Origin: a virus
Reading direction: 5' to 3' (one strand)
Length of the DNA stretch: 64,000 nt
Virus record (IMG/VR): IMGVR_UViG_3300008262_000201
Coordinates: 1-64,000 of that record
In this document: piece after piece, positions 1-64,000 of the stretch
Numbering within the stretch: position 1 is the first letter of the stretch
How the letters are laid out: the number at the start of each line of letters is the position of its first letter
Position numbers and translations under genes: made by a program
The notes under the pieces: model-generated
Told to the model about the DNA's origin: nothing
Seen by the model: the letters and a program-made list of their open reading frames with translations, nothing else
Database searches by the model: none

Positions 1-213
1 CTCACGCAGGATGCTCGCCTGCTTGCCAGAAGAGATGCCCCTGTCATTGATCAAGAACTTGAAGAACAGCGTCAAGCTGCTCTCGAGATCTTCTTCCAAT
101 GGCAGGATGGCATGCGTGAGTACCAAGACCTTATGCCGTTCTGCGTTGTACTTCAACGTAAGGTAGATCTCAACAGGGATCTGCTTCGTTGGGAACGCAG
201 GCATGAGGACTGA
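1..213 (+). CDS. C-terminal 70 residues of an unknown protein, cut by the window edge
   Basis: Frame 1 is open from the first base to the TGA at 211-213. The visible peptide is rich in Arg, Gln and Glu and looks helical (it ends LLRWERRHED). The start codon lies outside the window. It is followed 9 nt later by a terminator-like hairpin, as expected for the end of a transcription unit. No family is recognised. Confidence 0.7.
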   Translation, partial: LTQDARLLARRDAPVIDQELEEQRQAALEIFFQWQDGMREYQDLMPFCVVLQRKVDLNRDLLRWERRHED

Positions 214-222
214 CTCCTGATT

Positions 223-242
223 GGAGGGGCTTCGGCCCTTCC
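223..242 (+). terminator. UUCG-capped hairpin after the first gene
   Basis: GGAGGGGC pairs with GCCCTTCC around a C(TTCG)G tetraloop, an 8-bp stem with one G-U pair. There is no long U tract, so it could act as an RNA stabiliser or weak terminator between the partial gene and the next one. Confidence 0.6.
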
Positions 243-285
243 CACCAGGACTCAACATCCTGGATTCCATTCCATTGCATTTAAC

Positions 286-561
286 ATGTCACTAACAGTT
301 GGCAAAGAAGAACTTGACTCTGCAATTGCAGTGTTCAAGATAGAGCATTACTACCTGGAGTTCGATGACAACATCGTCTATCTCCATTGGGTAGCGACAA
401 CATCCCAAGCTCGTGAGTACATTGATGCATTCCTTGAGTGTCTCGATGTACTAATTGACGAGCGATGGGTAGATACCTACGGTTCGCACGAACAAGGTAA
501 CCCTGTTCAGCTACCAGATGAAGACTACATTTGCTGTCGCTATATCCTGGAGACCGTTTGA
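286..561 (+). CDS. Small acidic protein of unknown function
   Basis: 91 residues, acidic and aromatic-rich, with no recognised motif. The ATG follows a G-poor leader with no Shine-Dalgarno. The stop is one base from the next ATG (563), so the two are probably translated together. Confidence 0.7.
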   Translation: MSLTVGKEELDSAIAVFKIEHYYLEFDDNIVYLHWVATTSQAREYIDAFLECLDVLIDERWVDTYGSHEQGNPVQLPDEDYICCRYILETV

Positions 562-562
562 C

Positions 563-769
563 ATGAAGACGATCTATCGCATGCGTAACGGTTTTATCCA
601 GATGGATTCTTATGGTGAGACTCATAAGTCCAACCATCTATTGAAAGCTGTGGTGGCTGCACTCATACTTGCCGCTAGCATTAGCACCATCGCAGCACTA
701 GCCAGTAAGTACACGATGCTTGGCCCACAGGGCATCAACGCATCCAAACCGTACGTCATGGGCTACTAG
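563..769 (+). CDS. Small single-pass membrane protein, unknown function
   Basis: 68 residues. A hydrophobic stretch of about 20 residues rich in Ala, Leu and Ile (roughly residues 28-47) is a probable transmembrane helix, preceded by a Lys/His-containing segment. The ATG at 563 is preferred over in-frame 518 because it sits one base after the previous stop. Function unknown. Confidence 0.65.
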   Translation: MKTIYRMRNGFIQMDSYGETHKSNHLLKAVVAALILAASISTIAALASKYTMLGPQGINASKPYVMGY

Positions 770-780
770 CTAGCCATACC

Positions 781-813
781 CTGGGCCTTCCTCCATGAGG
801 ATATAAGTCCCAG
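781..813 (+). promoter_or_regulatory. Leader hairpin, family 1, copy a
   Basis: Outer stem CTGGG (781-785)/CCCAG (809-813), inner stem CCTC/GAGG with a CAT loop, and a 3' internal-loop strand ending TAAGT. It lies 25 nt before the ATG at 839. It is the most divergent member: the 5' strand is CCTT instead of CAT. Confidence 0.7.
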
Positions 814-838
814 TCAACCAACCAACTCATCAATCCCC

Positions 839-1213
839 ATGCGCAATCGAGTATCTATCGTCAAGGAAGATCGGATCTGGCAACTCAGGTGCCAGGGATA
901 TGACTACGACTCAATCGGTAGCATTGTCAACTGCAATCCTCGTTACATGACAATTGTATTGCGTCGAGTGAGGCGTCGTCCTCCGATCGAGAAAGACCCA
1001 ATCAAACGTGGTCGTCGCAGTAATTTCCTCAGCGATAATCAAGTAGAAGATATTCGTATGCGCAAAGCACAAGGTGAGACTGCACTATCTATTGCCAAGG
1101 ACTATCACATTGGTGAGTCAGCGATCTGTAAGATTGCTAACAACGTAACCTATAAGGAACCTGCATACGACAGCGGCTATAGATATAACTTTACTAATAG
1201 GCTCACTCGTTAA
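839..1213 (+). CDS. Helix-turn-helix protein
   Basis: 124 residues, strongly basic. Residues about 62-105 (FLSDNQVEDIRMRKAQ ... SICKIANNVTYKE-like) match the short HTH tail seen in phage proteins that scan for a resolvase-like 'L(S/T)D..V..IR....G.S...IA..Y......I..I' pattern. The protein at 9690 has the same C-terminal module, so the two are paralogous there. The N-terminal half is basic and also looks HTH-like. Probable DNA-binding regulator; target unknown. It carries a family 1 leader hairpin. Confidence 0.75.
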   Translation: MRNRVSIVKEDRIWQLRCQGYDYDSIGSIVNCNPRYMTIVLRRVRRRPPIEKDPIKRGRRSNFLSDNQVEDIRMRKAQGETALSIAKDYHIGESAICKIANNVTYKEPAYDSGYRYNFTNRLTR

Positions 1214-1218
1214 TAACA

Positions 1219-1253
1219 CTAGGCATCCACACCATGTGTGGTGTAAGTCCTAG
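1219..1253 (+). promoter_or_regulatory. Leader hairpin, family 1, copy b
   Basis: Outer stem CTAGG/CCTAG (a G-C to A-T compensatory change relative to the usual CTGGG/CCCAG), internal loop CAT opposite TGTAAGT, inner stem CCACAC/GTGTGG with a CAT loop. It lies 29 nt before the ATG at 1283. Confidence 0.8.
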
Positions 1254-1282
1254 TCAATTCATTACTCAACTCAACTCAAACC

Positions 1283-1639
1283 ATGACGACACAACTAGCC
1301 GAGCACATCCAAGTACTTGAAGCTCGCATCAATTGCCTCATCGACAAGCTCCTTGCTAGCTACGCTAAGCGCTATGGAGATGGCGGCATTACCTTTGACA
1401 TTGTTAAAGGTACCAAGTACTACAAACTTATTCAACGTGACGTCAAGCGTTCAGCTATTGACGGCAAGACTGGTGCATCAGTCCATGCATTTATTGACCG
1501 TCAATCTGGCGCTGTCTACAAACCAGCAAGCTGGGCGTCACCAGCTAAGCACGTACGCTACAACCTCATGGACGACGTATCGTTTGCCACCTGCATCCAA
1601 GATGCTGATTGGGCTGGCTCATATCTGTACATGAAGTAG
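1283..1639 (+). CDS. Unknown 118-residue protein
   Basis: N-terminal ~25 residues look coiled-coil forming. The middle contains F-D-x-V-K-G-x-K-Y-Y and the C-terminal half has conserved-looking aromatic and Gly/Ala residues (SGAVYKPASWASPAKHVRYN) that recall small phage proteins with a basic surface. No function assigned. The start is fixed by the leader hairpin and the CAACTCAA-type spacer. Confidence 0.8.
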   Translation: MTTQLAEHIQVLEARINCLIDKLLASYAKRYGDGGITFDIVKGTKYYKLIQRDVKRSAIDGKTGASVHAFIDRQSGAVYKPASWASPAKHVRYNLMDDVSFATCIQDADWAGSYLYMK

Positions 1640-1645
1640 TCAACA

Positions 1646-1695
1646 CATGGGCATCCACTATTGAGAATTTTAGCAAGAGTTGTGTAAGTCCCATG
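1646..1695 (+). promoter_or_regulatory. Leader hairpin, family 1, copy c
   Basis: Outer stem CATGGG/CCCATG (compensatory change), 5' CAT, long inner arm CCACT...AGTTG, and the conserved TGTAAGT before the closing strand. It is 28 nt before the ATG at 1724. The inner loop is 18 nt, the longest of the family. Confidence 0.75.
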
Positions 1696-1723
1696 CTCAA
1701 CTGTCCACCTACCTCAACTCAAC

Positions 1724-1948
1724 ATGGGCGCACTCATGGAGCAGACTGAAGACAACAAGCGGTATCACCTCATCATCAACGTTGATGAGAAGTATGCCAT
1801 CGTCAACGCACTAGCCTTCTATCATGCACACCACACTCTGGGTGCACTGATGGATGAGGATGAGCGTGAACAATACATGCTCGCATTCCAAGAAGATGGT
1901 CCAACCTTTGTTGATTCCTTAGCAACAAAGGTGGCCAATACCTTCTGA
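1724..1948 (+). CDS. Unknown acidic 74-residue protein
   Basis: Acidic protein with no recognised motif. The ATG at 1724 follows a CTCAAC-rich spacer; an in-frame ATG at 1736 is an alternative start. Flanked on both sides by family 1 leader hairpins, so it may be made from its own processed message. Confidence 0.7.
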   Translation: MGALMEQTEDNKRYHLIINVDEKYAIVNALAFYHAHHTLGALMDEDEREQYMLAFQEDGPTFVDSLATKVANTF

Positions 1949-1951
1949 TCA

Positions 1952-1990
1952 CTGGGCAGCACCGACGTAAGTACGGTGTGTAAGTCCCAG
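1952..1990 (+). promoter_or_regulatory. Leader hairpin, family 1, copy d
   Basis: CTGGG/CCCAG outer stem, 5' CAG, inner stem CACCG/CGGTG (different from the other copies but perfectly paired), and conserved TGTAAGT. It is 30 nt before the ATG at 2021. Confidence 0.8.
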
Positions 1991-2020
1991 GCTTTACTGT
2001 CTACTTACTTAACTCAAACC

Positions 2021-2212
2021 ATGAGAGACCCTAACTTTATTGACGAGCAACGCAACGCTGACTTGCTTGATGCCATGGCTGACATGGCATATGAACAAGA
2101 GCAAGCCATGCGTGAATCAGAGGAATTTGAATGGGACGGCATTGAAGAAATTTCAAGCGCCGAACGAAATGCTTGTGACCATTACAACGAGAGGTACGTA
2201 ATCAATGACTAA
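2021..2212 (+). CDS. Unknown acidic 63-residue protein
   Basis: Highly acidic (many Asp/Glu), predicted helical, with no motif. The ATG at 2021 was chosen because an upstream in-frame start would run through the leader hairpin. The 3' end overlaps the possible membrane ORF at 2205. Confidence 0.7.
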   Translation: MRDPNFIDEQRNADLLDAMADMAYEQEQAMRESEEFEWDGIEEISSAERNACDHYNERYVIND

Positions 2213-2630
2213 GTACACACTGCGTCAAGCATGGGAGGACGGTGACATCATCGTCATCCTGATCGCAATCATTTCAATCATCATCACGGAGTTTGCATCA
2301 TGTCTTACATCTCAGCACTCAAGAAGTTCTACCCCAAGTCCTACAAAGCACGCTTCGCAATCAATGCCTACAACGTGCACAAGTACTTCGAGCACAAAGA
2401 CCCAACGGTCGTCACGGTCCACGAAACCTACCTCAGGTACGGTGGACCCGAAGAAGGAGGTTGGTACTACACCCAAGGGGAACCTCTCGTCAGCCACTGC
2501 ATCTTCTCCAAGAGGCAAGCGGTCCGGGTCTACGTCAAGTACTTCGAAGAGTACGAGATCGAAGGGCAGCCATCTCTTGGAGATACAACAACTCGATCCA
2601 ACATCGACATCTGTTTCTCCAACGAACTAG
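2205..2630 (+). CDS. Possible membrane peptide, overlapping ORF
   Basis: The first ~32 residues (MTKYTLRQAWEDGDI then an Ile-rich hydrophobic helix) look like a genuine single-pass membrane segment filling the gap between two real genes. After the helix the frame runs on without a stop through nearly all of the gene at 2300, giving a Ser/Thr-rich sequence typical of a shadow frame. Either a true overlapping gene or a short membrane peptide whose stop has been lost. Confidence 0.3.
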   Translation: MTKYTLRQAWEDGDIIVILIAIISIIITEFASCLTSQHSRSSTPSPTKHASQSMPTTCTSTSSTKTQRSSRSTKPTSGTVDPKKEVGTTPKGNLSSATASSPRGKRSGSTSSTSKSTRSKGSHLLEIQQLDPTSTSVSPTN

Positions 2631-2668
2631 CTAAGGCTTACCCTGAATCCCGTCCGTACTACTGCTGA
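2300..2668 (+). CDS. Unknown 122-residue protein
   Basis: Rich in Tyr, Lys and Phe with normal protein composition, including YLRYGGPEEGGWYYTQGEP. No family recognised. This is the coding frame; the parallel frames over the same bases are low complexity. Confidence 0.75.
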   Translation: MSYISALKKFYPKSYKARFAINAYNVHKYFEHKDPTVVTVHETYLRYGGPEEGGWYYTQGEPLVSHCIFSKRQAVRVYVKYFEEYEIEGQPSLGDTTTRSNIDICFSNELAKAYPESRPYYC

Positions 2669-2671
2669 TCA

Positions 2672-2914
2672 ATGCAAGCAACTGCAACACCTGCACTCAG
2701 TATCAACCAACGCAATCTCTATGCGTACTACCTAAATCACAAGAAGAAGTATGGGAACACACCATGCTTCGTACCTAAACTTCCATCGCAAAGCTCAAGG
2801 CTTGAGCAATATCTCCAGGCCTTGGTGCGACTGGAAGAATACGGATTGATACGTGTAGACAGAAGCAGTGCTAACTACACAGCATGGATCATGCTTGCAC
2901 CCAAGGAGCAATAA
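2672..2914 (+). CDS. Small winged-helix-like protein
   Basis: 80 residues. The order helix - helix (LEQYLQALVRLEEYGLI) - short strands (RVDRSSANYTAWIML) resembles a compact winged helix, so DNA binding is possible, but no family is recognised. It is the last gene before a 490-bp non-coding region. Confidence 0.65.
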   Translation: MQATATPALSINQRNLYAYYLNHKKKYGNTPCFVPKLPSQSSRLEQYLQALVRLEEYGLIRVDRSSANYTAWIMLAPKEQ

Positions 2915-3191
2915 GCTACGTCGTATAACACTAGCGTTATATCATTCGCTATTTGCGAATGGCGAATAGATTATCCCGAGTAATCGAAGTATTGGCATGT
3001 ATTGGCAATTCTTTGTTGCCAAACAATATTAAGTATTAATACCTACCCATCCCTGGTATGTACCTCTAACTAGTGGGTATGTACCAGGGATATCCTTCAT
3101 TCCTATCTATATCTAGTACACACGTACCAAAAATATCTCCTCTTATACCAAGGGATAGTACACATGTACATGGGGAAGACGGGGGAAACCG
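2915..3191. other. Non-coding control region rich in inverted repeats
   Basis: No gene on either strand. It contains ATTCGC/GCGAAT around TATTT (near 2944), an ATCCCTGGTA ... TACCAGGGAT inverted repeat (about 3050-3092), and several GTAC-centred palindromes (for example GTACACATGTAC near 3160). It leads directly into the iteron element at 3192. A regulatory or replication role is inferred. Confidence 0.5.
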
Positions 3192-3386
3192 TCAATACCA
3201 TCTTATTCAACAGTGAATACAGTCTTATCTAACCCTCTATAGGGTTTCATACTCTTCTAGAAAGCTGTATGGATAAGCTGGTATTCATCCCTTAGGTACC
3301 AGGTTTAATACACTTTTTTAACAACGTATGAAACCCTATATCTAAGATAATAAGACGGTATTCACCCTTCTATAACACGGTATTCA
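3192..3386. repeat. Iteron/inverted-repeat element, copy 1
   Basis: Two 15-bp perfect inverted arms, TATAGGGTTTCATAC (3238-3252) and its complement (3326-3340), are separated by 73 bp. On the left, iterons TCAATAC (3192) and TGAATAC (3214) are 22 bp apart. On the right, GTATTCA (3358 and 3380) are 22 bp apart. A further GGTATTCA sits in the centre at 3280. A second copy with the same spacings is at 37667-37860. Candidate replication origin or protein-loading site. Confidence 0.8.
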
Positions 3387-3401
3387 TCCTTTTACCCATC
3401 C

Positions 3402-3650
3402 TCACCCAACCACAGACCTCACCTCAGGTCCAAACCTACGCATCTGATCTAGCATTCTTATCTCTGCTTGTTTGTTTTGCATTGGAATACTTTCATTCCG
3501 TATCACAGATGTCAAGAAGTCCATCACCTTTTCAGGTGGTGGCATGGAACCTTGTGCTTTCATGTACTCTTGCTTCCATCCCTCAAGGAATGGACTACCA
3601 CCAACCGCATACCTACCAGCAATTAACATAAGTACAAACTCAGATCTCAT
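3402..3650 (-). CDS. Unknown 82-residue protein on the opposite strand
   Basis: The only minus-strand gene among the first dozen genes. It reads MRSEFVLMLIAGRYAVGGSP... with a helical C-terminus (MLDQMRRFGPEVRSVVG). No family recognised. Its 3' end abuts iteron element copy 1, so it would be transcribed toward that element. Confidence 0.6.
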   Translation of the reverse strand: MRSEFVLMLIAGRYAVGGSPFLEGWKQEYMKAQGSMPPPEKVMDFLTSVIRNESIPMQNKQAEIRMLDQMRRFGPEVRSVVG

Positions 3651-3661
3651 CTAAGTTTAAG

Positions 3662-3700
3662 CCTGGGCATCCACACATTTAGTGTGGTGTAAGTCCCAGG
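3662..3700 (+). promoter_or_regulatory. Leader hairpin, family 1, copy e
   Basis: Outer stem CCTGGG/CCCAGG, CAT opposite TGTAAGT, inner stem CCACAC/GTGTGG with an ATTTA loop. It is 25 nt before the ATG at 3726. Confidence 0.85.
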
Positions 3701-3725
3701 GCATCTCCACTTACTCACAACAACC

Positions 3726-3977
3726 ATGCTTGTTTCCAAACTGATTGATCAACTACTTAAAGCACAGAACAAATACGGAGACTTTGACATTTGCGTTTGC
3801 GATTCTTCCGAAGCAAACAATGTCGAATCGATTACTGACGGAGTTGAGTTTAACTTTCGTTTGTTTAACGAGAAAACTTATGAAGAATTACCTGGAATTA
3901 GTTTTGAAGAAGAAGAAGAACAAGATGTTGATCACCAAAGTGCTAAGTACTTTGGTGTAATCTTCCGTGACTACTAA
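3726..3977 (+). CDS. Small acidic protein of the 'KLIDQLLKxxxxYGDFDI' type
   Basis: 83 residues. The N-terminal L-I-x-x-L-x-x-x-Q-x-x-Y-G-D-F-D-I-C-V pattern matches a common small phage protein family that begins with a helix followed by 'D..V.V' strands; function unknown. There is a strongly acidic run (SFEEEEEQDVD) near residue 60. It is driven by a family 1 leader. Confidence 0.75.
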   Translation: MLVSKLIDQLLKAQNKYGDFDICVCDSSEANNVESITDGVEFNFRLFNEKTYEELPGISFEEEEEQDVDHQSAKYFGVIFRDY

Positions 3978-3984
3978 TTAATAC

Positions 3985-4012
3985 CTGGGCATCCACATGG
4001 TGTAAGTCCCAG
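3985..4012 (+). promoter_or_regulatory. Leader hairpin, family 1, copy f
   Basis: Short form: CTGGG/CCCAG, CAT opposite TGTAAGT, inner CC-ACAT-GG only. It is 30 nt before the ATG at 4043. Confidence 0.8.
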
Positions 4013-4042
4013 AGTTACACCAACCTCACCTTCAACTCAACC

Positions 4043-4330
4043 ATGGAACAAACCAAGAAGTATCCTGAACTCACCTGGACCAAGAACGAGTACCACCAAT
4101 TGCAGCTAGTACTTGATGCACTCAAAGCCATTTGTGCTCGCGAAGATAAACGTCATCAAATGGACGAGCATCTTGATCCACACATGCGTAACGTTATCGA
4201 TGAGGTGATCGGAATGCTGGAAGATGAGATCGACTACGATCCAACACCTAACGAATCTGGAGAACCACCCATGACTATGGATGAGATGCACACTGCTGCA
4301 TGGAAAGAACACCTTGCCATGCATTCATAA
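4043..4330 (+). CDS. Unknown acidic 95-residue protein
   Basis: Helical and acidic with no motif recognised. The ATG follows CTTCAACTCAACC with no ribosome-binding site. It ends 22 nt before a strong hairpin terminator. Confidence 0.75.
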   Translation: MEQTKKYPELTWTKNEYHQLQLVLDALKAICAREDKRHQMDEHLDPHMRNVIDEVIGMLEDEIDYDPTPNESGEPPMTMDEMHTAAWKEHLAMHS

Positions 4331-4352
4331 CACCAGGTAGTACATAAGTACT

Positions 4353-4391
4353 GGCCGTGTATCAGTATCCCTGATGCACGGCCTTTACCTT
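4353..4391 (+). terminator. Strong hairpin terminator
   Basis: GGCCGTG (4353-4359)/CACGGCC (4377-4383) continues into ATCAG/CTGAT with a TATCC loop, about 12-13 bp in total, followed by TTTACCTT. It separates two groups of early genes. Confidence 0.7.
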
Positions 4392-4433
4392 GACTGCCCT
4401 GGTAGACTGACCTAGTTAATCAACTCAATTCAA

Positions 4434-4643
4434 ATGACATCCTCCAACACTCCTCGCATTCCCGACTCTCTTGACATGCAACGCTTGCAGGCCATGCAGC
4501 TTGTAGCGAAGATGAAGGAATCAGCCGAGAGACATGGCATTGGTTTCATTGGGGGCTTCATTGCTCCCAATGGAGAGAAATTTGTAATGACAAATATGGA
4601 TGACGATGATGCCATGGCACTCATGCCGGAGGATCTCAAGTGA
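4434..4643 (+). CDS. Unknown 69-residue protein
   Basis: N-terminal helix (SLDMQRLQAMQLVAKMKESAERHG), then a Gly-rich strand pair (IGFIGGFIAPNGEKFVMTN) and an acidic tail. Its stop overlaps the next ATG by 4 bp. The CAACTCAATTCAA leader carries no family 1 hairpin. Confidence 0.7.
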   Translation: MTSSNTPRIPDSLDMQRLQAMQLVAKMKESAERHGIGFIGGFIAPNGEKFVMTNMDDDDAMALMPEDLK

Positions 4644-4837
4644 CTAAGAAATCTCCCATTAGTTTTGATCGCACCATTCATGGTGTGAACATCACTGAAC
4701 ATGGTATCAAGTCAGTAAGTAAACAGATCAAGCTTGGTCCATTCCAACTGACTGTCAACGCCAGTCCCAATGGCGTCAAAGGATCAGTCAGTATCCCTGG
4801 CACAGGCTTGAGCATTCCAAACATTAAGTTAATCTAA
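4640..4837 (+). CDS. DUF4236-like small protein
   Basis: 65 residues. The segment KLGPFQLTVNASPNG...SVSIPGTGLSI resembles the 'LGP...LNLSKSGVSVS.G..G....IPGTGLSY' beta pattern of DUF4236. The short length suggests a single-domain version. Function unknown in the family. It overlaps the preceding gene (ATGA-type junction). Confidence 0.65.
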   Translation: MTKKSPISFDRTIHGVNITEHGIKSVSKQIKLGPFQLTVNASPNGVKGSVSIPGTGLSIPNIKLI

Positions 4838-4868
4838 AGATCTGGGCATCCTTACGGTGTAAGTCCCA
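4825..4868 (+). repeat. 44-bp direct repeat, copy 1, carrying leader hairpin g
   Basis: Identical to 5212-5255. It includes the stop codon of the preceding gene and most of a family 1 hairpin (4842-4868: TGGG/CCCA, CAT opposite TGTAAGT, inner CC-TTAC-GG). In this copy the outer C is opposite C and unpaired. The ATG at 4897 follows 28 nt later. Confidence 0.85.
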
Positions 4869-4896
4869 CATCCAACTTCCATCTCAACATAACACC

Positions 4897-5214
4897 ATGC
4901 CTAAGAAACAAGCACTCAATCCTCACTTCCCTACTGGTCCTAGAACTATTACTCTTGATCTGACTGAAGATCAATGGTGGGCATTGATTAACATGCTCAG
5001 AGCACGCACTGATTTCTATAAGAAGTTGCGGTTTGATCTCATTAGATTAAAGGATGATGGCCTTGAGAAACAAATTGATCAGTACACTGAATCCATGGAA
5101 GACATTGTATCTATATTGGAATCAGTACAAGAACAAGTAGCACCTTTGTATTACACAAAAGCAAAGCGTGCTGAGTGGCGTAAGCAACGTATTGATACAC
5201 CTGATTTCCCATAA
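4897..5214 (+). CDS. Unknown 105-residue helical protein
   Basis: Begins MPKKQALNPHFPTGPRTITLDLTEDQWWALINMLRARTDF. It then appears as a long helical, charge-rich region to the end. No family recognised. It has a family 1 leader and ends inside the second copy of the 44-bp repeat. Confidence 0.75.
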   Translation: MPKKQALNPHFPTGPRTITLDLTEDQWWALINMLRARTDFYKKLRFDLIRLKDDGLEKQIDQYTESMEDIVSILESVQEQVAPLYYTKAKRAEWRKQRIDTPDFP

Positions 5215-5256
5215 GTTAATCTAAAGATCTGGGCATCCTTACGGTGTAAGTCCCAG
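5212..5256 (+). repeat. 44-bp direct repeat, copy 2, with leader hairpin h
   Basis: Repeats 4825-4868 without a mismatch. The hairpin (5229-5256) has the full CTGGG/CCCAG stem. It is 31 nt before the ATG at 5288. The identity implies a recent duplication of the leader element together with its flank. Confidence 0.85.
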
Positions 5257-5287
5257 GTCTTGTCCACCAACTCAATTCAATTCAACC

Positions 5288-5473
5288 ATGGCTACCACAA
5301 ACACAAACCTCAGCTTGTTTGATCGCATCAATGTTGCACGCTGCGCAATGGAGCGTGCCCATAATAATCATTTTGATCGCGATCGTTTTGTTAGCGAGTA
5401 CACAACTGCAAAGATGTGGACTCGTTACAACTGCTACATCTCAACCACCGTTTCATTCGTGGAGCCTGACTGA
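5288..5473 (+). CDS. Unknown 61-residue protein
   Basis: Small, aromatic, with no motif. The stop TGA overlaps the next ATG (TGATG at 5471-5475), so the two are likely translationally coupled. It has a family 1 leader. Confidence 0.65.
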   Translation: MATTNTNLSLFDRINVARCAMERAHNNHFDRDRFVSEYTTAKMWTRYNCYISTTVSFVEPD

Positions 5474-5733
5474 TGACTGTCCTTGCTATCGAACACACAT
5501 CATTCACTGACACTCATGTCACAGTTACAGCAGTTGTTGACGACATGCGCCTACTCTATCGGGCGACTCGCTTCGAGCCTGAAGAGTGGGCTCCTGCACT
5601 GTGCACAACAACTATTGAGTTGGATCCAGAGGAACCGATTCCTCTTGACGAAGATGGCTTCTGCAGCTATCTTGATCAGCTCGATCCTCACTGGCAACTT
5701 GTTGACAACTCTGACTACGATCTAGATTCATGA
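5473..5733 (+). CDS. Unknown acidic 86-residue protein
   Basis: Strongly acidic with Trp, Tyr and Phe. The stop TGA (5731-5733) overlaps an ATG at 5730 that begins the truncated copy of the 6289 gene. No function recognised. Confidence 0.7.
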   Translation: MTVLAIEHTSFTDTHVTVTAVVDDMRLLYRATRFEPEEWAPALCTTTIELDPEEPIPLDEDGFCSYLDQLDPHWQLVDNSDYDLDS

Positions 5734-5774
5734 TTGGTTTCTCAATTGAATTCAAACGCTGGTACTTAAAATGA
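5730..5774 (+). pseudogene. Truncated N-terminal copy of the gene at 6289
   Basis: Reads MIGFSIEFKRWYLK then stop. The first nine residues are identical to the start of the protein at 6289 (MIGFSIEFKKFYF), but most codons differ synonymously. It overlaps the stop of the upstream gene exactly as the full-length copy overlaps the stop of the HNH gene. It is best explained as the left half of a gene interrupted by the endonuclease insertion. Confidence 0.75.
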
Positions 5775-6292
5775 AACACAAACCTATCCCAGAAGAAATT
5801 GTTGAATACTTAAAAGTTGATTTAACAATTCCACATGGATTACGTTGGATCAAGCTAGTACCAAACAATAACAGGTGCAAAGTTGGAGATCCAGCTGGAT
5901 CAAAATGTTCTAATGGTAAATATAATTTACATTACAAACGAATTAAATACTACAATCATCGAATAATTTTTTATCTTCAAAACAATTTAGATCCGGATTA
6001 TTATCAAGTAGATCATAAGATTCATGATGATAATACAGGAGAACTTCGCTTGGCAACCCATCAGCAAAATCATTTTAATCGTAGATCTTGTATTGGTTCT
6101 TCTTCTAAATACAAAGGCGTTTCATGGCATGCAAAAGACAAACGATGGGAAGCACGAATAGGATTTAACAATGAAATTATTTACATTGGTAAATACATAA
6201 ATGAAGAAGATGCTGCAATAGCTTATAACCATGAGGCTATAAAGCTTTTTGGTGATTATGCTTTTATTAACACATTAGCAGAATGTCAATGA
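5771..6292 (+). CDS. Free-standing HNH homing endonuclease with AP2 DNA-binding domain
   Basis: 173 residues. The HNH part (about 60-108) has YNHRIIFYLQNN ... VDHKIHDDNTGELRLATHQQN, matching the 'H+...D H.nr...dnR..NLR..T..qN' pattern. The AP2 part (about 111-165) has SKYKGVSWHAKDKRWEARIG ... IGKYINEEDAAIAYNHEAI. Such proteins cut intron- or insertion-less alleles and copy themselves. The gene is visibly AT-rich compared with its neighbours, consistent with transfer. It sits inside a duplicated gene start. Confidence 0.92.
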   Translation: MKHKPIPEEIVEYLKVDLTIPHGLRWIKLVPNNNRCKVGDPAGSKCSNGKYNLHYKRIKYYNHRIIFYLQNNLDPDYYQVDHKIHDDNTGELRLATHQQNHFNRRSCIGSSSKYKGVSWHAKDKRWEARIGFNNEIIYIGKYINEEDAAIAYNHEAIKLFGDYAFINTLAECQ

Positions 6293-6492
6293 TTGGATTT
6301 TCCATTGAGTTTAAAAAGTTTTATTTTGTACTGCGTGGTCCCAAGGGTCGAGTGTATCTGGCAACTGGCTTTGCTAAACGCATGCCAGTCATAATACTGA
6401 CCGGTGATTACATACTGGAGCAGTGCATCGGCACATGGCCTGGTGATGAGACTGACGAAGAACTTCTTGATCAGTTGAAAGACATCCGCTAA
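6289..6492 (+). CDS. Unknown small protein, interrupted and recoded by the HNH insertion
   Basis: 67 residues from the ATG at 6289, which overlaps the HNH stop (ATGA). The ATG at 6283 in the same frame is possible, but 6289 reproduces the N-terminus of the truncated copy at 5730. The first ~14 codons are AT-rich like the HNH gene; composition changes near 6330 at CTGCGTGGTCCC. Function unknown. Confidence 0.75.
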   Translation: MIGFSIEFKKFYFVLRGPKGRVYLATGFAKRMPVIILTGDYILEQCIGTWPGDETDEELLDQLKDIR

Positions 6493-6497
6493 TTAAC

Positions 6498-6524
6498 CGT
6501 CCTGGGCATGACGTTAAACTGCCT
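6498..6524 (+). promoter_or_regulatory. Leader pseudoknot, family 2, copy 1
   Basis: P1 CGTC/GACG encloses CT-GGGC-AT; after TTAAACT, GCCT (6521-6524) pairs with the loop GGGC to form P2. The ATG at 6548 is 23 nt later. Confidence 0.8.
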
Positions 6525-6547
6525 ATTCTACTTACTCATTTAACCCA

Positions 6548-6847
6548 ATGGAAATCAATTCTCCAACACCTCCTTTAGATCTTGTCAATGATTGGATGAC
6601 ACATTGGTATGACGATAACCAAACAGATGACACGCAACCGCTGTATATTGCAACTAAAGCTTCAATGTGGGGCGCAATCTGGGGTGCTACCAATGCTTTG
6701 GAAACAGCCATCCAAGACACGGCACCTGTTCATTGGCGCGTAGCTGGTGGGGCAGAAGATGGCCAACAGGTAGTACGTGTTATTGATTTAATGGAATGGC
6801 TTGCACAGTTCCGTAAAGAATACGAAGAAAAGATGTCTTGTAATTAA
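6548..6847 (+). CDS. Unknown 99-residue protein
   Basis: Trp-rich with normal composition (SMWGAIWGATNALE, RKEYEEKM at the end). No recognised family. The start is set by the pseudoknot leader. It is followed by a second family 2 pseudoknot serving the PcfJ-like gene. Confidence 0.75.
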   Translation: MEINSPTPPLDLVNDWMTHWYDDNQTDDTQPLYIATKASMWGAIWGATNALETAIQDTAPVHWRVAGGAEDGQQVVRVIDLMEWLAQFRKEYEEKMSCN

Positions 6848-6852
6848 TCAAC

Positions 6853-6879
6853 CGTCCTGGACATGACGCTAAACTGTCC
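6853..6879 (+). promoter_or_regulatory. Leader pseudoknot, family 2, copy 2
   Basis: P1 CGTC/GACG, loop CT-GGAC-AT, linker CTAAACT, P2' GTCC. The loop and P2' have both changed relative to copy 1 (GGGC/GCCT), preserving pairing. The ATG at 6903 is 23 nt later. Confidence 0.85.
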
Positions 6880-6902
6880 ATTCCACTTACCTACACTACA
6901 CC

Positions 6903-8642
6903 ATGCAATTCGCTCTGCCTTCCAATCTTCAGACTGAACTCTTGGCTTATGATCCAAAGCTCAAGGCTTTGGCTAAGCAAGCCAACAAACCAGAAGCCAA
7001 GAAACCGACGTATCCACTTGGCAAGATTCCTTGCTTGATACCAACACACATTGTGCGTGAAGCCGATCAGCAAGATGCAATTGCTCAGATCAATCAGCGT
7101 CCAGCACCACAGCGTTATCAAGTCTTTACTACACCTGTAGATGTAGCAACACCACAGGCTAGGCTCAAGGTCATTGCCATCCTGTATCACTACGAACAGG
7201 TGTGGTATGCAGCATGGTTACCTTCTAAGCAAGAGAAGGATCAGTATGTGTACGGTCATGCGTATGCATTCAAGAACACATCAGCTACACAGAAGACTGC
7301 ACCAAATTGGATATGGAATAGCAAAGATGATTGCGTTGTCCACGACATTGGTCGTGGCTCACAACTCTTTGTCTACACCAATACAGCAACCATAGAAGAT
7401 ATCCGCGAAAAAGATTACGATAGCTGGCGTAGTTATCCATGGCGAGCAGGTAACCTTTACTGCCAGAAGGGTTATACAATTCGTGATACTGTTGTTAATG
7501 AATTTGATAACAGCCTGCGGGAAAATCTCCCAACATGGGAAGATTCCCGTGGATTGTTTGATCGCATACGCTGCAAGAATATCTTTGATGCAGCAAACAT
7601 ACCGTCAATGATGTCAAAGCATCTTGATGAAACTCAAGGCTTGACTGTTGATAACTTCATTGCTGCTTCACTTGCATTCAAAGAAGAACACGGCTATAGC
7701 TCATTAACGTATTCTGTTGTCACAAAGATTCAGCACATTGTTACTAAACCTGCCATCAAGAAACTATTGCAAGCAGAGTTAAACCGTAGCATTGATGCAT
7801 ATAATGATCCCAATAACAAACACCAGCAACCTATTAGGCAAGGCTTTGCAACTTTTGTGCAGATCCTTAACTCAATCGAGTGGATTGATTCCATCTGGCC
7901 AGACTGCCCTATTGATTACTATCAGACTTATTTCAAAGAACTTAAGTATCTTCGCTTGACTGAAGTGCGTCTACGCAGTGGGGCTACACAAGAGCCTTGT
8001 TTAATCGACTGGTTACGTGAGCACATGCCTATTGCATCACTGTTTACAATCATGCGTAAGTACTTGGACAAACAACTTACTGAATACAATGGTCGCTGGG
8101 TTGACAGCGATGTTGGGTACCAGCGTCAACGCTTTGGTGAACTCAACGATACATTCTCCATGATGCTTAAGATCCTTCATGTTGGTAATACATTGGAGCC
8201 ACCGAAGCGTTGGCGTCTGACCGAGTTCCATGACTACGTACAATCCGAAGCATGGAAGATCCAGAATCCAAAGGAGTCCCTACGTCAAGATCTATTTCCT
8301 GAACCCATCAAAGTCACACGTCTTGATAGGGTATGGACATTCTTTCAGCCTGTTGACACACATCAACTATCCATGTGGGGGCAAGCCGTACGCAACTGCG
8401 TTGGCTCTGCATCCCACTATGCGGATGACATCAAGAAACGTAAGCACTTCATTGTGTTATGTATGATTGATAACAAGCCCACCTTCACAATTCAATTGGT
8501 TGTGGACCAGGGTATGATGTCAGTCAAGCAGATTGCTGGCGTTGGCAATCGCAGTCTTGACTCAATAGAACGCAACGATTACACGGAAGCCTTCCGTGAG
8601 GTCTTGCAATTGCGTGAATCTGAGCTAAGCTCTAAGAGCTGA
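6903..8642 (+). CDS. PcfJ-domain-like large protein
   Basis: 579 residues. The C-terminal region (about 490-550) carries a PcfJ-like signature: W-G-x-x-V-R-N-C-V-G-S ... ADDIKKRKHFIVLC...KPTFTIQL..., followed by V-K-Q-I-A-G-V-G-N-R. PcfJ domains occur in conjugative elements and phages; their biochemical role is not settled. The ~480-residue N-terminal part has no recognised motif. Start set by the family 2 leader. A hairpin terminator follows at 8655. Confidence 0.8.
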   Translation: MQFALPSNLQTELLAYDPKLKALAKQANKPEAKKPTYPLGKIPCLIPTHIVREADQQDAIAQINQRPAPQRYQVFTTPVDVATPQARLKVIAILYHYEQVWYAAWLPSKQEKDQYVYGHAYAFKNTSATQKTAPNWIWNSKDDCVVHDIGRGSQLFVYTNTATIEDIREKDYDSWRSYPWRAGNLYCQKGYTIRDTVVNEFDNSLRENLPTWEDSRGLFDRIRCKNIFDAANIPSMMSKHLDETQGLTVDNFIAASLAFKEEHGYSSLTYSVVTKIQHIVTKPAIKKLLQAELNRSIDAYNDPNNKHQQPIRQGFATFVQILNSIEWIDSIWPDCPIDYYQTYFKELKYLRLTEVRLRSGATQEPCLIDWLREHMPIASLFTIMRKYLDKQLTEYNGRWVDSDVGYQRQRFGELNDTFSMMLKILHVGNTLEPPKRWRLTEFHDYVQSEAWKIQNPKESLRQDLFPEPIKVTRLDRVWTFFQPVDTHQLSMWGQAVRNCVGSASHYADDIKKRKHFIVLCMIDNKPTFTIQLVVDQGMMSVKQIAGVGNRSLDSIERNDYTEAFREVLQLRESELSSKS

Positions 8643-8654
8643 AGCCACAGCAGG

Positions 8655-8682
8655 GGCATCCTATCCTCGTAAATGGGATGCC
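8655..8682 (+). terminator. Hairpin after the PcfJ-like gene
   Basis: GGCATCC (8655-8661) pairs with GGATGCC (8676-8682), followed by TCTTTACC. It is only 9 nt before the next ATG, so it may also act as a leader structure for that gene. Confidence 0.6.
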
Positions 8683-8691
8683 TCTTTACCT

Positions 8692-8901
8692 ATGGACTAC
8701 ACCGATGACCAACTACTTGCCATGGCCATGGCCAACATTGGTGAGTACATTACGGACAACTCACCGCAGTACATCTTGATTGAAGAAGATCCTCGCAATG
8801 AGGATGACTACGATAGCTGGACTTACGGAATGGAAGTCCTGCCTCAAGATCACACTTGGCAGTCAGATTCAATTGACGTAAGCCCAAGTGAGGCCGACTA
8901 G
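8692..8901 (+). CDS. Unknown very acidic 69-residue protein
   Basis: Very acidic, including EEDPRNEDDYDSW, with no motif. The TAG stop (8899-8901) lies inside the tRNA-Leu gene, so the last three codons double as the tRNA acceptor 5' strand. Confidence 0.65.
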   Translation: MDYTDDQLLAMAMANIGEYITDNSPQYILIEEDPRNEDDYDSWTYGMEVLPQDHTWQSDSIDVSPSEAD

Positions 8902-8967
8902 CCCAACGGCAGAGGCAAGCGACTTAAAATCGCTACAGTCCCGGTTCGAATCCGGGGTCGGCTACCA
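8892..8967 (+). tRNA. tRNA-Leu (anticodon UAA), short variable loop, CCA encoded
   Basis: Acceptor GGCCGAC (8892-8898)/GTCGGCT (8957-8963), D stem GCC/GGC, anticodon stem AGCGA/TCGCT with loop CTTAAAA (anticodon TAA), T arm CCCGG-TTCGAAT-CCGGG, discriminator A and genomic CCA (8965-8967). The variable region is only ACAGT, whereas standard bacterial tRNA-Leu has a long variable arm. It overlaps the end of the preceding gene and lies 18 nt before the next ATG. Confidence 0.9.
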
Positions 8968-8985
8968 ACTCAACACACTACACCA

Positions 8986-9345
8986 ATGGACATCATTCGT
9001 TCGATCAAGTGCCTTATTCCTGAGTTCCATGCCTTCAGTGCTGAGGACAGGGGCTATCACGTTGGTGCTACCTGGACTGACGACCAGGGGTTGCGTGACT
9101 ATCACAACGTTGAACTCAAGTACACACGCAACTCAGAACGTCTAGCGCTCCAAGGCAAGCAGCAGCCTGATGGCAGTTGGCTTTACATTGAACCCAATGG
9201 TCGTTGCCATGTCATGTCAGCAGAGCGTGCTGCTCACTTCATGGCCCAGGCACAGGCACAAGCTCAGATCCTGGAACAAATGTTACAGAACATGAACACA
9301 GATGGAGGCGATGGAGTGGTAGACACCACTGCGATAACTGTGTAA
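8986..9345 (+). CDS. Unknown 119-residue protein
   Basis: Contains a Gln/Ala stretch (AERAAHFMAQAQAQAQILEQ) near residue 95 and an aromatic N-terminal half. No family recognised. The leader after the tRNA 3' end is AACTCAACACACTACACCA, the same style as after the leader hairpins. Confidence 0.75.
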   Translation: MDIIRSIKCLIPEFHAFSAEDRGYHVGATWTDDQGLRDYHNVELKYTRNSERLALQGKQQPDGSWLYIEPNGRCHVMSAERAAHFMAQAQAQAQILEQMLQNMNTDGGDGVVDTTAITV

Positions 9346-9369
9346 GATCATCTAGCCAAGGACTACTCA

Positions 9370-9389
9370 GCCCCTGCGTAAGCGGGGGC
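9370..9389 (+). terminator. GNRA-capped hairpin
   Basis: GCCCCTGC pairs with GCGGGGGC (one G-U pair) around a GTAA tetraloop, followed by CTTCCTTC and then the ATG at 9398. It could be a terminator or a 5' protective structure. Confidence 0.6.
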
Positions 9390-9397
9390 CTTCCTTC

Positions 9398-9718
9398 ATG
9401 ACAAACGATTCTATTGATCTTGACCTTGTTGACCAAACCATTGCACTGATACCAGAGCAAGCCTGGACTCAAGTGAGACAAGCAATTATTACAGCCTTAG
9501 TTGATAACATGCCTGGCTTTGCACTTGAGAAGTTGACAGGTACTTATGATGGCTTCGATCGTGCAGAAGAGATTCTGTATGACTACTATCAACTTCCTGC
9601 TTTAAAACAAGATCTTATTGTTGATGCATTCAGTATCATGGGTGCATTCAATTGCCTCGAACTACTTAGCTCATTGAATCTTACTGAAGATGAATTGCAG
9701 ACAATGCAACAGCAGTAA
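9398..9718 (+). CDS. Unknown acidic 106-residue protein
   Basis: Acidic and helical, with no motif recognised. It overlaps the following zinc-ribbon gene by 29 bp in another frame. Confidence 0.7.
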   Translation: MTNDSIDLDLVDQTIALIPEQAWTQVRQAIITALVDNMPGFALEKLTGTYDGFDRAEEILYDYYQLPALKQDLIVDAFSIMGAFNCLELLSSLNLTEDELQTMQQQ

Positions 9719-10025
9719 CACACGCGTTACTTGTACTGAACATCTGGGACCTGATGTAACCAAACGCTATTGTCGTTGTCTTGATTGTGGTTGCAAGTTC
9801 CGTACTGTTGAACGGTACGAAGTTGCTAAACCAATTCCATTAAAAGCCTACAAACCTATTGGTACCAGGAATGGAAACTCTTTCTTGACTGACAATGATG
9901 TGTTGATGATTCGTCATCTACATCAGAAAGGATTGAGCAATGGTCAGATAGCAATACGCTATGACACTGCTCGCAGTACAATCTCACGTATTGTCAACTA
10001 CAAAACTTACACCAACATCAAATGA
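9690..10025 (+). CDS. Zinc ribbon plus helix-turn-helix regulator
   Basis: 111 residues. The N-terminal zinc ribbon MNCRQCNSSNTRV ... KRYCRCLDCGCKFRTVERYE resembles the NrdR-type four-cysteine ribbon. The C-terminal HTH (about 65-107: FLTDNDVLMIRHLHQKG then IAIRYDTARSTISRIVNYK) is the same module as in the 839 protein. A transcriptional regulator is inferred; there is no ATP-cone domain, so it is not a complete NrdR. Confidence 0.8.
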   Translation: MNCRQCNSSNTRVTCTEHLGPDVTKRYCRCLDCGCKFRTVERYEVAKPIPLKAYKPIGTRNGNSFLTDNDVLMIRHLHQKGLSNGQIAIRYDTARSTISRIVNYKTYTNIK

Positions 10026-10351
10026 CACAACAACACCCGATCACCCCACTACCGAAGCTATTCCAGAGGTGGTCAGAACAGTTTGAAGCAGGGAGACCAC
10101 TCTATGCAATGTTTGAAGATATTTACAGAGCAGGAGCAGACGCTGAGCTGGAGGCGTGCTGTGAGTGGTTACAGGATCCTGATCTCAATGTAGACACTTA
10201 CAAACTCCGCGCCGCACGCCGTCCTCAGCCGCCGAGCCTCAAGGAACAGGCGCTTGCTCTTGTCGAGCAGCACGAAGATGGTTGGCGACCGTCGCCCAAA
10301 GATTGGGACACCCTTCGTCGTGCCCTTGAACAACTTCCCGACAACAACTAA
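10022..10351 (+). CDS. Picocyanobacterial-type 'ITPxPxLxxxW' protein, paralogue 1
   Basis: 109 residues. It shares a start (PITPLPKLFQRW), A-D-A-E-L-E-A-C-C-E-W-L and RAARRPQPPSLKEQAL with the protein at 10661. From memory, proteins of this pattern are common in Synechococcus/Cyanobium genomes and their phages; function unknown. It overlaps the previous stop by 4 bp (ATGA). Confidence 0.85.
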   Translation: MTQQHPITPLPKLFQRWSEQFEAGRPLYAMFEDIYRAGADAELEACCEWLQDPDLNVDTYKLRAARRPQPPSLKEQALALVEQHEDGWRPSPKDWDTLRRALEQLPDNN

Positions 10352-10359
10352 TTACTACA

Positions 10360-10659
10360 ATGACAACCAAGCGACAATTTGATTACAAGATTGGTGACCG
10401 TGTTGCTGAACGTCCCAAACCCCATGGGATCTACACAAACAACCAACAAACAAGAGAACGTATCTCTCAATACAGGAGCCAGCGGTATGGTGAAGTAGTT
10501 GGTATCAACTACAAGAACAACTCACGTGGTGCCACCCAAAAGTTCTTGCTTGTTCGTTGGGATCATTTACCTAGCCCAACTGAACATGCCACTGCACGCA
10601 TCTGTCCTGTGTCAGCGCTAGAACGTCTGACCAAAGAAGTCCTTGTCCCTGGCGAATGA
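10360..10659 (+). CDS. Basic small beta protein, possible nucleic-acid binder
   Basis: 99 residues, basic. It contains YKIGDRVAERP and YGEVVGINYKN...KFLLVRWDH, a pattern of short strands reminiscent of KOW/SH3-like nucleic-acid-binding folds. No family confirmed. It lies between the two paralogous ITPxP proteins. Confidence 0.7.
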   Translation: MTTKRQFDYKIGDRVAERPKPHGIYTNNQQTRERISQYRSQRYGEVVGINYKNNSRGATQKFLLVRWDHLPSPTEHATARICPVSALERLTKEVLVPGE

Positions 10660-10660
10660 C

Positions 10661-11008
10661 ATGACACAAGAACACCCAATCACCCCACCGCCTGAACTGG
10701 TGCAGCAGTGGGTAGACGCTTACTTTGGCGGTGGAATCTCCCATGTAGACCTCGCTGCCCAAGCTGCCCAATGGGGCGCGGACCAGGAGCTGGAGGCGTG
10801 CTGTGAGTGGATTGACTCCTTTCAAAACAAATTTGTTTATGCCCATGATCTTCGTCTTGTCCGCCGCCCCAAGGCGCCGAGCTTGAAGAAACAGGCACTG
10901 GAAGCTTTGACATCTGCACCTGGGCCTGACTATCCCATTGTGATGACAATGCTTAACGCTGATCAACATGCCCTAATCCGCCGCGCCTTAGAGCAACTCG
11001 ATGACTGA
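10661..11008 (+). CDS. Picocyanobacterial-type 'ITPxPxLxxxW' protein, paralogue 2
   Basis: 115 residues from the ATG at 10661 (two bases after the previous stop). It has PITPPPELVQQWVDAY, G-A-D-Q-E-L-E-A-C-C-E-W and VRRPKAPSLKKQALEAL, matching paralogue 1. Higher GC and picocyanobacterial style suggest host origin. Function unknown. Confidence 0.85.
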   Translation: MTQEHPITPPPELVQQWVDAYFGGGISHVDLAAQAAQWGADQELEACCEWIDSFQNKFVYAHDLRLVRRPKAPSLKKQALEALTSAPGPDYPIVMTMLNADQHALIRRALEQLDD

Positions 11009-11210
11009 AAACCAAATCCACTTTATACGTGGTTGCTGTACAACAATCCTTGCCTTTGCAGCTACTGGTTTAATCGCTGCAATCTTTTTGTCACCTGATG
11101 AACCTAAGAACAACTCTAAGTTTGAAGTCATTGATCAGTACGAAGGTTGTTCAGTAATCCGTTACACTGATCCCACATCTCGCTGGCATTACTTCCTTAA
11201 GTGCTCATGA
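11001..11210 (+). CDS. Small membrane protein conserved in cyanophages
   Basis: 69 residues. The N-terminal transmembrane helix (TTILAFAATGLIAAIFL) is followed by a domain with the pattern Y-E-G-C-S-V-I-R-Y-T-D-P ... W-H-Y-F-L-K-C-S. From memory this pattern recurs in cyanophage small proteins. Probably lipid-anchored or periplasmic-facing. The stop overlaps the thyX ATG. Confidence 0.75.
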   Translation: MTENQIHFIRGCCTTILAFAATGLIAAIFLSPDEPKNNSKFEVIDQYEGCSVIRYTDPTSRWHYFLKCS

Positions 11211-11848
11211 ACGTACAACTTGTTTGGGCAACGCCCAATGCAGAGGAAATGATCACGCGCATGGCACGCGTCTCTGCACCAAAGAACCAAGACAACATGG
11301 ATACCGCACCCAAGTTGTTGCGTTATCTGATTAAACATCAGCACTGGTCACCGTACGAGATGGCCAATCTCTGTGTTGAAATCAACACAACACGTGCAAT
11401 CTCACCGCAGATCCTTAGGCATCGTTCCTTCTCATTCCAGGAATTCAGTCAACGTTACGCAGATACCAGTGAACTTGGCTCAGCTATTATTCCTCATCTG
11501 CGTCGACAAGACTTTAAGAATCGTCAAAACAGTATTGATGATTTGTCTGCTGATGCAATCAGTGGTTATTACCGCCGCATTAGCAAGTTGTATGAAGACG
11601 CTGAACATCTCTACCGCGAGATGGTTAGCAGCGGCGTTGCAAAAGAATGTGCCAGGTCCATCCTGCCACTTTCAACACAGACCCGTCTCTTCATGAATGG
11701 CACTATCAGATCTTGGATCCATTATCTACAACTGAGGACTCATGAATCAACCCAACTCGAACACAGAGAAATTGCAGAAACAATTAAAGGAATCTTCTGC
11801 AAAGAATTCCCAATCATCGGAGAGGCTGTGTTCTCAACAGATCAATGA
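11207..11848 (+). CDS. thyX: Flavin-dependent thymidylate synthase ThyX
   Basis: 213 residues. It makes dTMP from dUMP using methylene-tetrahydrofolate, FAD and NADPH. The ThyX signature RHRxxSxxxxSxR is perfect at residues 71-83 (RHRSFSFQEFSQR). The late region (SILPLSTQTRLFMNGTIRSW, THESTQLEHREIA) matches the family C-terminus. Start: ATG 11207 overlaps the previous stop; GTG 11201 is an alternative. It supplies dTTP for phage replication. Confidence 0.96.
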   Translation: MNVQLVWATPNAEEMITRMARVSAPKNQDNMDTAPKLLRYLIKHQHWSPYEMANLCVEINTTRAISPQILRHRSFSFQEFSQRYADTSELGSAIIPHLRRQDFKNRQNSIDDLSADAISGYYRRISKLYEDAEHLYREMVSSGVAKECARSILPLSTQTRLFMNGTIRSWIHYLQLRTHESTQLEHREIAETIKGIFCKEFPIIGEAVFSTDQ

Positions 11849-11960
11849 TCTGATTGAGAGGTATAAAGAACCAGAGCAAGCACGCCAGTTCCTTATGGGG
11901 GCTGGCATCATTGATGAGAATGGAGACCTCATGCCTCCATATCAAAACACCTCAACCTAA
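11742..11960 (+). CDS. Unknown 72-residue protein overlapping thyX
   Basis: The first ~35 residues overlap thyX in another frame and are Ser/Gln-rich. The C-terminal half (QINDLIERYKEPEQARQFLM then AGIIDENGDL) looks like genuine protein. The real start may therefore be internal and non-ATG. No function recognised. Confidence 0.55.
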   Translation: MNQPNSNTEKLQKQLKESSAKNSQSSERLCSQQINDLIERYKEPEQARQFLMGAGIIDENGDLMPPYQNTST

Positions 11961-11983
11961 TTAACTATTACCACTAATCACCT

Positions 11984-12250
11984 ATGACACGACAACAACT
12001 TGTTAATTGTTCCACTGTTACTCAAACAGTATTCGATGCATTCTGGCCACTTGGTATGTATCCAGATGATATGGATACTAGCAATCTTGCTTTAGCCTTG
12101 CGAGCTGTTGCGGATCAAGTCGTGCCGGATCAACAAGAGCCAGCAAGCTCGCCGCACATGGGAAGTTTTATCTCTCATGTAAAGTGGAGCCAGTGCCAGA
12201 CTATTCGCATCCAACTCCTTGCCATTGCTGACGAGCTTGAAGCCCAGTAG
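11984..12250 (+). CDS. Unknown protein of picocyanobacterial type
   Basis: 88 residues, with LALALRAVADQVVPDQQEP near the middle and an R-I-Q-L-L-A-I-A-D-E-L-E end. From memory, short proteins with this ending are frequent in Synechococcus/Cyanobium and their phages. Function unknown. It has an ATTACCACTAATCACCT leader and no ribosome-binding site. Confidence 0.75.
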   Translation: MTRQQLVNCSTVTQTVFDAFWPLGMYPDDMDTSNLALALRAVADQVVPDQQEPASSPHMGSFISHVKWSQCQTIRIQLLAIADELEAQ

Positions 12251-12259
12251 TCACCTTTA

Positions 12260-12376
12260 CTAAAAGGTTGCAGCACTTTGCTTCTTCAGTTCTGTGACGG
12301 CATGCTTGGACTCCACATCCTTGCGTGCCAGCTTTTTCTTTTTGTCCACCAGGTAAACGATCAGTGCCTTGTTCAT
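12260..12376 (-). CDS. Lys-rich 38-residue minus-strand mini-protein
   Basis: Reads MNKALIVYLVDKKKKLARKD then ends TELKKQSAATF. It is the only early gene in this area on the minus strand and, unlike its neighbours, has a clear Shine-Dalgarno (GGAGG, with 9 nt to the ATG). A short hydrophobic start followed by a basic helix suggests a membrane-surface or nucleic-acid-binding peptide. Unrecognised. Confidence 0.5.
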   Translation of the reverse strand: MNKALIVYLVDKKKKLARKDVESKHAVTELKKQSAATF

Positions 12377-12587
12377 TTGATTTGTCCTCCAGTGACGTAA
12401 GGAAAGTAGCAGATGTTACGGTAGGTCAGGCAAAGCCATGGACGGTGTGCTAAGTTCCACCATGCCTTGTCTGTCTTAGCCTGTTATTGTTTCCAGGGTG
12501 GGTAGCCTACGTTGTTCTCTCTGGTCTTGCTAAATGTACAGAAGATAAAAATATGTATGTACTTTTAAAACAACTTGCAGACTAACA
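12377..12587. other. Non-coding gap with inverted repeats
   Basis: No convincing gene. Contains CATGG...CCATG nested in GGCA...TGCC (about 12430-12465) and GTAGCCTAC (about 12506). It lies between a minus-strand mini-gene and the plus-strand gene at 12588, so promoters for both are expected here. A regulatory RNA cannot be excluded. Confidence 0.4.
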
Positions 12588-12779
12588 ATGTCTTTTCTTT
12601 TGGCTCGTGTCACAGATGAATCTGATCTTCCAGATGATTACTACTCATTTGTCCAACAGTTTACATACTGGCAAGGAAGCTACGCTTCTCAACTTGATAC
12701 GGAATCATTGATGATCTTGCTATGGCAAATGGACAAACGTATTAAAGAGCTTGAGGCAAAGCAAAGTAATCTGCAATGA
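12588..12779 (+). CDS. Unknown 63-residue protein
   Basis: Ends in a short coiled-coil-like helix (LLWQMDKRIKELEAKQSNLQ). It overlaps the next ATG by 4 bp. No family recognised. Confidence 0.65.
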   Translation: MSFLLARVTDESDLPDDYYSFVQQFTYWQGSYASQLDTESLMILLWQMDKRIKELEAKQSNLQ

Positions 12780-13072
12780 AAGGATTTAGCTCCACCAAAC
12801 AACGCACACGTTCATCTAGTTATTGGGTTGCTTCCTACACCAAAGACAATCAGGATGAGCCATTTGGCATACACAAAAAAGTTTTGTCTTACAAACCAGG
12901 GCAAGACAAAGAACTCTTGATGATTCGTTATTGTAACTCAATTATGAAGATTAACCAAAACATATGGGAGATCCTGGTCCATCAGGGGCCAGATGATACC
13001 CCAGACTCTGGTGACCAAATTGTTTTAAGATTATCAAGAGAAAAGTTCAAGGGCTCTGCTCAAGTAAACTAA
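12776..13072 (+). CDS. Unknown basic 98-residue protein
   Basis: Basic N-terminus (FSSTKQRTRSSSYWVASYTKD), no motif. Its start overlaps the previous stop. It has a GC-poor coding style like the following gene. Confidence 0.65.
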   Translation: MKGFSSTKQRTRSSSYWVASYTKDNQDEPFGIHKKVLSYKPGQDKELLMIRYCNSIMKINQNIWEILVHQGPDDTPDSGDQIVLRLSREKFKGSAQVN

Positions 13073-13095
13073 CTAGCCATTACCACTAATCCTCC

Positions 13096-13488
13096 ATGAA
13101 CAAAAGACAAATTGAAATGCTCCGCTTCATCGTTAAACAAGAGATTGAAACTGCTGGCATTGATGGCATGGAGCATGGCGCTTGGGGCTGGGCCGAAAAA
13201 CAGTTAGACAAAAATTGGGAAGAATTCCAGCAATCTTTCACGGATCCCAACGAAATGGAGTACAAATCTTTTGACTCAATTAAAGAACTTTTTGAGGATC
13301 TACATGCGGATGAAAAAATCTATCTAAAAAGGCTTCTTTTAAAAGAAAAAAAAGAAAAGGTCAGTGAGGATGAAAACGAGCGCCGTTTCAAAGCCTGCCT
13401 TGAAGAAATTCGCAAACTTACCCACGCAGATCTTGTCAATCTAATGGGCAAAGAGTGGTTTGAAGACTATCGCCGCCAGTTCCAATAG
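13096..13488 (+). CDS. Unknown 130-residue helical acidic protein
   Basis: Predicted all-helical, with a Lys/Glu-rich stretch (YLKRLLLKEKKEKVSEDENE) in the centre. No family recognised. It has the CATTACCACTAATCCTCC leader type shared with the 11984 gene. Confidence 0.7.
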   Translation: MNKRQIEMLRFIVKQEIETAGIDGMEHGAWGWAEKQLDKNWEEFQQSFTDPNEMEYKSFDSIKELFEDLHADEKIYLKRLLLKEKKEKVSEDENERRFKACLEEIRKLTHADLVNLMGKEWFEDYRRQFQ

Positions 13489-13507
13489 TCGCTTCTCCTA
13501 ATCACCC

Positions 13508-13666
13508 ATGAAATCACTCGACGACTACACAACGCTCGGCGCAATAGTCTTGGTTTTGATTGTCTTTATTGCTCTTGGTATCTGGTGGCTGCCTCAAAAA
13601 TGGCAGGGCTGCCAGAAACTGTATGACAAAGTGCCTGCCCAGGTTGTTTGTTTCCTGAGCGAGTAA
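13508..13666 (+). CDS. Small membrane protein, 52 residues
   Basis: MKSLDDYTT then a strong transmembrane helix (LGAIVLVLIVFIALGIWWL), then a short Cys-containing tail (WQGCQKLYDKVPAQVVCFLS). It fills the gap between 13488 and the GP88-like gene. Its TAA lies 32 nt before the pseudoknot at 13699. Function unknown. Confidence 0.7.
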   Translation: MKSLDDYTTLGAIVLVLIVFIALGIWWLPQKWQGCQKLYDKVPAQVVCFLSE

Positions 13667-13698
13667 GCACCTTCACTAATACTCCCGAACGGGAAAAT

Positions 13699-13725
13699 GG
13701 ACCTGAGCACGTCCTAAAACTACTC
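13699..13725 (+). promoter_or_regulatory. Leader pseudoknot, family 2, copy 3 (divergent)
   Basis: P1 is GGAC/GTCC rather than CGTC/GACG, a compensated change. Loop CT-GAGC-AC, linker TAAAACT, P2' ACTC pairs with GAG (three or four pairs). The ATG at 13762 is 36 nt away, longer than in the other copies. Confidence 0.65.
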
Positions 13726-13761
13726 ATCAGTTTTCCTTATCATTCAACTCAACTCAACACC

Positions 13762-14520
13762 ATGAAACTCCTCAAGTTTTCCACAGGTAACGGCAAGCTC
13801 AAGAATCGTCTGATCTTCAACATCCCAGCGGGCTATGCATGTCCACACGCTGGTGTCTGTAAGACCATGGCTGATCGTGTCACTGGCAAGATCATGGACC
13901 TACCTCAGTTCACTGGCACAGAAGCAGATGAGTATCGTTGCTTTGCTGCTATGGCAGAGACCAGGCCAACCGTACGTGAAGCTCGTTGGCACAACTGGGA
14001 TCTGCTGCGTGAGACCATGCATATGAATGGGAATCAAGCCATGCTTTTGCGTGATCTGATCGACCTATCACTCTCAATGCAGCCATTGAAGAAGCTGCTT
14101 CGGATCCATGAGTCAGGCGATTTCTGGACTGAGAACTACATGCGTGCTTGGATCATGGTCGCACAAGAGCGTCCTAAGCAAACCTTCTACGCATACACCA
14201 AGTCGCTTGGAATGTGGCTGAACCTCAAGGACATCATCCCATCTAACTTTTATCTCACTGCGTCGCAAGGTGGAACACTCGACTACCTGATCCCCAAGTA
14301 CCCTGAAGTGTTCCAGCGCATTGCTCATGTGGTCTACACAGAAGAGGAAGCGCAAGAGCGTGGGCTAGAGATCGATCATGACGACAGCCATTGCCTTGGT
14401 GACAAGCCGTTCGCACTCTTGGTTCATGGTTCCCAGAGGGCTGGATCTGATGCCATGAAAGCCTTAACGCAACGGAAGAAAGAAGGTAAGTTTGTAGGTT
14501 ACGGTAAGTCACAAAGGTAG
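13762..14520 (+). CDS. GP88-family-like protein
   Basis: 252 residues from ATG 13762, placed after the pseudoknot. Pattern: K-L-L-K-F-S-T-G-N-G-K-L ... FNIPAGYACPHAGVC (cysteine cluster, about 18-32), then LLRIHESGDFWTENYMRAW, PKQTFYAYTKSLGMW and SNFYLTASQGG. These match the phage Gp88 family, which shows the 'IH.SGDF.S..Y..AW..IA...P...F.AYT+S' signature. The biochemical role of the family is not established; the paired cysteines suggest metal or cluster binding. Confidence 0.8.
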   Translation: MKLLKFSTGNGKLKNRLIFNIPAGYACPHAGVCKTMADRVTGKIMDLPQFTGTEADEYRCFAAMAETRPTVREARWHNWDLLRETMHMNGNQAMLLRDLIDLSLSMQPLKKLLRIHESGDFWTENYMRAWIMVAQERPKQTFYAYTKSLGMWLNLKDIIPSNFYLTASQGGTLDYLIPKYPEVFQRIAHVVYTEEEAQERGLEIDHDDSHCLGDKPFALLVHGSQRAGSDAMKALTQRKKEGKFVGYGKSQR

Positions 14521-14527
14521 TTATCAC

Positions 14528-14560
14528 GATAAGACCTGGTACTATATGCCTGGTCTTATC
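14528..14560 (+). terminator. Hairpin after the GP88-like gene
   Basis: GATAAGACC pairs with GGTCTTATC (9 bp) around a 15-nt loop that can add two pairs. It is 7 nt before the ATG at 14568. Terminator or 5' structure for the next message. Confidence 0.6.
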
Positions 14561-14567
14561 CTGTTCA

Positions 14568-14801
14568 ATGGCTTACATCATTAGTACGTTGGTGGATGGT
14601 GTGCCACACGCCATCCATGCCAATAGTTCCGACTCCAAGTTTGAACTGTTAGCTTTGGATTCTGCTAGTTCACTTAGTAGAATTTACTCCCATCCTTACC
14701 GGGCTGGTGCTTATCAAGTTCTAAGTTGGATCCTGGACAATGAACCCACACTCTCCTGTTATGAGCTCCAGGTTTCCGATGAAGCCCGGTTCCAAAAATG
14801 A
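14568..14801 (+). CDS. Unknown 77-residue protein
   Basis: No family recognised; composition is normal. It overlaps the start of the DNA polymerase gene by up to 62 bp, so the two are probably co-translated. Confidence 0.65.
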   Translation: MAYIISTLVDGVPHAIHANSSDSKFELLALDSASSLSRIYSHPYRAGAYQVLSWILDNEPTLSCYELQVSDEARFQK

Positions 14802-16602
14802 ATCTTGGTTAGTCTTTGATATTGAAACCAATGGCCTCTACGATAAAGTCACGAAAGTTTTTTGTATCGTTATCTACGATATCAACCGAGAAGAAACTTT
14901 TGCTTATGGGCCTGATCGCATTGATGATGCTCTTGCTCATCTGGCAACCGGTGATGTACTCATTGGTCACAATGTGATCTTCTACGACGTACCGGTTCTG
15001 CAAAAACTACATTCATTCAACTGCAAAACACGCATCCTTGACACACTCATCTGCACACGACTCATTTGGCCCAAAGAAAAACTCTACGACCTTGACGTAC
15101 AACTCTATCCGGAAGTTCCGAAGAACTACCGCGGGATGGCCGGTCTTAAAGCCTGGGGTTACCGCCTCTCCGATAACAAGATTGAGTTCAAAGATTTCTC
15201 GGAGTACTCAGAAGAAATGCTTGTCTATTGCAAGCAAGACGTCTCGGTTACTTCAAAACTTTGGAGGCATATCGCCAACCAAGGCTATCCAGAACAAGCT
15301 CTCAAACTTGAACACGACTTTGCTCTTGCCATTAATAAACAAATTAGAGCAGGTGTTTCTTTTGATGTGGATGCAGCTATTGATCTTGTGGATAATCTCC
15401 GAGCAAGAGAAGCACAGCTTGAAACGGAACTAAAAGAAATCTTTCCGCCAATCGAACATCGTAATTGGTTTACTCCTAAGGTCAACAATAAAAATCGTGG
15501 CTATGTCAAAGGAGTACCTTTTGAAAAAATCCATTACGAAGAATTCAATCCTGGATCTCGTGATCAAATTGCTGATCGACTCAAGGCTAAGTACGGATGG
15601 CAACCAGAAAAGACAACTGAAAAAGGAAATCCAATCCTTAATGATGAAGTGTTAGAGGCATTGCCTTATCCAGAAGCCAAGCCTCTGGCAGAATACATGC
15701 TCATCAAGAAACGCCTTGGTCAAATTGCAGATGGCAACAACGCTTGGCTCAAGCTGGTTAATAATGACAGCAGTCGTATGCACGGTGACGTTGTTACTAA
15801 CGGCTGCGTCACTGGTCGTTGTGCTCACCGATACCCAAATATGGGTCAGGTTCCAGCAGGCTATTCGCCATACGGCAAAGAATGTCGGTCATTATTTCAT
15901 GCACCACAAGGATGGGACATGATTGGTATCGATGCCAAAGCATTGGAGCTACGATGTCTTGCTGGTTACCTTGCCATCTATGACGGTGGTGAGTATGCAC
16001 GTGTGGTCACGGATCCAACAATTGACATTCACGTGTACAACCAAGAGCGTTTTGGTGTTGCTACCAGGGACATCAGTAAGCGTTTACTGTATGCCGTGTT
16101 GTATGGCGCTGGTCACCTTAAGGCTGGCAGCATTGTGGATCCGAATGAAAAAGATGAAGAAGTTCTGCGTAAACTAGGAAGAACTGCAATTAATTCATTC
16201 ATGGCTGAGGTGCCAGCCTTGAAAGAACTTAAGGAACGTATTGAATCTCAGATTGCAAACAATGATTGTCTCATTGGATTAGATCGCCGTATTCTTTATT
16301 GCCGTTCGGCATTCAAAGGATTGAATGTTTTATTACAATCAGCAGGCGCAATCCTCATGAAGCAAGTTGTTATTAACATTCATGACAACATTGAGTCTGC
16401 CCTCAGTCTGCCCCATGGGGCAGAGTGGGAACAAGTCTTGATGGTTCATGACGAAGTGCAACTGGTTTGTAGTCCCAAATACACTGAACAGATCAGAGCC
16501 CAAGCATTGGCAGCTTTTCCACAAGCACAGCAATTCTTTGGATTCCTCTGTGACATTGAGGGAGATTCTCGTGTAGGATCCAACTGGAGCCAAACGCACT
16601 GA
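14740..16602 (+). CDS. Family A DNA polymerase (T7-like) with 3'-5' exonuclease
   Basis: 620 residues; the replicative polymerase. Exonuclease: LVFDIETNG (D27, E29), GHNVIFYD (D83), YCKQD (D167). Polymerase: motif A GIDAKALELR (D398), motif B RDISKRLLYAVLYG (R443, K447, Y451, Y455), motif C VHDE (H570-E572). Layout and length match T7 gp5 without a longer insertion. Y451 occupies the position corresponding to T7 Tyr526, the tyrosine type associated with virulent phages. Start: ATG 14740, or 14779 (MKPGSKNESW). It sits beside SSB and other replication genes. Confidence 0.97.
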   Translation: MNPHSPVMSSRFPMKPGSKNESWLVFDIETNGLYDKVTKVFCIVIYDINREETFAYGPDRIDDALAHLATGDVLIGHNVIFYDVPVLQKLHSFNCKTRILDTLICTRLIWPKEKLYDLDVQLYPEVPKNYRGMAGLKAWGYRLSDNKIEFKDFSEYSEEMLVYCKQDVSVTSKLWRHIANQGYPEQALKLEHDFALAINKQIRAGVSFDVDAAIDLVDNLRAREAQLETELKEIFPPIEHRNWFTPKVNNKNRGYVKGVPFEKIHYEEFNPGSRDQIADRLKAKYGWQPEKTTEKGNPILNDEVLEALPYPEAKPLAEYMLIKKRLGQIADGNNAWLKLVNNDSSRMHGDVVTNGCVTGRCAHRYPNMGQVPAGYSPYGKECRSLFHAPQGWDMIGIDAKALELRCLAGYLAIYDGGEYARVVTDPTIDIHVYNQERFGVATRDISKRLLYAVLYGAGHLKAGSIVDPNEKDEEVLRKLGRTAINSFMAEVPALKELKERIESQIANNDCLIGLDRRILYCRSAFKGLNVLLQSAGAILMKQVVINIHDNIESALSLPHGAEWEQVLMVHDEVQLVCSPKYTEQIRAQALAAFPQAQQFFGFLCDIEGDSRVGSNWSQTH

Positions 16603-16608
16603 GCTCTT

Positions 16609-16635
16609 CGTCCTAAGTATGACGCTAAACTACTT
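16609..16635 (+). promoter_or_regulatory. Leader pseudoknot, family 2, copy 4
   Basis: P1 CGTC/GACG, loop CT-AAGT-AT, linker CTAAACT, P2' ACTT. P2 AAGT/ACTT differs from the other copies at all four positions yet still pairs fully. The ATG at 16656 (SSB) is 20 nt later. Confidence 0.85.
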
Positions 16636-16655
16636 ATCACCTACTGTTTGAACAC

Positions 16656-17456
16656 ATGAACTTTGTTACAGTTTGCGCTCAACTCAACGACACACCTCGC
16701 GAAGTTTATACTTCTGCCACATCAAGCAACTATGTTGCAGAGGTAATGCTTCCTCCTGTAGGAAAAAATAAATCTGCAACATCTCTTGCGCTTCATGTTT
16801 ACGGCAAGGCTGCTGAGAAATTCAGGACCCTTGATCGTGGTGCTCGTTTGTATGTACACGGTTCAAAGATCCGTTACGATATTGATGCCAAGGCATACTC
16901 ACTGCACGGCGGTGTTATTGCAGTTGTTAATGATTCGTTTCCAATTTTTAACGATGTGATTCTTACTGGTCGTTGCATTAAAGACATCGATCAAGAAGAT
17001 GCACGTGCGTTTAAGACAACACCAGATGGTTTGATGATTGCCAATCAAACCATCTCAGTTAATACTGGTCGGAACCAAGGAGACTTGTTCAACTTCTATG
17101 CAATTAATAGCAAGGATGACAAGTTAAATAACGCTGAGTTGATGGTCAACTTTACACGGAAAGGAACTGGACTTACCATTCGTGGCCGTCTTGTTACCGA
17201 TGCATGGACTGATAAAGAAACACAACAACGCCGAACACTGACCAAGATCCAGCTTGTGCAGATGACCTTGGCGCCAAAGCCTGGCATCAACGAGCCAAAG
17301 CCCGTAGCGTCCCAGACGACGGTTGCTTCTTCTGATAATGTTGCTACACTGTGGGGCGGCAAGACTGCCGAAGATTCCTGGAGCCAAGGTCTGCCTGATC
17401 TCCCTGGTCAGTACGGACCAGCTCCTGAGCCTACTCCTGAATTCATTCCGTTCTGA
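16656..17456 (+). CDS. Single-stranded DNA-binding protein, two tandem OB folds
   Basis: 266 residues. First OB region about 1-80 (MNFVTVCAQLNDTPREVY ... LHVYGKAAEKF), second about 98-210 (DVILTGRCIKDI ... ANQTISVNTGRNQ ... FNFYAINSKDD). It ends in a Pro/Glu-rich linker and EFIPF, resembling the DDDIPF-type SSB tip that recruits replication partners. It lies directly after the polymerase and is preceded by a family 2 pseudoknot, so autoregulation through the leader is a testable idea. Confidence 0.85.
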   Translation: MNFVTVCAQLNDTPREVYTSATSSNYVAEVMLPPVGKNKSATSLALHVYGKAAEKFRTLDRGARLYVHGSKIRYDIDAKAYSLHGGVIAVVNDSFPIFNDVILTGRCIKDIDQEDARAFKTTPDGLMIANQTISVNTGRNQGDLFNFYAINSKDDKLNNAELMVNFTRKGTGLTIRGRLVTDAWTDKETQQRRTLTKIQLVQMTLAPKPGINEPKPVASQTTVASSDNVATLWGGKTAEDSWSQGLPDLPGQYGPAPEPTPEFIPF

Positions 17457-17459
17457 CTC

Positions 17460-17690
17460 ATGCCTCTTCAACTTGATTTACAAGAACAAGATCTTCTTTC
17501 TTTAGAAGACGCCATTGCGTACGAATTTTTTATGGAGAGTGCATACAACATTATGCACAGTGCTAATGAAAAGGATTTAGACATTGCTGAACAAGTTTTA
17601 AAACTTGCTCAAGCTTCTTATCTGATTGCAAATATTTTTTGCGAAGTACGTTTAATTAACTCACAACAAACCAATGACACCGACGCATGA
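17460..17690 (+). CDS. Unknown 76-residue acidic helical protein
   Basis: Starts 3 nt after the SSB stop, acidic and helical throughout, with no motif. Probably co-transcribed with SSB. Confidence 0.7.
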   Translation: MPLQLDLQEQDLLSLEDAIAYEFFMESAYNIMHSANEKDLDIAEQVLKLAQASYLIANIFCEVRLINSQQTNDTDA

Positions 17691-17913
17691 TCAGTTCACT
17701 CTCCTCTATGAGGATGAGCACACTAAACTTCTGTATGAATTCAAGGCTCTTGTTGCTGACGATGTAATCAATCACCTTGTGGATTTTCTCAAGGGTTGTG
17801 GCTACATGGAAAGCAGTATCTTTGAATGCATGAAAGAATCTTCTGAGGCATATTTCGATTCATTACGTACTCAGCAGTACGTAATGAAATGGGACAAGCC
17901 TGAAGCAGAATGA
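17674..17913 (+). CDS. Unknown 79-residue acidic protein
   Basis: Overlaps the previous gene by 17 bp. No motif beyond a helical, acidic composition. The following pseudoknot begins 5 nt after its stop. Confidence 0.65.
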   Translation: MTPTHDQFTLLYEDEHTKLLYEFKALVADDVINHLVDFLKGCGYMESSIFECMKESSEAYFDSLRTQQYVMKWDKPEAE

Positions 17914-17918
17914 TGATT

Positions 17919-17945
17919 CGTCCTGAGCATGACGTTAAACTGCTT
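17919..17945 (+). promoter_or_regulatory. Leader pseudoknot, family 2, copy 5
   Basis: P1 CGTC/GACG, loop CT-GAGC-AT, linker TTAAACT, P2' GCTT (pairs GAGC through one G-U). The ATG at 17967 is 21 nt later, which fixes that start over upstream in-frame 17910. Confidence 0.8.
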
Positions 17946-17966
17946 ACTCCTGACTACGAAACAACC

Positions 17967-18983
17967 ATGACTTCTTCGATGACCACCAAGAAAACTTCTG
18001 CGCTTGCATCCAGGGGACTTGATTCCTTTAAGCTTTTCCAAGCCAAAGAGTTTGTTTCTGGCTACCAGAATCTTGTAACAATTCAACCACTAAACAAATC
18101 AAAAGTACGTGGTTGGTTTGTCCGCAAGTCTGATCTTGATACCTGCGGATGGACTGCTACTGAAGATGAGTTTGCCAATGGTTCCGTCATCTGGAACTAT
18201 AAGCAGACCTTTGGTATGGCACCTAATACCTCCATTGAAGAGGGACTTAACTTCACGGAACCTCGCGTCCAGATCTTGTTGCGTTCTCCACTCATGGTGG
18301 AAGAGACAACTGGGATGCGTCAAACGATTGGCACCTTTGAAGATCCAGAGGTCAAAGCCATGTTTGAAAATGACAAGATTGCATCCGACCTTGCTAACAG
18401 CAAGGGCGAGATGTACAAGCGTAAGTACAGTGTACGTACAAAGTACCTTGTATATATCCTGACCCAGGACAACAAGCGTGCTCATAAGATCCCCATGGTG
18501 CTAACACTCAAGGGTCTTAACGGAACCGATGTTTCCGACAAGGTTAAGCTGTACGAAAAGGAAATGTCTAAATGCCTGAGCAAGGCACTGGACTCTGAGG
18601 TACCGCTGGCATTCAACGAGAAGTTTTACGCCACTACGGTGTTTACTCCCGTCCTTGCCAACGAGATGCGTGGTGCTAACAACGTAGAGATTTGCGCCAT
18701 CGAATCTTTTGACATCCCTGACTACAGCTCCCAAGAGGAAGCGGTTGCATCATTGGGCCGCCTTTCGATTCCTGATGAAGATCGTGAATCGACTTGGAAG
18801 TACCAAGGGATGTTTGAAGACTATATAAATCAACATTCTCGCCAAGATGCGCAGCGTCTTGGTGGTGCTTACGGAATCAAAGATGGCGTACAGATTCTTC
18901 CCGTCTCACGCATCGCAGATGCAGTTGATGTGAAAGCATTGCCTGCACGCAATGAACTAACCGGAGAAGATCTTAGCCTTTGA
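17967..18983 (+). CDS. Conserved protein of unknown function, DUF5895-like
   Basis: 338 residues from ATG 17967. It contains SFKLFQAKEFVSGYQNLV near the N-terminus and YLVYILTQDNKRAHKIPMVL in the centre. I associate this arrangement with a cyanobacterial/cyanophage family (DUF5895), without certainty. It sits in the replication block between SSB and the Gp157-like gene, so a DNA-metabolism role is plausible. It converges with the minus-strand gene 18973 and overlaps it by 11 bp. Confidence 0.6.
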   Translation: MTSSMTTKKTSALASRGLDSFKLFQAKEFVSGYQNLVTIQPLNKSKVRGWFVRKSDLDTCGWTATEDEFANGSVIWNYKQTFGMAPNTSIEEGLNFTEPRVQILLRSPLMVEETTGMRQTIGTFEDPEVKAMFENDKIASDLANSKGEMYKRKYSVRTKYLVYILTQDNKRAHKIPMVLTLKGLNGTDVSDKVKLYEKEMSKCLSKALDSEVPLAFNEKFYATTVFTPVLANEMRGANNVEICAIESFDIPDYSSQEEAVASLGRLSIPDEDRESTWKYQGMFEDYINQHSRQDAQRLGGAYGIKDGVQILPVSRIADAVDVKALPARNELTGEDLSL

Positions 18984-19212
18984 GGCGGTTCAAGATGTCA
19001 TGGTCAACTTGATTACTCATCAAGTCCATGGCATCCTTTACTAATCCTTTAATAGCAACTTGACGCATCGTGGCGATCTTCGTTAGTAAGGTCGCCATTT
19101 CTTTTAGCTCACTCATTGAACTGCATTCGTTAATGGAACGTATCATCTTCTCTTGCCAGAAGGCTTCTTCTGGACCCATTTCAAATTGCAACATGGGATT
19201 CAATTGTTTCAA
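18973..19212 (-). CDS. Conserved 79-residue helical protein
   Basis: Has LQFEMGPEEAFWQEKMIRSI and LKEMATLLTKIATMRQVAIK, both amphipathic helices. From memory similar short proteins occur in cyanobacteria and cyanophages; function unknown. It is an isolated minus-strand gene. Confidence 0.7.
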   Translation of the reverse strand: MKQLNPMLQFEMGPEEAFWQEKMIRSINECSSMSELKEMATLLTKIATMRQVAIKGLVKDAMDLMSNQVDHDILNRLKG

Positions 19213-19254
19213 AGTATTCTAACTACAACGTAAACTTAATTAAACCTTTTGTTT

Positions 19255-19461
19255 ATGTTAGGGATTCAACACATGAAACCAGAAGACAAAGCTGCTCTTA
19301 CCGTCGGTGCTCAAACTGCATTAGTGACAGCGGCTGCTGCCATCCTTCTGCCTAACCCAGTCTCCTGGGCGGCTGCTATAGTGGCAACGTACCGCATGGC
19401 CAAGCGTGCTCGCATCCAATCTCTGATTGACCAAGGGCAAGCCAAGTACTGGAGGGGGTAA
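19255..19461 (+). CDS. Small hydrophobic protein
   Basis: 68 residues from ATG 19255 (62 from 19273, which follows an ATTCAACAC leader). A hydrophobic Ala-rich span (ALVTAAAAILLPNPVSWAAA) is followed by a basic helix with RMAKRARIQSLID. Probably membrane-associated. Function unknown. Confidence 0.65.
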   Translation: MLGIQHMKPEDKAALTVGAQTALVTAAAAILLPNPVSWAAAIVATYRMAKRARIQSLIDQGQAKYWRG

Positions 19462-19497
19462 CCACCTGGTACAACACACCAACTCAATTCAAATCAA

Positions 19498-20433
19498 ATG
19501 CAAACACAAGTTGAGCTTAATGCAGCGCAAGCTGCAATCTATACACGCACGAATCTTTCACGTGCCTTTCAAGACTTTGATGACACCGACATTGGTGGCA
19601 TCTATTTGCGAGGCGATGATTGTGTTGTGGTGCGTCGCGATGGTAGCGAGCAAGCTTACAACAGGGAACTAATCAAGACTTCCTTTAACAACTACACCCA
19701 CCGTCTTAAAGATTTCTTTTCCTATCTTGGTCCCAATTATCGTGGCCCTAGTGTATGGCACAACAATGCTTACATTCTTTTTAAGGGCTGGAACTACTCA
19801 CACGCACTCGGACACCTGAGCTCCCATGCAAAACTACAAGCACACTGGGCTGACAAATTTATACATGTATCAAACACCGACAAAGTCTTGCACCTCCTCC
19901 AGTCCGATCAAACGGATATTGGACATTTGGTTGCGCCAGACGGATTGCGGCTTCCGAATCGGCCCATTGACATTGACGGTGACATGGAAGCTGACGACTC
20001 CGAGCCTGTCATGGGTGAACCTTGGTGTTCGTGTGGGTCGTATCAGCGTCAGCTCAGCAACGTATCTGACTTTGCGTCCGAGATCCAAGGATTCAAACCC
20101 TGGTGCATCCACCTGACTTGGTTCAACAAGTACAGGGAACTGCTGTGCAAGCGCACCGAAGCACGGAATGCCAGTCCCAGTGGCACACCTGAGAAGTGTG
20201 TTGCCTGGTGGTATGCACCACCCGCTGATCACATCAGTGATGGACGCTTTGTATTGTTGTATACAAACTCAGGTGCACAAGCTCCGCTCAGTCATTGGCG
20301 TACCTACAAGCCCAAGGATATCTTTACCCAGCATGATGCATGGGATCTGTTTTTCAATATGATGGAGGCTGGCTACGTTCCATTCCCTGGTACTGCATTG
20401 CCACAACTCAAGTCTGCTGTCAAAAAACAATGA
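19498..20433 (+). CDS. Unknown protein with SWIM-type zinc-finger pattern
   Basis: 311 residues. A C-x-C (W-C-S-C-G, about 177-179) and a later C-x-H (W-C-I-H-L, about 203-205), about 24 residues apart, match the CxCxnCxH SWIM pattern, a probable zinc-binding nucleic-acid or protein interaction module. The N-terminal 150 residues are unassigned. It has a CAACTCAATTCAAATCAA leader. The stop overlaps the next ATG. Confidence 0.65.
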   Translation: MQTQVELNAAQAAIYTRTNLSRAFQDFDDTDIGGIYLRGDDCVVVRRDGSEQAYNRELIKTSFNNYTHRLKDFFSYLGPNYRGPSVWHNNAYILFKGWNYSHALGHLSSHAKLQAHWADKFIHVSNTDKVLHLLQSDQTDIGHLVAPDGLRLPNRPIDIDGDMEADDSEPVMGEPWCSCGSYQRQLSNVSDFASEIQGFKPWCIHLTWFNKYRELLCKRTEARNASPSGTPEKCVAWWYAPPADHISDGRFVLLYTNSGAQAPLSHWRTYKPKDIFTQHDAWDLFFNMMEAGYVPFPGTALPQLKSAVKKQ

Positions 20434-20744
20434 CATTTCAAATCGATAATGGCGTTGTTTACCTAGGTACTCAATGCCCCAGTACAATACTCAAAATTGA
20501 GTCAAAAGATTCAATGATTGACCCTGAGCTACGCAAGTATGCAACAGAGTTAGTCAACAAACCTTTTCCAAAACAAATGATGCTATCCAACGGCAAGTAC
20601 TCACTACACCTTGAACTTGATGAAGACACTTACTGGGGTCTTGTTAAGCTAGGTGCAGAAATCAAAACTGATTGTGAAACTTATGCAGAACACATCCTCA
20701 TTGGGCATATTGAATCCGGACTCGATCAACAAGCTACAGATTGA
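20430..20744 (+). CDS. Unknown 104-residue protein
   Basis: The ATG at 20430 overlaps the previous TGA. It contains SNGKYSLHLELDEDTYWGLVKLGAE, which resembles the downstream protein (MTIHIEWDETDPDLQWWTDLGAE), suggesting paralogy. Function unknown. Confidence 0.7.
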   Translation: MTFQIDNGVVYLGTQCPSTILKIESKDSMIDPELRKYATELVNKPFPKQMMLSNGKYSLHLELDEDTYWGLVKLGAEIKTDCETYAEHILIGHIESGLDQQATD

Positions 20745-20898
20745 ATGCATTGAAGAAGAGGATGGTTCCATGACCATTCATATCGAATGGGATGAAACAG
20801 ATCCCGATCTTCAATGGTGGACAGATCTTGGCGCAGAAGGCCAAGAAACCTTTATGATTAATGCACTCCAACAAGCTTGTGATTGTTATGTCGATTGA
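20683..20898 (+). CDS. Unknown small acidic protein, start uncertain
   Basis: The conserved-looking part is IHIEWDETDPDLQWWTDLGA followed by a helix ending in QQACDCYVD. Upstream in-frame starts are ATG 20683 or 20653, both overlapping the previous gene, and neither has a ribosome-binding site. Function unknown. Confidence 0.6.
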   Translation: MQNTSSLGILNPDSINKLQIECIEEEDGSMTIHIEWDETDPDLQWWTDLGAEGQETFMINALQQACDCYVD

Positions 20899-21274
20899 CA
20901 CCTACGGCCTTAGCTCTGAGCAGTACACCGAGTTCTTTCATAAGAACATTCGTGCTGCAGCCAAGCTTTACTTGGATACCTGCAACATTTTGAGCAGCGA
21001 AGGGGTCGGCAATGTCGACTTCAAAACTGTCTCAGAGATGTACCAAGAAGCTGTGTACACTACCAATGATGATTGCCGTCGTTACCAAAAGAGTAACAAC
21101 CCCGAGGCTCTCAAAGATACTGATCTGCTAGGTATCTATCCTTCTAGAGAAGAGCTGTTGGCTGAGATCCAGGCTGTCAATGCCAAGGTCGAAGCACTGA
21201 ACGACTACGTTGCTGAGTTAGTTGCGGTCACCACCAAAGGGCTTACCGGCATTGCTGATCGCCTGGTAGACTAA
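20888..21274 (+). CDS. Unknown 128-residue helical protein
   Basis: ATG 20888 overlaps the previous gene by 11 bp. A long C-terminal helix with heptad character (EELLAEIQAVNAKVEALNDY) points to a coiled coil. No family recognised. Confidence 0.7.
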   Translation: MSIDTYGLSSEQYTEFFHKNIRAAAKLYLDTCNILSSEGVGNVDFKTVSEMYQEAVYTTNDDCRRYQKSNNPEALKDTDLLGIYPSREELLAEIQAVNAKVEALNDYVAELVAVTTKGLTGIADRLVD

Positions 21275-21296
21275 ACCCGCCGCCCTGCAGGGACGC

Positions 21297-21323
21297 CGTC
21301 CTGGTCAAGACGTAAAACTGACC
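21297..21323 (+). promoter_or_regulatory. Leader pseudoknot, family 2, copy 6
   Basis: P1 CGTC/GACG, loop CT-GGTC-AA, linker TAAAACT, P2' GACC, fully complementary to GGTC. The ATG at 21344 is 20 nt later. Confidence 0.85.
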
Positions 21324-21343
21324 ACCCATCTCAACACCACACC

Positions 21344-21457
21344 ATGTTTGAATCCTTGTTTACCGCCGTACTTCCGGTGATCAAAGATTTGTTGTGGGCA
21401 GCAGCCGGAGCTCTGCTGACCTACGCACTCAACAAATTCCAATTTCAATTCAACTGA
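21344..21457 (+). CDS. 37-residue membrane peptide behind a pseudoknot
   Basis: MFESLFTAVLPVIKDLLWAA then AGALLTYALNKFQFQFN. One hydrophobic helix in almost the whole length. It has its own family 2 leader and ends 3 nt before the next ATG. It could be a small holin-like or membrane-anchor peptide; no evidence decides. Confidence 0.65.
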   Translation: MFESLFTAVLPVIKDLLWAAAGALLTYALNKFQFQFN

Positions 21458-21460
21458 ACC

Positions 21461-22180
21461 ATGACTCAAGTTACCCAGGCTAAACTCAAGGACTTATCTG
21501 TCATCAAACTCTACGAGCATTATGCTGCTCTCGAAAAGTCTTTGCCTCTTCTCACTCCTGAGTCCCAAGAACTGGCTAAAGCAGAGCTTGAGTCTTGCGC
21601 CGACTTACGGTCAGAAAAAGTTGATCGTATCTATTACGCCATGGCGGCGCATGAGGATGCCCTTGAACGCATCAAGAAAGAAGGCGATCTCATTACGCAA
21701 TCCAAGCGTCACCACGAATCCCAGTTGCGGTCGCTGAAAGGCCTGCTAAATTACTTACGTCGAGTCCTTCCTTTGGACTCGAATAAAATCACAGGTCGCA
21801 ATTATCAGTTCACCTTTGTCCGCAAAAAAGAACTTACCGTCGAAGTTACCACGGATCCAGAGTTTTGGCACACTCAAGAGCGAACAGATTATTGCATTGA
21901 AGAAGAAGTCACAACAACAAAACAAGTTGTTGTACGATCAATGTCAGGAGAAGTTCTATCCACTAGAACAGAACCTAAAACCGTCACTAAAATCCTCCCT
22001 AATCTCGATGCCATACGCAGCGCCTATCAAGAAGGTCGGCAACTTCCAACAGGAGTCAAGGTCGTCCAAGAGTACTCTGTCCGTTCCAAACGAATCTTCA
22101 GTGAACCCCGAATGGAATTGGTTTCATCCGAGTATCCAGACGAGCTTCTACGAGAAGATCCCAGCACCGACGAATCTTGA
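21461..22180 (+). CDS. Siphovirus Gp157-like protein
   Basis: 239 residues. The N-terminal ~110 residues are helical and charged with a YYAMAAHEDALERIKKE-type pattern, then GRNYQFTFVRKKELTVEV and a V-E-V...PEFW strand region. This arrangement (long coiled helices, then a 'f.......v.i' segment) fits the phage Gp157 family, implicated in phage resistance to host exonuclease or restriction in some phages. Function by family only. Confidence 0.7.
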   Translation: MTQVTQAKLKDLSVIKLYEHYAALEKSLPLLTPESQELAKAELESCADLRSEKVDRIYYAMAAHEDALERIKKEGDLITQSKRHHESQLRSLKGLLNYLRRVLPLDSNKITGRNYQFTFVRKKELTVEVTTDPEFWHTQERTDYCIEEEVTTTKQVVVRSMSGEVLSTRTEPKTVTKILPNLDAIRSAYQEGRQLPTGVKVVQEYSVRSKRIFSEPRMELVSSEYPDELLREDPSTDES

Positions 22181-22196
22181 AGATGCGTGCATCAAG

Positions 22197-22421
22197 ATGG
22201 ATTGTCATCTACATGCCGTCAAGGATTTTGAATTGCAACTTGAGATGAACAAGTTGCAGATCGACATGGTTAAAGATGGTGGTGAAGTAGCACCTTATTG
22301 TATGGATGAATACGAAGACCTAGAACAAAAGAAGCTCAAGCTTCTTGTTGGCAAACGGTTTCATCAGAATGCATCCAATGCATACTGGTACTACTTGCAA
22401 AAAGAAAAAACAAGTAAGTAA
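22197..22421 (+). CDS. Unknown 74-residue helical protein
   Basis: MDCHLHAVKDFELQLEMNKL then a Lys/Gln-rich helical C-terminus. An in-frame upstream ATG would overlap the Gp157-like gene by 365 bp and is rejected. Function unknown. Confidence 0.6.
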   Translation: MDCHLHAVKDFELQLEMNKLQIDMVKDGGEVAPYCMDEYEDLEQKKLKLLVGKRFHQNASNAYWYYLQKEKTSK

Positions 22422-22455
22422 ATGCAAGTACAATAGTTAAAGCTGTAGGAGTTCC

Positions 22456-22719
22456 ATGGGCGGTGATCCAGTCCTTAACAAATTAATTGCTGGGTTTACC
22501 CAGGATGGAACTCCTCTTTCCGCAACGATTGGTTCCAAGATGGAGCATGGTGTTGTCATCTTGACAGCAGCCATGCTTTCTAATGAAAACCTTGCGGCAT
22601 CAATGGATGCAGAAGAGATGGTAGATGCTGCCATCAATTACTACAACATTATTCAAAAACGTCTTGGTTATTACCAAGAGCATCAAGCCCATTCATTAGA
22701 ACGTCTTTTAGGTAGCTGA
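22456..22719 (+). CDS. Unknown 87-residue protein
   Basis: Has a GGAG Shine-Dalgarno 4 nt upstream, unlike most early genes. The C-terminal half is helical (EEMVDAAINYYNIIQKRLGY). No family recognised. Confidence 0.7.
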   Translation: MGGDPVLNKLIAGFTQDGTPLSATIGSKMEHGVVILTAAMLSNENLAASMDAEEMVDAAINYYNIIQKRLGYYQEHQAHSLERLLGS

Positions 22720-22720
22720 A

Positions 22721-23092
22721 ATGCCTGACGTATTTGGATTACCCCAAGACAAAGCAGCTAATACTGCTAGCAGATTGGCTAGTCGTTACGATGCCAATAC
22801 TGCATGGAGCTCTTTGGATGCAACGCCTACATGGCAACTTGGCGGAGACATGCGTGAACAATATACCAAACACATTCCACGTCGAGGACGGAATCAAATC
22901 TCTGTAGACTTTGACGATATTACTATTGATCGCACTCCATCTACTCCTGTGCGTTTTAATGTGTCAGAAGGAATGGGACCTATTCAAATTATGGATATGG
23001 CTAAAAATCTTCCTCAAGGTGTGCAAAATCTAGTTTTAGCTCCAGTGCAAAAAATTGCCGGCAAGTTCATGGTTGGCGGTTTTAACTCCTAA
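22721..23092 (+). CDS. Unknown 123-residue protein
   Basis: Starts 2 nt after the previous stop. It contains RTPSTPVRFNVSEGMGP and a hydrophobic C-terminus (LVLAPVQKIAGKFMVGGF). Possibly virion- or membrane-associated; not recognised. Confidence 0.65.
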   Translation: MPDVFGLPQDKAANTASRLASRYDANTAWSSLDATPTWQLGGDMREQYTKHIPRRGRNQISVDFDDITIDRTPSTPVRFNVSEGMGPIQIMDMAKNLPQGVQNLVLAPVQKIAGKFMVGGFNS

Positions 23093-23137
23093 TCTGCCAA
23101 TAAATCTGGTAAGCTAGGACTGTCATACCCCTTATCA

Positions 23138-23332
23138 ATGGAACCTGTCTACGTACCTAAGCTCACCGTCTCATACGCGGTTGATGTCGAGGTAGCATAC
23201 AACGCATTCAATGGCAAAACCATGGATGAAATTGCTGATTTTATTCAAGACGAAATCCATGACATGTTATTTGACATTGAGCAAGTAACCGGTGTAACCT
23301 CTGATAACACTGCTCTTTACTTCAACGACTGA
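23138..23332 (+). CDS. Unknown acidic 64-residue protein
   Basis: Acidic, alternating strand and helix, with no motif. The stop overlaps the next ATG region (TGATG). Confidence 0.65.
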   Translation: MEPVYVPKLTVSYAVDVEVAYNAFNGKTMDEIADFIQDEIHDMLFDIEQVTGVTSDNTALYFND

Positions 23333-23583
23333 TGATGAACACTGATTACCTTGCTGAGTTTGATCCAAAGGAAGAAGAAAAGACTCAGACTTTTCTTGAA
23401 CACATGTACAAATGCTCGGGACGCGAAGATCCGAATCATCCCATGCATAGTCTTTACACTGGGTTGTACCAAGACTTTTGCATAAGGGAAGCTGGTCCTC
23501 TTGCTCGTGAGCGTTGGTTTGAAATGCAAGAAGCCATTCGCCTTTACGAAGAAAAGAAATTGCAACCCGTCATTCTTGACTGA
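23332..23583 (+). CDS. Unknown 83-residue acidic protein
   Basis: Two tandem ATGs (23332, 23335). Helical with aromatic residues (LYTGLYQDFCIREA). The stop overlaps the next ATG. Confidence 0.65.
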   Translation: MMNTDYLAEFDPKEEEKTQTFLEHMYKCSGREDPNHPMHSLYTGLYQDFCIREAGPLARERWFEMQEAIRLYEEKKLQPVILD

Positions 23584-23933
23584 TGGAACATCCTCATGAA
23601 CCCGTAGATGCCATCAAGGGTTGGCAAGACTGGTACAAAAAACATCGCATTGTTGCACAAATGGATGAGCCTCTTGTGACTAAAGACTCACGTGAAAACA
23701 TGCACGACACTGCTGACGCTGTTAATAGTGCAGCCAAGGCAATGTGGATGAACAAAGCTCAGGAACACTTTGCTGATACCCTTGCTGAGTATCAGTACGA
23801 ACTTTCTGGCAAAGATCTGTACAAAGCTTTTTATAAAGCTGCGTACGAAAACGCAGAGGCTGCTCGTAAAGAGTATGAAAAATCAAAAGAGTTGATGGAC
23901 ATGCTTCGTTATAGCAGCCTTGCACAAGACTAA
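23583..23933 (+). CDS. Unknown 116-residue helical protein
   Basis: Long amphipathic helices, e.g. YKAFYKAAYENAEAARKEYE. No family recognised. It is part of a chain of overlapping stop/start genes from 23138 to 24172. Confidence 0.7.
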   Translation: MEHPHEPVDAIKGWQDWYKKHRIVAQMDEPLVTKDSRENMHDTADAVNSAAKAMWMNKAQEHFADTLAEYQYELSGKDLYKAFYKAAYENAEAARKEYEKSKELMDMLRYSSLAQD

Positions 23934-24172
23934 TGGTGCGTTCCAAAGATCCTGAATATCCTTCGTGGATCTGCCATAGCTGTGGCGAGACCTATGGCAC
24001 GTGGTACAAACGCGGCTCATACGTTGGGCCGCCTCATCACTGCGCAACCTTTCATAAGGGAACTTGTGAGATGTGTGAAGCAGAAGATGCGCTTGTTACC
24101 GAGCCTCGGGACTATGGACATCTACGGGCAGATTGGAGGCGTGCCATGATACAAAGTAAAAACTCCCAGTAA
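23933..24172 (+). CDS. Zinc-ribbon protein
   Basis: 79 residues. Cysteine pairs CHSCG (14-18) and C-E-M-C (about 46-49), with H in GPPHHCATFHKGTC between, followed by VTEPRDYGHLRADW. This arrangement is common in short phage zinc-ribbon proteins. A DNA- or protein-binding role is inferred. Last gene before the putative virion genes. Confidence 0.75.
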   Translation: MVRSKDPEYPSWICHSCGETYGTWYKRGSYVGPPHHCATFHKGTCEMCEAEDALVTEPRDYGHLRADWRRAMIQSKNSQ

Positions 24173-24209
24173 ATCAATGCGATAATAAAGAGTATATAGC
24201 TTAAATGAC

Positions 24210-25532
24210 ATGCCGTTATATAGAGACCCACGTCGTAAAGATCTTCTTTATGAAGTTATCAAAGTACAGACGTGTAGTGGGGAACCACTAGAAGTTACAA
24301 CGGCAAGTGGTACAAGTACTTACGTGCAACCTGCTGGTATGGCAGGGGATGCATTTGGACGTACACGTGTATCAGCACCTCTAACTCTCTTTGATTCAAG
24401 CCATCGTTACAACGACAATGGCTTGTGGTCTACGTCCAGTGGTACCGGTGGTACTTCTGCATTCAATGCAAACCAAGGTCTTGTTGAACTCAACGTAACC
24501 ACTACATCTGGTTCCGAGATCATCAGGGAAACAAACAAGGTCTGTTCATATCAACCAGGGAAATCCTTGTTGGCTATGTCAACCTTTGTAATGGATGCTC
24601 CAAAAACTAACTTGCGTCAACGCGTTGGTTACTACGGTGCTTCTAATGGTGTGTACCTAGAGGTCAGTGGTACCACGGGGCCTGCCTTTGTTGAACGCAG
24701 TGCTGTAACTGGAAGTGTTACTGAAACACGTGTACTGCAAGCTAACTGGAACATTGACAAACTAGATGGCAACGGACCCTCAGGTTTTACGCTTGATCTC
24801 ACCAAGGCTCAAATCCTTTGGTTTGATATCGAATGGCTTGGCCTTGGTACCGTGCGTGCAGGGTTTGTAATCAATGGTGCATTCATTCACTGCCATTCAT
24901 TCCATCACGCCAACCTAATTACGTCCACCTATATAACAACGGCATCTTTGCCGTTGCGTTATGAAATTACTAATGTAGGTACTACGGCAAGCAACAGTAC
25001 TTTAAAGCAAGTTTGTTCGACAGTCCTATCGGAAGGTGGATACGAACTACGTGGAGCACAGTCTGCCATTGGTACTCCTATCGCATCACCACGTGATCTA
25101 ACAGTCATCTCCACTGAGTACCCTGTTATTTCTATTCGTCTTAAATCAACCCGTCTTGATGCAATTGTTATCTTGACCGCCTTATCAATCATGGGTATTA
25201 CTAACAATTCAAACTACAACTGGAAAGTAATTACAGGTGGTACAACCACAGGGGGGTCATGGGATACCACTGGAGCAACTTCTTCGGTTGAGTACAACAT
25301 CACTGGCACTTCCTTTACCATGGGGACAGGACGTGTGTTGGCAAGTGGTTTTGCCACTGGTTCTAACCAAGGTTCAACCGTTGTTGACATTCTGAAAGAA
25401 GCTTTGTTTTCATTCCAGTTAGAACGCAATGGTCTTACCAGTACTCCAACAGAATTAACCTTGGTATGCAGCAGTGCTCAAGCTGGCTCTGATGTCCTTT
25501 CTTCCATGGACTGGGAAGAAATCTCAAGATAA
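24210..25532 (+). CDS. Putative virion structural protein, beta-rich
   Basis: 440 residues, rich in Thr, Ser and Gly, few Lys, predicted beta throughout. It has NPTS-like loops and an internal GxxGGTSAFNANQGLVELNV segment followed by SIRE-type strands, which resemble jelly-roll or concanavalin-like virion proteins of cyanophages. It lies on the plus strand, away from the main virion cluster. No enzymatic motif. Confidence 0.65.
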   Translation: MPLYRDPRRKDLLYEVIKVQTCSGEPLEVTTASGTSTYVQPAGMAGDAFGRTRVSAPLTLFDSSHRYNDNGLWSTSSGTGGTSAFNANQGLVELNVTTTSGSEIIRETNKVCSYQPGKSLLAMSTFVMDAPKTNLRQRVGYYGASNGVYLEVSGTTGPAFVERSAVTGSVTETRVLQANWNIDKLDGNGPSGFTLDLTKAQILWFDIEWLGLGTVRAGFVINGAFIHCHSFHHANLITSTYITTASLPLRYEITNVGTTASNSTLKQVCSTVLSEGGYELRGAQSAIGTPIASPRDLTVISTEYPVISIRLKSTRLDAIVILTALSIMGITNNSNYNWKVITGGTTTGGSWDTTGATSSVEYNITGTSFTMGTGRVLASGFATGSNQGSTVVDILKEALFSFQLERNGLTSTPTELTLVCSSAQAGSDVLSSMDWEEISR

Positions 25533-25577
25533 GTCGTTGATTTGTTTTTGATAAACTAGAACTATTGATTAAAAGCT

Positions 25578-26141
25578 ATGTATACCCCTGGTCCTCAAAC
25601 GCAACAACCACCCCAGATGGGGGTGGAACCACTCAATTCTGGGGTGACTCCAGGACCTCAAGCAAAGCCCAAGGCTCCTGGTAAATCAAAGAATGGTGAT
25701 GTCGGGGCCTTCATCCAGCAATGTATCTCCCTTTCCTCCTACCTCAAGGAACTTGAGACACAATCCCATCTCATTCACCTGAACTACGAGGGGCCTAACT
25801 TCCTCGGGGTGCATGGGTTCCTTAAAGACCAGTACGAAGCTCATCTGGAACAGTTCGATACGTTAGGTGAGTTCATCCGCAGCATGGACTATCTGATGCC
25901 CATGTGCGCCAGGGGACTGGCTGATGCTGGTCCTGGCATCCAACATGTTACCAGCTACAAGGGAACAGAAATGCTTGCCACGTACTACAAGAACTTGGAG
26001 GAGCTAGGCATGAAGTCCAAAAAGCTAGAGCCTATTGCTGCCAAGGTGGGTGCCATTGATATCCAGAACTACATGGCTGAGCTGTGTGGGCAAGCCTTTA
26101 AGGCTGCTTGGTTTGTTAAAGCTACTTTGCGGAACGGTTGA
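25578..26141 (+). CDS. Dps-like ferritin-family protein
   Basis: 187 residues with a Pro/Gly-rich N-terminal extension (about 1-40). The core has the Dps signature HLNYEGPNFLGVH (H67...H79, 12 apart), D94 and E98 at the positions of E. coli Dps D78 and E82; the D67 equivalent is K83 with D84 next to it. Dps proteins oxidise iron and protect DNA. A missing ferroxidase ligand makes activity uncertain. The helical C-terminus ends at 26141, overlapping the next ATG by one base. Confidence 0.7.
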   Translation: MYTPGPQTQQPPQMGVEPLNSGVTPGPQAKPKAPGKSKNGDVGAFIQQCISLSSYLKELETQSHLIHLNYEGPNFLGVHGFLKDQYEAHLEQFDTLGEFIRSMDYLMPMCARGLADAGPGIQHVTSYKGTEMLATYYKNLEELGMKSKKLEPIAAKVGAIDIQNYMAELCGQAFKAAWFVKATLRNG

Positions 26142-28204
26142 TGGCTAATGAAAAATTAACCGAAGAACAACTTCGGGCTATCCAAGCAATGGGAGCTTCC
26201 CTATCCACATTGGGAATAGGGCCTGCAACAATGCTTCCCTTTCAAGACTTGTTGCAATCAAACGCAATTTCAAAAATTAAACAACAAGAAGCAATGCGGA
26301 TGTTTCCGCAAGCTGACTCAAATCTATTTGATTACACGCGCGGTGGAACACTGCCATATAAACAACCAATGTTAGCTAATGAAGTAATTCCATTAACTGA
26401 AAAAACTGCTAGTAGTCGAGTTTTTGATAAAGAGATCAAAACAAATTCTCCATTAAGTGCAAGAGAAATTTATAGAAGTAGATCATCTCTTCCTGAGTAT
26501 TTAAGTGGGCGTCCAGGTGCTCCTAGTCCTGAGTTAGGTTCTTTTGCAAACGCTATTAGCAATAAAACAATTTTTCCAGAAGGTGATATACAAGCAATTA
26601 CTGTAACGCCTGGTCCAAACCCTGGTCGTTTTGCACAAGATTATGCAGAAATCTTAGCAGATAAGTTAGGCAAAACATTAACTGAATATGAACAAGAACA
26701 ATTAAACAGCGGAACTAATGTTACAAAACTACAAAACAAAATTAAAGCATTAACTTCTAAAACACCAGGTACGGCTGGTTATATTTGGGGCAATGTAAAA
26801 TATCCTCAATATAGTTATGCAGAAGGAAATTGGGGTCTTGGACAAAAACTAGCAGGAGAAAATCCTTCTATATATTTGTCAAGAATAAATGCTGATCCAT
26901 CAAACGAAGCAAGGTATCTTTATACAGGTGATATTTTAAAAGGACAAGGAGGCATTGAGCCAAGGGTTCCTTTTAAACAATACGAAGATCTTGGTCCCGG
27001 TACAGGTCCCTCTTGGGGCATAGCTCCAAATAAAGACATCAGTTTTAGAAAAGATTTAATTGGTGCCAGGGGAGAATTAACAACAGGAGATTTGCAAGCA
27101 CTGCTCGCTGAACGAGGATTGCCTTTTGAATATCAAGTAGAAGGTGATCGCTATACAAGAAAAAAACCTGGATTTGTATTACGAGCCAACTTAGAAAAAT
27201 TAGCTAACTCTGAAAGCATTAGTCCAAGCCAGGCCGCTGAAAAATACGCGCGTTTGATTCCAAATGTAGGTGAACCTGTAATACCTCCAACGGCTGCGGT
27301 TAGCGCAAGAGTAGGGGAGTTTCCAGAACAAGGGCAAATGGCTAGCCCATTTGGTCGCTTTGCCGCCAAAACAGATTTACGGCAAATTGGCATCTTACCG
27401 CCAGGGGATAAAGCTACCTATAGTCCTTTTACAGTAGATGAATTTACAAATGTATTTCAACCTGAAAATACAAGATACAATGCAAGTTCCTTAAAAGAAA
27501 TAACCCCATCAAAGGTAGTTCCGGCATCACCTGGATCTTTATTTGATGAAGACTTTATCGAAGGCAGTTACCAATTCAACATAAACAGAGATGTATTAAG
27601 ACCTCAAGCTGCAAATAAACTCTTAAACAAAACAACTAAAACTTTAATTGAACAAGCAAAACCAGTTAGAGCTATGGGTCTTGGTGGTTTAGCTACAGGT
27701 GGAGTTTTAACTGCAATGGATCCTGCCGTTATTGATGCTTTGTCTCGTGGTGATTACCAACAAGCAGGGACAACTGCTGCATTAAACACTGCTATTGGTT
27801 CTGTTACAGGTGGCGCAACGGCTAAGGGTTTACAAGCCTTGCAAGCTGCTGGATACGCAAGACCTGCTGCTGCAATTGGAACTGTTCTTCCTGCAGTTGG
27901 TGGTGTTCTTGGTGGAGTTGGTTTAGCTGAAACTGGTAAAGCTCTTAACCGTGCATATCGTGCACAAACAGGTAAAGATTTTCCAACCAGAAATCAACCT
28001 ATACAACCTACTCCCTACACAGGGCCAACTCCTTCTATACAACCACGGATGGGCAAAGCTGTTTTAAATAACAGGCTTGTTGACGTACCTTATGGTTCTG
28101 TAGCAGGAACCAAAACAGTTGGTCGTCCTTGGTGGGATAAAGCTGGATCCGCATTCCAGGGTTTACTAAATCGTTTTAATGCCGGCAGTATTGTTGGACG
28201 TTAA
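26141..28204 (+). CDS. Large virion-associated protein with hydrophobic C-terminal region
   Basis: 687 residues from ATG 26141; a TTG at 26138 is possible. No enzymatic motif. About residues 530-600 form Gly/Ala-rich hydrophobic segments (GLGGLATGGVLTAM; AAIGTVLPAVGGVLGGVGLA) that could be membrane-inserting, as in ejection proteins. The gene is AT-rich compared with its neighbours. Its 3' end overlaps the minus-strand HNH gene by 4 bp. Confidence 0.6.
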   Translation: MANEKLTEEQLRAIQAMGASLSTLGIGPATMLPFQDLLQSNAISKIKQQEAMRMFPQADSNLFDYTRGGTLPYKQPMLANEVIPLTEKTASSRVFDKEIKTNSPLSAREIYRSRSSLPEYLSGRPGAPSPELGSFANAISNKTIFPEGDIQAITVTPGPNPGRFAQDYAEILADKLGKTLTEYEQEQLNSGTNVTKLQNKIKALTSKTPGTAGYIWGNVKYPQYSYAEGNWGLGQKLAGENPSIYLSRINADPSNEARYLYTGDILKGQGGIEPRVPFKQYEDLGPGTGPSWGIAPNKDISFRKDLIGARGELTTGDLQALLAERGLPFEYQVEGDRYTRKKPGFVLRANLEKLANSESISPSQAAEKYARLIPNVGEPVIPPTAAVSARVGEFPEQGQMASPFGRFAAKTDLRQIGILPPGDKATYSPFTVDEFTNVFQPENTRYNASSLKEITPSKVVPASPGSLFDEDFIEGSYQFNINRDVLRPQAANKLLNKTTKTLIEQAKPVRAMGLGGLATGGVLTAMDPAVIDALSRGDYQQAGTTAALNTAIGSVTGGATAKGLQALQAAGYARPAAAIGTVLPAVGGVLGGVGLAETGKALNRAYRAQTGKDFPTRNQPIQPTPYTGPTPSIQPRMGKAVLNNRLVDVPYGSVAGTKTVGRPWWDKAGSAFQGLLNRFNAGSIVGR

Positions 28205-28455
28205 CTAGTCCAGTGCTCAAGCCTGTGGCAGTTGCAGCAAAGCGGAATACACTTCTCAATCTCTTGCTCAACCCTGCTCCAAGCGTAACCATGGTTAACC
28301 ATGGATGAGATGTTATTGTCCTTGTCACCTATGTGGTGGAACTCAAGGACACGATGATCATTCAGCCCACACTTCTTGCACTGCAAAGTCTTCTTGTACT
28401 CCAGAAGCTTTTTTCGATTCTTATCGATACGTTTTTTAGCAGTGCCCCAGGTCAC
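28201..28455 (-). CDS. HNH endonuclease
   Basis: 84 residues. CKKCG (26-30) ... LEFHHIGDKDNN ... CIPLCCNCHRLEHW gives the C-x-x-C zinc site, the H-H and the final C-N-C-H of the HNH fold. Small, free-standing, next to tRNA-like genes; probably a homing endonuclease. Confidence 0.85.
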   Translation of the reverse strand: MTWGTAKKRIDKNRKKLLEYKKTLQCKKCGLNDHRVLEFHHIGDKDNNISSMVNHGYAWSRVEQEIEKCIPLCCNCHRLEHWTS

Positions 28456-28530
28456 GTCTAGTTTTTGTGCACGTGTGCATATAATTTATCAGTTTTCTCA
28501 ATAAACGTGGTTTATTGAGATTCTTAATAG

Positions 28531-28605
28531 CACCTGGGTAGGAGTCGAACCTACATCGTCCTGCAGCGGCAGTAACCGTCTTATCCAATTAGCTCGGACC
28601 AGGTG
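28531..28605 (-). tRNA. tRNA-like gene with aberrant anticodon arm
   Basis: Read on the minus strand: acceptor CACCTGG/CCAGGTG and T arm GTAGG-TTCGACT-CCTAC are perfect and the D loop contains ATTGGAT. The middle (44 nt) cannot form a normal 5-bp anticodon stem with a 7-nt loop, and no anticodon could be assigned. CCA is not encoded. A pseudo-tRNA or a degraded tRNA is the simplest explanation. Confidence 0.5.
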
Positions 28606-28607
28606 AT

Positions 28608-28677
28608 CGGGATGGAAGGTACTGCCCCTTCTCCTTTGCGTCCCAAACGCAATGTGATACTTTTCTACTACATCCCG
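28608..28677 (-). tRNA. tRNA-Pro-like (anticodon UGG) with aberrant T loop
   Basis: Acceptor CGGGATG/CATCCCG, anticodon stem TTGCG/CGCAA with loop TTTGGGA (anticodon TGG) and T stem GAAGG/CCTTC are present. The T loop is GGCAGTA instead of the usual TTC-containing loop, and the D stem is weak. It lies 2 nt from the neighbouring tRNA-like gene. Confidence 0.65.
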
Positions 28678-28709
28678 AGTGACCCCCTGGTTTGTGCATC
28701 ATCCTGAAA

Positions 28710-28737
28710 ACCATTTTGTTGACGTCAACAAAATGGT
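28710..28737. repeat. 28-bp perfect palindrome
   Basis: ACCATTTTGTTGAC followed by its exact complement, centred on GACGTC. On the minus strand it is followed by TTTTC, so it may act as a terminator upstream of the tRNA-like genes. As double-stranded DNA it could be an operator. Confidence 0.75.
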
Positions 28738-28931
28738 CTACGTATAGGAGCTAAGCATAAGGGGTGTTGTTAATAGATGGATGCAGTGTAACTGGCGTAC
28801 CGACAATCGGGCTGTGAGTTAACCAGGCGTATCCAGACAGTGACTGCACCTCTATCTTGGGCTCTCCTTCTAGGCTATCTGCCTAACGAGTCACCCACGG
28901 CCCCATCGGAAAGAGAGGGGGAACTCAATTA
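28738..28931 (-). other. Non-coding region, possibly structured RNA
   Basis: No open frame. On the minus strand, a 7-bp acceptor-like pair GGTGCAG/CTGCATC (one G-U) encloses about 60 nt near 28783-28853, but no TTCG loop or clear anticodon is present. It may be another decayed tRNA. Confidence 0.35.
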
Positions 28932-29603
28932 TTATACATCTTCATTAGGTGTTCTCCAAAAGTACTCATCGTTTTCTCCAAGACGACCCCACTTGGGGGC
29001 GTGTTCCACATCAAAGTAGCGTGTTGATACCTTGAAGTCTGGTGTCTTGAGGTTGTGATAACTCAATGATGGATCAACCATGCGACACCGATTGTTGGGA
29101 TAAGCGCCAATTTGACCGTTGTCCAAAGCCACAATATTATGGGATTTGTGCTCATCAGGAAACTCCGAAAAGTAAAAATCAGGTTCGTTCCGATGAGGAT
29201 GATAATTGTCTACGGTAAATAAATATGTGCCCTTCATTACACCTGCGCTTCGTGTCAGGATTTCAAAACCCATGTTGAAGATTAAATTCTTTTCAACGAT
29301 CGTAAGTCCATGGTCAAACCCATTCCAGAACTGAAGGTCTGTCAACTCCAAGTCAGGTGTAGGTTCTTTGGGTTTGTCTGGATAGTCTGAGTCCCATGCA
29401 AGAAACGCACTGATAGGAAGCTTGTCATACAACGCTCCGTACTCAGTCAAGTACGCTTCAAAATACAGTGCTCGACCCGTAAGTGATTTACAGGTGACCC
29501 AATAGCCAGGTGTGTACTCACCATGTCCTTTCTGAAGGTCGTACAGATATTCCTTGCGGACCCATACTTTGATTGGTGGTACGTTGGCAACAAGAGTTGT
29601 CAC
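28932..29603 (-). CDS. Conserved cyanophage-type protein, unknown
   Basis: 223 residues with a GTG start. Aromatic-rich, with W-V-R-K-E-Y-L-Y-D and NNRCRMVDPSLSYHNLKTPD; no enzymatic motif recognised. From memory similar proteins are widespread in cyanophages. It is bounded upstream by the terminator at 29604. Confidence 0.7.
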   Translation of the reverse strand: MTTLVANVPPIKVWVRKEYLYDLQKGHGEYTPGYWVTCKSLTGRALYFEAYLTEYGALYDKLPISAFLAWDSDYPDKPKEPTPDLELTDLQFWNGFDHGLTIVEKNLIFNMGFEILTRSAGVMKGTYLFTVDNYHPHRNEPDFYFSEFPDEHKSHNIVALDNGQIGAYPNNRCRMVDPSLSYHNLKTPDFKVSTRYFDVEHAPKWGRLGENDEYFWRTPNEDV

Positions 29604-29630
29604 AAAAAATCCCGGTTGTTATACCGGGAT
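29604..29630 (-). terminator. Rho-independent terminator (minus strand)
   Basis: On the minus strand ATCCCGG-TATAACAA-CCGGGAT is followed by TTTTTTG. It ends the transcript of the small basic genes upstream and precedes the GTG of the 28932 gene. Confidence 0.8.
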
Positions 29631-29737
29631 CATAGCTTCCTTCTCACCCAACTTGTTGCTAAGCACTACGTCTGTAACGTGAAGGAGCTTTCGACTATTG
29701 GCTCCAGAGCGATATTGCTCTGTATGTCAGGATACCA

Positions 29738-29905
29738 TCATTTCTTCTTCTTTGCGGCTGCTTCCTTCTTCTTGGCAATCATCTCTTTAAACTTGTCGCG
29801 TGCAGCAGCTTGCTTGTCGGTACCACCTGCTTTGCCCTTGGGAGGTACGGCTTTACCCTTGGGAGGAACTGCTTTGCCGCCTGCAGGTTTCTTAGCTTGT
29901 GCCAT
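29738..29905 (-). CDS. Small Lys-rich protein with PPKGKA repeats
   Basis: 55 residues. MAQAKKPAGGKAVPPKGKAV, then a second PPKGKA copy and a KKK-rich helix (AKKKEAAAKKKK). Disordered, strongly basic, with possible DNA-condensing or virion-packaged character. About 100 nt of non-coding sequence with two short hairpins follow before the terminator. Confidence 0.7.
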   Translation of the reverse strand: MAQAKKPAGGKAVPPKGKAVPPKGKAGGTDKQAAARDKFKEMIAKKKEAAAKKKK

Positions 29906-29935
29906 GATTGTTAAGTAACTCTTTTGATTATAAAG

Positions 29936-30136
29936 TTACTTACCTTCTTTGTAACGACGAGCTGCACGTCCAGCTTTCTTGGCACGTTCAGTGTTAGGTA
30001 CAAACTGTTTACCCTCTCTACTACCAGCTCTTTTCTTCTGGTCAGTCTCCGCACGTTCTTCTTTAGACAGTGATGCCCACGCTTTCTCTGGGAGGTAACG
30101 CTTGGTGTAACCTTTTTGAATTGCTTTGTCTGTCAT
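29936..30136 (-). CDS. Basic protein resembling the C-terminal half of DUF5872 proteins
   Basis: 66 residues: TKRYLPEKAWASLSKEER, a basic linker, then KKRAGSREGKQFVPNTERAK. In DUF5872-type proteins I recall the same motif (RYLP.KAW..L...E......K+.G.+.GKQFV.NT..AK) following the SKGGKPGQWSARKAQL part, which here is a separate gene (30360). The family appears split in this phage. Confidence 0.65.
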   Translation of the reverse strand: MTDKAIQKGYTKRYLPEKAWASLSKEERAETDQKKRAGSREGKQFVPNTERAKKAGRAARRYKEGK

Positions 30137-30363
30137 GTTAAGGCAGCAGGTTTAAACTGAAGTGCATTCATAATTATTTCTTTTGTTCTTTGAGAATAAT
30201 TACTATTTATAAGCTCAGTTAATTTAAAAGGATATTGATATCTTAATGCCGCTTCTCTTACCTCAGGATTATTGGCGCTTTGTTTTGCAATCTCCTGCAT
30301 AAAAGTTTGATTAGGAAAAGCGTCAGGCGTATAACCTGTTGAATACTTACCAGCTAGGTTCAT
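30133..30363 (-). CDS. Unknown 76-residue protein
   Basis: Helical C-terminus (TELINSNYSQRTKEIIMNAL), no motif. It lies between the two DUF5872-like halves and overlaps each by 4 bp. Confidence 0.65.
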   Translation of the reverse strand: MNLAGKYSTGYTPDAFPNQTFMQEIAKQSANNPEVREAALRYQYPFKLTELINSNYSQRTKEIIMNALQFKPAALT

Positions 30364-30644
30364 TGTTTATTCTCTTTGTACTTCTTGGCAGCAGACTTAG
30401 CTTTACTACGTTTTTCATACTCGTCTTTGGTCTGCCATTTTTCTTCGCCCCACTTCTCCAAGGACTTTTGTTTCTCGCCTTTGCCACCTTTATATCCACC
30501 ACCAGCTTCTTTGTACTCACTTGCAACAAGCTGAGCCTTACGTGCGGACCACTGCCCAGGCTTGCCACCTTTAGATCCTGCCATCACGCGATCTTTAATA
30601 CGTTCGCGTAACTCAGGCTTAGTGTATTTATTCTCCTGAGACAT
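30360..30644 (-). CDS. DUF5872-like basic protein
   Basis: 94 residues with YTKPELRERIKDRVMAGSKG and GGKPGQWSARKAQLVASEYK, the characteristic DUF5872 start. Very basic, function unknown. The usual C-terminal half is encoded separately at 29936. Confidence 0.75.
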   Translation of the reverse strand: MSQENKYTKPELRERIKDRVMAGSKGGKPGQWSARKAQLVASEYKEAGGGYKGGKGEKQKSLEKWGEEKWQTKDEYEKRSKAKSAAKKYKENKQ

Positions 30645-30801
30645 CAGGATTCGTAACTCTTTCTTCTAATATTTTAGCCCACTTACATGGACGTATTATT
30701 GCTTCTTCTATTTCCTTACTTTTGATGTAAGGAAATTCTTTCGTTAATCTTGCAAAGTATTTTTCGAGGCGTTCAGCCTCGGAAGGGATGTGGCACTTCA
30801 T
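30628..30801 (-). CDS. Unknown 57-residue protein
   Basis: ATG at 30801 (MKCHIPSEAERLEKYF). Basic and helical, with KSKEIEEAIIRPCKWAKILE. It overlaps the genes on both sides. No function recognised. Confidence 0.65.
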   Translation of the reverse strand: MKCHIPSEAERLEKYFARLTKEFPYIKSKEIEEAIIRPCKWAKILEERVTNPDVSGE

Positions 30802-30982
30802 GATTGGTATCAAACTTCTCAATGATCATGTCAATTTTTTCCAGTGAATCAAGACGACACATCAACTCCGTAATTGCATTGATAGTAACGGGGTGCTCAG
30901 TGCGTGCTGCAAAAGCAAGTGCATCGCGCAGATGGCGACTTGCTTCATCCAAGGATCCTTTAACTTGATTAGAAAGAGCCAT
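30773..30982 (-). CDS. Conserved 69-residue cyanophage-type helical protein
   Basis: Starts MALSNQVKGSLDEASRHLRD and continues with LAFAARTEHPVTINAITELM. Earlier in-frame starts would overlap the upstream gene and are rejected. From memory this short family is conserved in cyanophages; function unknown. Confidence 0.75.
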   Translation of the reverse strand: MALSNQVKGSLDEASRHLRDALAFAARTEHPVTINAITELMCRLDSLEKIDMIIEKFDTNHEVPHPFRG

Positions 30983-31007
30983 TACTTTGCTAGGTAGTAC
31001 AACTAGA

Positions 31008-31595
31008 TTAACACCAAATCCAACCAATCTGATAGGAGTCAAAGTACGGTTCTACCCCCAAGGATTCCATCAGCTCATACACAAGGCGTCCCTTGCCATG
31101 GCGGCGACCGTCAGGTGCTTTAATGTTGTCGTCCACCACAATCAAGGTGCTAGGCCCCAAGAGGCCAGACGCTGCAAACAATTCTTTTAGATGATGAGAA
31201 GCAGGCGCCCAATCATGATTCCAATCTGTGATGTTGTACGAATCCAAGTACAAGAGAGATACATGGCCGTGCATCGTATCAAGAGCTTCGACAGAATCTG
31301 ATTCAATAACTTCTGCATGCTTGGTAGATGTACGTGCTAGCTCACAAGCCTTTGGGTCAATGTCAATTGAAATCAGTTGACCTTTCCCACGGATGTCGAT
31401 GTAGTTATCAAACAACAAAGTTGAGCAGCCATCTCCTGTGTAGTTGTTTTCCTCTCGGTACGTACCAGTCTCAACAATGATTGGCTCGTCACACGAGTCA
31501 AGGTGTGCAAAAATTTTTTCAAAGGTTTCTTTGCGAGCGCCTAGCTGTGCCTTAAGAGGAGCAAAATAAATATCCCAGGTACGCTTCTTGGTCAC
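31008..31595 (-). CDS. Class I SAM-dependent methyltransferase-like protein
   Basis: 195 residues, GTG start. Motif I-like IIVETGTYREENN (about 39-51), a strand with ISIDIDPKACELA (about 73-85) as the acidic motif II, and LLYLDSYN (about 112-119) as motif IV. The topology resembles Methyltransf_24-type enzymes that modify sugars or small molecules. The substrate is not evident. It sits in a cluster of small unknown genes. Confidence 0.75.
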   Translation of the reverse strand: MTKKRTWDIYFAPLKAQLGARKETFEKIFAHLDSCDEPIIVETGTYREENNYTGDGCSTLLFDNYIDIRGKGQLISIDIDPKACELARTSTKHAEVIESDSVEALDTMHGHVSLLYLDSYNITDWNHDWAPASHHLKELFAASGLLGPSTLIVVDDNIKAPDGRRHGKGRLVYELMESLGVEPYFDSYQIGWIWC

Positions 31596-31753
31596 AGGTC
31601 TACGCGTGTGTATGGTACGTCCTGTGATTGTAGCTCCCTTTCGTACTCGTCAGCCTCAACGGTCTCCACGTCCTTGTATGCCAGGTTGACAAAACAACCA
31701 GTGCGGCACTCTTCGTCGAAGTCAAAATAGAACCGAGTTAAATTTGCAGTCAT
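31592..31753 (-). CDS. Conserved 53-residue protein
   Basis: MTANLTRFYFDFDEECRTGC followed by a Glu-rich helix ending DVPYTRVDL. An upstream start at 31864 would overlap the membrane gene at 31861 and gives an atypical N-terminus, so 31753 is used. It overlaps the methyltransferase by 4 bp. Confidence 0.65.
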   Translation of the reverse strand: MTANLTRFYFDFDEECRTGCFVNLAYKDVETVEADEYERELQSQDVPYTRVDL

Positions 31754-31860
31754 TTTCCAAAAACAAAACTTAGTTAAGAATTGCAACAACCATTTCCAAA
31801 TTGCTGGCACAAGCCAGCCAAAACAAGAGTAGTACCCCTGAACACCAAGTAAAAACTTGT

Positions 31861-31983
31861 TCATTGGCGGGATGCGACCTCCATGAAAAACAGGTAAGCA
31901 TCCATGCTAATAACTACAAACATAGCCCCAAGGATTGAAGCAATCGCGTAGTTGAATCCGTCCATGGCAGTAGGTTCCTTCAT
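31861..31983 (-). CDS. 40-residue membrane peptide
   Basis: MKEPTAMDGFNYAIASILGA followed by MFVVISMDAYLFFMEVASRQ. One transmembrane helix of about 22 residues covers most of the protein. It diverges from the plus-strand nuclease gene. Confidence 0.65.
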   Translation of the reverse strand: MKEPTAMDGFNYAIASILGAMFVVISMDAYLFFMEVASRQ

Positions 31984-32016
31984 CTGTTAGACTAATAGTA
32001 ATACACAAAACCATCA

Positions 32017-32871
32017 ATGGTTGCTAGACTAAATACGTCAGACCCTTGGATTAAAGCCAAGGACGAGCAACCAGAAGTCATGCGGTCGTTGAATAGGACC
32101 GCAGCCAGAATTTCTCTTAACGGTCGACGTCACTATACAACGCCGTTACCCACTGGTCCTGCGCCTTCCGTAACCACTATCATTGGCGAGACCGCTTCCG
32201 AAGCAAACAAGCGGAAGCTTGAAATGTGGTCGAAAGCAAATCCCGGTGTCAAGGAAGCTGCCGCCGAACGAGGAACCGCAATTCACTATGGCATGGAACA
32301 ATACCTCAAGGGGAATAAAACTCCGGATATTCCTGAAGAGTATTCCGATTTTTGGTCGGGAATGCCATCGATATTGGACCAGTTCCAGGAGGTCCTTTGG
32401 GCGGAATCGCCGGTACTTGACAAGTTTAATTTTACTATTGGGTCTGATGACGTGGCTCGTGTGTGGGGTTGCGATGATGAGGGACGTGCCTGGGCTGGTG
32501 CTCCTGACATCATTGCTGTGGCTAACGGTAAGCTTACTCTTGCTGACCTAAAGACCAGTGTCAAACCCTATAGCCGCAAGTGGCCTAAAGATTTGGAAAA
32601 AGGGTCCCAAGAATGGAGAGACCTGCTTGGTGGTCATATGAAATTTAAAAAGACTTGTAAGCAGCTCGCTGCCTACGACATAGCTATTGAGCAGACTCTT
32701 GGTATGACCGTCCAACAAGCGGCAATCTTGGTATCAACGCCTGTACGTACACAAGTCTTTAAGATCTCTCGGAATTTTCTTAACATGCTTCGAGAAGATT
32801 GGTACAAAATTGTAGATGAGTACTACAAACAAATTGAAAACTGTAATGTATATGACGCAGATTTAATTTAA
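32017..32871 (+). CDS. PD-(D/E)XK exonuclease-like protein
   Basis: 284 residues. Early PSVTTIIGET, then AAERGTAIHYGME (about 81-93), GAPDIIAVANGKLTLADLKT (about 162-181) giving the catalytic D ... D-x-K, and CKQLAAYDIAI (about 213-223). Matches RecB/Cas4/MGME1-like nucleases. A role in replication or recombination is inferred. First gene of the plus-strand primase block. Confidence 0.85.
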   Translation: MVARLNTSDPWIKAKDEQPEVMRSLNRTAARISLNGRRHYTTPLPTGPAPSVTTIIGETASEANKRKLEMWSKANPGVKEAAAERGTAIHYGMEQYLKGNKTPDIPEEYSDFWSGMPSILDQFQEVLWAESPVLDKFNFTIGSDDVARVWGCDDEGRAWAGAPDIIAVANGKLTLADLKTSVKPYSRKWPKDLEKGSQEWRDLLGGHMKFKKTCKQLAAYDIAIEQTLGMTVQQAAILVSTPVRTQVFKISRNFLNMLREDWYKIVDEYYKQIENCNVYDADLI

Positions 32872-32907
32872 ATCTATGCAAAGGGAGGCAAGCGCCTTAC
32901 TAGAATA

Positions 32908-33090
32908 ATGGCCTACAACCCCCAAGAGAAGATGGAGTGTCGGAAACGGTTGGCATGGACGATTGCTTGCGAGCGGGCCGTTGTTACAAAAGAAGATGCT
33001 GTAACGATTTACAACAGACTCATGGATGAATTTAATGGGATGGATAAGAGAAATAAATATAAACAGAGTGAGTCCAATAAGTCTCAGTGA
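32908..33090 (+). CDS. Unknown 60-residue protein
   Basis: Basic and helical, starting MAYNPQEKMECRKRLAWTIA. No motif. It lies between the nuclease and the primase. Confidence 0.6.
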   Translation: MAYNPQEKMECRKRLAWTIACERAVVTKEDAVTIYNRLMDEFNGMDKRNKYKQSESNKSQ

Positions 33091-33156
33091 TTTAACGATA
33101 TCTTAGGAGACGTCCTGGGTTGGTGGCCGTAGGATGAAAAGACAAGCCAAAAACAC

Positions 33157-33342
33157 ATGAGCACCCACGTCATCGGCGTGGGCGAATGGATGCATACCCT
33201 TGTTAGCCGCATGGCCAATGCGGCGGATGGGGATTTGTTTTGTCTTCCAACGCCTATGCATTTACATGCTTACAACTTGGTAAAAGACGATCAATATCCC
33301 GATCGCAGCTTTAGAATCTCTCTTACCTACCCAACGAAATGA
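33157..33342 (+). CDS. Unknown 61-residue protein
   Basis: MSTHVIGVGEWMHTLVSRMA then an aromatic C-terminus (LHAYNLVKDDQYPDRSFRIS). The stop overlaps the primase ATG. No family recognised. Confidence 0.6.
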   Translation: MSTHVIGVGEWMHTLVSRMANAADGDLFCLPTPMHLHAYNLVKDDQYPDRSFRISLTYPTK

Positions 33343-35972
33343 CGCCGAGTATGAACCAGCAGGCAGTAAAACCGGGCGAAATTCGGCTCGATCTCATTCC
33401 CATTGACTGGCCCTTGACCCCACTGGGTCCCAACAAAGATCCTTACGTCATGGGATGGCAGAACAAACCGTTTACTAAAGAAGAAATTGAAAATGAAATT
33501 ATCAACGGAGAATGTAAAGCTATCGGATTACTTGGTGGTCCTGCCTACAACCATCCTTATGGTCTCGTTTGGGTTGATGTTGACGGACCATCCGTCTATG
33601 AACTCATCGAACAGATTTCCAACCTCCCAATACTCGATGCATTGCCGCCCACCCTTACCATCCTCAGTGGCAAAGCAGGCCGAGAGCGTCGCCTCTACAA
33701 AGTAAGTAAAGAAAAACAAAAGCATTTCATTCGTAACAAATACACATGGACCTCGCAGGGGTCCATGGAAAAACTTGAGATCTTGTGGAAGCGGCACCAA
33801 GGCGTATTGATGGGTGCGCATCCAGATACGCAAGGTTATTTCACTGCCGAAGGTTTGGGATTTGAATGGGCAGACAAATTACCTGAACTTCCGGATTGGG
33901 TATTGAATGGCATCATTACCAGGAATGCAAAGCAAGGGCGTCCTGCTGAAGAAGTCTCACGCATCATCGGTAACTCGTTCGCAATCACCAGTCGCATTGG
34001 ATTGGAACGGGATATGCAATTGGCAGTTGCTGCGATGTGGGCACTCCCCATTGAGGCAGTCGATGACTATGACATTTGGATTGCGATCGGACAGTCGCTC
34101 CATGAGTTGGATGAATCCCTGCTTGATCAATGGGATGAATGGTCCAAACAAAGTGACAAATACAAAGAGAACGAATGCCATAAGCGTTGGTTATCCTTTA
34201 CAAAAGGTGGTGGCCGGGGCATTGGTACGCTTTACCATCTGGCTGAGCAGAATGGATGGAAGCGTCCGCAGGAAGACAAGGTTTCTTCCCCTGACGATGC
34301 TACGATCAATCTGGCGGCAAGCATTCTTCCCGAAATCGAAAGAAATGTGGAAGAAGAAATGAATCGCCTTCTCAACACTGCAACTCCAACCGACACAACT
34401 CTAATGAACACCGAAGATTATGGCGATGATGTACAACCTAAAAGCGCCAAGAAGAATAAAGAGAAGGAACTCAGGCAACCTAAGAATGAAGTTGCGGACA
34501 AACTACTTGGAATCTATGCAAACAATCTGCTCTTTAGTCTCCCGCACAATCAATTCTTTATGTATGACCCTAGCCAAGGTCTGTGGAGCAAAGTAAGCAA
34601 GATTGAAATGCTTGGTGATATCCGTTCCAAGCTACAAGCTCTTATTACTAGTGGTTGGTTACGCGAAGGGTTTAGCTTTCAAATGCTTGATGATATGTTC
34701 AAGCAACTGCAAGCAATGGTCCCGTGTGATAAATGGCACGAGGCAACAGATGTTCTGCTATTCACCAACGGTGTACTTGACGTCACAACAAAGGAACTGC
34801 GGCCATTTGACCGTAATTTGCATATGACGCAACAGATGCCATATGCCTATAACCCTCAAGCAACCTGCGAACCAATCATTGATTGGCTTCGTTACACGCA
34901 GCATGGTTCTGAAAAACGTACGCAAGTTCTTCGTGCATGGCTACGGGCAACTCTTCTTGGTCGCCACGAGCTTCAAAAGTTTCTTGAGTTGGTTGGTCCT
35001 GGTAAATCTGGTAAATCCACTTATGCAAACCTATGTGTTGCACTGGTAGGTAAACGTAACGTCTGCTCCACAGAGCTAGAACAGATTGAGAAGAACCGAT
35101 TTGAAACTGCAAGTTTCATGGGTAAGAAAATCATTCTGTTCCAAGACTCTGACCGTTATGGTGGCAGTGTTTCAAAACTAAAAGCCATTACTGGTGGTGA
35201 CTGGATTCGTTCTGAGTTCAAATACCAAGCAGATCAACTGGAGCCTTTCCAGTTCCAGGGTGTTGTCATCATTACTGCTAACGAAGCAATTCAGTCCACC
35301 GACTACACCTCAGGTCTTGCCCGTCGCCGCCTTACTATTCCGTTCGACCGTCCTTTTACTGGTGGGCAAGAGCAACAACGTACCTTAATGGGTTTCGATA
35401 GTAAGGGTACTCCTGAAGGAGATTTTGCACCTTTGCTTCCAGGGCTTGTCAACTGGATCCTGGCTATGTCTGAGTCGGAAATGCGTGACTACTTGATGGA
35501 GACATCAAAGCACGTTGATTTCTTCCAGGCTTATGAGAAGGATCAAGCCATTCGTTCCAATCCGATTTTGGATTGGCTGGATAAACGCGTTATCTTTGTG
35601 CCAGGGGCGGAAGTTGCTATGGGTATGTGTAAACCTTCACCAGGGGGTGTCAATTACTATGTCGACTGGACCACGCAGGTGTATCCGTCTTACGCAGAGC
35701 ATTGTCGTAGTGCCAATGTTGGTGTATCGGGGCGTTCTCGCTTTGAGGTCCTACTTATGGACATCTGTAAAAACCAACTGAAACTAAATGTCTACGCAAC
35801 CAAAAAAACCAATGGGTTGGTAATTCACAACATCTTGATACGTGATGGTGTCAGGGATGACTACAAGTGTTACCCCTCCATCCTGGAAGTAGCTGCAGAC
35901 CCCGCCAAATACAAAGAAATGTACGGTGTTAACCCTGCGATAATGGAGGAATACATTGCGACAAACCATTGA
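33339..35972 (+). CDS. Primase-helicase (prim-pol, PriCT-2-like, D5_N/SF3 helicase)
   Basis: 877 residues. N-terminal prim-pol-type domain with GLVWVDVDG (D80, D82) and an RERRLYKVS segment. Middle PriCT-2-like region (about 225-315: YDIWIAIGQSLHEL ... TLYHLAEQNGW). SF3 helicase at about 553-660: Walker A GPGKSGKST, Walker B KKIILFQDSD, motif C VVIITAN, arginine region ARRRLTIPF. Makes primers and unwinds at the fork; works with the polymerase and SSB. The ATG overlaps the preceding stop; the stop overlaps the TTG of speD. Confidence 0.93.
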   Translation: MTPSMNQQAVKPGEIRLDLIPIDWPLTPLGPNKDPYVMGWQNKPFTKEEIENEIINGECKAIGLLGGPAYNHPYGLVWVDVDGPSVYELIEQISNLPILDALPPTLTILSGKAGRERRLYKVSKEKQKHFIRNKYTWTSQGSMEKLEILWKRHQGVLMGAHPDTQGYFTAEGLGFEWADKLPELPDWVLNGIITRNAKQGRPAEEVSRIIGNSFAITSRIGLERDMQLAVAAMWALPIEAVDDYDIWIAIGQSLHELDESLLDQWDEWSKQSDKYKENECHKRWLSFTKGGGRGIGTLYHLAEQNGWKRPQEDKVSSPDDATINLAASILPEIERNVEEEMNRLLNTATPTDTTLMNTEDYGDDVQPKSAKKNKEKELRQPKNEVADKLLGIYANNLLFSLPHNQFFMYDPSQGLWSKVSKIEMLGDIRSKLQALITSGWLREGFSFQMLDDMFKQLQAMVPCDKWHEATDVLLFTNGVLDVTTKELRPFDRNLHMTQQMPYAYNPQATCEPIIDWLRYTQHGSEKRTQVLRAWLRATLLGRHELQKFLELVGPGKSGKSTYANLCVALVGKRNVCSTELEQIEKNRFETASFMGKKIILFQDSDRYGGSVSKLKAITGGDWIRSEFKYQADQLEPFQFQGVVIITANEAIQSTDYTSGLARRRLTIPFDRPFTGGQEQQRTLMGFDSKGTPEGDFAPLLPGLVNWILAMSESEMRDYLMETSKHVDFFQAYEKDQAIRSNPILDWLDKRVIFVPGAEVAMGMCKPSPGGVNYYVDWTTQVYPSYAEHCRSANVGVSGRSRFEVLLMDICKNQLKLNVYATKKTNGLVIHNILIRDGVRDDYKCYPSILEVAADPAKYKEMYGVNPAIMEEYIATNH

Positions 35973-36331
35973 GCAACGGTCGTCATCTGATCCTTGACCT
36001 TTATGGTTGTGATCAAAACCTTTTAGATAACTATGAGGAGCTCCAGCGTTTGCTGGAAGCTTCTCTTGTTTTGGCGGGAGCAAATATCTTACGTATCTTT
36101 GGTGAGAAATTTGAACCGCAAGGCGTTACCTTGTTGGCACTATTGTCTGAATCCCACGCATCTATCCACACGTGGCCAGAAGTAGGGTATGCGGCAGTTG
36201 ATCTATACACCTGTGGTGATACCACGCTCACACATCGGGCTGCAGAATTTTTGAAATCAAAACTCAAGGCAACAACAGCGGAAGAAAAAGAGCTTGTGCG
36301 ATCAATTGAACCTCTTGATTGTGTAGAGTAA
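35969..36331 (+). CDS. speD: S-adenosylmethionine decarboxylase proenzyme
   Basis: 120 residues; makes decarboxylated SAM for spermidine synthesis. Matches the short prokaryotic class: GRHLILDLYGCD (4-15), then LLSESHASIHTWPE (58-71) where the chain is cut before S62 to create the pyruvoyl cofactor, H67 and C82 (YTCGD). The start codon is TTG (35969) inside the primase stop. Known as an auxiliary gene in marine cyanophages. Polyamine may aid DNA packaging or host metabolism. Confidence 0.94.
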   Translation: MSNGRHLILDLYGCDQNLLDNYEELQRLLEASLVLAGANILRIFGEKFEPQGVTLLALLSESHASIHTWPEVGYAAVDLYTCGDTTLTHRAAEFLKSKLKATTAEEKELVRSIEPLDCVE

Positions 36332-36351
36332 ATCGGAATTATTCCGATCTA

Positions 36352-37614
36352 ATGACTAAGAAAGCAAAACTTTTGTGGTGTGGTGACATCGTTGCCATGA
36401 CCGGCTTTGCACGTGTAACTGAAAATGTTATCTCTCGTCTGAAAGACGACTTTGAAATTGTTGTTCTTGGTAACAACTGGTGGGGTGATCCAACGCCACT
36501 TCAGCAGGAGTACAAGATGTACCCGTCATCTAACCGTCATCAGACCGCACCTTTTGGTGAGCAACGCATTCGTGAGATCGTTGAACGTGAACAACCCGAC
36601 GTGGTATTTACGATCAATGATATGTGGATTATTAATGAGCAATACAATCAAATTAAGGATCTGCACAAGGCTGGCAAGTTTAAATTTGTTGGCTATGCAC
36701 CCATGGATTCGTATGCATGGACAGGTTGCTTAGCGGATACTGCCAATGAATGGGACGCTGTGGTCTCGTACACAGAATTTGGTGCACACGAATTTATGGC
36801 TGGTGGTATCACCAGGCCTATCTCTATTATTCCGCATGGTGTGACTCCTGGTCAGTTCTATCCAGTAGATAAGGCAGAGGCACGCCGCAAGCTGGGACTT
36901 AAAGAAGATAGCTTCATTGTTTTCAATGGTAACCGCAATCAATTCCGCAAACGGATTGACATCACAATCAAAGCATTTGCTGCGTTTGCGGTAGATAAAC
37001 CTAATGCAATGCTTTACCTGCACATGGGGCTCAAGGACCAGGGCTGGGACATCATGGAGGTGTTTGCACGTGAGATGACACGTGTGGGTCTTGATCCAAA
37101 TGGACGCATCATTATGACGTCAAATCAACCCAGTCCTCCGAATGTATCGGTGGAAATGCTGAATGACATCTATAACGCATGTGATGTTGGTGTCAATACG
37201 TGTAAAGGTGAGGGCTGGGGTCTTGTCAACTTTGAACACGCTGCCTGTGGTGTGCCGCAGGTAGTGCCCGACCATACGTCATGCAAAGAGATCTTCGAGG
37301 GCTACGGCGAACTGATCCGTTGCGACCACATCGATGTGGATACCAACTACGCACGTGAGATGCCATGCCCTTCCTCTGATCACCTTGCTGAGATCTTGAC
37401 GTACCTGTACCAAGACAAAGGCATTCGTGAATGGGTTGGTACACGCTGCCGAGAACGAGTACTGGATCCGCAGTTCTCATGGGACACAGTTGCGTCTCAA
37501 TTTGGTGGCATCTTTGAGGAGGTGTTGTCCCAAGAACCTGAACCTGTGGCAAAACCTAAAGAAAAACGGAAGGAACGAAAGGATCGTACGAAGACCCGGA
37601 AGCTTGGTAAGTGA
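36352..37614 (+). CDS. GT4-type glycosyltransferase
   Basis: 420 residues from ATG 36352 (upstream in-frame 36319 would overlap speD). GT-B fold: N-terminal LLWCGDIVAMTGFARVTENV, C-terminal FNGNRNQFRKRIDITIKAF and the E-x7-E type region KGEGWGLVNFEHAACGVPQV. It transfers a sugar from an NDP donor; the acceptor (DNA, glycan, host surface) cannot be told. An ATCGGAAT/ATTCCGAT hairpin lies 2-20 nt before the ATG. Confidence 0.88.
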   Translation: MTKKAKLLWCGDIVAMTGFARVTENVISRLKDDFEIVVLGNNWWGDPTPLQQEYKMYPSSNRHQTAPFGEQRIREIVEREQPDVVFTINDMWIINEQYNQIKDLHKAGKFKFVGYAPMDSYAWTGCLADTANEWDAVVSYTEFGAHEFMAGGITRPISIIPHGVTPGQFYPVDKAEARRKLGLKEDSFIVFNGNRNQFRKRIDITIKAFAAFAVDKPNAMLYLHMGLKDQGWDIMEVFAREMTRVGLDPNGRIIMTSNQPSPPNVSVEMLNDIYNACDVGVNTCKGEGWGLVNFEHAACGVPQVVPDHTSCKEIFEGYGELIRCDHIDVDTNYAREMPCPSSDHLAEILTYLYQDKGIREWVGTRCRERVLDPQFSWDTVASQFGGIFEEVLSQEPEPVAKPKEKRKERKDRTKTRKLGK

Positions 37615-37666
37615 CGTTTGATGGTACGTATGTACTGTGGAGAACGTACGGAGATGGGTAAAACAA

Positions 37667-37860
37667 TGAATACCGTCCTATTCAAGGATGAATACAGTCT
37701 TATCTAACCCTCTATAGGGTTTCATACGTTGTTAAAACAGTGTTGCATTTGTGGAAAAAATCATGAAGCCACACAGAGGTGCAACACTTTTTCAACACAG
37801 TATGAAACCCTATATCTAAGTAAATAAGGCGGTATTCACCCCTCCACAAGCCGGTATTCA
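37667..37860. repeat. Iteron/inverted-repeat element, copy 2
   Basis: Same plan as 3192-3386: arms TATAGGGTTTCATAC (37713-37727) and complement (37800-37814), 72 bp apart; TGAATAC at 37667 and 37689 (22 bp apart) and GTATTCA at 37832 and 37854 (22 bp apart). The loop sequence is mostly different from copy 1, whereas arms and iterons are kept, and AAGTGTTGC-type extensions of the arms are also shared. Upstream flank (GTAC-rich, GGAGATGGG) also resembles copy 1. Confidence 0.8.
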
Positions 37861-37924
37861 CAGTTTCTCTTGCGTACACTTCCCAACAGTGGTACAGTGT
37901 CATGGTCCCCACTACCAGGAGGTC

Positions 37925-38353
37925 ATGGCACGCACCTACCTAGAGATGCTTCCGCTTTGGTACGTACAGGACCAGCTAGAGCTCTCTGACCAATACGCGA
38001 CAGGTCTTGCGTGGAAGACGCAAGCACGTGGTCACAAGCCCGGTGACATAGCTGGCCGGCAGCATGGCAAGTACTGTTACGTTTCTCTTTGCGGCGCACG
38101 GTACCAAGCGCATCGCATCGTGTACTACTTACGTACTGGTAGCGATCCAGGGAACGCAGACGTCGTTCACGACCCCTCCAACGTCACGTACGACAACCGT
38201 CAGGAGCTAGCCCTCAAACAACGCCGCACCCGTCCTGCGCCTTCATACCGACGCCGCACACGTAACGCCGAAGGAGAGCTGGTCTACAACCTGGAGAACG
38301 GCATGTCCTTCCACAAGTACCAACGCCTTATCGGCAACCCACTCAGTTCTTAA
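37925..38353 (+). CDS. Degenerate HNH-like protein
   Basis: 142 residues from ATG 37925 (37889 in frame is possible). YQAHRIVYYLRTGSDPGNAD then VVHDPSNVTYDNRQELALKQ copies the 'aHRivy.l..G..p.g..VdHiD.n..dNR.eNL' layout but lacks the canonical first HH/DH pair (VVHD). The C-terminal half is Arg-rich. Directly follows iteron element copy 2. Confidence 0.65.
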   Translation: MARTYLEMLPLWYVQDQLELSDQYATGLAWKTQARGHKPGDIAGRQHGKYCYVSLCGARYQAHRIVYYLRTGSDPGNADVVHDPSNVTYDNRQELALKQRRTRPAPSYRRRTRNAEGELVYNLENGMSFHKYQRLIGNPLSS

Positions 38354-38355
38354 TC

Positions 38356-39075
38356 ATGGCCAACTACACCAAACGCATCAACGAACTGGCTTCTGTACTG
38401 TCGCCTTTCCGGTACGTTGCCAACATTGAGTTACTTACGGATGCACAGTTAAGTGCACATGGTTATTACAGGGGATTTATATGCCCCCATGGGCATACCA
38501 TTCGTGACAAGACATATCACTGGTGTTACGAATGTGTTCGTAAAATTTCCAATAACAACTGTGGTTTTGACATCAACTATATTGATGGCTTGTACAAACA
38601 TCGCCTGCTATCCATCTGGAGCAAGATACCTGTAAAGGATTTTGAAGAGTGCTGGGAAGCACCTGCGTTAACAAAAGCGCGCATTCGTTTCCCTTCCTAT
38701 CGTTCTGCTAACAGTAAAAACCTAGCTGAAAACATCAGTGCACATAAAGTCATTTATCAATGTGCATGGGGAGATGTTGGCAAGATGGTTGTAACACGTA
38801 CGTGCCGCAATAAAGATTGTCTTAATCCTTTGCATATGATTTCAAGTTGGAATCGCACTTTCCCACCCGTTGAGATCCAACCGTTCCATCACACGTTTGA
38901 CCCCAGCAAATTAATGCACGCTGCAGATAACCAGCTAAAAGAAACACCTGAACCCATTATGAAAGCCAAGTACAAACAAACGATTCAACATCCGTTGGTG
39001 AACAAAAACACCCCGGATTATGATGATACACAGGAGCTGTATTACGGTTCATATGCCCAGGAATTCAGTAGTTAG
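38356..39075 (+). CDS. HNH-type nuclease with extra zinc site
   Basis: 239 residues. N-terminal FICPHGH...YHWCYECV gives a zinc knuckle (about 41-61). C-terminal (about 128-168) AHKVIYQCAWGDVGKMVVTR followed by TCRNKDCLNPLHMI matches the HNH_3 pattern with C-x-N-x-x-C-x-N-P-x-H. Probably a site-specific or homing nuclease. It follows 2 nt after the previous HNH-like gene. Confidence 0.75.
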   Translation: MANYTKRINELASVLSPFRYVANIELLTDAQLSAHGYYRGFICPHGHTIRDKTYHWCYECVRKISNNNCGFDINYIDGLYKHRLLSIWSKIPVKDFEECWEAPALTKARIRFPSYRSANSKNLAENISAHKVIYQCAWGDVGKMVVTRTCRNKDCLNPLHMISSWNRTFPPVEIQPFHHTFDPSKLMHAADNQLKETPEPIMKAKYKQTIQHPLVNKNTPDYDDTQELYYGSYAQEFSS

Positions 39076-39961
39076 TCAAGAGCAACGAACTAAAAATAAT
39101 CCATTAGTACTTGGTACTTTTGATCAGCTTTCGCTGCGTTATTTACGTGGCAATCTTGGTGCAAAGTACCAAGTAAAAACCAACGGGTTTGGCGGCGGTA
39201 CGTACAACAATTGGTTCCAGGTCAATCTTTCGGCACCTGCTTGGATCATTGTTACCAAAGGGCCGCCGCGCCCTACATATATCAACGTCAGTGTCTATGA
39301 TCTCAACAACATCCCTCAAACAGATCTGCCTGTGTTCCAGGCTGATTCACTGACTGATGGTATCAACAATCTAGGAGATGTGTACATTCCTTACCTCAAT
39401 ACGGTAATGAGTGTTCAATCTGATCTTTACAACACCTTTGATAGGTTGCGGCTTGATCGTGGTGATGACCGATACTTTCCTTTAGGCGTTGGCAGCTATT
39501 TAATTTGCATTTCGTCTACACGCAACGAACCCCTTAATTACGAAGTTGGTGTTGTTATCGAGCCTGCTTCTACCGCTCAAGAAGTATATTGGGAGCTAGA
39601 AGACGTAGATGGCAGCATTGTATTGCAGGAGTACACGATTGATGTAGCAGAGATTGTTAGTCCTGTAGACACTGCAGTTATTATTCCTCCCAATGGAGGT
39701 GCATTCACTGAAGCTCTTTGTGTTATTGAATCTCCAGGGGGGAGTGTTACTGTTGGCACCAACTCCACATGGTTAATTGGTACGCGTATTCCAAGTGGCA
39801 ATATCAATGATTTTAAAATAGAACTAGAGCCTGGTGATGACGCATACTACGATACTATTCATGACCACTCATTGTCAGATTGGCAAGCTGCTTGGAGTAG
39901 GGAACATCAAGATACCGATCGGTTCCCTGAGGTCTTTATTCCGTTAACAAACAGACCATGA
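39053..39961 (+). CDS. Unknown beta-rich protein, possibly virion-associated
   Basis: 302 residues from ATG 39053 (23 bp overlap with the previous gene). Beta-rich with LRYLRGNLGAKYQVKTNGFG and a YFPLGVGSYLICISSTRNEP loop. The composition resembles tail or adhesin domains; no family recognised. The stop overlaps the next ATG. Confidence 0.55.
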   Translation: MPRNSVVSQEQRTKNNPLVLGTFDQLSLRYLRGNLGAKYQVKTNGFGGGTYNNWFQVNLSAPAWIIVTKGPPRPTYINVSVYDLNNIPQTDLPVFQADSLTDGINNLGDVYIPYLNTVMSVQSDLYNTFDRLRLDRGDDRYFPLGVGSYLICISSTRNEPLNYEVGVVIEPASTAQEVYWELEDVDGSIVLQEYTIDVAEIVSPVDTAVIIPPNGGAFTEALCVIESPGGSVTVGTNSTWLIGTRIPSGNINDFKIELEPGDDAYYDTIHDHSLSDWQAAWSREHQDTDRFPEVFIPLTNRP

Positions 39962-40080
39962 TCAAAAAGCTACTTGCTTTATTCCGTAAAAAACCACGTA
40001 AACATTATCCGCATGTTGCTTGGTTGCGCTATTGTATGGAAAATCCATCGGCACCAGGGTGCCGCATGTATGACGTATGA
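39958..40080 (+). CDS. Small basic protein with Cys-containing tail
   Basis: 40 residues: MIKKLLALFRKKPRKHYPHV then a WLRYCMENPSAPGCRMYDV ending. The C-terminal 'xxYC.ENPxAPxCRxYD' pattern recurs in cyanophage mini-proteins. Overlaps the next ATG by 4 bp. Confidence 0.7.
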   Translation: MIKKLLALFRKKPRKHYPHVAWLRYCMENPSAPGCRMYDV

Positions 40081-40217
40081 CTCTTTTAGATCCTCCTCAA
40101 AAACCCAAAGAACCTAAACCAGTGCCTTCCAGGATTACGGAAGCCACTGAAGAAGACTGGCAAGATTTTTTTGCCGAGCAAGAAAACTTGGATTACCTAA
40201 GAGAATTTGACCGGTAG
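40077..40217 (+). CDS. Small Pro- and acid-rich protein
   Basis: 46 residues, MTLLDPPQKPKEPKPVPSRI followed by an acidic helix (EATEEDWQDFFAEQENLDYL). Function unknown. It overlaps the previous stop by 4 bp. Confidence 0.65.
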   Translation: MTLLDPPQKPKEPKPVPSRITEATEEDWQDFFAEQENLDYLREFDR

Positions 40218-40240
40218 AATAAAGAAAAACCAGATCTACC

Positions 40241-40429
40241 ATGAGCGTAAACAACTATATCGAAGCTGCTCTCGCTGTTCATGCGGCGGCTTCTGTTATT
40301 ACCGCCTTAACACCAACCCCAAAAGATGACGCACTTGCAGTAAAAGCTTACCGCATCATCGAATTGTGCGCTTTGGTTGTAGGCCGTGCCAAAGAACCCG
40401 GCACTGAAAAGCGTCGCCGTCGTCGTTGA
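40241..40429 (+). CDS. Small hydrophobic protein, possible holin
   Basis: 62 residues. NNYIEAALAVHAAASVITAL is a hydrophobic helix followed by TPTPKDDA, a second hydrophobic helix and a basic end RRRRR. The two-helix plan recalls phage holin (LLH-like) proteins. It lies convergent to, and just beyond, the two-domain endolysin at 40432. Confidence 0.6.
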   Translation: MSVNNYIEAALAVHAAASVITALTPTPKDDALAVKAYRIIELCALVVGRAKEPGTEKRRRRR

Positions 40430-40431
40430 TC

Positions 40432-41436
40432 TCAATAGTTCCAACGAACGCGTGGCTTGCCTTCTCTGATACCAAGGTGCACGAAACCTTTTGGTGCGCC
40501 GTAGCCTAATGAGTAAGGCCAATTTTTATCACACCAGCTTTGCACTGTGTTGATATCCACACCATCAACGTAAAAATCAACGGCTCCTTTTGATGGAGCA
40601 CTGTAAGTGTGCTCACTGTTCTTGGCACCGCCTACTTGTGTATTGATGGGTTCTGGGCGAGAAGCACTTGTGATGATCAATGGTTTGTTACCAAATTGCT
40701 TACGTACTTTCTCAAGGAATAAACAAAGTTCTTTTGCCGTATCACATTGATACTGTTTGGTGAACCGACGAGCTTCTTGATTAAGAGTTAATTCACCATA
40801 GGTGATGTTAGGTGTGATCTTATAGGTGAACGGGCTCCAAGGAGTAAAGTTACTGGCGTGCGGGTCAACATCTTTTTTTTCTCCAATGTTTTGGAGTTGT
40901 CGATCCATAATTTGAATTAATTTTGTACTGTAGTCTGGATCAGTAGCGTATCCTTCTTTGACCAGTAAACGCGCACATTCATTTCTACTGGTTGCCCTGT
41001 TAACACCTTTGTGCCCATCAAAGTCTTTGTACCAACGATCAACAAGGTACGAAACACAGGTTCTTAGGTCAGGGAAATCAATGAATCCAGCCTTGATTGT
41101 GATCCACTGACCGTTGATAAATTCCTTTGTTTCAACCGTAGAGCCAGATCCTTTTAATCCAAAGTAATTGTTTTTACCGGAGGTGTGTTGACCCCAGCCA
41201 GACTCAAGTGCCCACTGTGCAGCAACGCATTCAGGAAATTTGGCACCTGCTTCTTTTGCTGTTTTAACAACAACATCCCAAGTAATGGTGCTTTCCTTGG
41301 CTGGCTTATTGCGATATTTAACAGAAAAAGACTCCAAGACCTCAGGTGTTAACTGAGATTGGAGCCATTCCCATGCGTCAATTTGATGCGGTTCTTTGTT
41401 AAAGAACTCAGCAGCGTCTGTAAGTTTAATTGTCAC
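40432..41436 (-). CDS. Two-domain endolysin: glucosaminidase plus M15 peptidase
   Basis: 334 residues, GTG start. N-terminal FlgJ-like glucosaminidase: AAQWALESGWGQHTSGKNNY (catalytic E78) ... YFGLKGSG. C-terminal M15-type DD-peptidase (about 250-320): SASRPEPIN..., SEHTYSAPSKGAVDFYVDG (H276, D287), GFVHLG (H320), the zinc triad. Cleaves both glycan and peptide cross-bridges of peptidoglycan at host lysis. Confidence 0.93.
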   Translation of the reverse strand: MTIKLTDAAEFFNKEPHQIDAWEWLQSQLTPEVLESFSVKYRNKPAKESTITWDVVVKTAKEAGAKFPECVAAQWALESGWGQHTSGKNNYFGLKGSGSTVETKEFINGQWITIKAGFIDFPDLRTCVSYLVDRWYKDFDGHKGVNRATSRNECARLLVKEGYATDPDYSTKLIQIMDRQLQNIGEKKDVDPHASNFTPWSPFTYKITPNITYGELTLNQEARRFTKQYQCDTAKELCLFLEKVRKQFGNKPLIITSASRPEPINTQVGGAKNSEHTYSAPSKGAVDFYVDGVDINTVQSWCDKNWPYSLGYGAPKGFVHLGIREGKPRVRWNY

Positions 41437-41457
41437 AACACAACTATCAATTGTTTT

Positions 41458-41463
41458 TATTTT
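41458..41463 (-). promoter_or_regulatory. Late-promoter-like TAAAAT box for the endolysin
   Basis: On the minus strand the box reads AGTTAAAATAAAAACA, ending 22 nt before the GTG at 41436. No -35 consensus seen. Confidence 0.45.
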
Positions 41464-41486
41464 AACTGATAATAGTGTCGTGTATT

Positions 41487-41858
41487 TTAAACTTCAACGT
41501 AACCAAGTGGATGCGGTAATGGCGGCAAAGGATCTGGTACGTCCCAGGGGAGTCCTGATGCTTTGTTTAATTCCGCATCAACGCGTGCTGCCAAAGCGTT
41601 TTCAATTTCCTTAACGCGGTCAGACGTAAGGGCATCTTTGCACCAGCCCATGACGGTCTCTTTATTGAGGCTGAGATAGGGCACCCATTTTTTACGGTCA
41701 GCGGGGGCAAGTTCAACAATGCCAGAAGTACTGACTGTGTACTTACCCGCCATCTGATACGCAAACCAATGGATTGCTGTGACTTCACTACCTGGGTAAG
41801 AAGCACTATCCGGAAGTCTCCGATCTAGCAATGAAATTCCCCAGGTAGTTTTAGTCAT
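41487..41858 (-). CDS. Tail-associated DUF7936-like protein, paralogue 1
   Basis: 123 residues. Starts TTWGISLLDRRLPDSASYPG, then VTAIHWFAYQMAGKYTV and EIENALAARVDAELNKASGLPW. Similar to the protein at 42079 (TVWDIANLERHLPDGDTCPD). From memory this family (DUF7936-like) is common next to cyanophage tail fibres. Role unknown. Confidence 0.8.
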   Translation of the reverse strand: MTKTTWGISLLDRRLPDSASYPGSEVTAIHWFAYQMAGKYTVSTSGIVELAPADRKKWVPYLSLNKETVMGWCKDALTSDRVKEIENALAARVDAELNKASGLPWDVPDPLPPLPHPLGYVEV

Positions 41859-41861
41859 TAC

Positions 41862-42044
41862 TCAATCTTCAACAACTTCAGGATTAACGGCAGCAACTTG
41901 TTCTTCCTCTGGCGCAAACTCAAGAGTTTCGATCAGTTGGCCGATAAGGTTACCAGCGAAAGCAACAAGGTTGCCGTCACCAGTGGCACGTGCAGAACCA
42001 AAGGAATTGATGGCGCTAACTAGCTGAGACTTTGTGCAAGCCAT
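41862..42044 (-). CDS. Conserved 60-residue tail-region protein
   Basis: MACTKSQLVSAINSFGSARA then hydrophobic AFAGNLIGQLIETL and an acidic tail. From memory similar short proteins sit next to DUF7936-like genes in cyanophages. Role unknown. Confidence 0.75.
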   Translation of the reverse strand: MACTKSQLVSAINSFGSARATGDGNLVAFAGNLIGQLIETLEFAPEEEQVAAVNPEVVED

Positions 42045-42078
42045 AATGAACAGATAACTTCAAAGAGTATAACAAAAA

Positions 42079-42402
42079 TCACCAGGGAACGCCAGATTCA
42101 GAAGTGGGGTGCAATTTGGCTTGGATCTGGTTGTGCAGTGCTTCTTCAATCGAAACAACTTGATCAACGCCAAGTGCTGCCAGGGTCCAGTTCACCACTT
42201 CTTCTTTGGTGAGTTCACTGAAAGGAGTGAAGTTATCAGGGTCGGGTTCACCAAGACCAACGCTGCCGTAACAACCGGTAGTTTCACCGTCTTCTTCCAG
42301 TGATGCAGTCCAATGGATGGTGTATACAGCGCCATCAGGACAGGTGTCACCATCAGGAAGATGACGTTCGAGGTTGGCAATATCCCAAACAGTGTTGGTC
42401 AT
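42079..42402 (-). CDS. Tail-associated DUF7936-like protein, paralogue 2
   Basis: 107 residues: VYTIHWTASLEEDGETTGCY and VVSIEEALHNQIQAKLHPTS. Shares the WDI...LERxLPDG and SGVPW ends with paralogue 1, implying an ancient duplication. Confidence 0.8.
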   Translation of the reverse strand: MTNTVWDIANLERHLPDGDTCPDGAVYTIHWTASLEEDGETTGCYGSVGLGEPDPDNFTPFSELTKEEVVNWTLAALGVDQVVSIEEALHNQIQAKLHPTSESGVPW

Positions 42403-42422
42403 AGTTAATGATATTTTCTTTT

Positions 42423-42428
42423 ATTTTA
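42423..42428 (-). promoter_or_regulatory. Late-promoter-like TAAAAT box
   Basis: Minus strand GGTAAAATAAAAG, 21 nt before the ATG at 42402. Confidence 0.45.
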
Positions 42429-42452
42429 CCAGGGGTGATTAGTGAGTAGGGC

Positions 42453-43820
42453 TTAGATGCCTGCCGCAGTTAAACGACCTTCCAAATCTTCGATCTTCTG
42501 GAGAGCTTCCTGCAGCGCAGCGGTCAGCAGGGGCACCAGTTTGGATTGGTCAATGCCTTGGTAGACCGGGTTGCCGTCGTCGTCCACTTCATCTTTGGTG
42601 CCAGTGGCACACTCAGGAACAATTTCCTGCGCTTCGTGAGCGATAAAGCCGTCAACGATCTTGTCTAGATCGGCAATAAAGTTAAACTGACTGGGCTTCA
42701 GTTTGTTAATGCGATCAATTGCACCCCTTAATGGAACCACATTTTCCTTTAGCCGGTAGTCGGACGACGTCGCGTATGTTGTAGCCGTTGTGGTAATGCT
42801 AACTGTTCCAACCGGAGTTCCACTAGTGCCGTTTGGGTTGGATGTATGGAAAAATGCCAGAACATTGCTGCCATTCCTGGAAATGCTTAACGCTCCTGCT
42901 GATGACGTTGCTTCTATTCCATACCAACCGGTTGAGTTTGTTGCGGCCGTACTGGTTGTCATCAAGACGTCTTGGGTGTTCTTAATGACCATTGCCTGCG
43001 TCGGGCTGCTCGCTCCGTCGGCGGTAGTGGAGAACACTAAACGGCCCGGCATGTCGTTAGCGCCGGGGGTGCCGTCTACGACAGCTTCTATGGTTGCGCC
43101 CGATTTGTCTGCGCTTCCATCAAAACCATTAAACGTAAGACCGCTGAGATAATCTCCGTTTTGGACTATGGACGAACCACGTATTTTTGAGAAAGCAATC
43201 CCGCAGTTGGCATTGCTGTTCGAATTATTTGTAAGGTGAATTGAACCTTGCTGATAATCACCCAGCGCCTGAATTGAAGGCGTTCCGTAGACTGCTGTGC
43301 TACGCGCAGAAGACGTGCCAACTAACAACCTGCCGGAGCTGTCGATGCGGGCGCGTTCTCCTGCTGATGTAGTGAAAGAAAATGCTCCAGAGCCAGAACC
43401 AATATTGAAATCGTATCTTGTTCCGCTGTCAAAGTTATTTGCAATATCTAGATTATAACCATTCAGCCCATTTAGCCTAAACAAGCTGGCGCCTGTGCTT
43501 TCAAAGACGTTTAATCTAGTTGCAGGACTCGTAGTGCCAATCCCTACGTTGCCTGTGTTGGATACATGCAGTCGCGTTGTAGTATTAACAACATCAACAA
43601 TTTGGAAACTTCCGTCGCTTGCGTTATAACGATTATACCATTTGAGAGCATTATCTTCAGCGTAAGCGAGCGTTGTATTTGTACCGGCAGCAGAATTAAG
43701 GTGCAATAAAGTTTGTGGGCTACTGGTCCCCAGACCTAAGCGGCCACTGGAGTCCAGGCGCATGCGCTCGGCGCCACCTGCGCCAAACTGCATACTTTCA
43801 GAGCCAACTGCAGTGAGCAC
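42453..43820 (-). CDS. Tail fibre C-terminal part with S74 chaperone
   Basis: 455 residues from GTG 43820. Repeated L-D-S-S-G-R-L-x-x-G-T-S-S and GNVGIGTTSPATRLNV units, then the intramolecular chaperone/auto-protease (Peptidase S74): SSDYRLKENV at about 352 with the autocleavage S-D, and a coiled C-terminus (LEGRLTAAGI). Its start overlaps the end of the 43736 gene in another frame; the two look like one fibre gene broken by a frameshift. Recognises the host surface. Confidence 0.85.
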   Translation of the reverse strand: MLTAVGSESMQFGAGGAERMRLDSSGRLGLGTSSPQTLLHLNSAAGTNTTLAYAEDNALKWYNRYNASDGSFQIVDVVNTTTRLHVSNTGNVGIGTTSPATRLNVFESTGASLFRLNGLNGYNLDIANNFDSGTRYDFNIGSGSGAFSFTTSAGERARIDSSGRLLVGTSSARSTAVYGTPSIQALGDYQQGSIHLTNNSNSNANCGIAFSKIRGSSIVQNGDYLSGLTFNGFDGSADKSGATIEAVVDGTPGANDMPGRLVFSTTADGASSPTQAMVIKNTQDVLMTTSTAATNSTGWYGIEATSSAGALSISRNGSNVLAFFHTSNPNGTSGTPVGTVSITTTATTYATSSDYRLKENVVPLRGAIDRINKLKPSQFNFIADLDKIVDGFIAHEAQEIVPECATGTKDEVDDDGNPVYQGIDQSKLVPLLTAALQEALQKIEDLEGRLTAAGI

Positions 43821-44407
43821 AAGCCTTCCGGCCGCCGATCACTCGCATCAACAAACAACCGCCCAGTGCCACCTGTGCTAATGGCCACTTGATCTGCGCC
43901 GGGGGAGTAGATGCCTGTGTTGGGGTCAGAAACAAAACTAATCGATGGATTTGCTGCAGTACCCGCCGCAAATACACCCGATGTAATGGTATGAGTACCA
44001 CCACTGATATTAGTGAAGTTACCGCTAGTAAAGTTTGCAGTGGTACCAGTAACAGTAACACCTGAAATTTGAGTACTAAAAACACCGGATACAAAATTAG
44101 CGGTTGTGCCAGATGTCGTTGTTCCTGTTAATGAGGTAAAACTACCGGTCGTATAAGTTGCTGTTGTTCCCTGAAGAGTAGTACCCGTTAACGAAACAAA
44201 CGTTCCGCTGGTAAACTGCGCGGTTGTTCCAGTAACGGTAACACCTGAAATTGTTTGGCCTCGTACGGTATTACCAGAGATAGTTCCGGTTACTGTTACG
44301 TTTCCTGTAAAAGTAGGATTCTGAACTAACCCAGAAATTGTAACGCTCTTATCAACACCAGCATCGGTGAAAGTAATTGTATCAACTTTAATAGTGCCGT
44401 ACGCCAT
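43736..44407 (-). CDS. Tail fibre N-terminal part, frame broken near 43840
   Basis: 223 residues. N-terminal ITFTDAGVDKSVTISGLVQN-type repeats, then NPTSISFVSDPNTGIYSPGA-like text (ISFVSDPNTGIYSPGADQVA) and AISTGGTGRLFVDAS, as in cyanophage tail fibres. Right after DAS the frame becomes unrelated (DRRPEGLC...). The expected continuation GRLVLTAVG is found in the -1 frame of the next gene. Confidence 0.75.
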   Translation of the reverse strand: MAYGTIKVDTITFTDAGVDKSVTISGLVQNPTFTGNVTVTGTISGNTVRGQTISGVTVTGTTAQFTSGTFVSLTGTTLQGTTATYTTGSFTSLTGTTTSGTTANFVSGVFSTQISGVTVTGTTANFTSGNFTNISGGTHTITSGVFAAGTAANPSISFVSDPNTGIYSPGADQVAISTGGTGRLFVDASDRRPEGLCSLQLALKVCSLAQVAPSACAWTPVAA

Positions 44408-44427
44408 TTTGTTGTCTCTTTTTGTTT

Positions 44428-44433
44428 ATTTTA
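44428..44433 (-). promoter_or_regulatory. Late-promoter-like TAAAAT box
   Basis: Minus strand GGCTAAAATAAACAAA, 21 nt before the ATG at 44407. Confidence 0.45.
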
Positions 44434-44443
44434 GCCGAGAAAA

Positions 44444-46240
44444 TTACGGAAGAATAATTAGTGGGCCTTGGATTACAAACCCACTTGCGCTACCGGAAAC
44501 AACGCCAGAACATACGATGGCTGGGGTTGCTCCAGAAGGTGTGGTTACTCTTAACGTCGATCCTGTAATTGACGTAAAAGTACCCGTTGTGCTGCTAACA
44601 GTTACTGCATTAACTGATGTGCCGGTAACCGTAGCGCTTGAAATACTGGTTGCAAAGTTAGCAGTGTTACCTGTAACAGTCGTACCAGAGAGATAAGTAA
44701 ATATTCCACTAGGTGAAACAACATTACTTCCACTGATTGTTCCCGAAGAAACAATGCCCCCTGTGGAAAAAATGCCTGTACCTAATACCGATAAGTTACC
44801 GGAAACAACGGTGTTAACAAAAACAATGTTTGTAAAAACACCAGATACGGCCGAAATTAATCCGGCTTGCATAGTGTCGCCGGTAATAACAGCTCCACTT
44901 ACAGTCTGGAATCTTCCTGACGTACTTAAAACAGTATTGCCAGTGATTGTGGCACCGGACACACTAGTGGTAAATGTACCGACTTGACCCGTTAAGTTTG
45001 TTGCAAGTACTGTGTTACCGGTAACGGTGGCACCTGAAACACTAGTAGTACCAATGACTGTAACGCCTGTGACATTTGTAAATTGACCTGCGTTACCAGT
45101 GACCGTTGCGCCAGAAACACTGGTAGTGCCAATGACGGTGGCGCCTGTGACCGTCGTAAATTGTCCGGCATTACCTGTTACTGTCGTACCCGACACTCTG
45201 CCAAAGTTACCGGTAACCGAAGTGACAGTCCCTGCGTTAACAACGGTACCTGTAACAGTTGCCCCTGATAAGTTTGTAAACGAACCAGAAACTCCCGTTA
45301 TTGTTCCAAAGTTACCAGCATCTCCTGTAATTGTTTGACCGGAAATAACCTGGGTAAATACACCAGAAATTCCACTGACATTACCAAAAGCACCCGTATT
45401 GCCGGTTACTGTTGCTCCCGAAACACGTGTAGTGAATGTTCCGGAAACACCAGTAGCGTTAGATACTAAAAGTGTATTGCCCGTAATTGTGGCACCTGAT
45501 ACCTGATTAGTAAAAACCCCTGAAACACCAGAGACTGTTGAGAATTGTGCAGTAATTCCAGTGACTGTTGTTCCTGATAAGGTCCCAGTGACACGTACGC
45601 TGCTTGCAAATTGTGCAATACCCGTGACGGTTAGTCCACTTGCAACAGATAAGTTTCCGCTGACGTCAAGAATGGGTGTTCCTAAAACTTGGAACGTACC
45701 GGTGGTTGCGGCAACGGTTGTTCCTGTGAATGTAGTACCTGTTACGTTGGTAAACGTGCCGTTTGTAAAGAAAGCACTAACACCACTTGTTGTGGTACCA
45801 GTAAGACTTGTAAAGTTTCCCGTTGAGAAAGACGCAGTAGCTCCTGTCGCCAAAGTTGTGAAGGTACCTGTTACTGCATTGACTTGAGTACCTTGAATAA
45901 AGGTGCCTGTTACGGTGTTGCCACTGATCGTACCGCTGACAGTGGCATTGTTTTGAACAACAATTCCACTAAACGTACTAAGGCCAGACGCAGTTACCGT
46001 ATTAAAACTGGAGTTGCCACTTACTGTTAAGTTGCCAGTGATAGTGACGTTACCGCTAATTAAAGCGCCACTGCCAGGGGCGTAATATAAATCGAGATAA
46101 TCCCTGAATTGAGAAAAGGTAATTTTTTTGTTGCGCAGTGACGGGTCCACCTCAAAAACGTGGACCAGGGTCATGACATCCTGATCTACAATTTCGCCTG
46201 CTGCAATTGCAGGAAATTCGGTAATACGGCGGTTTGCCAC
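44444..46240 (-). CDS. Large repetitive tail fibre
   Basis: 598 residues, GTG start at 46240. N-terminal adaptor ITEFPAIAAGEIVDQDVMTL, then about 500 residues of repeated (V/I)SGxTVTGN xxxF xx(V/T)SGxxGxFT units forming a beta-helical shaft, with a short C-terminal end. Probably an attachment fibre or shaft protein. Part of the repeat is exactly duplicated (see 45014). Confidence 0.85.
   Translation of the reverse strand: MANRRITEFPAIAAGEIVDQDVMTLVHVFEVDPSLRNKKITFSQFRDYLDLYYAPGSGALISGNVTITGNLTVSGNSSFNTVTASGLSTFSGIVVQNNATVSGTISGNTVTGTFIQGTQVNAVTGTFTTLATGATASFSTGNFTSLTGTTTSGVSAFFTNGTFTNVTGTTFTGTTVAATTGTFQVLGTPILDVSGNLSVASGLTVTGIAQFASSVRVTGTLSGTTVTGITAQFSTVSGVSGVFTNQVSGATITGNTLLVSNATGVSGTFTTRVSGATVTGNTGAFGNVSGISGVFTQVISGQTITGDAGNFGTITGVSGSFTNLSGATVTGTVVNAGTVTSVTGNFGRVSGTTVTGNAGQFTTVTGATVIGTTSVSGATVTGNAGQFTNVTGVTVIGTTSVSGATVTGNTVLATNLTGQVGTFTTSVSGATITGNTVLSTSGRFQTVSGAVITGDTMQAGLISAVSGVFTNIVFVNTVVSGNLSVLGTGIFSTGGIVSSGTISGSNVVSPSGIFTYLSGTTVTGNTANFATSISSATVTGTSVNAVTVSSTTGTFTSITGSTLRVTTPSGATPAIVCSGVVSGSASGFVIQGPLIILP
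45014..45169 (-). repeat. Tandem 78-bp repeat inside the fibre gene
   Basis: 45014-45091 and 45092-45169 are 26-codon near-copies encoding VSGATVTGNAGQFT(T/N)VTG followed by (A/V)TVIGTTS. The third-position differences show the duplication is not brand new. Confidence 0.75.
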
Positions 46241-46266
46241 CTATCTACTGCGCAATTCTTTCCTTT

Positions 46267-46272
46267 ATTATA
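46267..46272 (-). promoter_or_regulatory. Late-promoter-like TATAAT box
   Basis: Minus strand GCACTATAATAAAGGAA, 27 nt before the GTG at 46240. Confidence 0.5.
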
Positions 46273-46283
46273 GTGCGGCTTAT

Positions 46284-46580
46284 TTAGCGTACCCTAATCT
46301 CAAGACGTGGCAATAAATTAGTACCTAAGTACCAAAGCCCTTGAATTCCTGTTACAATTCCACAGGAAAGCAGCAGTACCAACAGCAATTCTGCTACGGT
46401 TAAATTACGCCGCACATACACAACTTGCGGTGGAATATCCATAGGTAATCGCTGGGGTACTGTTTGTTGGATGGCTAGCTCCATGGCACGTGCTTTCATT
46501 TCAGCCAACATCTCAGGAGTAATCTGTCCTTCCAGAGTCTGTTGCATGGGAGGTTGGCTAGGTGGAATTTGCTCTTCCAT
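46284..46580 (-). CDS. Small membrane protein, 98 residues
   Basis: ATG 46580 (GTG 46586 possible). Pro/Gln-rich N-terminus with a helix (PEMLAEMKARAMELAIQQ), then a transmembrane helix (LTVAELLLVLLLSCGIVTG) and a short tail. It could be a virion membrane or lysis accessory protein. Unrecognised. Confidence 0.65.
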   Translation of the reverse strand: MEEQIPPSQPPMQQTLEGQITPEMLAEMKARAMELAIQQTVPQRLPMDIPPQVVYVRRNLTVAELLLVLLLSCGIVTGIQGLWYLGTNLLPRLEIRVR

Positions 46581-46631
46581 GATCACAAAGTTGTTTACAA
46601 AAGACTAGCATTTAATTGATCGGAGTGCAGC

Positions 46632-47042
46632 ATGCCGTACGGACTACGCAAAGGCTTGGAAGACATTGCCTACGAACTAAAAGGAATCAGGAATATCCTT
46701 GGTTCCATGTGGCATAGTCGGTACTCAAACGCTGAAACCGATATTGCCAATCCCGAAATGTTTGCAGATGAATACATTTCGACAGAAGAATGCGGCAAGC
46801 GTCTAGGTGTCTCCGATCAAACCATCCGCAACTGGATTGCAATCGGTAGAAAAAACCCTGATAAAGGCTGGGTAGAAGGCATTCATTATGTCAACGTTTC
46901 TCCCGACGTCCACAAAAAAGCAGTCTTGCGTATTCCATGGAATCGCCTCATTCAATCCTTTGCTAAAAACGAAAACATCAATCTTAAAAACCTGCGTGCG
47001 CAGTATCACTTATACCATGCAACCAAAGAGGTTCTTGAGTGA
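46632..47042 (+). CDS. Helix-turn-helix (MerR/excisionase-like) protein
   Basis: 136 residues. ISTEECGKRLGVSDQTIRNW (about 49-68) is a winged-HTH of the MerR/excisionase type, followed by GWVEGIHYVNVSP. Probably a DNA-binding regulator. The stop overlaps the next gene. Confidence 0.78.
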   Translation: MPYGLRKGLEDIAYELKGIRNILGSMWHSRYSNAETDIANPEMFADEYISTEECGKRLGVSDQTIRNWIAIGRKNPDKGWVEGIHYVNVSPDVHKKAVLRIPWNRLIQSFAKNENINLKNLRAQYHLYHATKEVLE

Positions 47043-47509
47043 TGGCACATCGTTTCAAGGGAATTGATATCGATGCCATTACTATCGATAACCATGAGGA
47101 GCTACTGCCCAAATCCCTGGCAGATCAAGTGGAAATGTTCTTGCCACCCTGGGGTTCCTTCGATGATGGTTGCTTGCGTCGCTACCTAGAAAACTTAAAA
47201 AACTATGAAGAAGAGGATGCCAACTCTGGTATGACCTTGGCCAATCGATTACGACTGGCATTCAAAGATCTGAACCCAGATACAATCTGCGGTAAATTTC
47301 CACAAGCGGAGTTGCCTCTTAAACGTCGGTTGCGATGTGTTGCCGAGTATTTGATCAGGTCCGGAGAATTTGATAAGGTGCGAGATGAGCAAGGAAAACT
47401 CTGCAAAAAACGCGGCGTGCTTGGCAAGTTGGTTGTCTTGTACCAGCCAACTCCAAAGCTGTTAGAATCTCTGCATCGTCAAGGGTTGTTAAAAAGTGGA
47501 TCGCCGTGA
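47042..47509 (+). CDS. Unknown 155-residue protein
   Basis: ATG 47042 (GTG 47039 directly before). Helical, Arg/Lys-rich with LKRRLRCVAEYLIRSGEFDK and KKRGVLGKLVVLYQPTPKLL. Possibly nucleic-acid-binding. Not recognised. Confidence 0.7.
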   Translation: MAHRFKGIDIDAITIDNHEELLPKSLADQVEMFLPPWGSFDDGCLRRYLENLKNYEEEDANSGMTLANRLRLAFKDLNPDTICGKFPQAELPLKRRLRCVAEYLIRSGEFDKVRDEQGKLCKKRGVLGKLVVLYQPTPKLLESLHRQGLLKSGSP

Positions 47510-47885
47510 GAAATTAATTGCGTCAGTCATTGGTCCTGAGCTAGACGAGACCAAGGCAAAAATGCTTGATACCACTGTCAAGCTCATCCTTGGGGACATG
47601 GGTGCACAGTACGTTAAGTTTTGGGATGCAGAGGGTCCTGGCGTCTTGGTATTCCAGCCTGACAATAAAGAGCGCTCTATATTCTTTTGGACGTTAAAAG
47701 AAATTCACGCAGCAGAAGAAGATTGCGAACATAACAATAACGGTGATCTTGCCGAAACCTTACGACGCATCCTTGGGGCAGCACAAAAGATTGATCCAAT
47801 GGAGAAGGCAGGGTATATCATCAATGATGACAAGGGTCTTCGCTATTTGGAAATAGCGTATAACGACATCGTTAACAATGACTGA
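47496..47885 (+). CDS. Unknown 129-residue protein
   Basis: GTG start, overlapping the previous gene by 14 bp. Conserved-looking KFWDAEGPGVLVFQPDN and FWTLKEIHAAEEDCE. Function unknown. Confidence 0.68.
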   Translation: MDRREKLIASVIGPELDETKAKMLDTTVKLILGDMGAQYVKFWDAEGPGVLVFQPDNKERSIFFWTLKEIHAAEEDCEHNNNGDLAETLRRILGAAQKIDPMEKAGYIINDDKGLRYLEIAYNDIVNND

Positions 47886-48477
47886 GAAAGGTATTCGCGG
47901 CGTATCTGCCAGGGTTGAAGGTGCAGAACTTATCACCAACGCAGACTTGGTGCATGCTGCCAACGAACTTTTAGGCGGCATTGACTTGGATGTGGCTAGC
48001 TCCAAAGTTGCCAATGAGTACGTACAAGCGACTGAGTACTACACGCCTGTGGATGATGGGTTAAATAATCAACAATGGTACGGAAGCTGCTATTTGTTTC
48101 CACCAGCGGGATCATACTTCTGGGACCAAAAGAACCAACGGTGGAAGATGACACGCGCTTCGTCGCTGACGTTGACTTCTTCGCATGCCGTATGGTTCCG
48201 TCGAATGTACCATGCATGGCTGGCGGACGAGATTGAGCAAGGGCTTTACTTCAGTAACTGCCCTGACATGATTCGATACGAGCCAAAGATCTTTAAATTT
48301 CCTATGTGCGTTCTACGTACCGTCCCTTACCTGCTCCGTAATCTTGATGGGAATGTAGAGAAAAAACAAACGTGCACGTCTTTCTTGGTCTATCTGCCTC
48401 CCAAAGATCGCTCAGGAGATGCAGTAGAACACTTCTGTAAAATCTACGGCGAACGTGGCCATCTCCTTGTAGACTGA
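47878..48477 (+). CDS. Dam-like phage adenine methyltransferase, catalytic motif degenerate
   Basis: 199 residues. Keeps the phage Dam layout: GGIDLDVASSKVANEYVQAT (about 33-52), YYTPVDDGLNNQQW, then the position of the catalytic NPPY is FPPA (74-77: YLFPPAGSYF). Both the Asn and the Tyr are replaced, so methylation is unlikely unless shown. The length is that of the family. Possibly a DNA-binding relic or a neofunctionalised protein. Confidence 0.7.
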   Translation: MTEKGIRGVSARVEGAELITNADLVHAANELLGGIDLDVASSKVANEYVQATEYYTPVDDGLNNQQWYGSCYLFPPAGSYFWDQKNQRWKMTRASSLTLTSSHAVWFRRMYHAWLADEIEQGLYFSNCPDMIRYEPKIFKFPMCVLRTVPYLLRNLDGNVEKKQTCTSFLVYLPPKDRSGDAVEHFCKIYGERGHLLVD

Positions 48478-48495
48478 ACAAGCTATTGAGGTCTT

Positions 48496-49083
48496 ATGAG
48501 CGTCCTGGCCGATTGGGAAATCAAAGAGCGTGCCGAGAAAGAACAAATGATCGAACCCTTTGTTGATCGTCTGATCAGCAAAGAAGATGGTCGGCGTTTG
48601 TTAAGTTATGGACTTAGCTCTTACGGATATGACATTCGTTTGTCCCCTAGCCAGTGCCTAATCTTTGGTAAGATTCAAACCGGTGATTGCGATCCAAAGG
48701 CCTTTGACGAAAGTATTTTAAAGCCTGCGGAACTTCTGGAAGATGAACGCGGCAAATACTTTCTTCTTCCTCCGTATGGGTATTGTTTAGGCGTTGCACA
48801 AGAACGTTTGAAGTTGCCTCGTGATGTCACTGTTGTTGCAGTTGGTAAATCGACGTACGCACGCTCAGGAATTCTAGTTAACATCACGCCCGCTGAAAGT
48901 GGGTGGGAAGGTTACCTGACGCTTGAAATCAGTAATTGCACTGGTTTATTCAATCGTGTCTATGCAAACGAAGGTATCACTCAACTGCTTTTCTACCGTG
49001 GCAATCCTTGTGAAGTCAGCTACCAAGATCGGAAAGGTAAGTATCAAGACCAACCAAATACTGTAGTTTTTCCACAGGTTTAA
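48496..49083 (+). CDS. dcd: dCTP deaminase
   Basis: 195 residues; deaminates dCTP to dUTP, feeding the dUMP/dTMP pathway with ThyX. Conserved YGYDIRLSP (43-51), VAVGKSTYARSGI (114-126; K118, S119, R123) and WEGYLTLEISN (E144 as general base). Ends in a normal NEGITQLLF...VFPQ tail. It does not carry the extra Tyr-rich dUTPase features I would use to call the bifunctional form. Confidence 0.93.
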   Translation: MSVLADWEIKERAEKEQMIEPFVDRLISKEDGRRLLSYGLSSYGYDIRLSPSQCLIFGKIQTGDCDPKAFDESILKPAELLEDERGKYFLLPPYGYCLGVAQERLKLPRDVTVVAVGKSTYARSGILVNITPAESGWEGYLTLEISNCTGLFNRVYANEGITQLLFYRGNPCEVSYQDRKGKYQDQPNTVVFPQV

Positions 49084-49403
49084 CTACGTCCAAACGATTG
49101 TTTGGGTTTGTCTGCATACGCGGTAGATCCTGCACGCCCACCACTGTCACCAGCCGTGGCACTGGTGGGTTCGTTAATCAGTTGGTTCTTTTGATATTTG
49201 CCAGCAGCACGTGCACTCTTCATGAAGCGGTCAACGCGTGCCACTGCTCCTTTTGACGCGGAACCAACGACACCTCGTTCTTGCGGTCGCACGTACCGCA
49301 AATCCACGTTGTAAGCTCTTCCAGGGTTCAGATCCGTTGGTACCCCAGCAGAAGTGCCGGAGTCCTTGGCTGCGTCGTAAGTCTCTGATCTAAACTTGCT
49401 CAT
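49080..49403 (-). CDS. Unknown 107-residue protein
   Basis: Gly/Ala/Arg-rich with no motif. 3' end overlaps dcd by 4 bp. Disordered-looking; may be virion-associated. Confidence 0.65.
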   Translation of the reverse strand: MSKFRSETYDAAKDSGTSAGVPTDLNPGRAYNVDLRYVRPQERGVVGSASKGAVARVDRFMKSARAAGKYQKNQLINEPTSATAGDSGGRAGSTAYADKPKQSFGRS

Positions 49404-49440
49404 ACTATCATTATAGAAAGGATATATCGCTAAGAAAACA

Positions 49441-49806
49441 ATGCGGCCCTCAATGTTTTTGCAAGAGTTTGCAGCAAATAATGATCAAGTAAAGTGCCGT
49501 TGTATTGGCTTCGAGGATTTTGGTGCACCCCTTGATACCGTAGCCAACGACGTACCTCTTCAAGATATGTATAACACGGGTTTAGTCGCTCCCATGGATG
49601 GTATGCAACGTAACCCATTGAATATTGAAGGCCAAGGTTTGTACGGTCAGCGTCCAGGCTTAACGGGTTACATTCCTTCCATGGAAGAAGGCATGAAATT
49701 ATATGGTGCCACTCCTAAGCCCCCTAGTATTCAAGGTGATATTGAGGGTGAGCCAGATGAGACAGAACTTCTGCTTTCCGCCAAACGCAAAGGCTTGCTG
49801 CGTTAA
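49441..49806 (+). CDS. Unknown 121-residue protein
   Basis: Pro/Gly-rich with GLYGQRPGLTGYIPSMEEGM. The N-terminus has two cysteines (CRC). No family recognised. Divergent from the 49080 gene. Confidence 0.65.
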   Translation: MRPSMFLQEFAANNDQVKCRCIGFEDFGAPLDTVANDVPLQDMYNTGLVAPMDGMQRNPLNIEGQGLYGQRPGLTGYIPSMEEGMKLYGATPKPPSIQGDIEGEPDETELLLSAKRKGLLR

Positions 49807-49839
49807 ATTTGCTAGGCTGTCTCAGTCGGCATTTTTACA

Positions 49840-50166
49840 ATGGACATGTTCCCTCCTGTTGACGTAACCAATGGGTGCGTAGATGGCGTTTGTCCAGTAC
49901 CCTGGGTTACTATTAAACCACTTGAAACAACGCCCACAATCAAAGAGGATGTCGTAAATCATCCTTCCCATTACACCGATGGGGGCATCGAATGCATCGA
50001 AGCCATTGAGGCGGCTTTAACCAACGAAGAATTCCGTGGTTACTGCAAGGGAAATAACATAAAGTATATTTGGCGTGAGCGCCACAAAGGCGAGACAGAA
50101 TCACTGAAGAAAGCACAGTGGTACCTAGATCGTCTTATTCAATTGGACGAAAGTCAAAAGGGATGA
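49840..50166 (+). CDS. DUF3310 protein
   Basis: 108 residues. VNHPSHYTDGGIECIEAIEA and GNNIKYIWRERHKGETESLK match DUF3310 (T7 gp1.7-like region, nucleotide-kinase-related in T7). Function by family is uncertain. It overlaps the minus-strand nblA gene by 13 bp. Confidence 0.85.
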   Translation: MDMFPPVDVTNGCVDGVCPVPWVTIKPLETTPTIKEDVVNHPSHYTDGGIECIEAIEAALTNEEFRGYCKGNNIKYIWRERHKGETESLKKAQWYLDRLIQLDESQKG

Positions 50167-50450
50167 GCGTAGTGTAAATCGTCGTCATCGTCCGACTCGT
50201 CCTGCATACAAGCCAGGGCGAGTTCACTAAGTTCCAACTCACTAGGCAGATCCCACTCGATATCAATCCCTTCAGAACACATGATTTCTTTAACGGCTGC
50301 CCATTCCATCATCCGTTGGAAATACAGGTTTAACAGTGCCGCCTGCAGTTCTTCCCAACACATCTCCTCTGTTTGCAGCTCAGCTTTACGCATGGCAAAC
50401 TGAAGTTCTAAAGGTAATTCAAACTCTTTACGTGTGGATTCGTTCTCCAT
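50154..50450 (-). CDS. nblA: NblA-like phycobilisome degradation protein
   Basis: 98 residues. The core FELPLELQFAMRKAELQTEE followed by MCWEELQAALLNLYFQRMME matches NblA's 'ELTLEQQF.LR.f..Qv..ms.eQaq..L..LY.qMM'. NblA binds phycobiliproteins and Clp chaperone and triggers phycobilisome breakdown. The ~35-residue acidic C-terminal extension (ELELSELALACMQDESDDDDD) is unusual. Encoded downstream of lysozyme, at the end of the late cluster. It implies a phycobilisome-containing host. Confidence 0.82.
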   Translation of the reverse strand: MENESTRKEFELPLELQFAMRKAELQTEEMCWEELQAALLNLYFQRMMEWAAVKEIMCSEGIDIEWDLPSELELSELALACMQDESDDDDDLHYAHPF

Positions 50451-50483
50451 GGAAAGCCTGAGTACTGCATTTATTCTAGGACG

Positions 50484-51113
50484 CTAGTCACTTGAAAAGG
50501 CAGAGGCGTCGTCAAGCTTGAAACGGTTAGCAAATTCTGCAAGCGCATAGGGATTGATTGTCGCTTCCAAGGTTCGGATTGCTTCCGTCTCATGGGGCTT
50601 TGCACCATAGCTTCTGAACGCACGCAGCAGTACGTCTGTGGCAACCCAAGGTTTGGCTTCAACCTCGGCAAGGAATAGGTTGATCTCTTCTCTGCGTCGT
50701 TCCAGGAGGCCACCGATGACTTGGTGATCTGCATCAAAGACCCACCGTGCAATTTCTTCTGTTACGCCAACGTAGTCATCGACTTCAAGACAGTCAATAA
50801 TGGAGCTGTACAGAAAACTTTCCCAACCAACCGAATGACAGAACGAAAGTAATGCTTGGTGCATGCACTCGTCCAAGCCTAGGTTCAACTTCAGAAGTTC
50901 GGTGTTTAGAACGGTGAGTTCATCGACAAGATACTCCAGGGCTTTGCGTTGTGTGCAGCACTGGGTTTTCTTTACAACACTGCCGTCAGGATAATACTGT
51001 GTACCAAATCCAATCGTGTATGGCTCTGCGCCTGTTTGAGGATCTGGATAAGCAAGTTCATTGAAACCTTCGTAACGACAAATTAAATCAATCGCTTGCT
51101 TGTAATTATCCAT
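50484..51113 (-). CDS. GH24 (T4-type) lysozyme
   Basis: 209 residues from ATG 51113. Early AIDLICRYEGF (E15 catalytic), then TGAEPYTIGFGTQYYPDGS. Upstream in-frame starts are rejected because they lie inside the leader hairpin and the Lys-rich gene. The C-terminal half is longer than in T4 lysozyme and helical. Cleaves peptidoglycan; might be virion-associated, since a second endolysin exists. Confidence 0.88.
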   Translation of the reverse strand: MDNYKQAIDLICRYEGFNELAYPDPQTGAEPYTIGFGTQYYPDGSVVKKTQCCTQRKALEYLVDELTVLNTELLKLNLGLDECMHQALLSFCHSVGWESFLYSSIIDCLEVDDYVGVTEEIARWVFDADHQVIGGLLERRREEINLFLAEVEAKPWVATDVLLRAFRSYGAKPHETEAIRTLEATINPYALAEFANRFKLDDASAFSSD

Positions 51114-51114
51114 A

Positions 51115-51134
51115 GGGGTAACAAGTGTTACCCC
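51115..51134 (-). promoter_or_regulatory. Hairpin directly before the lysozyme ATG
   Basis: GGGGTAAC pairs with GTTACCCC (8 bp, loop ACTT read on the minus strand). It ends one base before the ATG, so a ribosome would have to open it. Resembles the RBS-sequestering hairpin in early T4 lysozyme transcripts (analogy only). Confidence 0.6.
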
Positions 51135-51150
51135 CAAGTATACATAATTT

Positions 51151-51273
51151 TTACTTGCCTTGGCCGCGAGACAATTTACGTCCGTGGCTAGGACGTGAAT
51201 GTTTGCCGTCGCCTTGACAAGTCTTCTTAGGCTTGGACTCAATCAGGATTGCGGTGGACTTGGGCTTTGCCAT
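51151..51273 (-). CDS. Conserved 40-residue basic mini-protein
   Basis: MAKPKSTAILIESKPKKTCQ then SRPSHGRKLSRGQGK. A PSHGRK.SRGQGK ending is recurrent in cyanophage mini-proteins. Highly basic, function unknown. Confidence 0.75.
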   Translation of the reverse strand: MAKPKSTAILIESKPKKTCQGDGKHSRPSHGRKLSRGQGK

Positions 51274-51310
51274 AGCGGTAAAAACTCAACGCGTTTATCT
51301 TAGCCGATCT

Positions 51311-51607
51311 TTACCATTTCGTTTTATGCGACCAGTACCTTGCTGACATCTTGTCAGGGTTGGAATCCTGGGCATTATGTCTGGCGTAATAAGATTTCTT
51401 ACGTGCTTTATCCTTTGCTGTTGTTGGGTTTTTACCAGCGCCTTCTACGCCTTGTTGACCAAACCTAATGATTTTTTCCTCGCCTCCTTCACATGCTTTG
51501 ACAACGTGTGACTTAGTTGCATGACCAGGAGTTTTTCTTGGCTTGTTGCATTCCATGGAATCCTTGTGGATCTTGGCGGCACTAGCTGCTTTTTTGTGCT
51601 TACTCAT
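51311..51607 (-). CDS. Conserved basic cyanophage protein
   Basis: 98 residues. Begins MSKHKKAASAAKIHKDSMEC and ends with the cyanophage-type KSYYARHNAQD...MSARYWSHKTKW. From memory, the KARRKSF+ARH...KMSA+YW++K+KW ending is widespread. Function unknown. Confidence 0.8.
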   Translation of the reverse strand: MSKHKKAASAAKIHKDSMECNKPRKTPGHATKSHVVKACEGGEEKIIRFGQQGVEGAGKNPTTAKDKARKKSYYARHNAQDSNPDKMSARYWSHKTKW

Positions 51608-51609
51608 GA

Positions 51610-54444
51610 TTAGTACTTAGGTGTCAGGCCTTTAAAGGCACTGGTAAAACTGCCAAGAAAACCTTGGCCTGACTTTGATTTTGCAGTTACTGTATCTTCG
51701 GTATCATCGTCGTCATACAAACTGAAATAAGACTTATCTTCTGAAGAAGAGCTTGTTTTCTTTTTAGTTTCTTTAGGTGCTTTCTCATCGGCAGACAACG
51801 TTTCAATTGCTCCAAGAGCTTCGAATGGATCGCTGTTACTTAATTTACTAAACACACTACCTTCTTTAAACCCTTTACCAGCTTGTGTTAAAAGTTCCAT
51901 GTCTTCTCGGTTTACATCCGGCATAAATTCTTTGTAAAAATCATCCTCTGTTCCAGAAAACCCCGCGTTTTTGAACACGTTATAGAGTTCAGTTTCATTT
52001 GGGTTAGTACGCGCCGCAGTGTCTTCAAGACGTTCAATATAGTCTACGCCAAGTTTTTCTTGTGTTACTTTTTCTTTCTTCTCGTTTAGATATTTAATTG
52101 CCTCACGTATCTTTGTTGCTTCTCCCGTTTGGAATGCTTCCTGAATATACTCCTTGACTTCTTCAATTCCCATTTCTTTGCCAGAAAGACCCATGGACTC
52201 AAGTACCTTTTCCCATTCGGCCTTGTTTTTTGTTGGGTCAATTCCCTCTAGCATTTTGTCCGCATACTCTTTAGGCGTAACAAAGTTTAAAAATGACGCG
52301 CTACCTAAATTTACTTTTTCATTTGCAATAGCCGGAAGAATGCTGTCGTCAATAAATGACTGTGCCGCATCTAATGATAACTTATCACGCGCTGGGTCAA
52401 AACCTTGGTGCATTCCATATACTTGGTAATGTAGCTTTGCAAATTGTGATTTATCATTCACGTTATAACCATATAAGTATGCTAACTGGTTCCAGGTGGC
52501 TGGAGGATTGCTCCCTGGCACGACCTGTTCACCATTCTTTTTTGCTGTTTCCCAATCTTCATTTACTTTTGCTGCTTGTGCAGTATGCTTTTCAATACTT
52601 ACATCTCCTCCTGAAGGATTAAAATAAAATTCAGAATCAAAACCAGAATCTCCAGATGATTTAACGGTGTTTAACCATTGTTGAGCACGAAGATCTGCCA
52701 GGTTTTTCAAAGAACTTAATGCGCTTTGTGTTTGAAAAATGTTTTCTTCTCCTTGTGTTACATCCATGTAGCTCATAAACTCTGACATGGAACGAGATGC
52801 GTTAAACCGTGGGGTTAAATAGCGTTTAACATAGTCGTCTGCAAATTCCTTGTCTGCTACATATTGTTTAGAAGCATCTTGCCAGTCCGAAAAAGTAGCG
52901 CCTTCTTCGTATCGTTTTGTCAAGGTTTCATCAAACCATTTTTGCCAGTTGTAAATTGTATTTGACCTGGAAGGAATTCCAGTAACAGCAGAGAATTGTT
53001 TCTCTAAACTCTCTTCTGCTTTTTCTTGGTTTTGTCCTCCTAAAGAAAGAATACCGCCTACGCCTGTGTCTCCCAAGAGCGAATTAGAGAGCTCTTGGTT
53101 CATGTTAAAGATTTCACTAAAACCTGGCAAACCACTATAAAAATCAAACTGTTGCTCCTTGGCACGTTGCTTCTTGTATTCTTTTAACGTCTCATTAAAT
53201 GTATCAACGGTTAAAGATCTAAATTTGTCTGCTGCTTCTTGTTCTTTTGGCCCAAGTACTTTACTCAATTTACCTTCGAGTATCGTATCTCCTCGTGACA
53301 TTTTGACTTGGGACCGAATATCTTCTGGCAGTTGTGTAATAGAAGGAATTGCTAAATAGCCACTTGCACGATCTGCAGCATCTGCTGGAGACAACGAAGA
53401 AATCCATTGCCTCAAAACCTCAGGATCCTGTGCAGCTTCCCATTCTTTTAAATTACTGTAAGAGCCAAGGCCCATGACCTGATCGCGATACAGTTGATAC
53501 TGCGCATCAGTCATTGGGGTTTCTTTGTATCCTTCAGCTTGTTCAGCTTTGGTAACTGCATTACCCCGTTCAGTTTTACCGTTTACAACTGCATAGTTGT
53601 ACTGTAAAAAAGTATCTTGGTCATACCTCCCAACTAATGAAACATCTTCGTATAGCTGTCCGCCAATGTTAATATTGCCATTAAGCGCTTCATTCCATTT
53701 ATTAAACGCTTCTTGTCCTTGACCAGTTGTCATGTAATACGCGGGATCAAACGCACCCATTGGCGGTTGATATGCTTTATTACTTGTGGGGTCCCATTTG
53801 GAAACTTTTCCGTAATAGGCATTAACAAGATTTTGCGTTACGCCAGTGTTGCTTAAGATACTTGCTTCCGTTCCGCCCAGGTTGTTTAAAGCAGTTGCAA
53901 TTGATTTGAAATCAGTTCCGTCGCTCTTGTTGTATCTATTGGCAAAATCAGTAAACGTTTTTCTTGCGGCTTCTCCCACGGCATTAGTGTTTACAGCGAT
54001 GCTTCCATCGGGATTAATTTTAAATTGAGCGCCCCCTGGTAGAATCCGATATTCTTTATTTCCGCCACGTTTTTCCCAATGGTCGTAGCCAAAACCTTCT
54101 TGGGCGGTTTCATTGGTAATGGGTTTTCCACTGCCGTCTTGATATACGGGTAGTGTTGTATATCCGCCACGTCCTCCTGAGCCTGGTGCATCTGGCAAAC
54201 CATTTGTGTTTATAACTTTTGGCGTTAAACGTCCTTCGTTTTTACCACTGTTTTGATAATGGTTGTACCCCCAATCCCATTTTGAAATTCCAGTTCTTCT
54301 ATTCTCTGCTTGCCAGGCTTGGCTTAGATCTGACGCTGCATCAACATACTGAGACCAATGAATATTGCTTCTGTCATTCAACCAACTATTGTAATTCTGT
54401 GCAATATCAGAATACGAAGAAACGTACTTATCAAAAACGCCCAT
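51610..54444 (-). CDS. Very large virion protein
   Basis: 944 residues from ATG 54444 (overlaps the HNH stop, TAATG). Repeated 'WDWGYNHYQNSGKNEGR'-type units (also FGYDHWEKRGGNKEYRI, LHYQVYGMHQGFDP) near the N-terminus and centre; these HYxxxGxxEG repeats are known in cyanophage virion proteins. The rest is helical. No enzymatic motif and no long hydrophobic segment. Possibly tail or ejection protein. Confidence 0.7.
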   Translation of the reverse strand: MGVFDKYVSSYSDIAQNYNSWLNDRSNIHWSQYVDAASDLSQAWQAENRRTGISKWDWGYNHYQNSGKNEGRLTPKVINTNGLPDAPGSGGRGGYTTLPVYQDGSGKPITNETAQEGFGYDHWEKRGGNKEYRILPGGAQFKINPDGSIAVNTNAVGEAARKTFTDFANRYNKSDGTDFKSIATALNNLGGTEASILSNTGVTQNLVNAYYGKVSKWDPTSNKAYQPPMGAFDPAYYMTTGQGQEAFNKWNEALNGNINIGGQLYEDVSLVGRYDQDTFLQYNYAVVNGKTERGNAVTKAEQAEGYKETPMTDAQYQLYRDQVMGLGSYSNLKEWEAAQDPEVLRQWISSLSPADAADRASGYLAIPSITQLPEDIRSQVKMSRGDTILEGKLSKVLGPKEQEAADKFRSLTVDTFNETLKEYKKQRAKEQQFDFYSGLPGFSEIFNMNQELSNSLLGDTGVGGILSLGGQNQEKAEESLEKQFSAVTGIPSRSNTIYNWQKWFDETLTKRYEEGATFSDWQDASKQYVADKEFADDYVKRYLTPRFNASRSMSEFMSYMDVTQGEENIFQTQSALSSLKNLADLRAQQWLNTVKSSGDSGFDSEFYFNPSGGDVSIEKHTAQAAKVNEDWETAKKNGEQVVPGSNPPATWNQLAYLYGYNVNDKSQFAKLHYQVYGMHQGFDPARDKLSLDAAQSFIDDSILPAIANEKVNLGSASFLNFVTPKEYADKMLEGIDPTKNKAEWEKVLESMGLSGKEMGIEEVKEYIQEAFQTGEATKIREAIKYLNEKKEKVTQEKLGVDYIERLEDTAARTNPNETELYNVFKNAGFSGTEDDFYKEFMPDVNREDMELLTQAGKGFKEGSVFSKLSNSDPFEALGAIETLSADEKAPKETKKKTSSSSEDKSYFSLYDDDDTEDTVTAKSKSGQGFLGSFTSAFKGLTPKY

Positions 54445-54782
54445 TAGCACTCACCAAAAATAAAAACAGATTGCTGTTGGATCCAGGCTTCAATCCTAGC
54501 AAGAGATGAAGAAGAAAAAAAAGATTGTCTCTCGTACCACTTCTTCATATCCTCTGATCCTTTGTTTGCGTTACAACGTCTGCAACAAGGAATCAAATTA
54601 TGTCGATTAGAAGAACCCGACTTAAACCTTGGAATAATGTGATCAAGGCTTGACGCCGAGTCACCACAGTATCCGCATTTGTGATCCCAGGCTTCATATA
54701 TACTTTGTCTAAAACGTTTTTTGGCAAGCTTTGGAGTTAGTTCAACTAGCAGGGCGAGGGGCTCGTGCTCGTTGCAAAACAT
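54444..54782 (-). CDS. HNH endonuclease in the virion operon
   Basis: 112 residues. Classic HNH: CGYCGDSASSLDHIIPRFKS ... NLIPCCRRCNANKG. Its stop overlaps the ATG of the giant virion gene. Probably a homing endonuclease, or less likely a packaging nuclease. Confidence 0.88.
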   Translation of the reverse strand: MFCNEHEPLALLVELTPKLAKKRFRQSIYEAWDHKCGYCGDSASSLDHIIPRFKSGSSNRHNLIPCCRRCNANKGSEDMKKWYERQSFFSSSSLARIEAWIQQQSVFIFGEC

Positions 54783-54817
54783 GCTGTCAATGGCCGTTAA
54801 CTTATTCTAAGCTCACC

Positions 54818-56362
54818 TCATGGTTGCGAACGATTGCCATACTGATCAATCATTGTGAAATTTTGTACTTCAATCCGATCTGTTGCAAAGTTAAATAAAC
54901 GCTGCAACATCGGATACACAGATAACGATTGGCAGTTGTAAGGAGGTACATCCATTCTTGACAGTGACTCCCTGGCAAGCTTATCCTTTTTAATTGCGTC
55001 TATTTCACTATCTGTCTTTGCCACTAGTTGTCTTTCCCATTCAGCCATGCTTTCTATGTCTGTTGGAAAATCAGATGGCTCAGGAGGAAATACGCGATCT
55101 GCAAACTTAAGCGAATAGATATGTTTGCAATAACGCAGCTCGTCTAAAACAGGTGACCATCTGTCTTCAAGAGTTACTAGCGTAATCTGTGGAATGGAAC
55201 TGCTATCAAGTGTCTCCGTAACAGACGTATAGTCAGCAAAGGTTGGCATGCCTTCTGCAGAAGAGCCTTGAGTACCGAGGTTATCGGTGCTGCGTGTATA
55301 AGTACCGCCAAAGTCTGCATAAAGTCCTGGGCTGTCCCTCGTCGCATCACGACTGATAACACGATCTGTTGTGACTTGATTCGTCAAATCAAACGAAGGA
55401 GGTGCTGTAATTTCTAATGTGAGATTGATGGAAGGATCTACTTGTGCGGGAGTTTTCAAGATACCATCACGTTTGGTAAGTTCAAAACGACCTGGTTTAA
55501 CCGTGGCAATATTAGTGCGTGGAAATAACTTCCTTGGATTCTCCGAGGATACATAGAAGTAGTCTCGCCGTGTAAAGTCTTGGCATGTGCAACTGTATCG
55601 CGCACCAGAGTTTAGATAGCGTCCTGGAGTAAATCCAATAGGTGAAGGAGTTACAAAGTTTTCATCTGGTGTTGCTTGTACGGAACCCGACTTTCGGAAC
55701 TTAAGAATACCAGTGGTTTCGTTGATGTCTAGTAACACTGCGGATACATAGCCGTACCGTGTTTGCGTATTGGGATTGATCGTATCAACTTCAATTAACT
55801 CACCACCGGAAGCAACAATACGATCCTCAAACACTTCCGAGATTAAAGGCTTTTGTCCACCAGGGAAAAAGAATGGTGGTGGCAGTGGGTTTGATGAGCT
55901 CCAGGTGCCTGTCAATTTTACGTACCAATAGTTCTTGTCTTCTGTTACTGATTCAACAGATAAGTTACTGGTGCTTACGGGGTCGGTGTATAAGTCAGTT
56001 CTGATGGCTCCTGCATAGCGCCACAAGCACCAATGCATACCAAGCTCTCGACTCTTCGTTGGGAAGCCAATAAACGCTCCCTGGATAACAATGGGAGGAC
56101 TAGGAGCAAATACAACGTCTGGAATATTGTATTCAAACTCGTATGTAAAGTATTGTCCGTTTGAATAGATTTCGTAACCCCTACGCCAACGTGCCCATGC
56201 TGACTCCCTATCAATCGTCCAAATTGAACCAGGGAGTGATCCTTTGGAAAACTCCCCTTGAATTGGTTTTACTTCCTTGGGATTAATCTGATCTTTTACC
56301 TTGCCAAAGTCACCAAAAGAATTTGTTCTTTGTCCGCCGAAAGAGTTGCCTCTCTTTGACAT
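54818..56362 (-). CDS. Virion structural protein, 514 residues
   Basis: Gly/Asn-rich start MSKRGNSFGGQRTNSFGDFG, then beta-rich with aromatic residues and a TCQDFTRRDYFYV segment with a C-x-C (SCTCQ). No family recognised. Position suggests tail or baseplate-like role. Confidence 0.65.
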   Translation of the reverse strand: MSKRGNSFGGQRTNSFGDFGKVKDQINPKEVKPIQGEFSKGSLPGSIWTIDRESAWARWRRGYEIYSNGQYFTYEFEYNIPDVVFAPSPPIVIQGAFIGFPTKSRELGMHWCLWRYAGAIRTDLYTDPVSTSNLSVESVTEDKNYWYVKLTGTWSSSNPLPPPFFFPGGQKPLISEVFEDRIVASGGELIEVDTINPNTQTRYGYVSAVLLDINETTGILKFRKSGSVQATPDENFVTPSPIGFTPGRYLNSGARYSCTCQDFTRRDYFYVSSENPRKLFPRTNIATVKPGRFELTKRDGILKTPAQVDPSINLTLEITAPPSFDLTNQVTTDRVISRDATRDSPGLYADFGGTYTRSTDNLGTQGSSAEGMPTFADYTSVTETLDSSSIPQITLVTLEDRWSPVLDELRYCKHIYSLKFADRVFPPEPSDFPTDIESMAEWERQLVAKTDSEIDAIKKDKLARESLSRMDVPPYNCQSLSVYPMLQRLFNFATDRIEVQNFTMIDQYGNRSQP

Positions 56363-56364
56363 GA

Positions 56365-57153
56365 TTAGAAGAAACCGCCTTCAGCGTAGACGTGTGCACC
56401 TGGGATGTATCCAGATGCGTTAGGACCGTCAGGAAACACGCCTACGTACAAACGGTCGCCACGTTCCAGGTAAATACCACGGTTGCGTAACGGAGCACCA
56501 GCAGAGAGCCCTGAGGCGTTACCAGCGGCTGGGTTGGGTGCCGCAAGTTGAGGCATCACATCCGAACAATCAACTTGTTGTGTGTTGGCAGGAACACGCT
56601 TGGCAAGTACAACTTTGTAGTCGCCACTCGCTGGGATAGGCTGCGTGGTACCACGGGTCTGATAGACGACAAATGTTACTTCTGGCTGGTACGGACCAAC
56701 GGTACCGCCGTAAGAAAAACCACTTGCGTCAGGCGTCGCAACACCAGAGTACCGAATGGTTCCCATGGTACCGGTAATTGCCGTCGCACCTGTATAGGTG
56801 TAGTACCCAAGTCCACTCTCTGCTGCTGGAGTGTTAAGTCCAGTGGCCGTAATAAAAACAGTCTGGCCACTTACCAGTCGGATGCGTGTGCCAGTGGTTG
56901 TGGAATCAAGGGTGTAGTCAGGATTGCGATAGTAGTCATTACGAACAATAGTGATGGAGTCGACAACACCACCACTATTATTGTCTTCTTGAAGTGCAGC
57001 ATCCATATCGACAAGGATCGAAGGAGCTTGTCCGCCTTGCACAAAGAGTGTGTTAGCGGATGCGCTACCAACGGTCTGAGTCGTGACTCGTACCGAATCA
57101 AAAAGAGGCCTGTCAACTAACAGGGGCTGCTTATTTGTATTTGTCGAAGCCAA
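56365..57153 (-). CDS. Virion structural protein, 262 residues
   Basis: TTG start 57153. Beta-rich, with TNTNKQPLLVDRPLFDSVRV and RNRGIYLERGDRLYVGVFPD. Likely a tail or capsid accessory subunit. Preceded by a TATAAT box. Confidence 0.65.
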   Translation of the reverse strand: MASTNTNKQPLLVDRPLFDSVRVTTQTVGSASANTLFVQGGQAPSILVDMDAALQEDNNSGGVVDSITIVRNDYYRNPDYTLDSTTTGTRIRLVSGQTVFITATGLNTPAAESGLGYYTYTGATAITGTMGTIRYSGVATPDASGFSYGGTVGPYQPEVTFVVYQTRGTTQPIPASGDYKVVLAKRVPANTQQVDCSDVMPQLAAPNPAAGNASGLSAGAPLRNRGIYLERGDRLYVGVFPDGPNASGYIPGAHVYAEGGFF

Positions 57154-57177
57154 GGGTCTACAGCACTAATATCCACC

Positions 57178-57183
57178 ATTATA
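57178..57183 (-). promoter_or_regulatory. Late-promoter-like TATAAT box
   Basis: Minus strand CAGGTATAATGGTGGAT, 25 nt before the TTG at 57153. Confidence 0.45.
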
Positions 57184-57191
57184 CCTGAGTT

Positions 57192-57869
57192 TCAATAACC
57201 AGGTGTAGATAATGGATTGGTTATAACACCTAGATTCTTGCTCATGCTACCTAAGAATTCTGCAAATCGTTGACCTGCATTTTTAGGTTGTGGTGCACTT
57301 TGCATAGCTTGCTGCATCAACTTGATACCCATTGCTTCTTCAAGCGTAGGTCCATACACAGGTGCAGAGCCCGCTACTTGTGGTGCTGGCGCTGCGACAG
57401 AAGGTTGTCCGCCAACGTCAAGAGGATCTCCTAACACACGTTGTGCGTTAGCGTATAGATCGCCTCCTTTTCTAAAACGTGGCAATGCCCCACGGACAGA
57501 TGTACCGAAAGAATCCTTTGCTTCTAGAGAAACATTTGGATTGCCGCCAAGGACCGTGGCATATGCACGATCAATACCCATGCCTGGTTTAAAACCTCTG
57601 TCTTCAAAATACTTCAAAACAGCAGGCATTTGACCAGCCCTTGTTTGAGGACCAGTAATTCCGTATAGTTTTTGTTCGTTTTGTCCAAACTGAATTAAAC
57701 CTTTGTGCCGTCCTCCTGCGCCCCCTACAATGTTAGGATCCATATTCATCCCTGATTCCAGGGATAAAAATGCGCCAAACTCATATGGATCTAAGCCAAG
57801 GCGCTTAGCTCCTTCAAAGATTGCTTGCCTTTCGTTTGTAGGAAGAATTCCAACTCGTGGTGTGGCCAT
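57192..57869 (-). CDS. Virion-associated lytic transglycosylase-like protein
   Basis: 225 residues. SLT-like core in the first ~110 residues: FGAFLSLESGMN (E38-S39), HKGLIQFGQNEQKLYG and IDRAYATVLGGNPNVS. The later half is Gly/Pro/Ala-rich and disordered. Probably degrades peptidoglycan during DNA entry. Confidence 0.78.
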   Translation of the reverse strand: MATPRVGILPTNERQAIFEGAKRLGLDPYEFGAFLSLESGMNMDPNIVGGAGGRHKGLIQFGQNEQKLYGITGPQTRAGQMPAVLKYFEDRGFKPGMGIDRAYATVLGGNPNVSLEAKDSFGTSVRGALPRFRKGGDLYANAQRVLGDPLDVGGQPSVAAPAPQVAGSAPVYGPTLEEAMGIKLMQQAMQSAPQPKNAGQRFAEFLGSMSKNLGVITNPLSTPGY

Positions 57870-57882
57870 GGCAATTAGGTCC

Positions 57883-58029
57883 TTATTCTCCTACCCAATT
57901 TGAATCTGCTTTGAGTCCAGGAATAAAAACAGTCTGTACAGCGGCAACAAGACTGATCTTCGTGGCTAAACGCTTAACAAAATTAGGACAGAGAATCATT
58001 GGTTTAAAAGCAACAACACTGGCCCCCAT
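57883..58029 (-). CDS. 48-residue hydrophobic protein
   Basis: MGASVVAFKPMILCPNFVKR then LATKISLVAAVQTVFIPGLK and a short polar end. It fills the gap between two virion genes. There is no SD. A plus-strand ORF in the same place is less likely given the operon direction. Confidence 0.5.
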   Translation of the reverse strand: MGASVVAFKPMILCPNFVKRLATKISLVAAVQTVFIPGLKADSNWVGE

Positions 58030-58084
58030 AGATCAAAGATCTGTGTCCAGTAGGTTGGGCTTACATGCTGAGCAATGCCAAAAA

Positions 58085-59068
58085 TCAACGTTTGGTGTAT
58101 TGGTTTAAAAGCTCTTGGAACTCTTCTGGACTCATGTTTTTAAAACGAGGATCAGCAAAGTTCACAGGCGGTGCACCTTCTCCACCAATAAAGCTAGGAG
58201 ATGCGGGATTCAACATAGCATCTGCCATTGGTACGGCGGGTGTAGGACCTTGAGTAGCCTGGTTCCAAGTGAACTCAGCTCGATTTTCCAGGGATGGAAG
58301 TTCTTGGATACCAATACCGCGTTGAATTGCATCGTAGCCAACAGCGCCTGGTTTTACTTTGGAAGCAAGGCCACCAGGGGCGCCATACTTTGCTGCCCAA
58401 ATTGCCATGCCTTGGTCACGTACCTTAGCACGTTCATCAGCAATTGCTTGCTTCTGCATGTCAGGGTTAGCTTTCACCATCGCCTCAACCCTGGCACGCT
58501 CCCGTTCGTACTCACGGTTTTGTGCAGCGTACGGATCAATAGGTGCGAAAGAACCTGCACCGGAAAAGCCACCCCCTCCACCTTGTGCTGCTCCTGGAGA
58601 ACGTGGTGCAGTGTCTTGAATAAAACGACCTTGCGTTCCAGGGGTGTTAAGAGAGTTTAAAGTAGCACTACTTCCAGTTCCATTCAATAATTGCCAACCG
58701 TAATCATCGCCACCCCAATAGACAGGTTTACCGTTTAATACTGCTTGAGTACCAATAGGACGCTGTTGTTGTCCTGGTGGAGATTTAGTCGCCCTTGGAG
58801 CACCTCCACCTGAGCCAATTACATTTTCAATGCTATTTCCAAGTGCCCCAAGACGTGTGATGATGTTATCTTGTGGGTTGATAACTTGTTGAGTTTGCTC
58901 AATAATATCAGGAATAGCAAATAACGGGCTTATAAATTTGCCAGCTCCCCTAAGCCCTACGGTTGGTTTTATAGGAATTGCTGCTCGAGCATTTAAACGT
59001 TGGCGAGCAATACTACCGGCATCTTGGCCTTTAGGATTTGCCTGATTAAGAAAATCAAACCAAGCCAT
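58085..59068 (-). CDS. Virion-associated protein, 327 residues
   Basis: Gly/Pro/Gln-rich, low-complexity in the centre (about 150-175: AAQGGGGGFSGAGSFAPIDP). The C-terminus ends NMSPEEFQELLNQY. No family recognised. Confidence 0.65.
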   Translation of the reverse strand: MAWFDFLNQANPKGQDAGSIARQRLNARAAIPIKPTVGLRGAGKFISPLFAIPDIIEQTQQVINPQDNIITRLGALGNSIENVIGSGGGAPRATKSPPGQQQRPIGTQAVLNGKPVYWGGDDYGWQLLNGTGSSATLNSLNTPGTQGRFIQDTAPRSPGAAQGGGGGFSGAGSFAPIDPYAAQNREYERERARVEAMVKANPDMQKQAIADERAKVRDQGMAIWAAKYGAPGGLASKVKPGAVGYDAIQRGIGIQELPSLENRAEFTWNQATQGPTPAVPMADAMLNPASPSFIGGEGAPPVNFADPRFKNMSPEEFQELLNQYTKR

Positions 59069-59070
59069 AA

Positions 59071-59532
59071 TTACCTCCAGACCTCATGTAAATAAATGCG
59101 TGAACCAACAGCAGTGTCGGCAGGACCAGGTAATGCCTGGATAAATTCAGCACCAGAACGTTCGTAACGATAACGAGCCTGGAACGGATCTTTGTAGTTT
59201 GGAACGTAAAGAATCTGCGCAAGTCGATTGGTTTCGTAGAGATAAATCTCGTCCCAAACCTTCAAAGATTCCCTGGCATTGCTGGAGCGAATCGTACGAT
59301 CCACATCACCAACGATGTTCTCAATGCGAGTAGAAGGCGAAGTAGCAACTTCGGTTTTCTTCTCGGCAGTATCGCAACGACCAAGTTGAATAATAACTTT
59401 GTCGTAGAAGTATGAATCCGGGATGGTGTTCATAGCTTCTTCCAGACGAGCGTAATCGCCCGCTGGTACGGTGACCGTGAAGTAGCCGAGGTGGTATCGG
59501 ACTCTACTTTTATCGAAGTCGCTGAGATGCAC
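59071..59532 (-). CDS. Virion protein, possible head-tail connector component
   Basis: 153 residues, GTG start. FTVTVPAGDYARLEEAMNTI and RESLKVWDEIYLYETNRLAQ. Preceded by a TATAAT box. The assignment is positional only. Confidence 0.55.
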   Translation of the reverse strand: MHLSDFDKSRVRYHLGYFTVTVPAGDYARLEEAMNTIPDSYFYDKVIIQLGRCDTAEKKTEVATSPSTRIENIVGDVDRTIRSSNARESLKVWDEIYLYETNRLAQILYVPNYKDPFQARYRYERSGAEFIQALPGPADTAVGSRIYLHEVWR

Positions 59533-59554
59533 AGCTTAGTTCCGTATGTTTTTT

Positions 59555-59560
59555 ATTATA
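59555..59560 (-). promoter_or_regulatory. Late-promoter-like TATAAT box
   Basis: Minus strand GAGCTTATAATAAAAAA, 23 nt before the GTG at 59532; it overlaps the stop of the upstream gene. Confidence 0.5.
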
Positions 59561-60290
59561 AGCTCATTGGATTTTGTAGAACTCCAAGGCCTCCCATTGC
59601 TTGCATCATTTGCTCCATCGTTGCACGATGATCCGTGCGTTGCGGGGGATTAAGTAATTGTTGCATCATTGTTGTTTGCAGTTGATCTTGCATATAACGT
59701 TTCAAAAAATCTTGTCGTGTTTCTGCAGTATTTGCATCAGCAGTAGCACCTGGACTAACAGCTTGACCAGTGGGAACTAAGACTTCTGTTTCTGCTTCAG
59801 GGCGATCAACATTGCCATGGCCAACGCGGAATACAACCTTACCACTAGGATCTAAAGCCTCAGAAAAATATCCATATCCTCCACCACTACCGCGACGAAT
59901 CTTGCCGCCTGCAATGCCAGGTATGTAAATAGATGCGTCTTCTACAGCACCTTTATCAAACCTGCTTTTACCTTTAAAAGGTACATAGAAATCAAAAGAA
60001 TCAAATCCAGGACTTTGACTATGAGCGTGCGCCGCTGCTGCTCTTTCTAGTAAATCAATTTTATCTGATAGATCTGCTGCTGTATTCCACCTCCTTCCAG
60101 CCACTGCGTTGTTTGAGAATTCTATTTCGCGCCCATGAGAACCGTATTGGTTTGCCAATGCATCCATTGCTTTGACTTTCTCAATAGCAGGGAGCGACTT
60201 TAACGCTTTCCAATCAATGTGATAGGGAGAGCTGCCACCAATTTTATTACTAGGTCCTGTATATCCACTGCGATTAACAGAGTATGCCAT
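59556..60290 (-). CDS. Virion-associated protein, 244 residues
   Basis: Gly/Ser start (YSVNRSGYTGPSNKIGGSSP), central beta region, Gln/Met-rich C-terminus (MQDQLQTTMMQQLLNPPQRT). No family recognised. Bounded upstream by a terminator and a promoter-like box. Confidence 0.62.
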   Translation of the reverse strand: MAYSVNRSGYTGPSNKIGGSSPYHIDWKALKSLPAIEKVKAMDALANQYGSHGREIEFSNNAVAGRRWNTAADLSDKIDLLERAAAAHAHSQSPGFDSFDFYVPFKGKSRFDKGAVEDASIYIPGIAGGKIRRGSGGGYGYFSEALDPSGKVVFRVGHGNVDRPEAETEVLVPTGQAVSPGATADANTAETRQDFLKRYMQDQLQTTMMQQLLNPPQRTDHRATMEQMMQAMGGLGVLQNPMSL

Positions 60291-60305
60291 GTTGTTTTAT
60301 TTCTT

Positions 60306-60311
60306 ATTTTA
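60306..60311 (-). promoter_or_regulatory. Late-promoter-like TAAAAT box
   Basis: Minus strand CTCGTAAAATAAGAAAT, 16 nt before the ATG at 60290, right after the terminator at 60317-60341. Confidence 0.5.
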
Positions 60312-60316
60312 CGAGC

Positions 60317-60341
60317 AAAAAACCCCCGGTTTCCCAGGGGC
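60317..60341 (-). terminator. Rho-independent terminator (minus strand)
   Basis: CCCCTGG-GAAA-CCGGGGG followed by TTTTTT. It ends the transcript of the 60359-60790 and upstream capsid genes. Confidence 0.82.
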
Positions 60342-60358
60342 TAGATAGGAGATAAGTA

Positions 60359-60790
60359 TCAAACTCTGATCAAGTCTGCTGCTAAAACCGCGTCCCAATC
60401 AACCCGTTTAATTTGCTTTAACTGTTCAAGATTGTTAAACCTTTCACCCGATAAGGACATCTGAAGATCTTTAATTTCTCGAGCTGTTTTCAATCCGATA
60501 CCCTTAATATGATCAGCGATCATCTGTGGGGTAGCGCCATTGATGTTAAGGCGTGTGTCCGGGGGGAAAGTGCGTGGTTCTTCCTGCGATGCTTTATCTT
60601 TCACGCGAAGAGTTTTTACTTTCTTCGTGGCTTCTTCGTCAGGTGTGAGTTCAGTTTTGTAAGCGGTGTAAAGGCGACCGTCCTGGTCTTTGACCATGAA
60701 CCAATCGCCTTGATCCCATTCGCTTACAATCTCAACACGTGCACCTGTCTTTTTATGCTGATAAAGCATATCTGCAGTTGGTGTAGACAT
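60359..60790 (-). CDS. Helix-hairpin-helix-containing protein
   Basis: 143 residues. A C-terminal HhH-like region (about 80-140: INGATPQMIADHIKGIGLKT, LEQLKQIKRVDWDAVLAADL) suggests DNA binding; the N-terminus (KKTGARVEIVSEWDQGDW) may be a small SH3-like domain. It follows the putative decoration gene. Role unclear. Confidence 0.62.
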   Translation of the reverse strand: MSTPTADMLYQHKKTGARVEIVSEWDQGDWFMVKDQDGRLYTAYKTELTPDEEATKKVKTLRVKDKASQEEPRTFPPDTRLNINGATPQMIADHIKGIGLKTAREIKDLQMSLSGERFNNLEQLKQIKRVDWDAVLAADLIRV

Positions 60791-60813
60791 AAGACCAGTT
60801 GTTCACTGGTCTT
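60791..60813 (-). promoter_or_regulatory. Hairpin abutting the ATG of the HhH gene
   Basis: AAGACCAG/CTGGTCTT (8 bp, 7-nt loop) ends immediately before the ATG at 60790. Terminator-like, but no U tract; could set the level of the following protein relative to the capsid gene. Confidence 0.6.
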
Positions 60814-60825
60814 AGTTTAACCTAA

Positions 60826-61638
60826 TCAGCTAACAACGCGACCAGTGAGGTACATGTCGATATCTTCGTAACCAGGGGCGACATCAGGTTGGATGTAGCA
60901 CACTTCCACAACCAGGTAACCAGCGCGGCTGGCGGCACTGTCAGCAGCAGAAATGTAGAAACCACCAGAAGTCGTGGTGCTATTAGCGGTTTCCTTAGCG
61001 AACACTTTGAAAGTGGTCGAGCTATTCAGCGAGTAGTAAGCGTTACCAGGAAGAGGACCAAGTACGCCAGAGCTCAGAATGAAAGGATTGGTGCCGTAAC
61101 CAGCAGTACCACCAGCAAAGTAAATCTCGCCAGCTTGGGTACCAGATACGGTAGAGGTGAGGTTGGCTTGTGCCACACCTTCACCAACGCCAGAAGCAGC
61201 AGTGGGGCTACCACCATTGCTGCGACCAAAGGAGATCACGTTGCCAGTTGCGGCATACACACCAGAAGCAACGGTACCATCCCAACCAGAAGCAACGGAA
61301 ATCGCAGTGCGATACACGTAAGCAGGAAGGGTGGAGTTACCAGAGATCACCATGCCGGTGATGTTGGGACGAGTGTCGTCTTGGCGGTAAGGCGAAGGAA
61401 CGATCACATCAGCGTTAGTGGTGACGGCAAGAGAGCCGGTGCCACCAGAAATGCCTACAACGGGCACATAACCACGCTGCTGGAAGTAACGGTAACCAGG
61501 GGTAGCCAGCACCGAAGTGGGGCCTGCGTTGGAACCAGTATCAGTACCAGCGGCATTAGGGTCGATATTGCGATACCAACCGTTGAGAGCATTATTCCAG
61601 TTACCTGGATAAATCTTTTTAGCCGTTAAATAAGTCAT
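60826..61638 (-). CDS. Capsid-associated or decoration-type protein
   Basis: 270 residues, Gly/Thr/Ala-rich beta protein with GYVPVVGISGGTGSLAVTTN and GEIYFAGGTAGYGTNPFI-like strands. Directly follows the major capsid gene and has a GGAAAG-type SD. Probably head decoration or vertex protein; not confirmed. Confidence 0.65.
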   Translation of the reverse strand: MTYLTAKKIYPGNWNNALNGWYRNIDPNAAGTDTGSNAGPTSVLATPGYRYFQQRGYVPVVGISGGTGSLAVTTNADVIVPSPYRQDDTRPNITGMVISGNSTLPAYVYRTAISVASGWDGTVASGVYAATGNVISFGRSNGGSPTAASGVGEGVAQANLTSTVSGTQAGEIYFAGGTAGYGTNPFILSSGVLGPLPGNAYYSLNSSTTFKVFAKETANSTTTSGGFYISAADSAASRAGYLVVEVCYIQPDVAPGYEDIDMYLTGRVVS

Positions 61639-61665
61639 TTATCTTTCCAGATATGTTTGTTGTTA

Positions 61666-62832
61666 TCAGATGTTGCCGTCATCTTGGATGAAGCTGAACG
61701 CGGTCGTGATGAAATCGGTGTTAAGGATTTCGAAACCAGCGTAAAGTTGCCAAATCAGAATGATGAAGCGGCTGAAGTCGTCGTTGTTGTTGATCAGCAC
61801 CTGAGCATTCGGGCCGCCGATACCAACGCCAACAGCTTGAGGACCGAAGAAGTAACCTTGGGCCACTTCACGAGAAGCATAAGTACCACCAGTGCCATCG
61901 AAGGAAGCACTGATGCTCTTGCTTGGGAAGTTGGTCGACTCGAAGAACTTCACGCCTTCGAACTGAACGCCAGTAGGCATTACAGGTTCACCAGCCAGGA
62001 AGTAACCTTGACCAGCCTGGGGACCCATGTAGAAGCTGGCGTTGTTAGGCATCATGGGATTACCCATGTACATGCCTTGACCAGGGTTACCAGCGTAACG
62101 TGCAATCTCACGGAAGTCAGGATCACGACGCAGGTGCATCATGAAGACGGGATCGCAAATGCAACGATACAGACCATCAGAGAAGGTCGGCACGTTACGC
62201 TTACGCAGGTCCTTAACAACGTTCAGCAGGTCGGTACGAACCTGGAATTGCTGAACATCAGCAGTGTACTCAGTGGCGGTGTAAGCAATACGACCAGAAG
62301 AATCTTTGGTCTTGCCACCAGCAAAGTAGTAACCACCTTGCGAAGTAGAGGCGGCACCATTGGCTTCAGCTTTGGCGAGTTCATCAAGGAACACGCGGTC
62401 ACGCCAACGGCGATAGTCGTCGAGCAGCGTCAAGCTACCGATCGACTGGTGGAACATATTCAGGTTCCCGCTGTCCAAAAGCAGGCGCTGCGCAGTGATC
62501 AGCGTCTCACGCGCAATCTTGAAAGTGCTAGGCTGAGTCGGATCACCCGGATCTGCAGGGCCGGTGTACTCTTTGAGTACCACCAACACCTTTTCCTTTG
62601 TGATGTTGCGGCTGTTGGCAGTACCGATAGTCTGGTCGGACACACGCTCACGGCTGTCCTTGGTACCAGGGGTACCCCAGAACTTATAGCGGTCTAACTG
62701 AACGGTTTGACCAGGCTGCCGAGTAAAGTCATGAACGACCACAGGCTCGACTGCCATTTCTGCGATGTACGCAGGATGGGGACGGTAAAGTTCCGCACCC
62801 AAGATTTTTGGAAAGTCATTATCAATAAACAC
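61666..62832 (-). CDS. Probable major capsid protein
   Basis: 388 residues, GTG start. N-terminal DNDFPKILGAELYRPHPAYI, RQPGQTVQLDRYKFWGTPGT and QRLLLDSGNLNMFHQSIGSL are typical of a cyanophage capsid protein with an extended N-arm; C-terminal ILIWQLYAGFEIL. The region 173-185 (YYFAGGKTKDSSG) looks like an exposed loop. The HK97 fold cannot be proved by eye, but position (head of the virion operon), size and GC-rich codon use agree. Confidence 0.75.
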   Translation of the reverse strand: MFIDNDFPKILGAELYRPHPAYIAEMAVEPVVVHDFTRQPGQTVQLDRYKFWGTPGTKDSRERVSDQTIGTANSRNITKEKVLVVLKEYTGPADPGDPTQPSTFKIARETLITAQRLLLDSGNLNMFHQSIGSLTLLDDYRRWRDRVFLDELAKAEANGAASTSQGGYYFAGGKTKDSSGRIAYTATEYTADVQQFQVRTDLLNVVKDLRKRNVPTFSDGLYRCICDPVFMMHLRRDPDFREIARYAGNPGQGMYMGNPMMPNNASFYMGPQAGQGYFLAGEPVMPTGVQFEGVKFFESTNFPSKSISASFDGTGGTYASREVAQGYFFGPQAVGVGIGGPNAQVLINNNDDFSRFIILIWQLYAGFEILNTDFITTAFSFIQDDGNI

Positions 62833-62867
62833 TTTGTTTAGACATTTCCATGTCTTATCTATTAGAA

Positions 62868-62873
62868 ATTTTA
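62868..62873 (-). promoter_or_regulatory. Late-promoter-like TAAAAT box for the capsid gene
   Basis: Minus strand GCTAAAATTTCTAATAG, 36 nt before the GTG at 62832. Confidence 0.4.
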
Positions 62874-62892
62874 GCAGTTAGTAACTTATTAG

Positions 62893-63339
62893 TTACATAT
62901 ACTGCAAAGTAGGTGTGGCCGTACGTGCCATCAAGGTATTACTGGAGCCATAACGCTCTGGATCCTCACCTTGAACGACGTTCATAACACCACCACCAAT
63001 CGTGCCACCAAGTGCACCTGCACCAAGAACACCAATTCCAGTACCAAGTGCAAACTCAGCTTTAGGACTAGTAGAACCAGCCTTAACAAGTCTGCTCATG
63101 TAACCTGGCCCAAGAGTTGCCCCTACTCCTGCACCTAAAGCACCGGCGCCTAACGCTTCCGCAATTAGACGACCGGGACTTTTTTCTTGTGCTTGGCCGG
63201 TAACAACGTTTCCAAGGGTGGCAAGACCTGCAGCAGCGGCACCTGCACCGAGAGTGGACAATGTAGGGTCCATTGCTGCATTCATTAATGCCGCTTTACC
63301 CTTTGCAAGTAACGGATTGAATTTACCGGCCAGTTTCAT
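62893..63339 (-). CDS. Glycine-zipper membrane-type protein
   Basis: 148 residues. GAGAAAAGLATLGNVVTGQ and LGAGALGAGVGATLGPGYM, then GTGIGVLGAGALGGTIGGGV are Gly/Ala-rich helices that usually insert in membranes. It may be a virion-internal pore or ejection component. Located between capsid and the partial gene. Confidence 0.65.
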   Translation of the reverse strand: MKLAGKFNPLLAKGKAALMNAAMDPTLSTLGAGAAAAGLATLGNVVTGQAQEKSPGRLIAEALGAGALGAGVGATLGPGYMSRLVKAGSTSPKAEFALGTGIGVLGAGALGGTIGGGVMNVVQGEDPERYGSSNTLMARTATPTLQYM

Positions 63340-63343
63340 TGCC

Positions 63344-64000
63344 TCACTCCATCACAAACAATTTGTTTGCAACGACTTGAGGTTGAGCTTGATTCAGTAA
63401 ACGCCAAGCATTTGTGGGGTCCACATCCATTTGGCTCTTAAAGCTGCCCCAGAAATTTTCAGGACGTTGAGGAGCAGATGCAGAAGGAGGTGCTGGCATG
63501 TACGGATTAATAGCTCCCACTGGTGCGGTGCGGTAACCAGGAGTCTCAAGTTCAGACTCACTTTCGTACACAGGACACGGACCTTCAGGACCAAAGAACT
63601 GCAGTGTGTAATCGCTGAGAACGTCGGGGTTCGTCAGGATCTCGTTATAAGCAAGATTCTCTTGGTGCTCGTTAACTGCAAAGTTTGCATATTGAGTCAG
63701 CAGTTGATTTGCCTGTTCGTTCTCAACACGCTCGTTAACTGCAAAACTTGCATAATCAGTTAACAGACCTTGTGCTTGTTGGCCCCATGCAACAGCACTA
63801 TCCAGCATGCCCTCAAGATTAAGTGCATATTGGTTAAGGATCGCAGGTGCTTCCCAGCCGTAATTATTGATTACGAACCGGCTTTCGTTGCTTAGATCTA
63901 GACGATCCGCCACTGCTTGGCTCAGCTCCTGACTTACGGCCGGAGACGAGGGAATCGAAGAAGTTTGGGAATAATTGGGCGAGTATGTCTGGTTGGCTTG
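63344..64000 (-). CDS. Partial virion-region protein, open at the right edge
   Basis: The frame is open to base 64000 (first codon seen: CAA), so the GTG at 63913 is only an internal codon. Residues include two near-copies of (L)LT(D/Q)YA(S/N)FAVNE(R/H), a duplicated segment. Possible scaffold or capsid-assembly protein, by position only. Confidence 0.65.
   Translation of the reverse strand, partial: QANQTYSPNYSQTSSIPSSPAVSQELSQAVADRLDLSNESRFVINNYGWEAPAILNQYALNLEGMLDSAVAWGQQAQGLLTDYASFAVNERVENEQANQLLTQYANFAVNEHQENLAYNEILTNPDVLSDYTLQFFGPEGPCPVYESESELETPGYRTAPVGAINPYMPAPPSASAPQRPENFWGSFKSQMDVDPTNAWRLLNQAQPQVVANKLFVME

Follow-up and report, generated by a model that had tools for sequence, protein, structure and literature searches.

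In the 64,000-nucleotide window analyzed here, which represents nearly the whole of a 64,223-base virus record, two quasi-palindromic elements of approximately 200 bp were identified that are probably built as replication origins. The element at 37652–37866 (copy 2) occupies the ancestral site, and the element at 3177–3400 (copy 1) is a later duplicate, which would serve either as another origin or as a helper comparable to crr of phage P4. The record belongs to an S-EIV1-like freshwater cyanophage; Synechococcus phage S-EIV1 itself has a circular genome of 79,178 bp, encodes a primase 52% identical to that of the window and matches its DNA in part. No origin for S-EIV1-like phages was found in the literature searched, and all complete genomes examined from this group contain the element and hence a candidate origin.

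Architecture and gene context of the elements

Within the limits given above, the spans of about 200 bp lie at 3191–3386 and 37664–37863. Copy 1 is intergenic; in an alignment of 211 bp, its sequence is 75% identical to copy 2 (E 3e-32). Both elements also align with their own reverse complements, copy 1 across 3194–3384 and copy 2 across 37661–37866 (E 5e-17), and their G+C content is 35–40% compared with 45% for the window. Both contain a pair of inverted 15-bp arms, TATAGGGTTTCATAC, located at 3238–3252 on the plus strand and 3326–3340 on the minus strand in copy 1, and at 37713–37727 (plus) and 37800–37814 (minus) in copy 2. The arm 15-mer has four exact matches in the record, all of which are the arms of these two elements.

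To map the flanking iterons, the whole window was searched with the 15-bp consensus TGAATACCGTCTTAT, allowing up to two mismatches. All nine iterons recovered (9/9) lie inside the two elements, including four pairs with a spacing of 22 bp. Copy 1 carries an outer left iteron at 3192–3206 (plus strand, TCAATACCATCTTAT, two mismatches), followed at 22 bp by an inner left iteron at 3214–3228 (plus, one mismatch); on the other side, the inner right iteron at 3350–3364 (minus) equals the consensus, and the outer right iteron, again at 22 bp, lies at 3372–3386 (minus, one mismatch). The corresponding iterons of copy 2, each with at most two mismatches, are found at 37667–37681 and 37689–37703 on the plus strand and at 37824–37838 and 37846–37860 on the minus strand. 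When the window was simulated 60 times with a first-order Markov model, no pair with this spacing appeared.

Pattern counts thus reproduced exactly the inverted arms and TGAATAC iterons that an earlier note on this DNA had placed at 3192–3386, with a second copy at 37667, as well as the 22-bp iteron spacing on each side. The central iteron it reported near 3280 is real (3273–3287, minus strand, two mismatches), yet it is present in copy 1 only. The note was also right that both copies share the same iteron-to-arm spacing; its values of 24 bp on the left and 18 bp on the right arise because the two sides were not measured to the same end of the 7-mer. If the outer iteron ends are used, the geometry of each copy is exactly symmetric, with iterons starting 46 and 24 bp outside each arm. 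A separate inverted repeat of 16 bp (ATCCCTGGTATGTACC), its halves 11 bp apart, lies at 3049–3091, about 100 bp upstream of copy 1, and is possibly a terminator or a protein site.

Copy 2 is situated directly downstream of a glycosyltransferase gene (36319–37614, plus strand, phrog_2170), which is a conserved marker of synteny. On its other side lie an HNH endonuclease gene (37889–38353, plus, phrog_99) and then a conserved HNH-like endonuclease gene (38356–39075, plus, phrog_1872, E 8e-11). Considering this neighborhood, the elements could be targets or nicking sites of the adjacent HNH endonucleases, serving recombination-dependent or nick-initiated replication, or homing. The HNH-like gene indeed lies just downstream in all clades and is accompanied by the second HNH gene in most of them, and an annotated endonuclease gene also follows the palindrome of phage BPP-1. 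However, some clades lack the phrog_99-type gene or have it fused, no HNH gene adjoins copy 1 (the nearest being an HNH/AP2 gene at 5771), and Pfam detected no nuclease domain in the BPP-1 protein. Moreover, pRN1-type origins function without a nuclease (PMC4234260), and we regard a role as an HNH target as unlikely. As to the fusions, in clade C (L040, L043 and L044) an N-terminal HNH-like part is joined to the conserved HNH-like gene.

Other repeats were observed elsewhere in the window. A perfect 44-bp direct repeat (4825–4868 and 5212–5255) surrounds a small gene at 4897–5214, and a 598-aa gene on the minus strand (44444–46240) contains internal repeats of 66–83% identity at 44927–45570. 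A perfect 28-bp palindrome (28710–28737) lies beside a minus-strand tRNA at 28607–28677 that matches Rfam but was missed by ARAGORN.

Conservation in relatives and pairing of the arms

An exact pattern scan detected the element in close relatives, several of which carry both copies. The recognizable arm 15-mer is absent from more distant relatives, whose primases are 50–66% identical to that of the window, and BLAST of the element against phage records returned chance matches only. Even so, most of these more distant relatives have a quasi-palindrome of approximately 150–350 bp at the same place. Among 80 related loci gathered via the HNH-like protein family, 67 contain a quasi-palindrome (E < 1e-3) that is flanked by the glycosyltransferase and HNH-like genes and lies downstream of the primase gene. 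The remaining 13 loci showed none at this threshold, some of them because the contig ends there, and no further palindrome of this kind was found elsewhere in the 80 loci (about 435 kb).

A genome-wide scan for palindromes of 80–450 bp revealed exactly one element per genome, always at the copy 2 site, in nine relatives whose sequences are complete or nearly so, and exactly two in the window and in the relatives G002 and G003. These counts identify copy 2 as the ancestral element and copy 1 as the derived one. The sister genome G022 leads to the same conclusion, because its copy 1 site is empty: the flanking genes are present (protein identity 99% and 79%) but are separated by only about 133 bp that contain no element, compared with 487 bp in the window. 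This order of descent had been overlooked in the earlier note. Together, the clade with two copies and its sisters with one provide a natural experiment for asking whether a phage benefits from having a second origin.

That note had named a lack of conserved spacings among relatives as grounds for refutation, and within the window's clade the spacings are conserved. In ten distinct clade elements, three of the copy 1 type and seven of the copy 2 type, the inner distance of 24 bp is kept on both sides, and the loop between the arms keeps its length, 73 bp in the copy 1 type and 72 bp in the copy 2 type. Further out, the palindrome itself persists, but the 22-bp spacing is less well kept: outside the window's clade, where the iterons are clear, they appear only weakly, in part of clade B, at 22–23 bp and mainly on the left side. 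In the S-EIV1 record KJ410740, the palindrome occupies 7843–7955; two identical repeats of 16 bp are located at 7713 and 7873, and weaker inverted copies at 7924 and 8121. A three-armed version was observed in L043 (14380–14573, G012), where the palindromic element has its left half duplicated in direct orientation.

A long stable hairpin is predicted for each element on both strands; absolute fold scores are no independent evidence here, because the elements were chosen as palindromes. In a comparison between elements, native arms pair with a mean of -81 kcal/mol, whereas pairing of each arm with that of another element reaches -34 kcal/mol. Among relatives the sequence of the element drifts beyond alignment, and the arms remain complementary. 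Full-length chimeras of the copy 1 and copy 2 arms showed no advantage of native pairing; because the two copies have almost the same iterons and 15-bp arms, only the loop arms discriminate.

The two loops, at 3253–3325 in copy 1 and 37728–37799 in copy 2, differ in sequence, yet each pairs with itself. In copy 2 the inner arms are strongly paired (GTGTTGCA/TGCAACAC), and the ends of the copy 1 loop are partly self-complementary (TGTAT/ATACA and CTGGTA/TACCAG). Shuffled sequences paired as well in 0 of 500 cases for copy 2, 1 of 500 for L121 and 18 of 500 for copy 1, the last being a weak to modest signal. The loop does diverge between the copies, as noted earlier, but it is not free to do so, because its arms still pair within each copy, with strong pairing in copy 2 and modest pairing in copy 1; this retained self-complementarity was not recognized in the earlier note.

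Stable long hairpins on both strands, together with the constant position of the ancestral-site element after the glycosyltransferase gene, could also be expected of a transcribed structured RNA or of a terminator or attenuator forming a long RNA hairpin behind that gene. Across 43 elements, however, the better-folding RNA strand was the plus strand in 23 cases and the minus strand in 19. This lack of consistent strand bias disfavors a single-stranded RNA and fits a DNA element. In addition, the Rfam search returned tRNAs only and no family within the elements, a terminator needs neither some 200 bp nor iterons outside its stem, and the element is singular genome-wide in relatives; an RNA function therefore appears improbable.

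Another possibility is that the elements are neutral, either quasi-palindromes tidied by template-switch mutation or small functionless mobile repeats. Quasi-palindromes can correct themselves via strand switching, and such mutation could partly maintain arm complementarity without selection; copy 1 also resembles an insertion relative to G022. Against this stand the syntenic position, which is fixed over deep divergence, the occurrence of a single element in the nine relatives and of none elsewhere, the geometry kept in ten distinct clade members, and the paired iterons outside the core. Neutrality is, in our view, very unlikely, and a role as replication origins remains the preferred interpretation.

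A candidate initiator and a proposed mechanism

The likely partner of the elements is the 877-aa primase-helicase encoded at 33339–35972 on the plus strand. Pfam identified Prim-Pol, PriCT_2, D5_N and DUF5906 domains above cut-off, the protein also exceeds the cut-off of TIGR01613, the model of the P4-family primases, and related known structures include the SaPI5 primase-helicase and poxvirus D5. Copy 2 does not lie directly 3' of this gene; it is located about 1.7 kb away, with two genes between.

AlphaFold2 modeling of the whole primase was poor (mean pLDDT 56), so the C-terminal part was modeled alone (mean pLDDT 75). The model contains a predicted winged-helix domain at residues ~739–840 (35553–35858, plus strand), and its best PDB match is the P4 origin-binding domain 1ka8, with a Foldseek probability of 1.00, an E-value of only 0.016, and a VIA Z of 9.7 at an rmsd of 3.2 Å over 93 residues; the RFX winged helix gave a Z of 8.2. 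In P4, the origin-binding domain binds the origin iterons. A match between a predicted fold and the P4 domain does not by itself establish function. The earlier suggestion of protein binding as at origins is nonetheless supported indirectly by the synteny, the predicted P4-type domain and precedents. GC skew, which had been proposed as a check, showed no consistent switch at the elements, and neither GC nor keto skew gave a consistent signal as an origin locator.

Searches for partner proteins also bear on two further explanations. Two direct copies, each with core arms and outer repeats that resemble the core-type and arm-type sites of recombinases, might recombine with each other as a site-specific recombination or dimer-resolution site. 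Neither tyrosine (PF00589) nor serine (PF00239) recombinases were detected in the record and four relatives, in searches whose controls worked, and the nine relatives scanned genome-wide have only one copy. This explanation is highly improbable and, for the known recombinase families, largely refuted. Regularly spaced iteron arrays also occur at centromeres, but a plasmid-like partition site, the other function considered in the earlier note, is barely credible, given that five genomes gave no match to ParA (PF13614, Walker-type) or ParB (PF02195, ParB_N); the absence of known-family partner proteins in the five genomes disfavors both explanations.

For replication origins, we propose the following mechanism. 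The winged-helix C-terminal domain of the primase-helicase would bind the two inward-facing iteron pairs, whose members lie 22 bp, or about two helical turns, apart. The mirror symmetry of the element would load two SF3 hexamers face to face over the A+T-rich palindromic core, and melting of this core or extrusion of a cruciform from its complementary arms would expose single strands. The Prim-Pol domain could then prime both strands, and the phage's DNA polymerase A and SSB would extend them, so that forks would leave the element in both directions; copy 1 may also be active. More tentatively, and with considerable doubt, this lineage may have turned into a phage with two origins when its palindromic origin was copied to a site about 34.5 kb away, and the initiator may partly read the extruded hairpin, so that the sequence could drift provided that it stays complementary. 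The drifting self-complementary core offers many independent variants with which to ask whether Prim-Pol/SF3 initiators read sequence, hairpins or both, a question that was left open for pRN1.

Comparison with known replication systems

Phage P4 shares with the window a primase-helicase of the TIGR01613 family, the predicted fold of the origin-binding domain, and iterons in opposite orientations. In the P4 record, the primase gene is closely followed by the iteron site crr, with ori located about 4.5 kb beyond, a layout that resembles that of copy 2 and copy 1. The P4 primase, however, is of the TOPRIM type and not a Prim-Pol (PMC4234260), whereas the candidate initiator of the window is a Prim-Pol without a TOPRIM-type primase domain. 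No palindrome was found in the P4 record. The iterons also differ, being GGTGAACA in P4 and at best GGTGAATAC here; the resemblance of GGTGAAcA to GGTGAAtAC covers six bases only and was not counted as evidence.

The origins of phage-inducible chromosomal islands (PICIs) are located 3' of the initiator gene and consist of an AT-rich region flanked by two sets of iterons (PMC6092414). The elements described here similarly have two plus two iterons around an A+T-rich core 3' of the candidate initiator, with two genes between. In contrast, their core is palindromic, whereas the cores of PICI origins are characterized as AT-rich sites of melting and not as long palindromes, and the window's record contains no integrase, unlike an integrated island with an integrase and its own att site.

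In the crenarchaeal plasmid pRN1, a stem-loop of 100 bp lies 3' of the replication gene, which encodes Prim-Pol, SF3 helicase and winged-helix domains; it is required for replication and can be moved (PMC4234260). Its structure is conserved and its sequence is not, and the same is suggested there for phage BIP-1 (PMC4234260). In BIP-1, which is near-identical to BPP-1, we found a 104-bp palindrome at 26607–26710, about 0.5 kb downstream of the primase gene, which is not necessarily the stem-loop meant by those authors. Pfam assigns to the BPP-1 primase the same four domains as to the primase-helicase of the window, with DUF5906 below cut-off in BPP-1. The window resembles the pRN1 type in the Prim-Pol and SF3 (D5-type) helicase domains of its primase-helicase detected by Pfam, in a predicted C-terminal winged helix of that protein, in a large noncoding stem-loop 3' of the replication gene, though with two genes between, and in a structure that outlasts its sequence (-81 versus -34 kcal/mol for native and chimeric pairing). 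It differs in the size of the element (about 200 bp versus 100 bp), its outer iteron pairs, its position about 1.7 kb downstream and its duplication in one clade. By analogy with these systems, the elements are best interpreted as a pRN1/BPP-1-type palindrome combined with P4/PICI-type paired iterons.

Follow-up and report, generated by a model that had tools for sequence, protein, structure and literature searches.

In the window, by which we mean the whole 64,000-nucleotide stretch of DNA analysed here, an endonuclease gene is inserted within the start of another gene, gene B, and a second, recoded version of that gene start follows the endonuclease gene directly. The stretch comes from an IMG/VR virus record of 64,223 bases, an S-EIV1-like cyanophage whose closest isolate is Synechococcus phage S-EIV1. 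We consider it highly likely that the insert is a homing-endonuclease cassette which sits in coding sequence and keeps its host gene alive by means of a diverged copy of the gene end that it severs. Comparison of sequences argues for this reading through defined junctions that are present in some genomes and absent from others, reading frames that are kept by the replacement ends, native remnants that are nearer to the relatives, and a replacement tail that is associated with the endonuclease. The window is a single example of a broader pattern, which includes gene ends. Endonuclease genes with replacement gene ends have previously been described mainly in fungal mitochondria, and the arrangement shows a way for a homing endonuclease gene to live inside a coding sequence without an intron or intein.

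All parts of the locus lie on the + strand. Gene A (5473..5733, 86 aa) ends in a TGA that overlaps, as ATGA, the ATG of the native gene B start (5730..5767), which is stranded to the left of the insert as a 14-codon mini-ORF (MIGFSIEFKRWYLK). The TGA of this mini-ORF overlaps the ATG of the HNH-AP2 homing-endonuclease-like gene (5771..6292, 173 aa; phrog_99, AP2 and AlphaFold), whose stop overlaps the replacement start of gene B (6289..6326), and the native body of gene B follows (6327..6492; gene B has 67 aa in all). The earlier note, made from the letters of the window alone, had pointed to the first and last of these ATGA overlaps, both of which are present, the last as CAATGATT, but had missed the middle one, between mini-ORF and endonuclease (AAAATGAAA). 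All four reading frames of the locus are linked by stop/start overlaps, which suggests translational coupling, as discussed for mobE of T4 (PMC2988022). Because relatives carry a single start, the inserted unit can be taken as the 559 bp from about 5768 to 6326, that is, the endonuclease gene plus the replacement gene start, with a junction that is uncertain by 2-3 T.

The left copy of the gene start (5730-5767) reads ATG ATT GGT TTC TCA ATT GAA TTC AAA CGC TGG TAC TT, followed by AAAATGAAAC, and the right copy (6289-6326) reads ATG ATT GGA TTT TCC ATT GAG TTT AAA AAG TTT TAT TT, followed by the native TGTACTGCGTGG. The sequence confirms what had been said before: the gene start is present twice, with the left copy truncated, and five of the first nine codons differ, all synonymously, the residues being identical. 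Over 12 codons, four are identical, six differ synonymously and two non-synonymously (R>K and W>F), the sixth synonymous change being that of codon 12 (TAC/TAT), beyond the first nine; the copies share 69% nucleotide identity, with 10/12 residues unchanged. The switch to the endonuclease gene comes after 38 nt of the gene B start. When the flanks are joined at 5767/6327 the native gene B reappears, encoding MIGFSIEFKRWYFVLRGPKG and matching the relatives (189/204 nt identical to L004), in support of the earlier proposal that the endonuclease gene had inserted into another gene. The endonuclease brings its own copy of the gene start, and gene B would therefore still work without splicing.

A group I intron or intein, with the two copies as exon boundaries, is an extremely improbable account of this arrangement, and we rejected it. 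Similar endonucleases do accompany group I introns, as at L145, and the spanin gene of phage Bas86 is annotated as a two-piece join, but a search of positions 5200-7000 against Rfam gave no match at E<=1 that would point to self-splicing, whereas at L145 that search does detect two group I introns. No group I intron was detected at the window site or at four other loci, while the positive control elsewhere was detected. Moreover, the left ORF has its own stop before the endonuclease, the right gene has its own start, and the replacement copy makes splicing unnecessary.

In order to place the two starts among relatives, we searched IMG/VR with a degenerate pattern over the possible codons of MIGFS-x-EFK, which returned 48 stretches with this gene start. 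Endonuclease-less relatives with both copies had been named beforehand as the observation that would refute the insertion; 46 of the 48 stretches hold one copy each, and the two records that hold both are 99.97-100% identical to the window over >10 kb. They therefore represent the same virus population, with a single insertion seen three times, and the window insertion is one event in one virus population. In about 20 relatives, and in the isolate S-EIV1 with its single start, gene A runs straight into an uninterrupted gene B, in the 20 or so relatives with the same ATGA overlap; the predicted adjacency of the two genes where the endonuclease is missing thus holds. So does the statement that the endonuclease came together with an altered gene start, since other records have a single start and only the window population has both.

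The distances of the two copies from these relatives are very different. Across 39 nt, the closer relatives are 0-7 nt away from the left copy and the most distant up to 11 nt (35/36 nt are identical to L005), whereas the right copy is 10-14 nt from nearly every relative and 9 nt from one, that is, 9-14 of 39 nt from every one of them; the next 60 nt of gene B, after the right copy, are again 2-4 nt from the nearest relatives. This contrast is not due to chance (Fisher p = 2e-4). The residues KKFY of the replacement start occur in no relative compared, and the IMG/VR pattern search found no donor with the recoded start of the window.

The same comparisons bear on two further explanations, both of which we rejected. 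One is that the gene start was duplicated locally and then drifted, and that the endonuclease happened to insert between the two copies; this would account for two related copies flanking the endonuclease. It is nevertheless very improbable, because no relative has the duplication but lacks the endonuclease, and because the diverged copy sits on the intact gene body while the truncated remnant is conserved, the reverse of what drift would be expected to produce in a spare copy. The other is an assembly artefact joining two related phages, which would suit the metagenomic origin of the contigs of the window and its closest relatives. Such an artefact is scarcely credible, however, because the junctions recur in three records and the architecture is also seen in isolated phages.

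The protein encoded by the insert matches phrog_99 (E 8e-38) and has an AP2 domain that scores below the Pfam cut-off (E 7e-7). Its AlphaFold model (pLDDT 89) contains an HNH beta-beta-alpha unit and an AP2 fold, and profile and fold searches match I-HmuI and plant AP2, the fold match to I-HmuI being weak (E 0.22). The gene has a GC content of 32%, compared with 45% for the window. The protein thus combines the N-terminal HNH beta-beta-alpha unit and C-terminal AP2 domain of the HNH-AP2 (HNN-AP2 / IPA-HNH) endonucleases. The catalytic H-N-N motif, however, is incomplete: D81, H82 and N100 are kept, the central Asn is missing from residues 81-100, and the motif loop is about three residues shorter than usual; the related L167 protein likewise has no central asparagine. 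We therefore treat the protein as a putative enzyme and as a relative or derived member of the family by fold and profile. Its activity is doubtful, and it may be inactive, because of the missing asparagine; the shortened loop and the lost asparagine could reflect a variant active site or else decay that followed the insertion. The pattern of presence and absence of the insert fits homing.

Replacement gene ends of the same kind occur in other phages. In a second S-EIV1-like phage (L167/L268), it is the end of the upstream gene that has been replaced, by GYVPFPGVALPQLKSAIKKQ, and the native tail remnant is fused in frame to an endonuclease that is 40% identical to that of the window. Over 21 codons, the two tail copies have 15 synonymous and two non-synonymous differences; the replacement tail is 16-29 of 60 nt from every relative, compared with 4-5 nt between the remnant and its nearest relatives, and 33 relatives have one copy at this site. 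A further gene start is affected at L400/L491, where the stranded left start matches the empty relative L492 (ITKTNLKELTIFKLYEH) and the right start is altered (LIKTDLTKLSIFKLYET); the site is uninterrupted in S-EIV1 and others. At the marine locus L196, which fits the replacement-end architecture, the downstream remnant YEPQFVSL resembles the tail YEPEFVSL of Roseobacter phage CRP-13 and the upstream copy is altered.

The 3' end of the DNA polymerase gene allowed a comparison across many genomes, with an endonuclease gene directly downstream in 6/74 loci. A polymerase tail of the form WY[DE]VH is found in five of the six loci with the endonuclease and in one of the 68 without (Fisher p = 2e-6, a value that ignores phylogeny). 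The native tail remnant is kept in three loci, L379 (frameshifted), L427 and L430; the same search found none behind the endonuclease in L449, L464 and L481, which are perhaps older insertions with a decayed remnant. The polymerases with an endonuclease differ for the most part in which endonuclease-less relative is nearest to them, and all of these relatives have the usual W[AS][DEQ]TH tail. The five endonucleases associated with WY[DE]VH share 55-75% identity with one another. The clearest case is L481, with a polymerase body 97% identical to an endonuclease-less relative, a tail only 59% identical, and an endonuclease 58-71% identical to those of the four other WY[DE]VH loci. These comparisons show that the replacement tail travels with the endonuclease across divergent phages.

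In the coliphages E20-1, EK010, SU7 and Bas86, the endonuclease gene lies within the overlapping spanin genes, whereas the spanin genes of UKE3 and ECBP2 have none. The flanks of the cassette in SU7 are identical to UKE3 at 299/300 and 200/200 positions, and the 17 codons of the SU7 replacement i-spanin tail contain 10 synonymous and three non-synonymous changes. The 3' end of the endonuclease gene also encodes, in another frame, a new o-spanin lipoprotein-type signal that ends at the conserved cysteine, and both spanin genes stay open. In the Bas86 record (L265, 469-1361), the i-spanin annotation joins two pieces across the endonuclease gene; given the replacement tail, a spliced join is unnecessary, and the case is a caution that such loci can be misannotated. 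The near-isogenic pair SU7/UKE3 and the collection phage Bas86 open the mechanism to direct test in E. coli.

For 129 related endonuclease genes, found by scanning with a tighter three-sequence alignment (alignment A1 was dropped as too divergent), we compared the peptides encoded to the left and to the right of the gene, with cross-locus pairs as the null. The null scores had a mean of 28 and a maximum of 41, compared with 55 for the flank repeat of the window. Six loci score >=52, one of them (L145) an intron artefact, and with this removed the architecture is present in 5/129 endonuclease loci of the broad sample. A second scan covered S-EIV1-like records, whose null contains redundant loci, making its maximum of 194 unusable and its percentiles (37 and 47) usable; here the architecture was found in roughly 9/44 loci, a partly redundant sample and again a minority. 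Among 209 control ORFs other than endonucleases, four score >=50, and the ones viewed seem to be repeats of non-coding DNA, not copies of adjacent coding ends. Two loci were not counted as proven: L387, whose gene is repetitive, and L399, whose gene has few relatives. Candidate replaced gene ends were seen beside endonuclease genes at L374, L344, L399 and L242. The high flank score of L145 arises instead from a pair of group I introns, at 3768-3979 and 4482-4889, which flank an HNH-AP2 endonuclease gene.

Sequence comparison places the 559-bp unit at codons 12/13 of gene B, where it separates the native start from the remainder of the gene, and the replacement start restores the frame. We propose that the endonuclease would cut uninterrupted alleles at the junction, and that repair from a cassette-bearing genome would copy both the endonuclease and the replacement end. 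The gene body would serve as one homology arm, and the remnant plus adjoining DNA as the other. The replacement end would then take the role that self-splicing has for introns. The synonymous divergence of the replacement end would prevent re-cutting. It would also keep the broken end from pairing with the replacement copy close by, a pairing that would let repair finish without the endonuclease. The earlier suggestion that the altered start is cleavage-resistant is plausible, and its divergence fits equally well with an origin in another phage lineage or with blocked pairing of the broken end with the new copy. Since L478 has a similar tail without an endonuclease, the replacement end was probably captured from a homologous gene of another phage lineage. 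The polymerase in question (L478:2128 onward), with its WYDVH tail and no endonuclease downstream, may represent a donor lineage or a past loss.

Such a capture might also have been passive, with an endonuclease lying beside gene B in a divergent phage and ordinary recombination dragging the gene start along, so that the differences between the copies are lineage divergence and have no role in homing. This is a serious possibility, if one that we think falls short of an even chance. The replacement ends do resemble natural homologues, with 2/12 to 8/15 residues changed, and the endonuclease-free WYDVH polymerase of L478 is a possible relative of the donor lineage. Left unexplained, however, is why, at independent sites, the replaced segment always lies directly against the endonuclease and stops close to the insertion point, and why the native remnant is often retained there; passive capture accounts for the origin of the copy more than it rivals the cassette model. 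Returning to that model, we somewhat favour the wider view that a general class of homing elements, so far unrecognised, exists in tailed phages. Such elements would invade conserved coding sequence without splicing by carrying diverged replacement gene ends, 5', 3' or, for overlapping genes, both, and the synonymous divergence would itself be selected, blocking both re-cutting and endonuclease-losing repair. Cassettes of the kind seen here give one way to explain phage genes whose ends have been abruptly swapped.

The closest known counterparts are the mORFs of fungal mitochondria, described in atp6 of Allomyces macrogynus and in atp6, atp9, cox2 and nad3 of Glomus, where inserted C-termini have 64-81% DNA identity and 94-100% protein identity to a relative (PMC3630166). 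As in the window, an endonuclease gene lies in a conserved gene, a foreign gene end has been carried along and a native remnant, nearer to the relatives, is left. Unlike the window, mORFs are mitochondrial, encode LAGLIDADG or GIY-YIG enzymes and replace C-terminal ends only (PMC3630166), whereas the window has a phage gene start replaced beside an HNH-AP2 enzyme; gene-end cases occur in the other phages. The window insert therefore works like a mORF, but we do not file it as one. In the T5-group phages Shivani and phiR201, a GIY-YIG endonuclease gene separates the spanins (PMC6139136), much as in the coliphages above: it lies between i-spanin and o-spanin, and the differences are confined to the C-terminus of the i-spanin and the lipoprotein signal of the o-spanin. 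The authors presented that case as a switch of the two genes from overlapping to separated or the reverse, not as a cassette re-supplying gene ends, and gave no general model (PMC6139136).

The free-standing Seg and Mob endonucleases of T4 are often promoterless, cut neighbouring genes and in some cases, such as mobE, overlap the upstream stop; the available part of that account lists them as lying between genes and describes no re-supplied gene ends (PMC2988022). The insertion point in the window is inside gene B, not between intact genes. The HNN-AP2 / IPA-HNH endonucleases of Xop411 and ICP1 are of the same HNH plus AP2 protein kind as that of the window, and gene-end replacement is not mentioned in the accessible portions of these accounts (PMC2248197, PMC10448857), in which the Xop411 authors inferred sequence-independent spread from non-conserved flanks (PMC2248197). 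In the literature searched, mostly outside subscription journals, we came across no account of gene starts being replaced or of a general class in phages, and both the replacement of gene starts and the recurrence of the architecture in phages appear to be new.

Gene B is missing after gene A in L012-L014, L016, L017, L026-L033 and others, and is therefore probably dispensable. Beyond it, an intergenic hairpin with the fixed loop TGACG[CT]TAAAC is repeated at 6497-6531, 6852-6886, 16608-16642 and 17918-17952. It gave no Rfam match, and its stems covary in S-EIV1-like phages (GGGCA/TGCCC, GAGCA/TGCTC, GGACA/TGTCC), making it a possible conserved RNA or regulatory element. The window also carries a tRNA-Leu(TAA) and a second tRNA, at 8892-8967 and 28607-28677 (-), the second recognised by Rfam and not by ARAGORN. 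In the same gene cluster, 6903-8642 encodes a protein of 579 residues, whose PcfJ-like domain narrowly exceeds the Pfam cut-off.

Follow-up and report, generated by a model that had tools for sequence, protein, structure and literature searches.

Pseudoknot copies and the genes that they precede

The virus record analysed here (IMG/VR IMGVR_UViG_3300008262_000201; 64,223 bases) belongs to a relative of the freshwater cyanophage S-EIV1, and its first 64 kb are the stretch that we refer to as the window. Six genes in the window are each preceded by a copy of the same 28-nt H-type pseudoknot (hereafter the knot), and the neighbouring DNA polymerase A gene, which has no knot, provides an internal negative control.

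Genes:
6548..6847, + strand: 99-aa protein of no named family, gene served
6903..8642, + strand: PcfJ-like (PF14284), gene served
13762..14520, + strand: GP88 (PF17338), gene served
14740..16602, + strand: DNA polymerase A, neighbour gene without knot, internal negative control
16656..17456, + strand: single-stranded DNA-binding protein SSB (PF00436), gene served
17967..18983, + strand: DUF5895 (PF19247), gene served
21344..21457, + strand: 37-aa single-span membrane peptide, gene served

Knot copies:
6498..6525, + strand: copy 1, CGTC CT GGGCA T GACG TTAAAC TGCCT A; 5 nt past the stop codon at 6490-6492, with the ATG at 6548 (99-aa gene) 22 nt on
6853..6880, + strand: copy 2, CGTC CT GGACA T GACG CTAAAC TGTCC A; 5 nt past the stop at 6845-6847, with the ATG at 6903 (PcfJ-like) 22 nt on
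13699..13726, + strand: copy 3, P1 GGAC/GTCC, P2 with a C.A mismatch, L3 TAAAAC; ATG at 13762 (GP88) 35 nt on
16609..16636, + strand: copy 4, CGTC CT AAGTA T GACG CTAAAC TACTT A; 6 nt past the DNA polymerase stop (16602), with the ATG at 16656 (SSB) 19 nt on
17919..17946, + strand: copy 5, CGTC CT GAGCA T GACG TTAAAC TGCTT A; 5 nt past the stop at 17911-17913, with the ATG at 17967 (DUF5895) 20 nt on
21297..21324, + strand: copy 6, CGTC CT GGTCA A GACG TAAAAC TGACC A; 22 nt past the stop at 21274, with the ATG at 21344 (37-aa membrane peptide) 19 nt on

The six copies are confirmed as real: all were located where an earlier note on this DNA had placed them, and with the H-type shape that it had described. 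The knot consists of a 4-bp stem P1, a first loop L1 (CY), a single-nucleotide L2, a 6-nt L3 (NUAAAC) and a second stem P2 that can be drawn as 5-6 bp, (U)NNNNA/UNNNN(A), the sixth U-A pair being optional, so that its common form reads CGUC-CU-NNNNA-U-GACG-NUAAAC-UNNNN(A). In the window L1 is CU, L3 is UUAAAC, CUAAAC or UAAAAC, and P1 is perfect in all six copies (CGTC/GACG in five, GGAC/GTCC at 13699). P2 is fully paired in five of the six; at 13699 it is interrupted by a single C.A mismatch (GAGCA with UACUC), and the GP88 leaders of several relatives show the same mismatch. The earlier claim that every P2 position changes together with its partner held for the five fully paired copies and passed over this mismatch. 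The distances from the 3' end of the knot to the ATG (22, 22, 35, 19, 20 and 19 nt, in order) agree with the 20-23 nt, and once 36, given before if P2 is taken to end one base earlier on its 3' side, while the description of the genes served as larger ones was right in part, since products of 99 and 37 aa are among the six. When relatives of the PcfJ-like gene were located by protein, 17 of 20 retained the knot in the leader; none of 17 relatives of the DNA polymerase A gene carried one.

The window contains further features of note. Two phage tRNA genes lie at 8892-8964 and 28607-28677. A second leader family occupies the region 770-5275, before small genes at 839, 1283, 1724, 2021, 3726, 4043, 4897 and 5288; it has the form CUGGGC-AUCC..hairpin..GG-UGUAAGU-CCCAG, with CUAGG/CCUAG also occurring as the outer stem, and a conserved internal loop CAU/UGUAAGU. 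By eye this family forms a hairpin and no pseudoknot, and 1-7 GTAAGTCC copies per locus are found in 20 related loci.

Covariation of both stems

Strict geometry and sequence taken together pick out six places in the window and nowhere else in it, and the same pattern read backwards gave 0 matches in the genome. Across 50,697 phage records, the true 12-variant query returned 36 matches and the reversed query none. With cores selected on P1 and the loops only, the inner four P2 pairs were formed in 93.2% of cells, as against 75.6% in shuffles (maximum 79.5%) and 37-44% when the strands were slid, with 3-5 pair types at each P2 position. With selection on P2 only, all four P1 pairs were formed in 96 of 102 cores, representing 11 sequence types; CGTC/GACG made up 66 of the 96 distinct fully paired cores, and other P1 sequences occur too. 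The one P1 change noticed earlier, GGAC/GTCC at 13699, was borne out on a larger scale, with this stem present in 102 IMG/VR stretches and CGTC/GACG in at least 120, and the non-complementary combinations GGAC/GACG and CGTC/GTCC in 0 stretches each. Because P1 and P2 both covary in this way, as judged from the shuffles, the selection with P1 left free and the IMG/VR counts, we regard the H-type pseudoknot fold as secure. Covariation, which the earlier note had allowed might vanish with more homologues, became stronger with them, and its other reservation, that the family might already be in Rfam, also fell away: no family in Rfam 15 corresponds to the knot, and the preQ1-I model was unmatched.

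The geometry is nearly rigid. L3 was 6 nt long throughout 205 distinct instances in a scan that permitted three L3 lengths, and the knot of Arthrobacter phage Molivia has an L3 of 9 nt. Among 21 leaders picked without selecting on these bases, the first loop base, C5, was invariant (21/21), and L3 was UUAAAC in 15, CUAAAC in 4, UAAAAC in 1 and UUAAAG in 1. Rare variants with loops of 7, 9 or 10 nt occur in relatives. Such loop-length variants were noticed in the leaders of loci L018, L011, L012, L017, L023 and L024, an example with a 7-nt loop being CGTC-CTGGGAT-GACG-TTAAACTC-ATCC, in which P2 is shifted; those with loops of 9-10 nt stand before SSB.

The RNA behind the knot

The knot of S-EIV1-like phages is associated with the gene that follows it and not with the one ahead: 23 families lie downstream (entropy 3.56 bits) and 50 upstream (4.93 bits). 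The genes behind it in these phages include PcfJ, SSB, GP88, DUF5895 and the membrane peptide, among others. In other phages the RNA that follows is of a different kind. In Nostoc phage NMeng1, Arthrobacter phage Molivia and Mycobacterium phage Bongo, no more than about 4 nt separate the knot from the start of a tRNA, and a scaffold/capsid operon follows the knot in phages or prophages of Enterococcus, Streptococcus and Lactobacillus and in phage D6E; in four capsid operons the order is a terminator-like hairpin with a T-run, then the knot, then scaffold and capsid. In two gut phages the DUF2800 RNA of Rfam (RF02960), a separate 158-nt RNA, directly abuts the knot, beginning 0-1 nt behind it (L191:1500-1685 and L192:1500-1685). 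An intact knot preceded two of the six DUF2800 RNA copies examined; the four others, in Clostridia, had no intact knot, and one of these (L291) had a degenerate one. What the knots have in common is thus the RNA on their 3' side, whether it is translated or not, and this points to stability or processing of RNA as their role.

Two side observations concern this class of locus. The DUF2800 RNA of L191 and L192 ends in a terminator. In the clostridial loci L165 and L169 the knot is directly followed by a similar RNA, about 200 nt long and apparently structured, that had no Rfam match at gathering score.

The breadth of these targets bears on several explanations. One is that the knot is a protein-bound operator, recognised either by the phage SSB, as in the autoregulation of T4 gene 32, or by a conserved host RNA-binding protein with a regulon. 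SSB is among the genes served, the conserved loop bases could be protein contacts, and the leader of gene 32 in T-even phages is likewise an H-type pseudoknot before an SSB gene, as is one of the six copies in the window. That leader is SSB-specific, whereas over 20 gene families, and non-coding RNAs too, are found behind the knot; an operator of the gene 32 type would be restricted to the gene of its binding protein, and we found 23 downstream families, tRNAs and a non-coding RNA. Since the targets are unrelated to one another and may be translated or not, and since the knot occurs in unrelated phages, microviruses and plasmid or chromosomal loci, a phage-specific regulator is ruled out, SSB autoregulation included. 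The suggestion of autoregulation by the SSB or a zinc-ribbon protein does not fit this breadth, nor a ribosome-binding region that the knot leaves untouched, and we consider an operator of any kind improbable, a universal host protein being the likelier binder.

Another explanation is that the knot enhances translation, docking on the platform of the 30S subunit in place of Shine-Dalgarno (SD) pairing for the gene downstream. In S-EIV1-like phages the knot does end about 20 nt before an ATG without an SD. Within 1-28200 of the window, however, the SD is missing at nearly all gene starts, with or without a knot, and the replacement of an SD was rejected as a role because the whole early region does without one. 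(Gene-start leaders in this part of the window are CA/CU-rich, e.g., CAACTCAACTCAACC-ATG.) In other phages an SD is present and the distance varies, and copies precede tRNAs and the DUF2800 RNA, which are untranslated, making an enhancer about as improbable as an operator.

The knot also keeps a characteristic distance from ribosomes. Among 137 cases in cyanophage relatives, the spacer between the stop codon of a long ORF and the knot is 5 nt in 57, 6 nt in 16 and 0-4 nt in none; in a few cyanophage cases the stop codon lies inside the knot, the distances tail off to 60 nt and more, and many copies are far from any stop. The next ATG peaks 19-23 nt behind the knot and is mostly at least 19 nt away. 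These spacings would fit a knot that keeps its fold next to a ribosome in termination and lies clear of one in initiation. They could also speak for a translational insulator, in which the knot would hold back ribosomes that have just terminated, keeping them out of the next leader and of tRNAs, and would mark the docking site of the next initiation complex. The peak at exactly 5 nt, the roughly 20 nt to the ATG and the published observation that coremin, a plant virus RNA to which we return below, also stalls scanning ribosomes (PMC10520033) are in keeping with this. The many copies far from stops (with a tail to 60 nt and more), the copies behind terminators and the class of knots before non-coding RNAs are not, and a sharp lower bound on the spacer is also expected if the knot merely stays folded next to a terminating ribosome. 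We therefore judge the insulator unlikely, if somewhat less so than an enhancer or operator.

A 5-nt stop spacer recalls readthrough signals as well, and in size and topology the knot recalls luteovirus frameshift pseudoknots and the preQ1-I riboswitch (RF00522), the latter being also a small H-type leader pseudoknot with an A-rich third loop. The extensions that readthrough would yield are mostly short and not conserved, and slippery heptamers 5-9 nt upstream are not enriched (7/292 versus 9/292 in the control). As for a small-ligand riboswitch, preQ1-I differs in its loops, and the knot has no overlap with a ribosome-binding site or terminator, no match to the Rfam model and the wrong gene set. 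At gathering score no Rfam riboswitch matched, and around two copies a limit of E<=5 gave none either; P2 is clear of the initiation region. The breadth of downstream RNAs makes a metabolite riboswitch at the ribosome-binding site unlikely, and the hint of a ligand aptamer sits poorly with an element that has over 20 gene families behind it, as well as tRNAs, scaffold genes and the DUF2800 RNA. We consider a riboswitch, frameshift or readthrough signal very improbable.

Range among phages and bacteria

The knot is not confined to S-EIV1-like cyanophages. The named hosts of the phage matches are Nostoc, Synechococcus, Microcystis, Moorella, Geobacillus, Streptococcus, Lactobacillus, Mycobacterium, Arthrobacter, Christensenellales and Acutalibacteraceae; phages of gut Clostridia, two microviruses and one Macrococcoides plasmid also have it, as do 32 bacterial stretches from a search of 84,980 species. 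None of 5,426 E. coli genomes (28 billion bases) contained a knot. Every match with a named host falls in a group that is expected to have the exonuclease RNase J. When bacterial genomes with a knot were searched with the RNase J profile TIGR00649, 24 of the 31 tested scored above the cut-off, and RNase J was present in 14 of the 15 counted as having a paired knot copy in a phage-like setting; the profile was positive in the controls B. subtilis, S. elongatus, Corynebacterium and Lactococcus. This bias of hosts toward groups with RNase J rests on about a dozen lineages and is suggestive.

A subset of the bacterial loci has a layout of its own, in which the knot always lies within a few nucleotides behind a gene for a short peptide of about 15-20 aa (KRF/RRW-M-x-P-R-V-A-H-C-x-x-G-C; in one class KRFMxPRVAHCxxGC, at roughly 16 aa), conserved in many phyla and preceded by a strong SD. 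In many of these loci (L148, L152, L153, L156, L158, L159, L161, L166, L168, L170, L171, L173, L175 and L176 have the peptide) the stop codon is inside the knot. The short-peptide genes often stand near genes that look metal-related by eye, and often have a terminator behind.

RNase J is absent from five knot-bearing short-peptide genomes, two of them beta-proteobacteria, and from 20 relatives of one of these RNase-J-free genomes, a beta-proteobacterium; another enzyme or function must therefore act there. It is these beta-proteobacteria, with a related locus and no RNase J, that fit worst with the explanation by RNase J given below.

Other candidates for the bacterial loci, suggested by their flanks (DGR, group II intron, TnpB omegaRNA and hammerhead), were unsupported by Rfam; at gathering score, the 15 bacterial loci searched gave only a tRNA and a SAM riboswitch, both away from the motif.

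Comparison with known RNAs

The closest likeness that we found is to coremin, GUCCGAAGACGUUAAACUAC, an Xrn1-stalling RNA of plant viruses (PMC10520033). The stem, loop C and spacer of the knot (CGUC-C..-GACG-UUAAACU) equal those of coremin. Coremin (xrRNA_C; Beny-, Cucumo- and other RNA viruses) shares with the knot a 4-bp stem with GUC/GAC, strict spacing, a first loop base C (Y), a last loop base that may be U or A, and the spacer UUAAACU, and both are intergenic or in UTRs, in front of RNAs that have to be preserved. Compared with the definition of coremin, the knot has the hp1 GUC/GAC core (CGTC/GACG in five of the six window copies) and the spacer UUAAACU(AC), and it departs from the definition in two features. 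The coremin loop follows the rule YGAD or YGNNAD, whereas that of the knot is C-Y-NNNN-A-Y/A, with U or C and not G in position 2, so that the lp1 consensus is absent and the first base C and penultimate A agree. Coremin also has an obligatory second hairpin, hp2, after the spacer, in place of which the knot has an 8-nt loop with inner bases that pair 3' of the spacer to form P2 (93% of inner P2 cells paired). Judged by these two features, the knot is not a member of coremin as coremin is defined. Coremin moreover occurs in RNA viruses and the knot in DNA phages and bacteria, where its exonuclease resistance is a presumed one.

Other systems are more distant. The xrRNAs of flaviviruses and of tombus-/solemoviruses resemble the knot in its proposed function, a fold-dependent block of 5'-3' exonucleases, and differ in having much larger ring folds and no sequence similarity to it. 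STAXI (RF01728) also comprises pseudoknots near SSB and DNA-handling genes, but is a 153-nt tandem array with UUCG loops in Enterobacteriales; it was dismissed as the wrong motif, with 0 matches in the phage record at E<=10. Repeats CR1-CR4 of Cluster M mycobacteriophages are not obviously the same, with Bongo having one knot copy, in its tRNA region. We found no report of phage xrRNAs in the literature searched, which covers subscription papers and preprints poorly.

A proposed coremin-like block to 5'-3' decay

The structural claim of the earlier note stood and its functional hints did not; it had overlooked the resemblance to coremin, the far wider distribution and the tendency of the knot to begin 5 nt past a stop codon. 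Taking these together with the downstream RNAs, we propose that the knot may be a coremin-like roadblock to 5'-3' decay, chiefly by RNase J, that would spare the RNA downstream, and we put the probability of this reading at about 0.52. In a polycistronic phage RNA, RNase J would gain entry to the upstream cistron once an endonuclease had cut the RNA or its 5' triphosphate had been removed, and decay from the 5' side of that cistron would halt at P1, leaving the downstream cistron, tRNA or non-coding RNA intact with the knot as a new 5' cap. P1, loop C and the NUAAAC strand correspond to the core of coremin, and the 5-6 bp helix P2, between the loop and the 3' strand, would replace the second hairpin. 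The knot, we infer, would stall the exonuclease, the enzyme would be RNase J, and the phage would benefit.

We favour the roadblock because the core equals that of coremin in stem, loop C and spacer, and because the knot is tied to the RNA behind it, be this a downstream gene, a capsid operon, a tRNA or the DUF2800 RNA. The knot tolerates ribosomes on both sides, with a sharp peak at 5 nt from the stop, no spacer of 0-4 nt, and the ATG mostly at least 19 nt away, and is independent of the SD, being present in an early region without SDs and in other phages with an SD behind the knot. The occurrence of named hosts in RNase J groups, the lack of a knot in E. coli and the 14 of 15 phage-like genomes with RNase J point the same way. 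Published work lends plausibility to the enzyme: RNase J1 of B. subtilis comes to a halt at a flaviviral xrRNA in vitro (PMC5760640), and the RNase J of the cyanobacterium Synechocystis is a robust 5'-3' exonuclease (PMC7283877). The departures from the coremin loop rule YG(NN)AD and from its second hairpin count against the roadblock. The tRNA layout could instead protect the 3' end of the upstream mRNA after RNase P cleavage; this possibility is weakened by the knot following terminators in capsid operons and tracking the downstream gene.

Significance

According to one key paper, xrRNAs never meet RNase J1 in nature (PMC5760640), and the published xrRNA work that we searched concerns eukaryotic viruses. 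We hold it to be about an even chance that RNase J-blocking, coremin-like xrRNAs exist in phages and at a few bacterial loci, where they would carve stable downstream mRNAs, tRNA precursors or non-coding RNAs out of longer transcripts and would be convergent with, or share the fold of, the xrRNAs of eukaryotic RNA viruses. The structure of coremin was unsolved at the time of its publication (PMC10520033), and the phage form, with its extended helix between the loop and the 3' strand, suggests how that core may fold. If the knot stalls RNase J, DNA phages would be using an xrRNA device in a type of cell that had not been searched for one, differences in message stability within compact phage operons would gain a defined 28-nt cause, and a small portable part would become available for stabilising genes in bacteria with RNase J.
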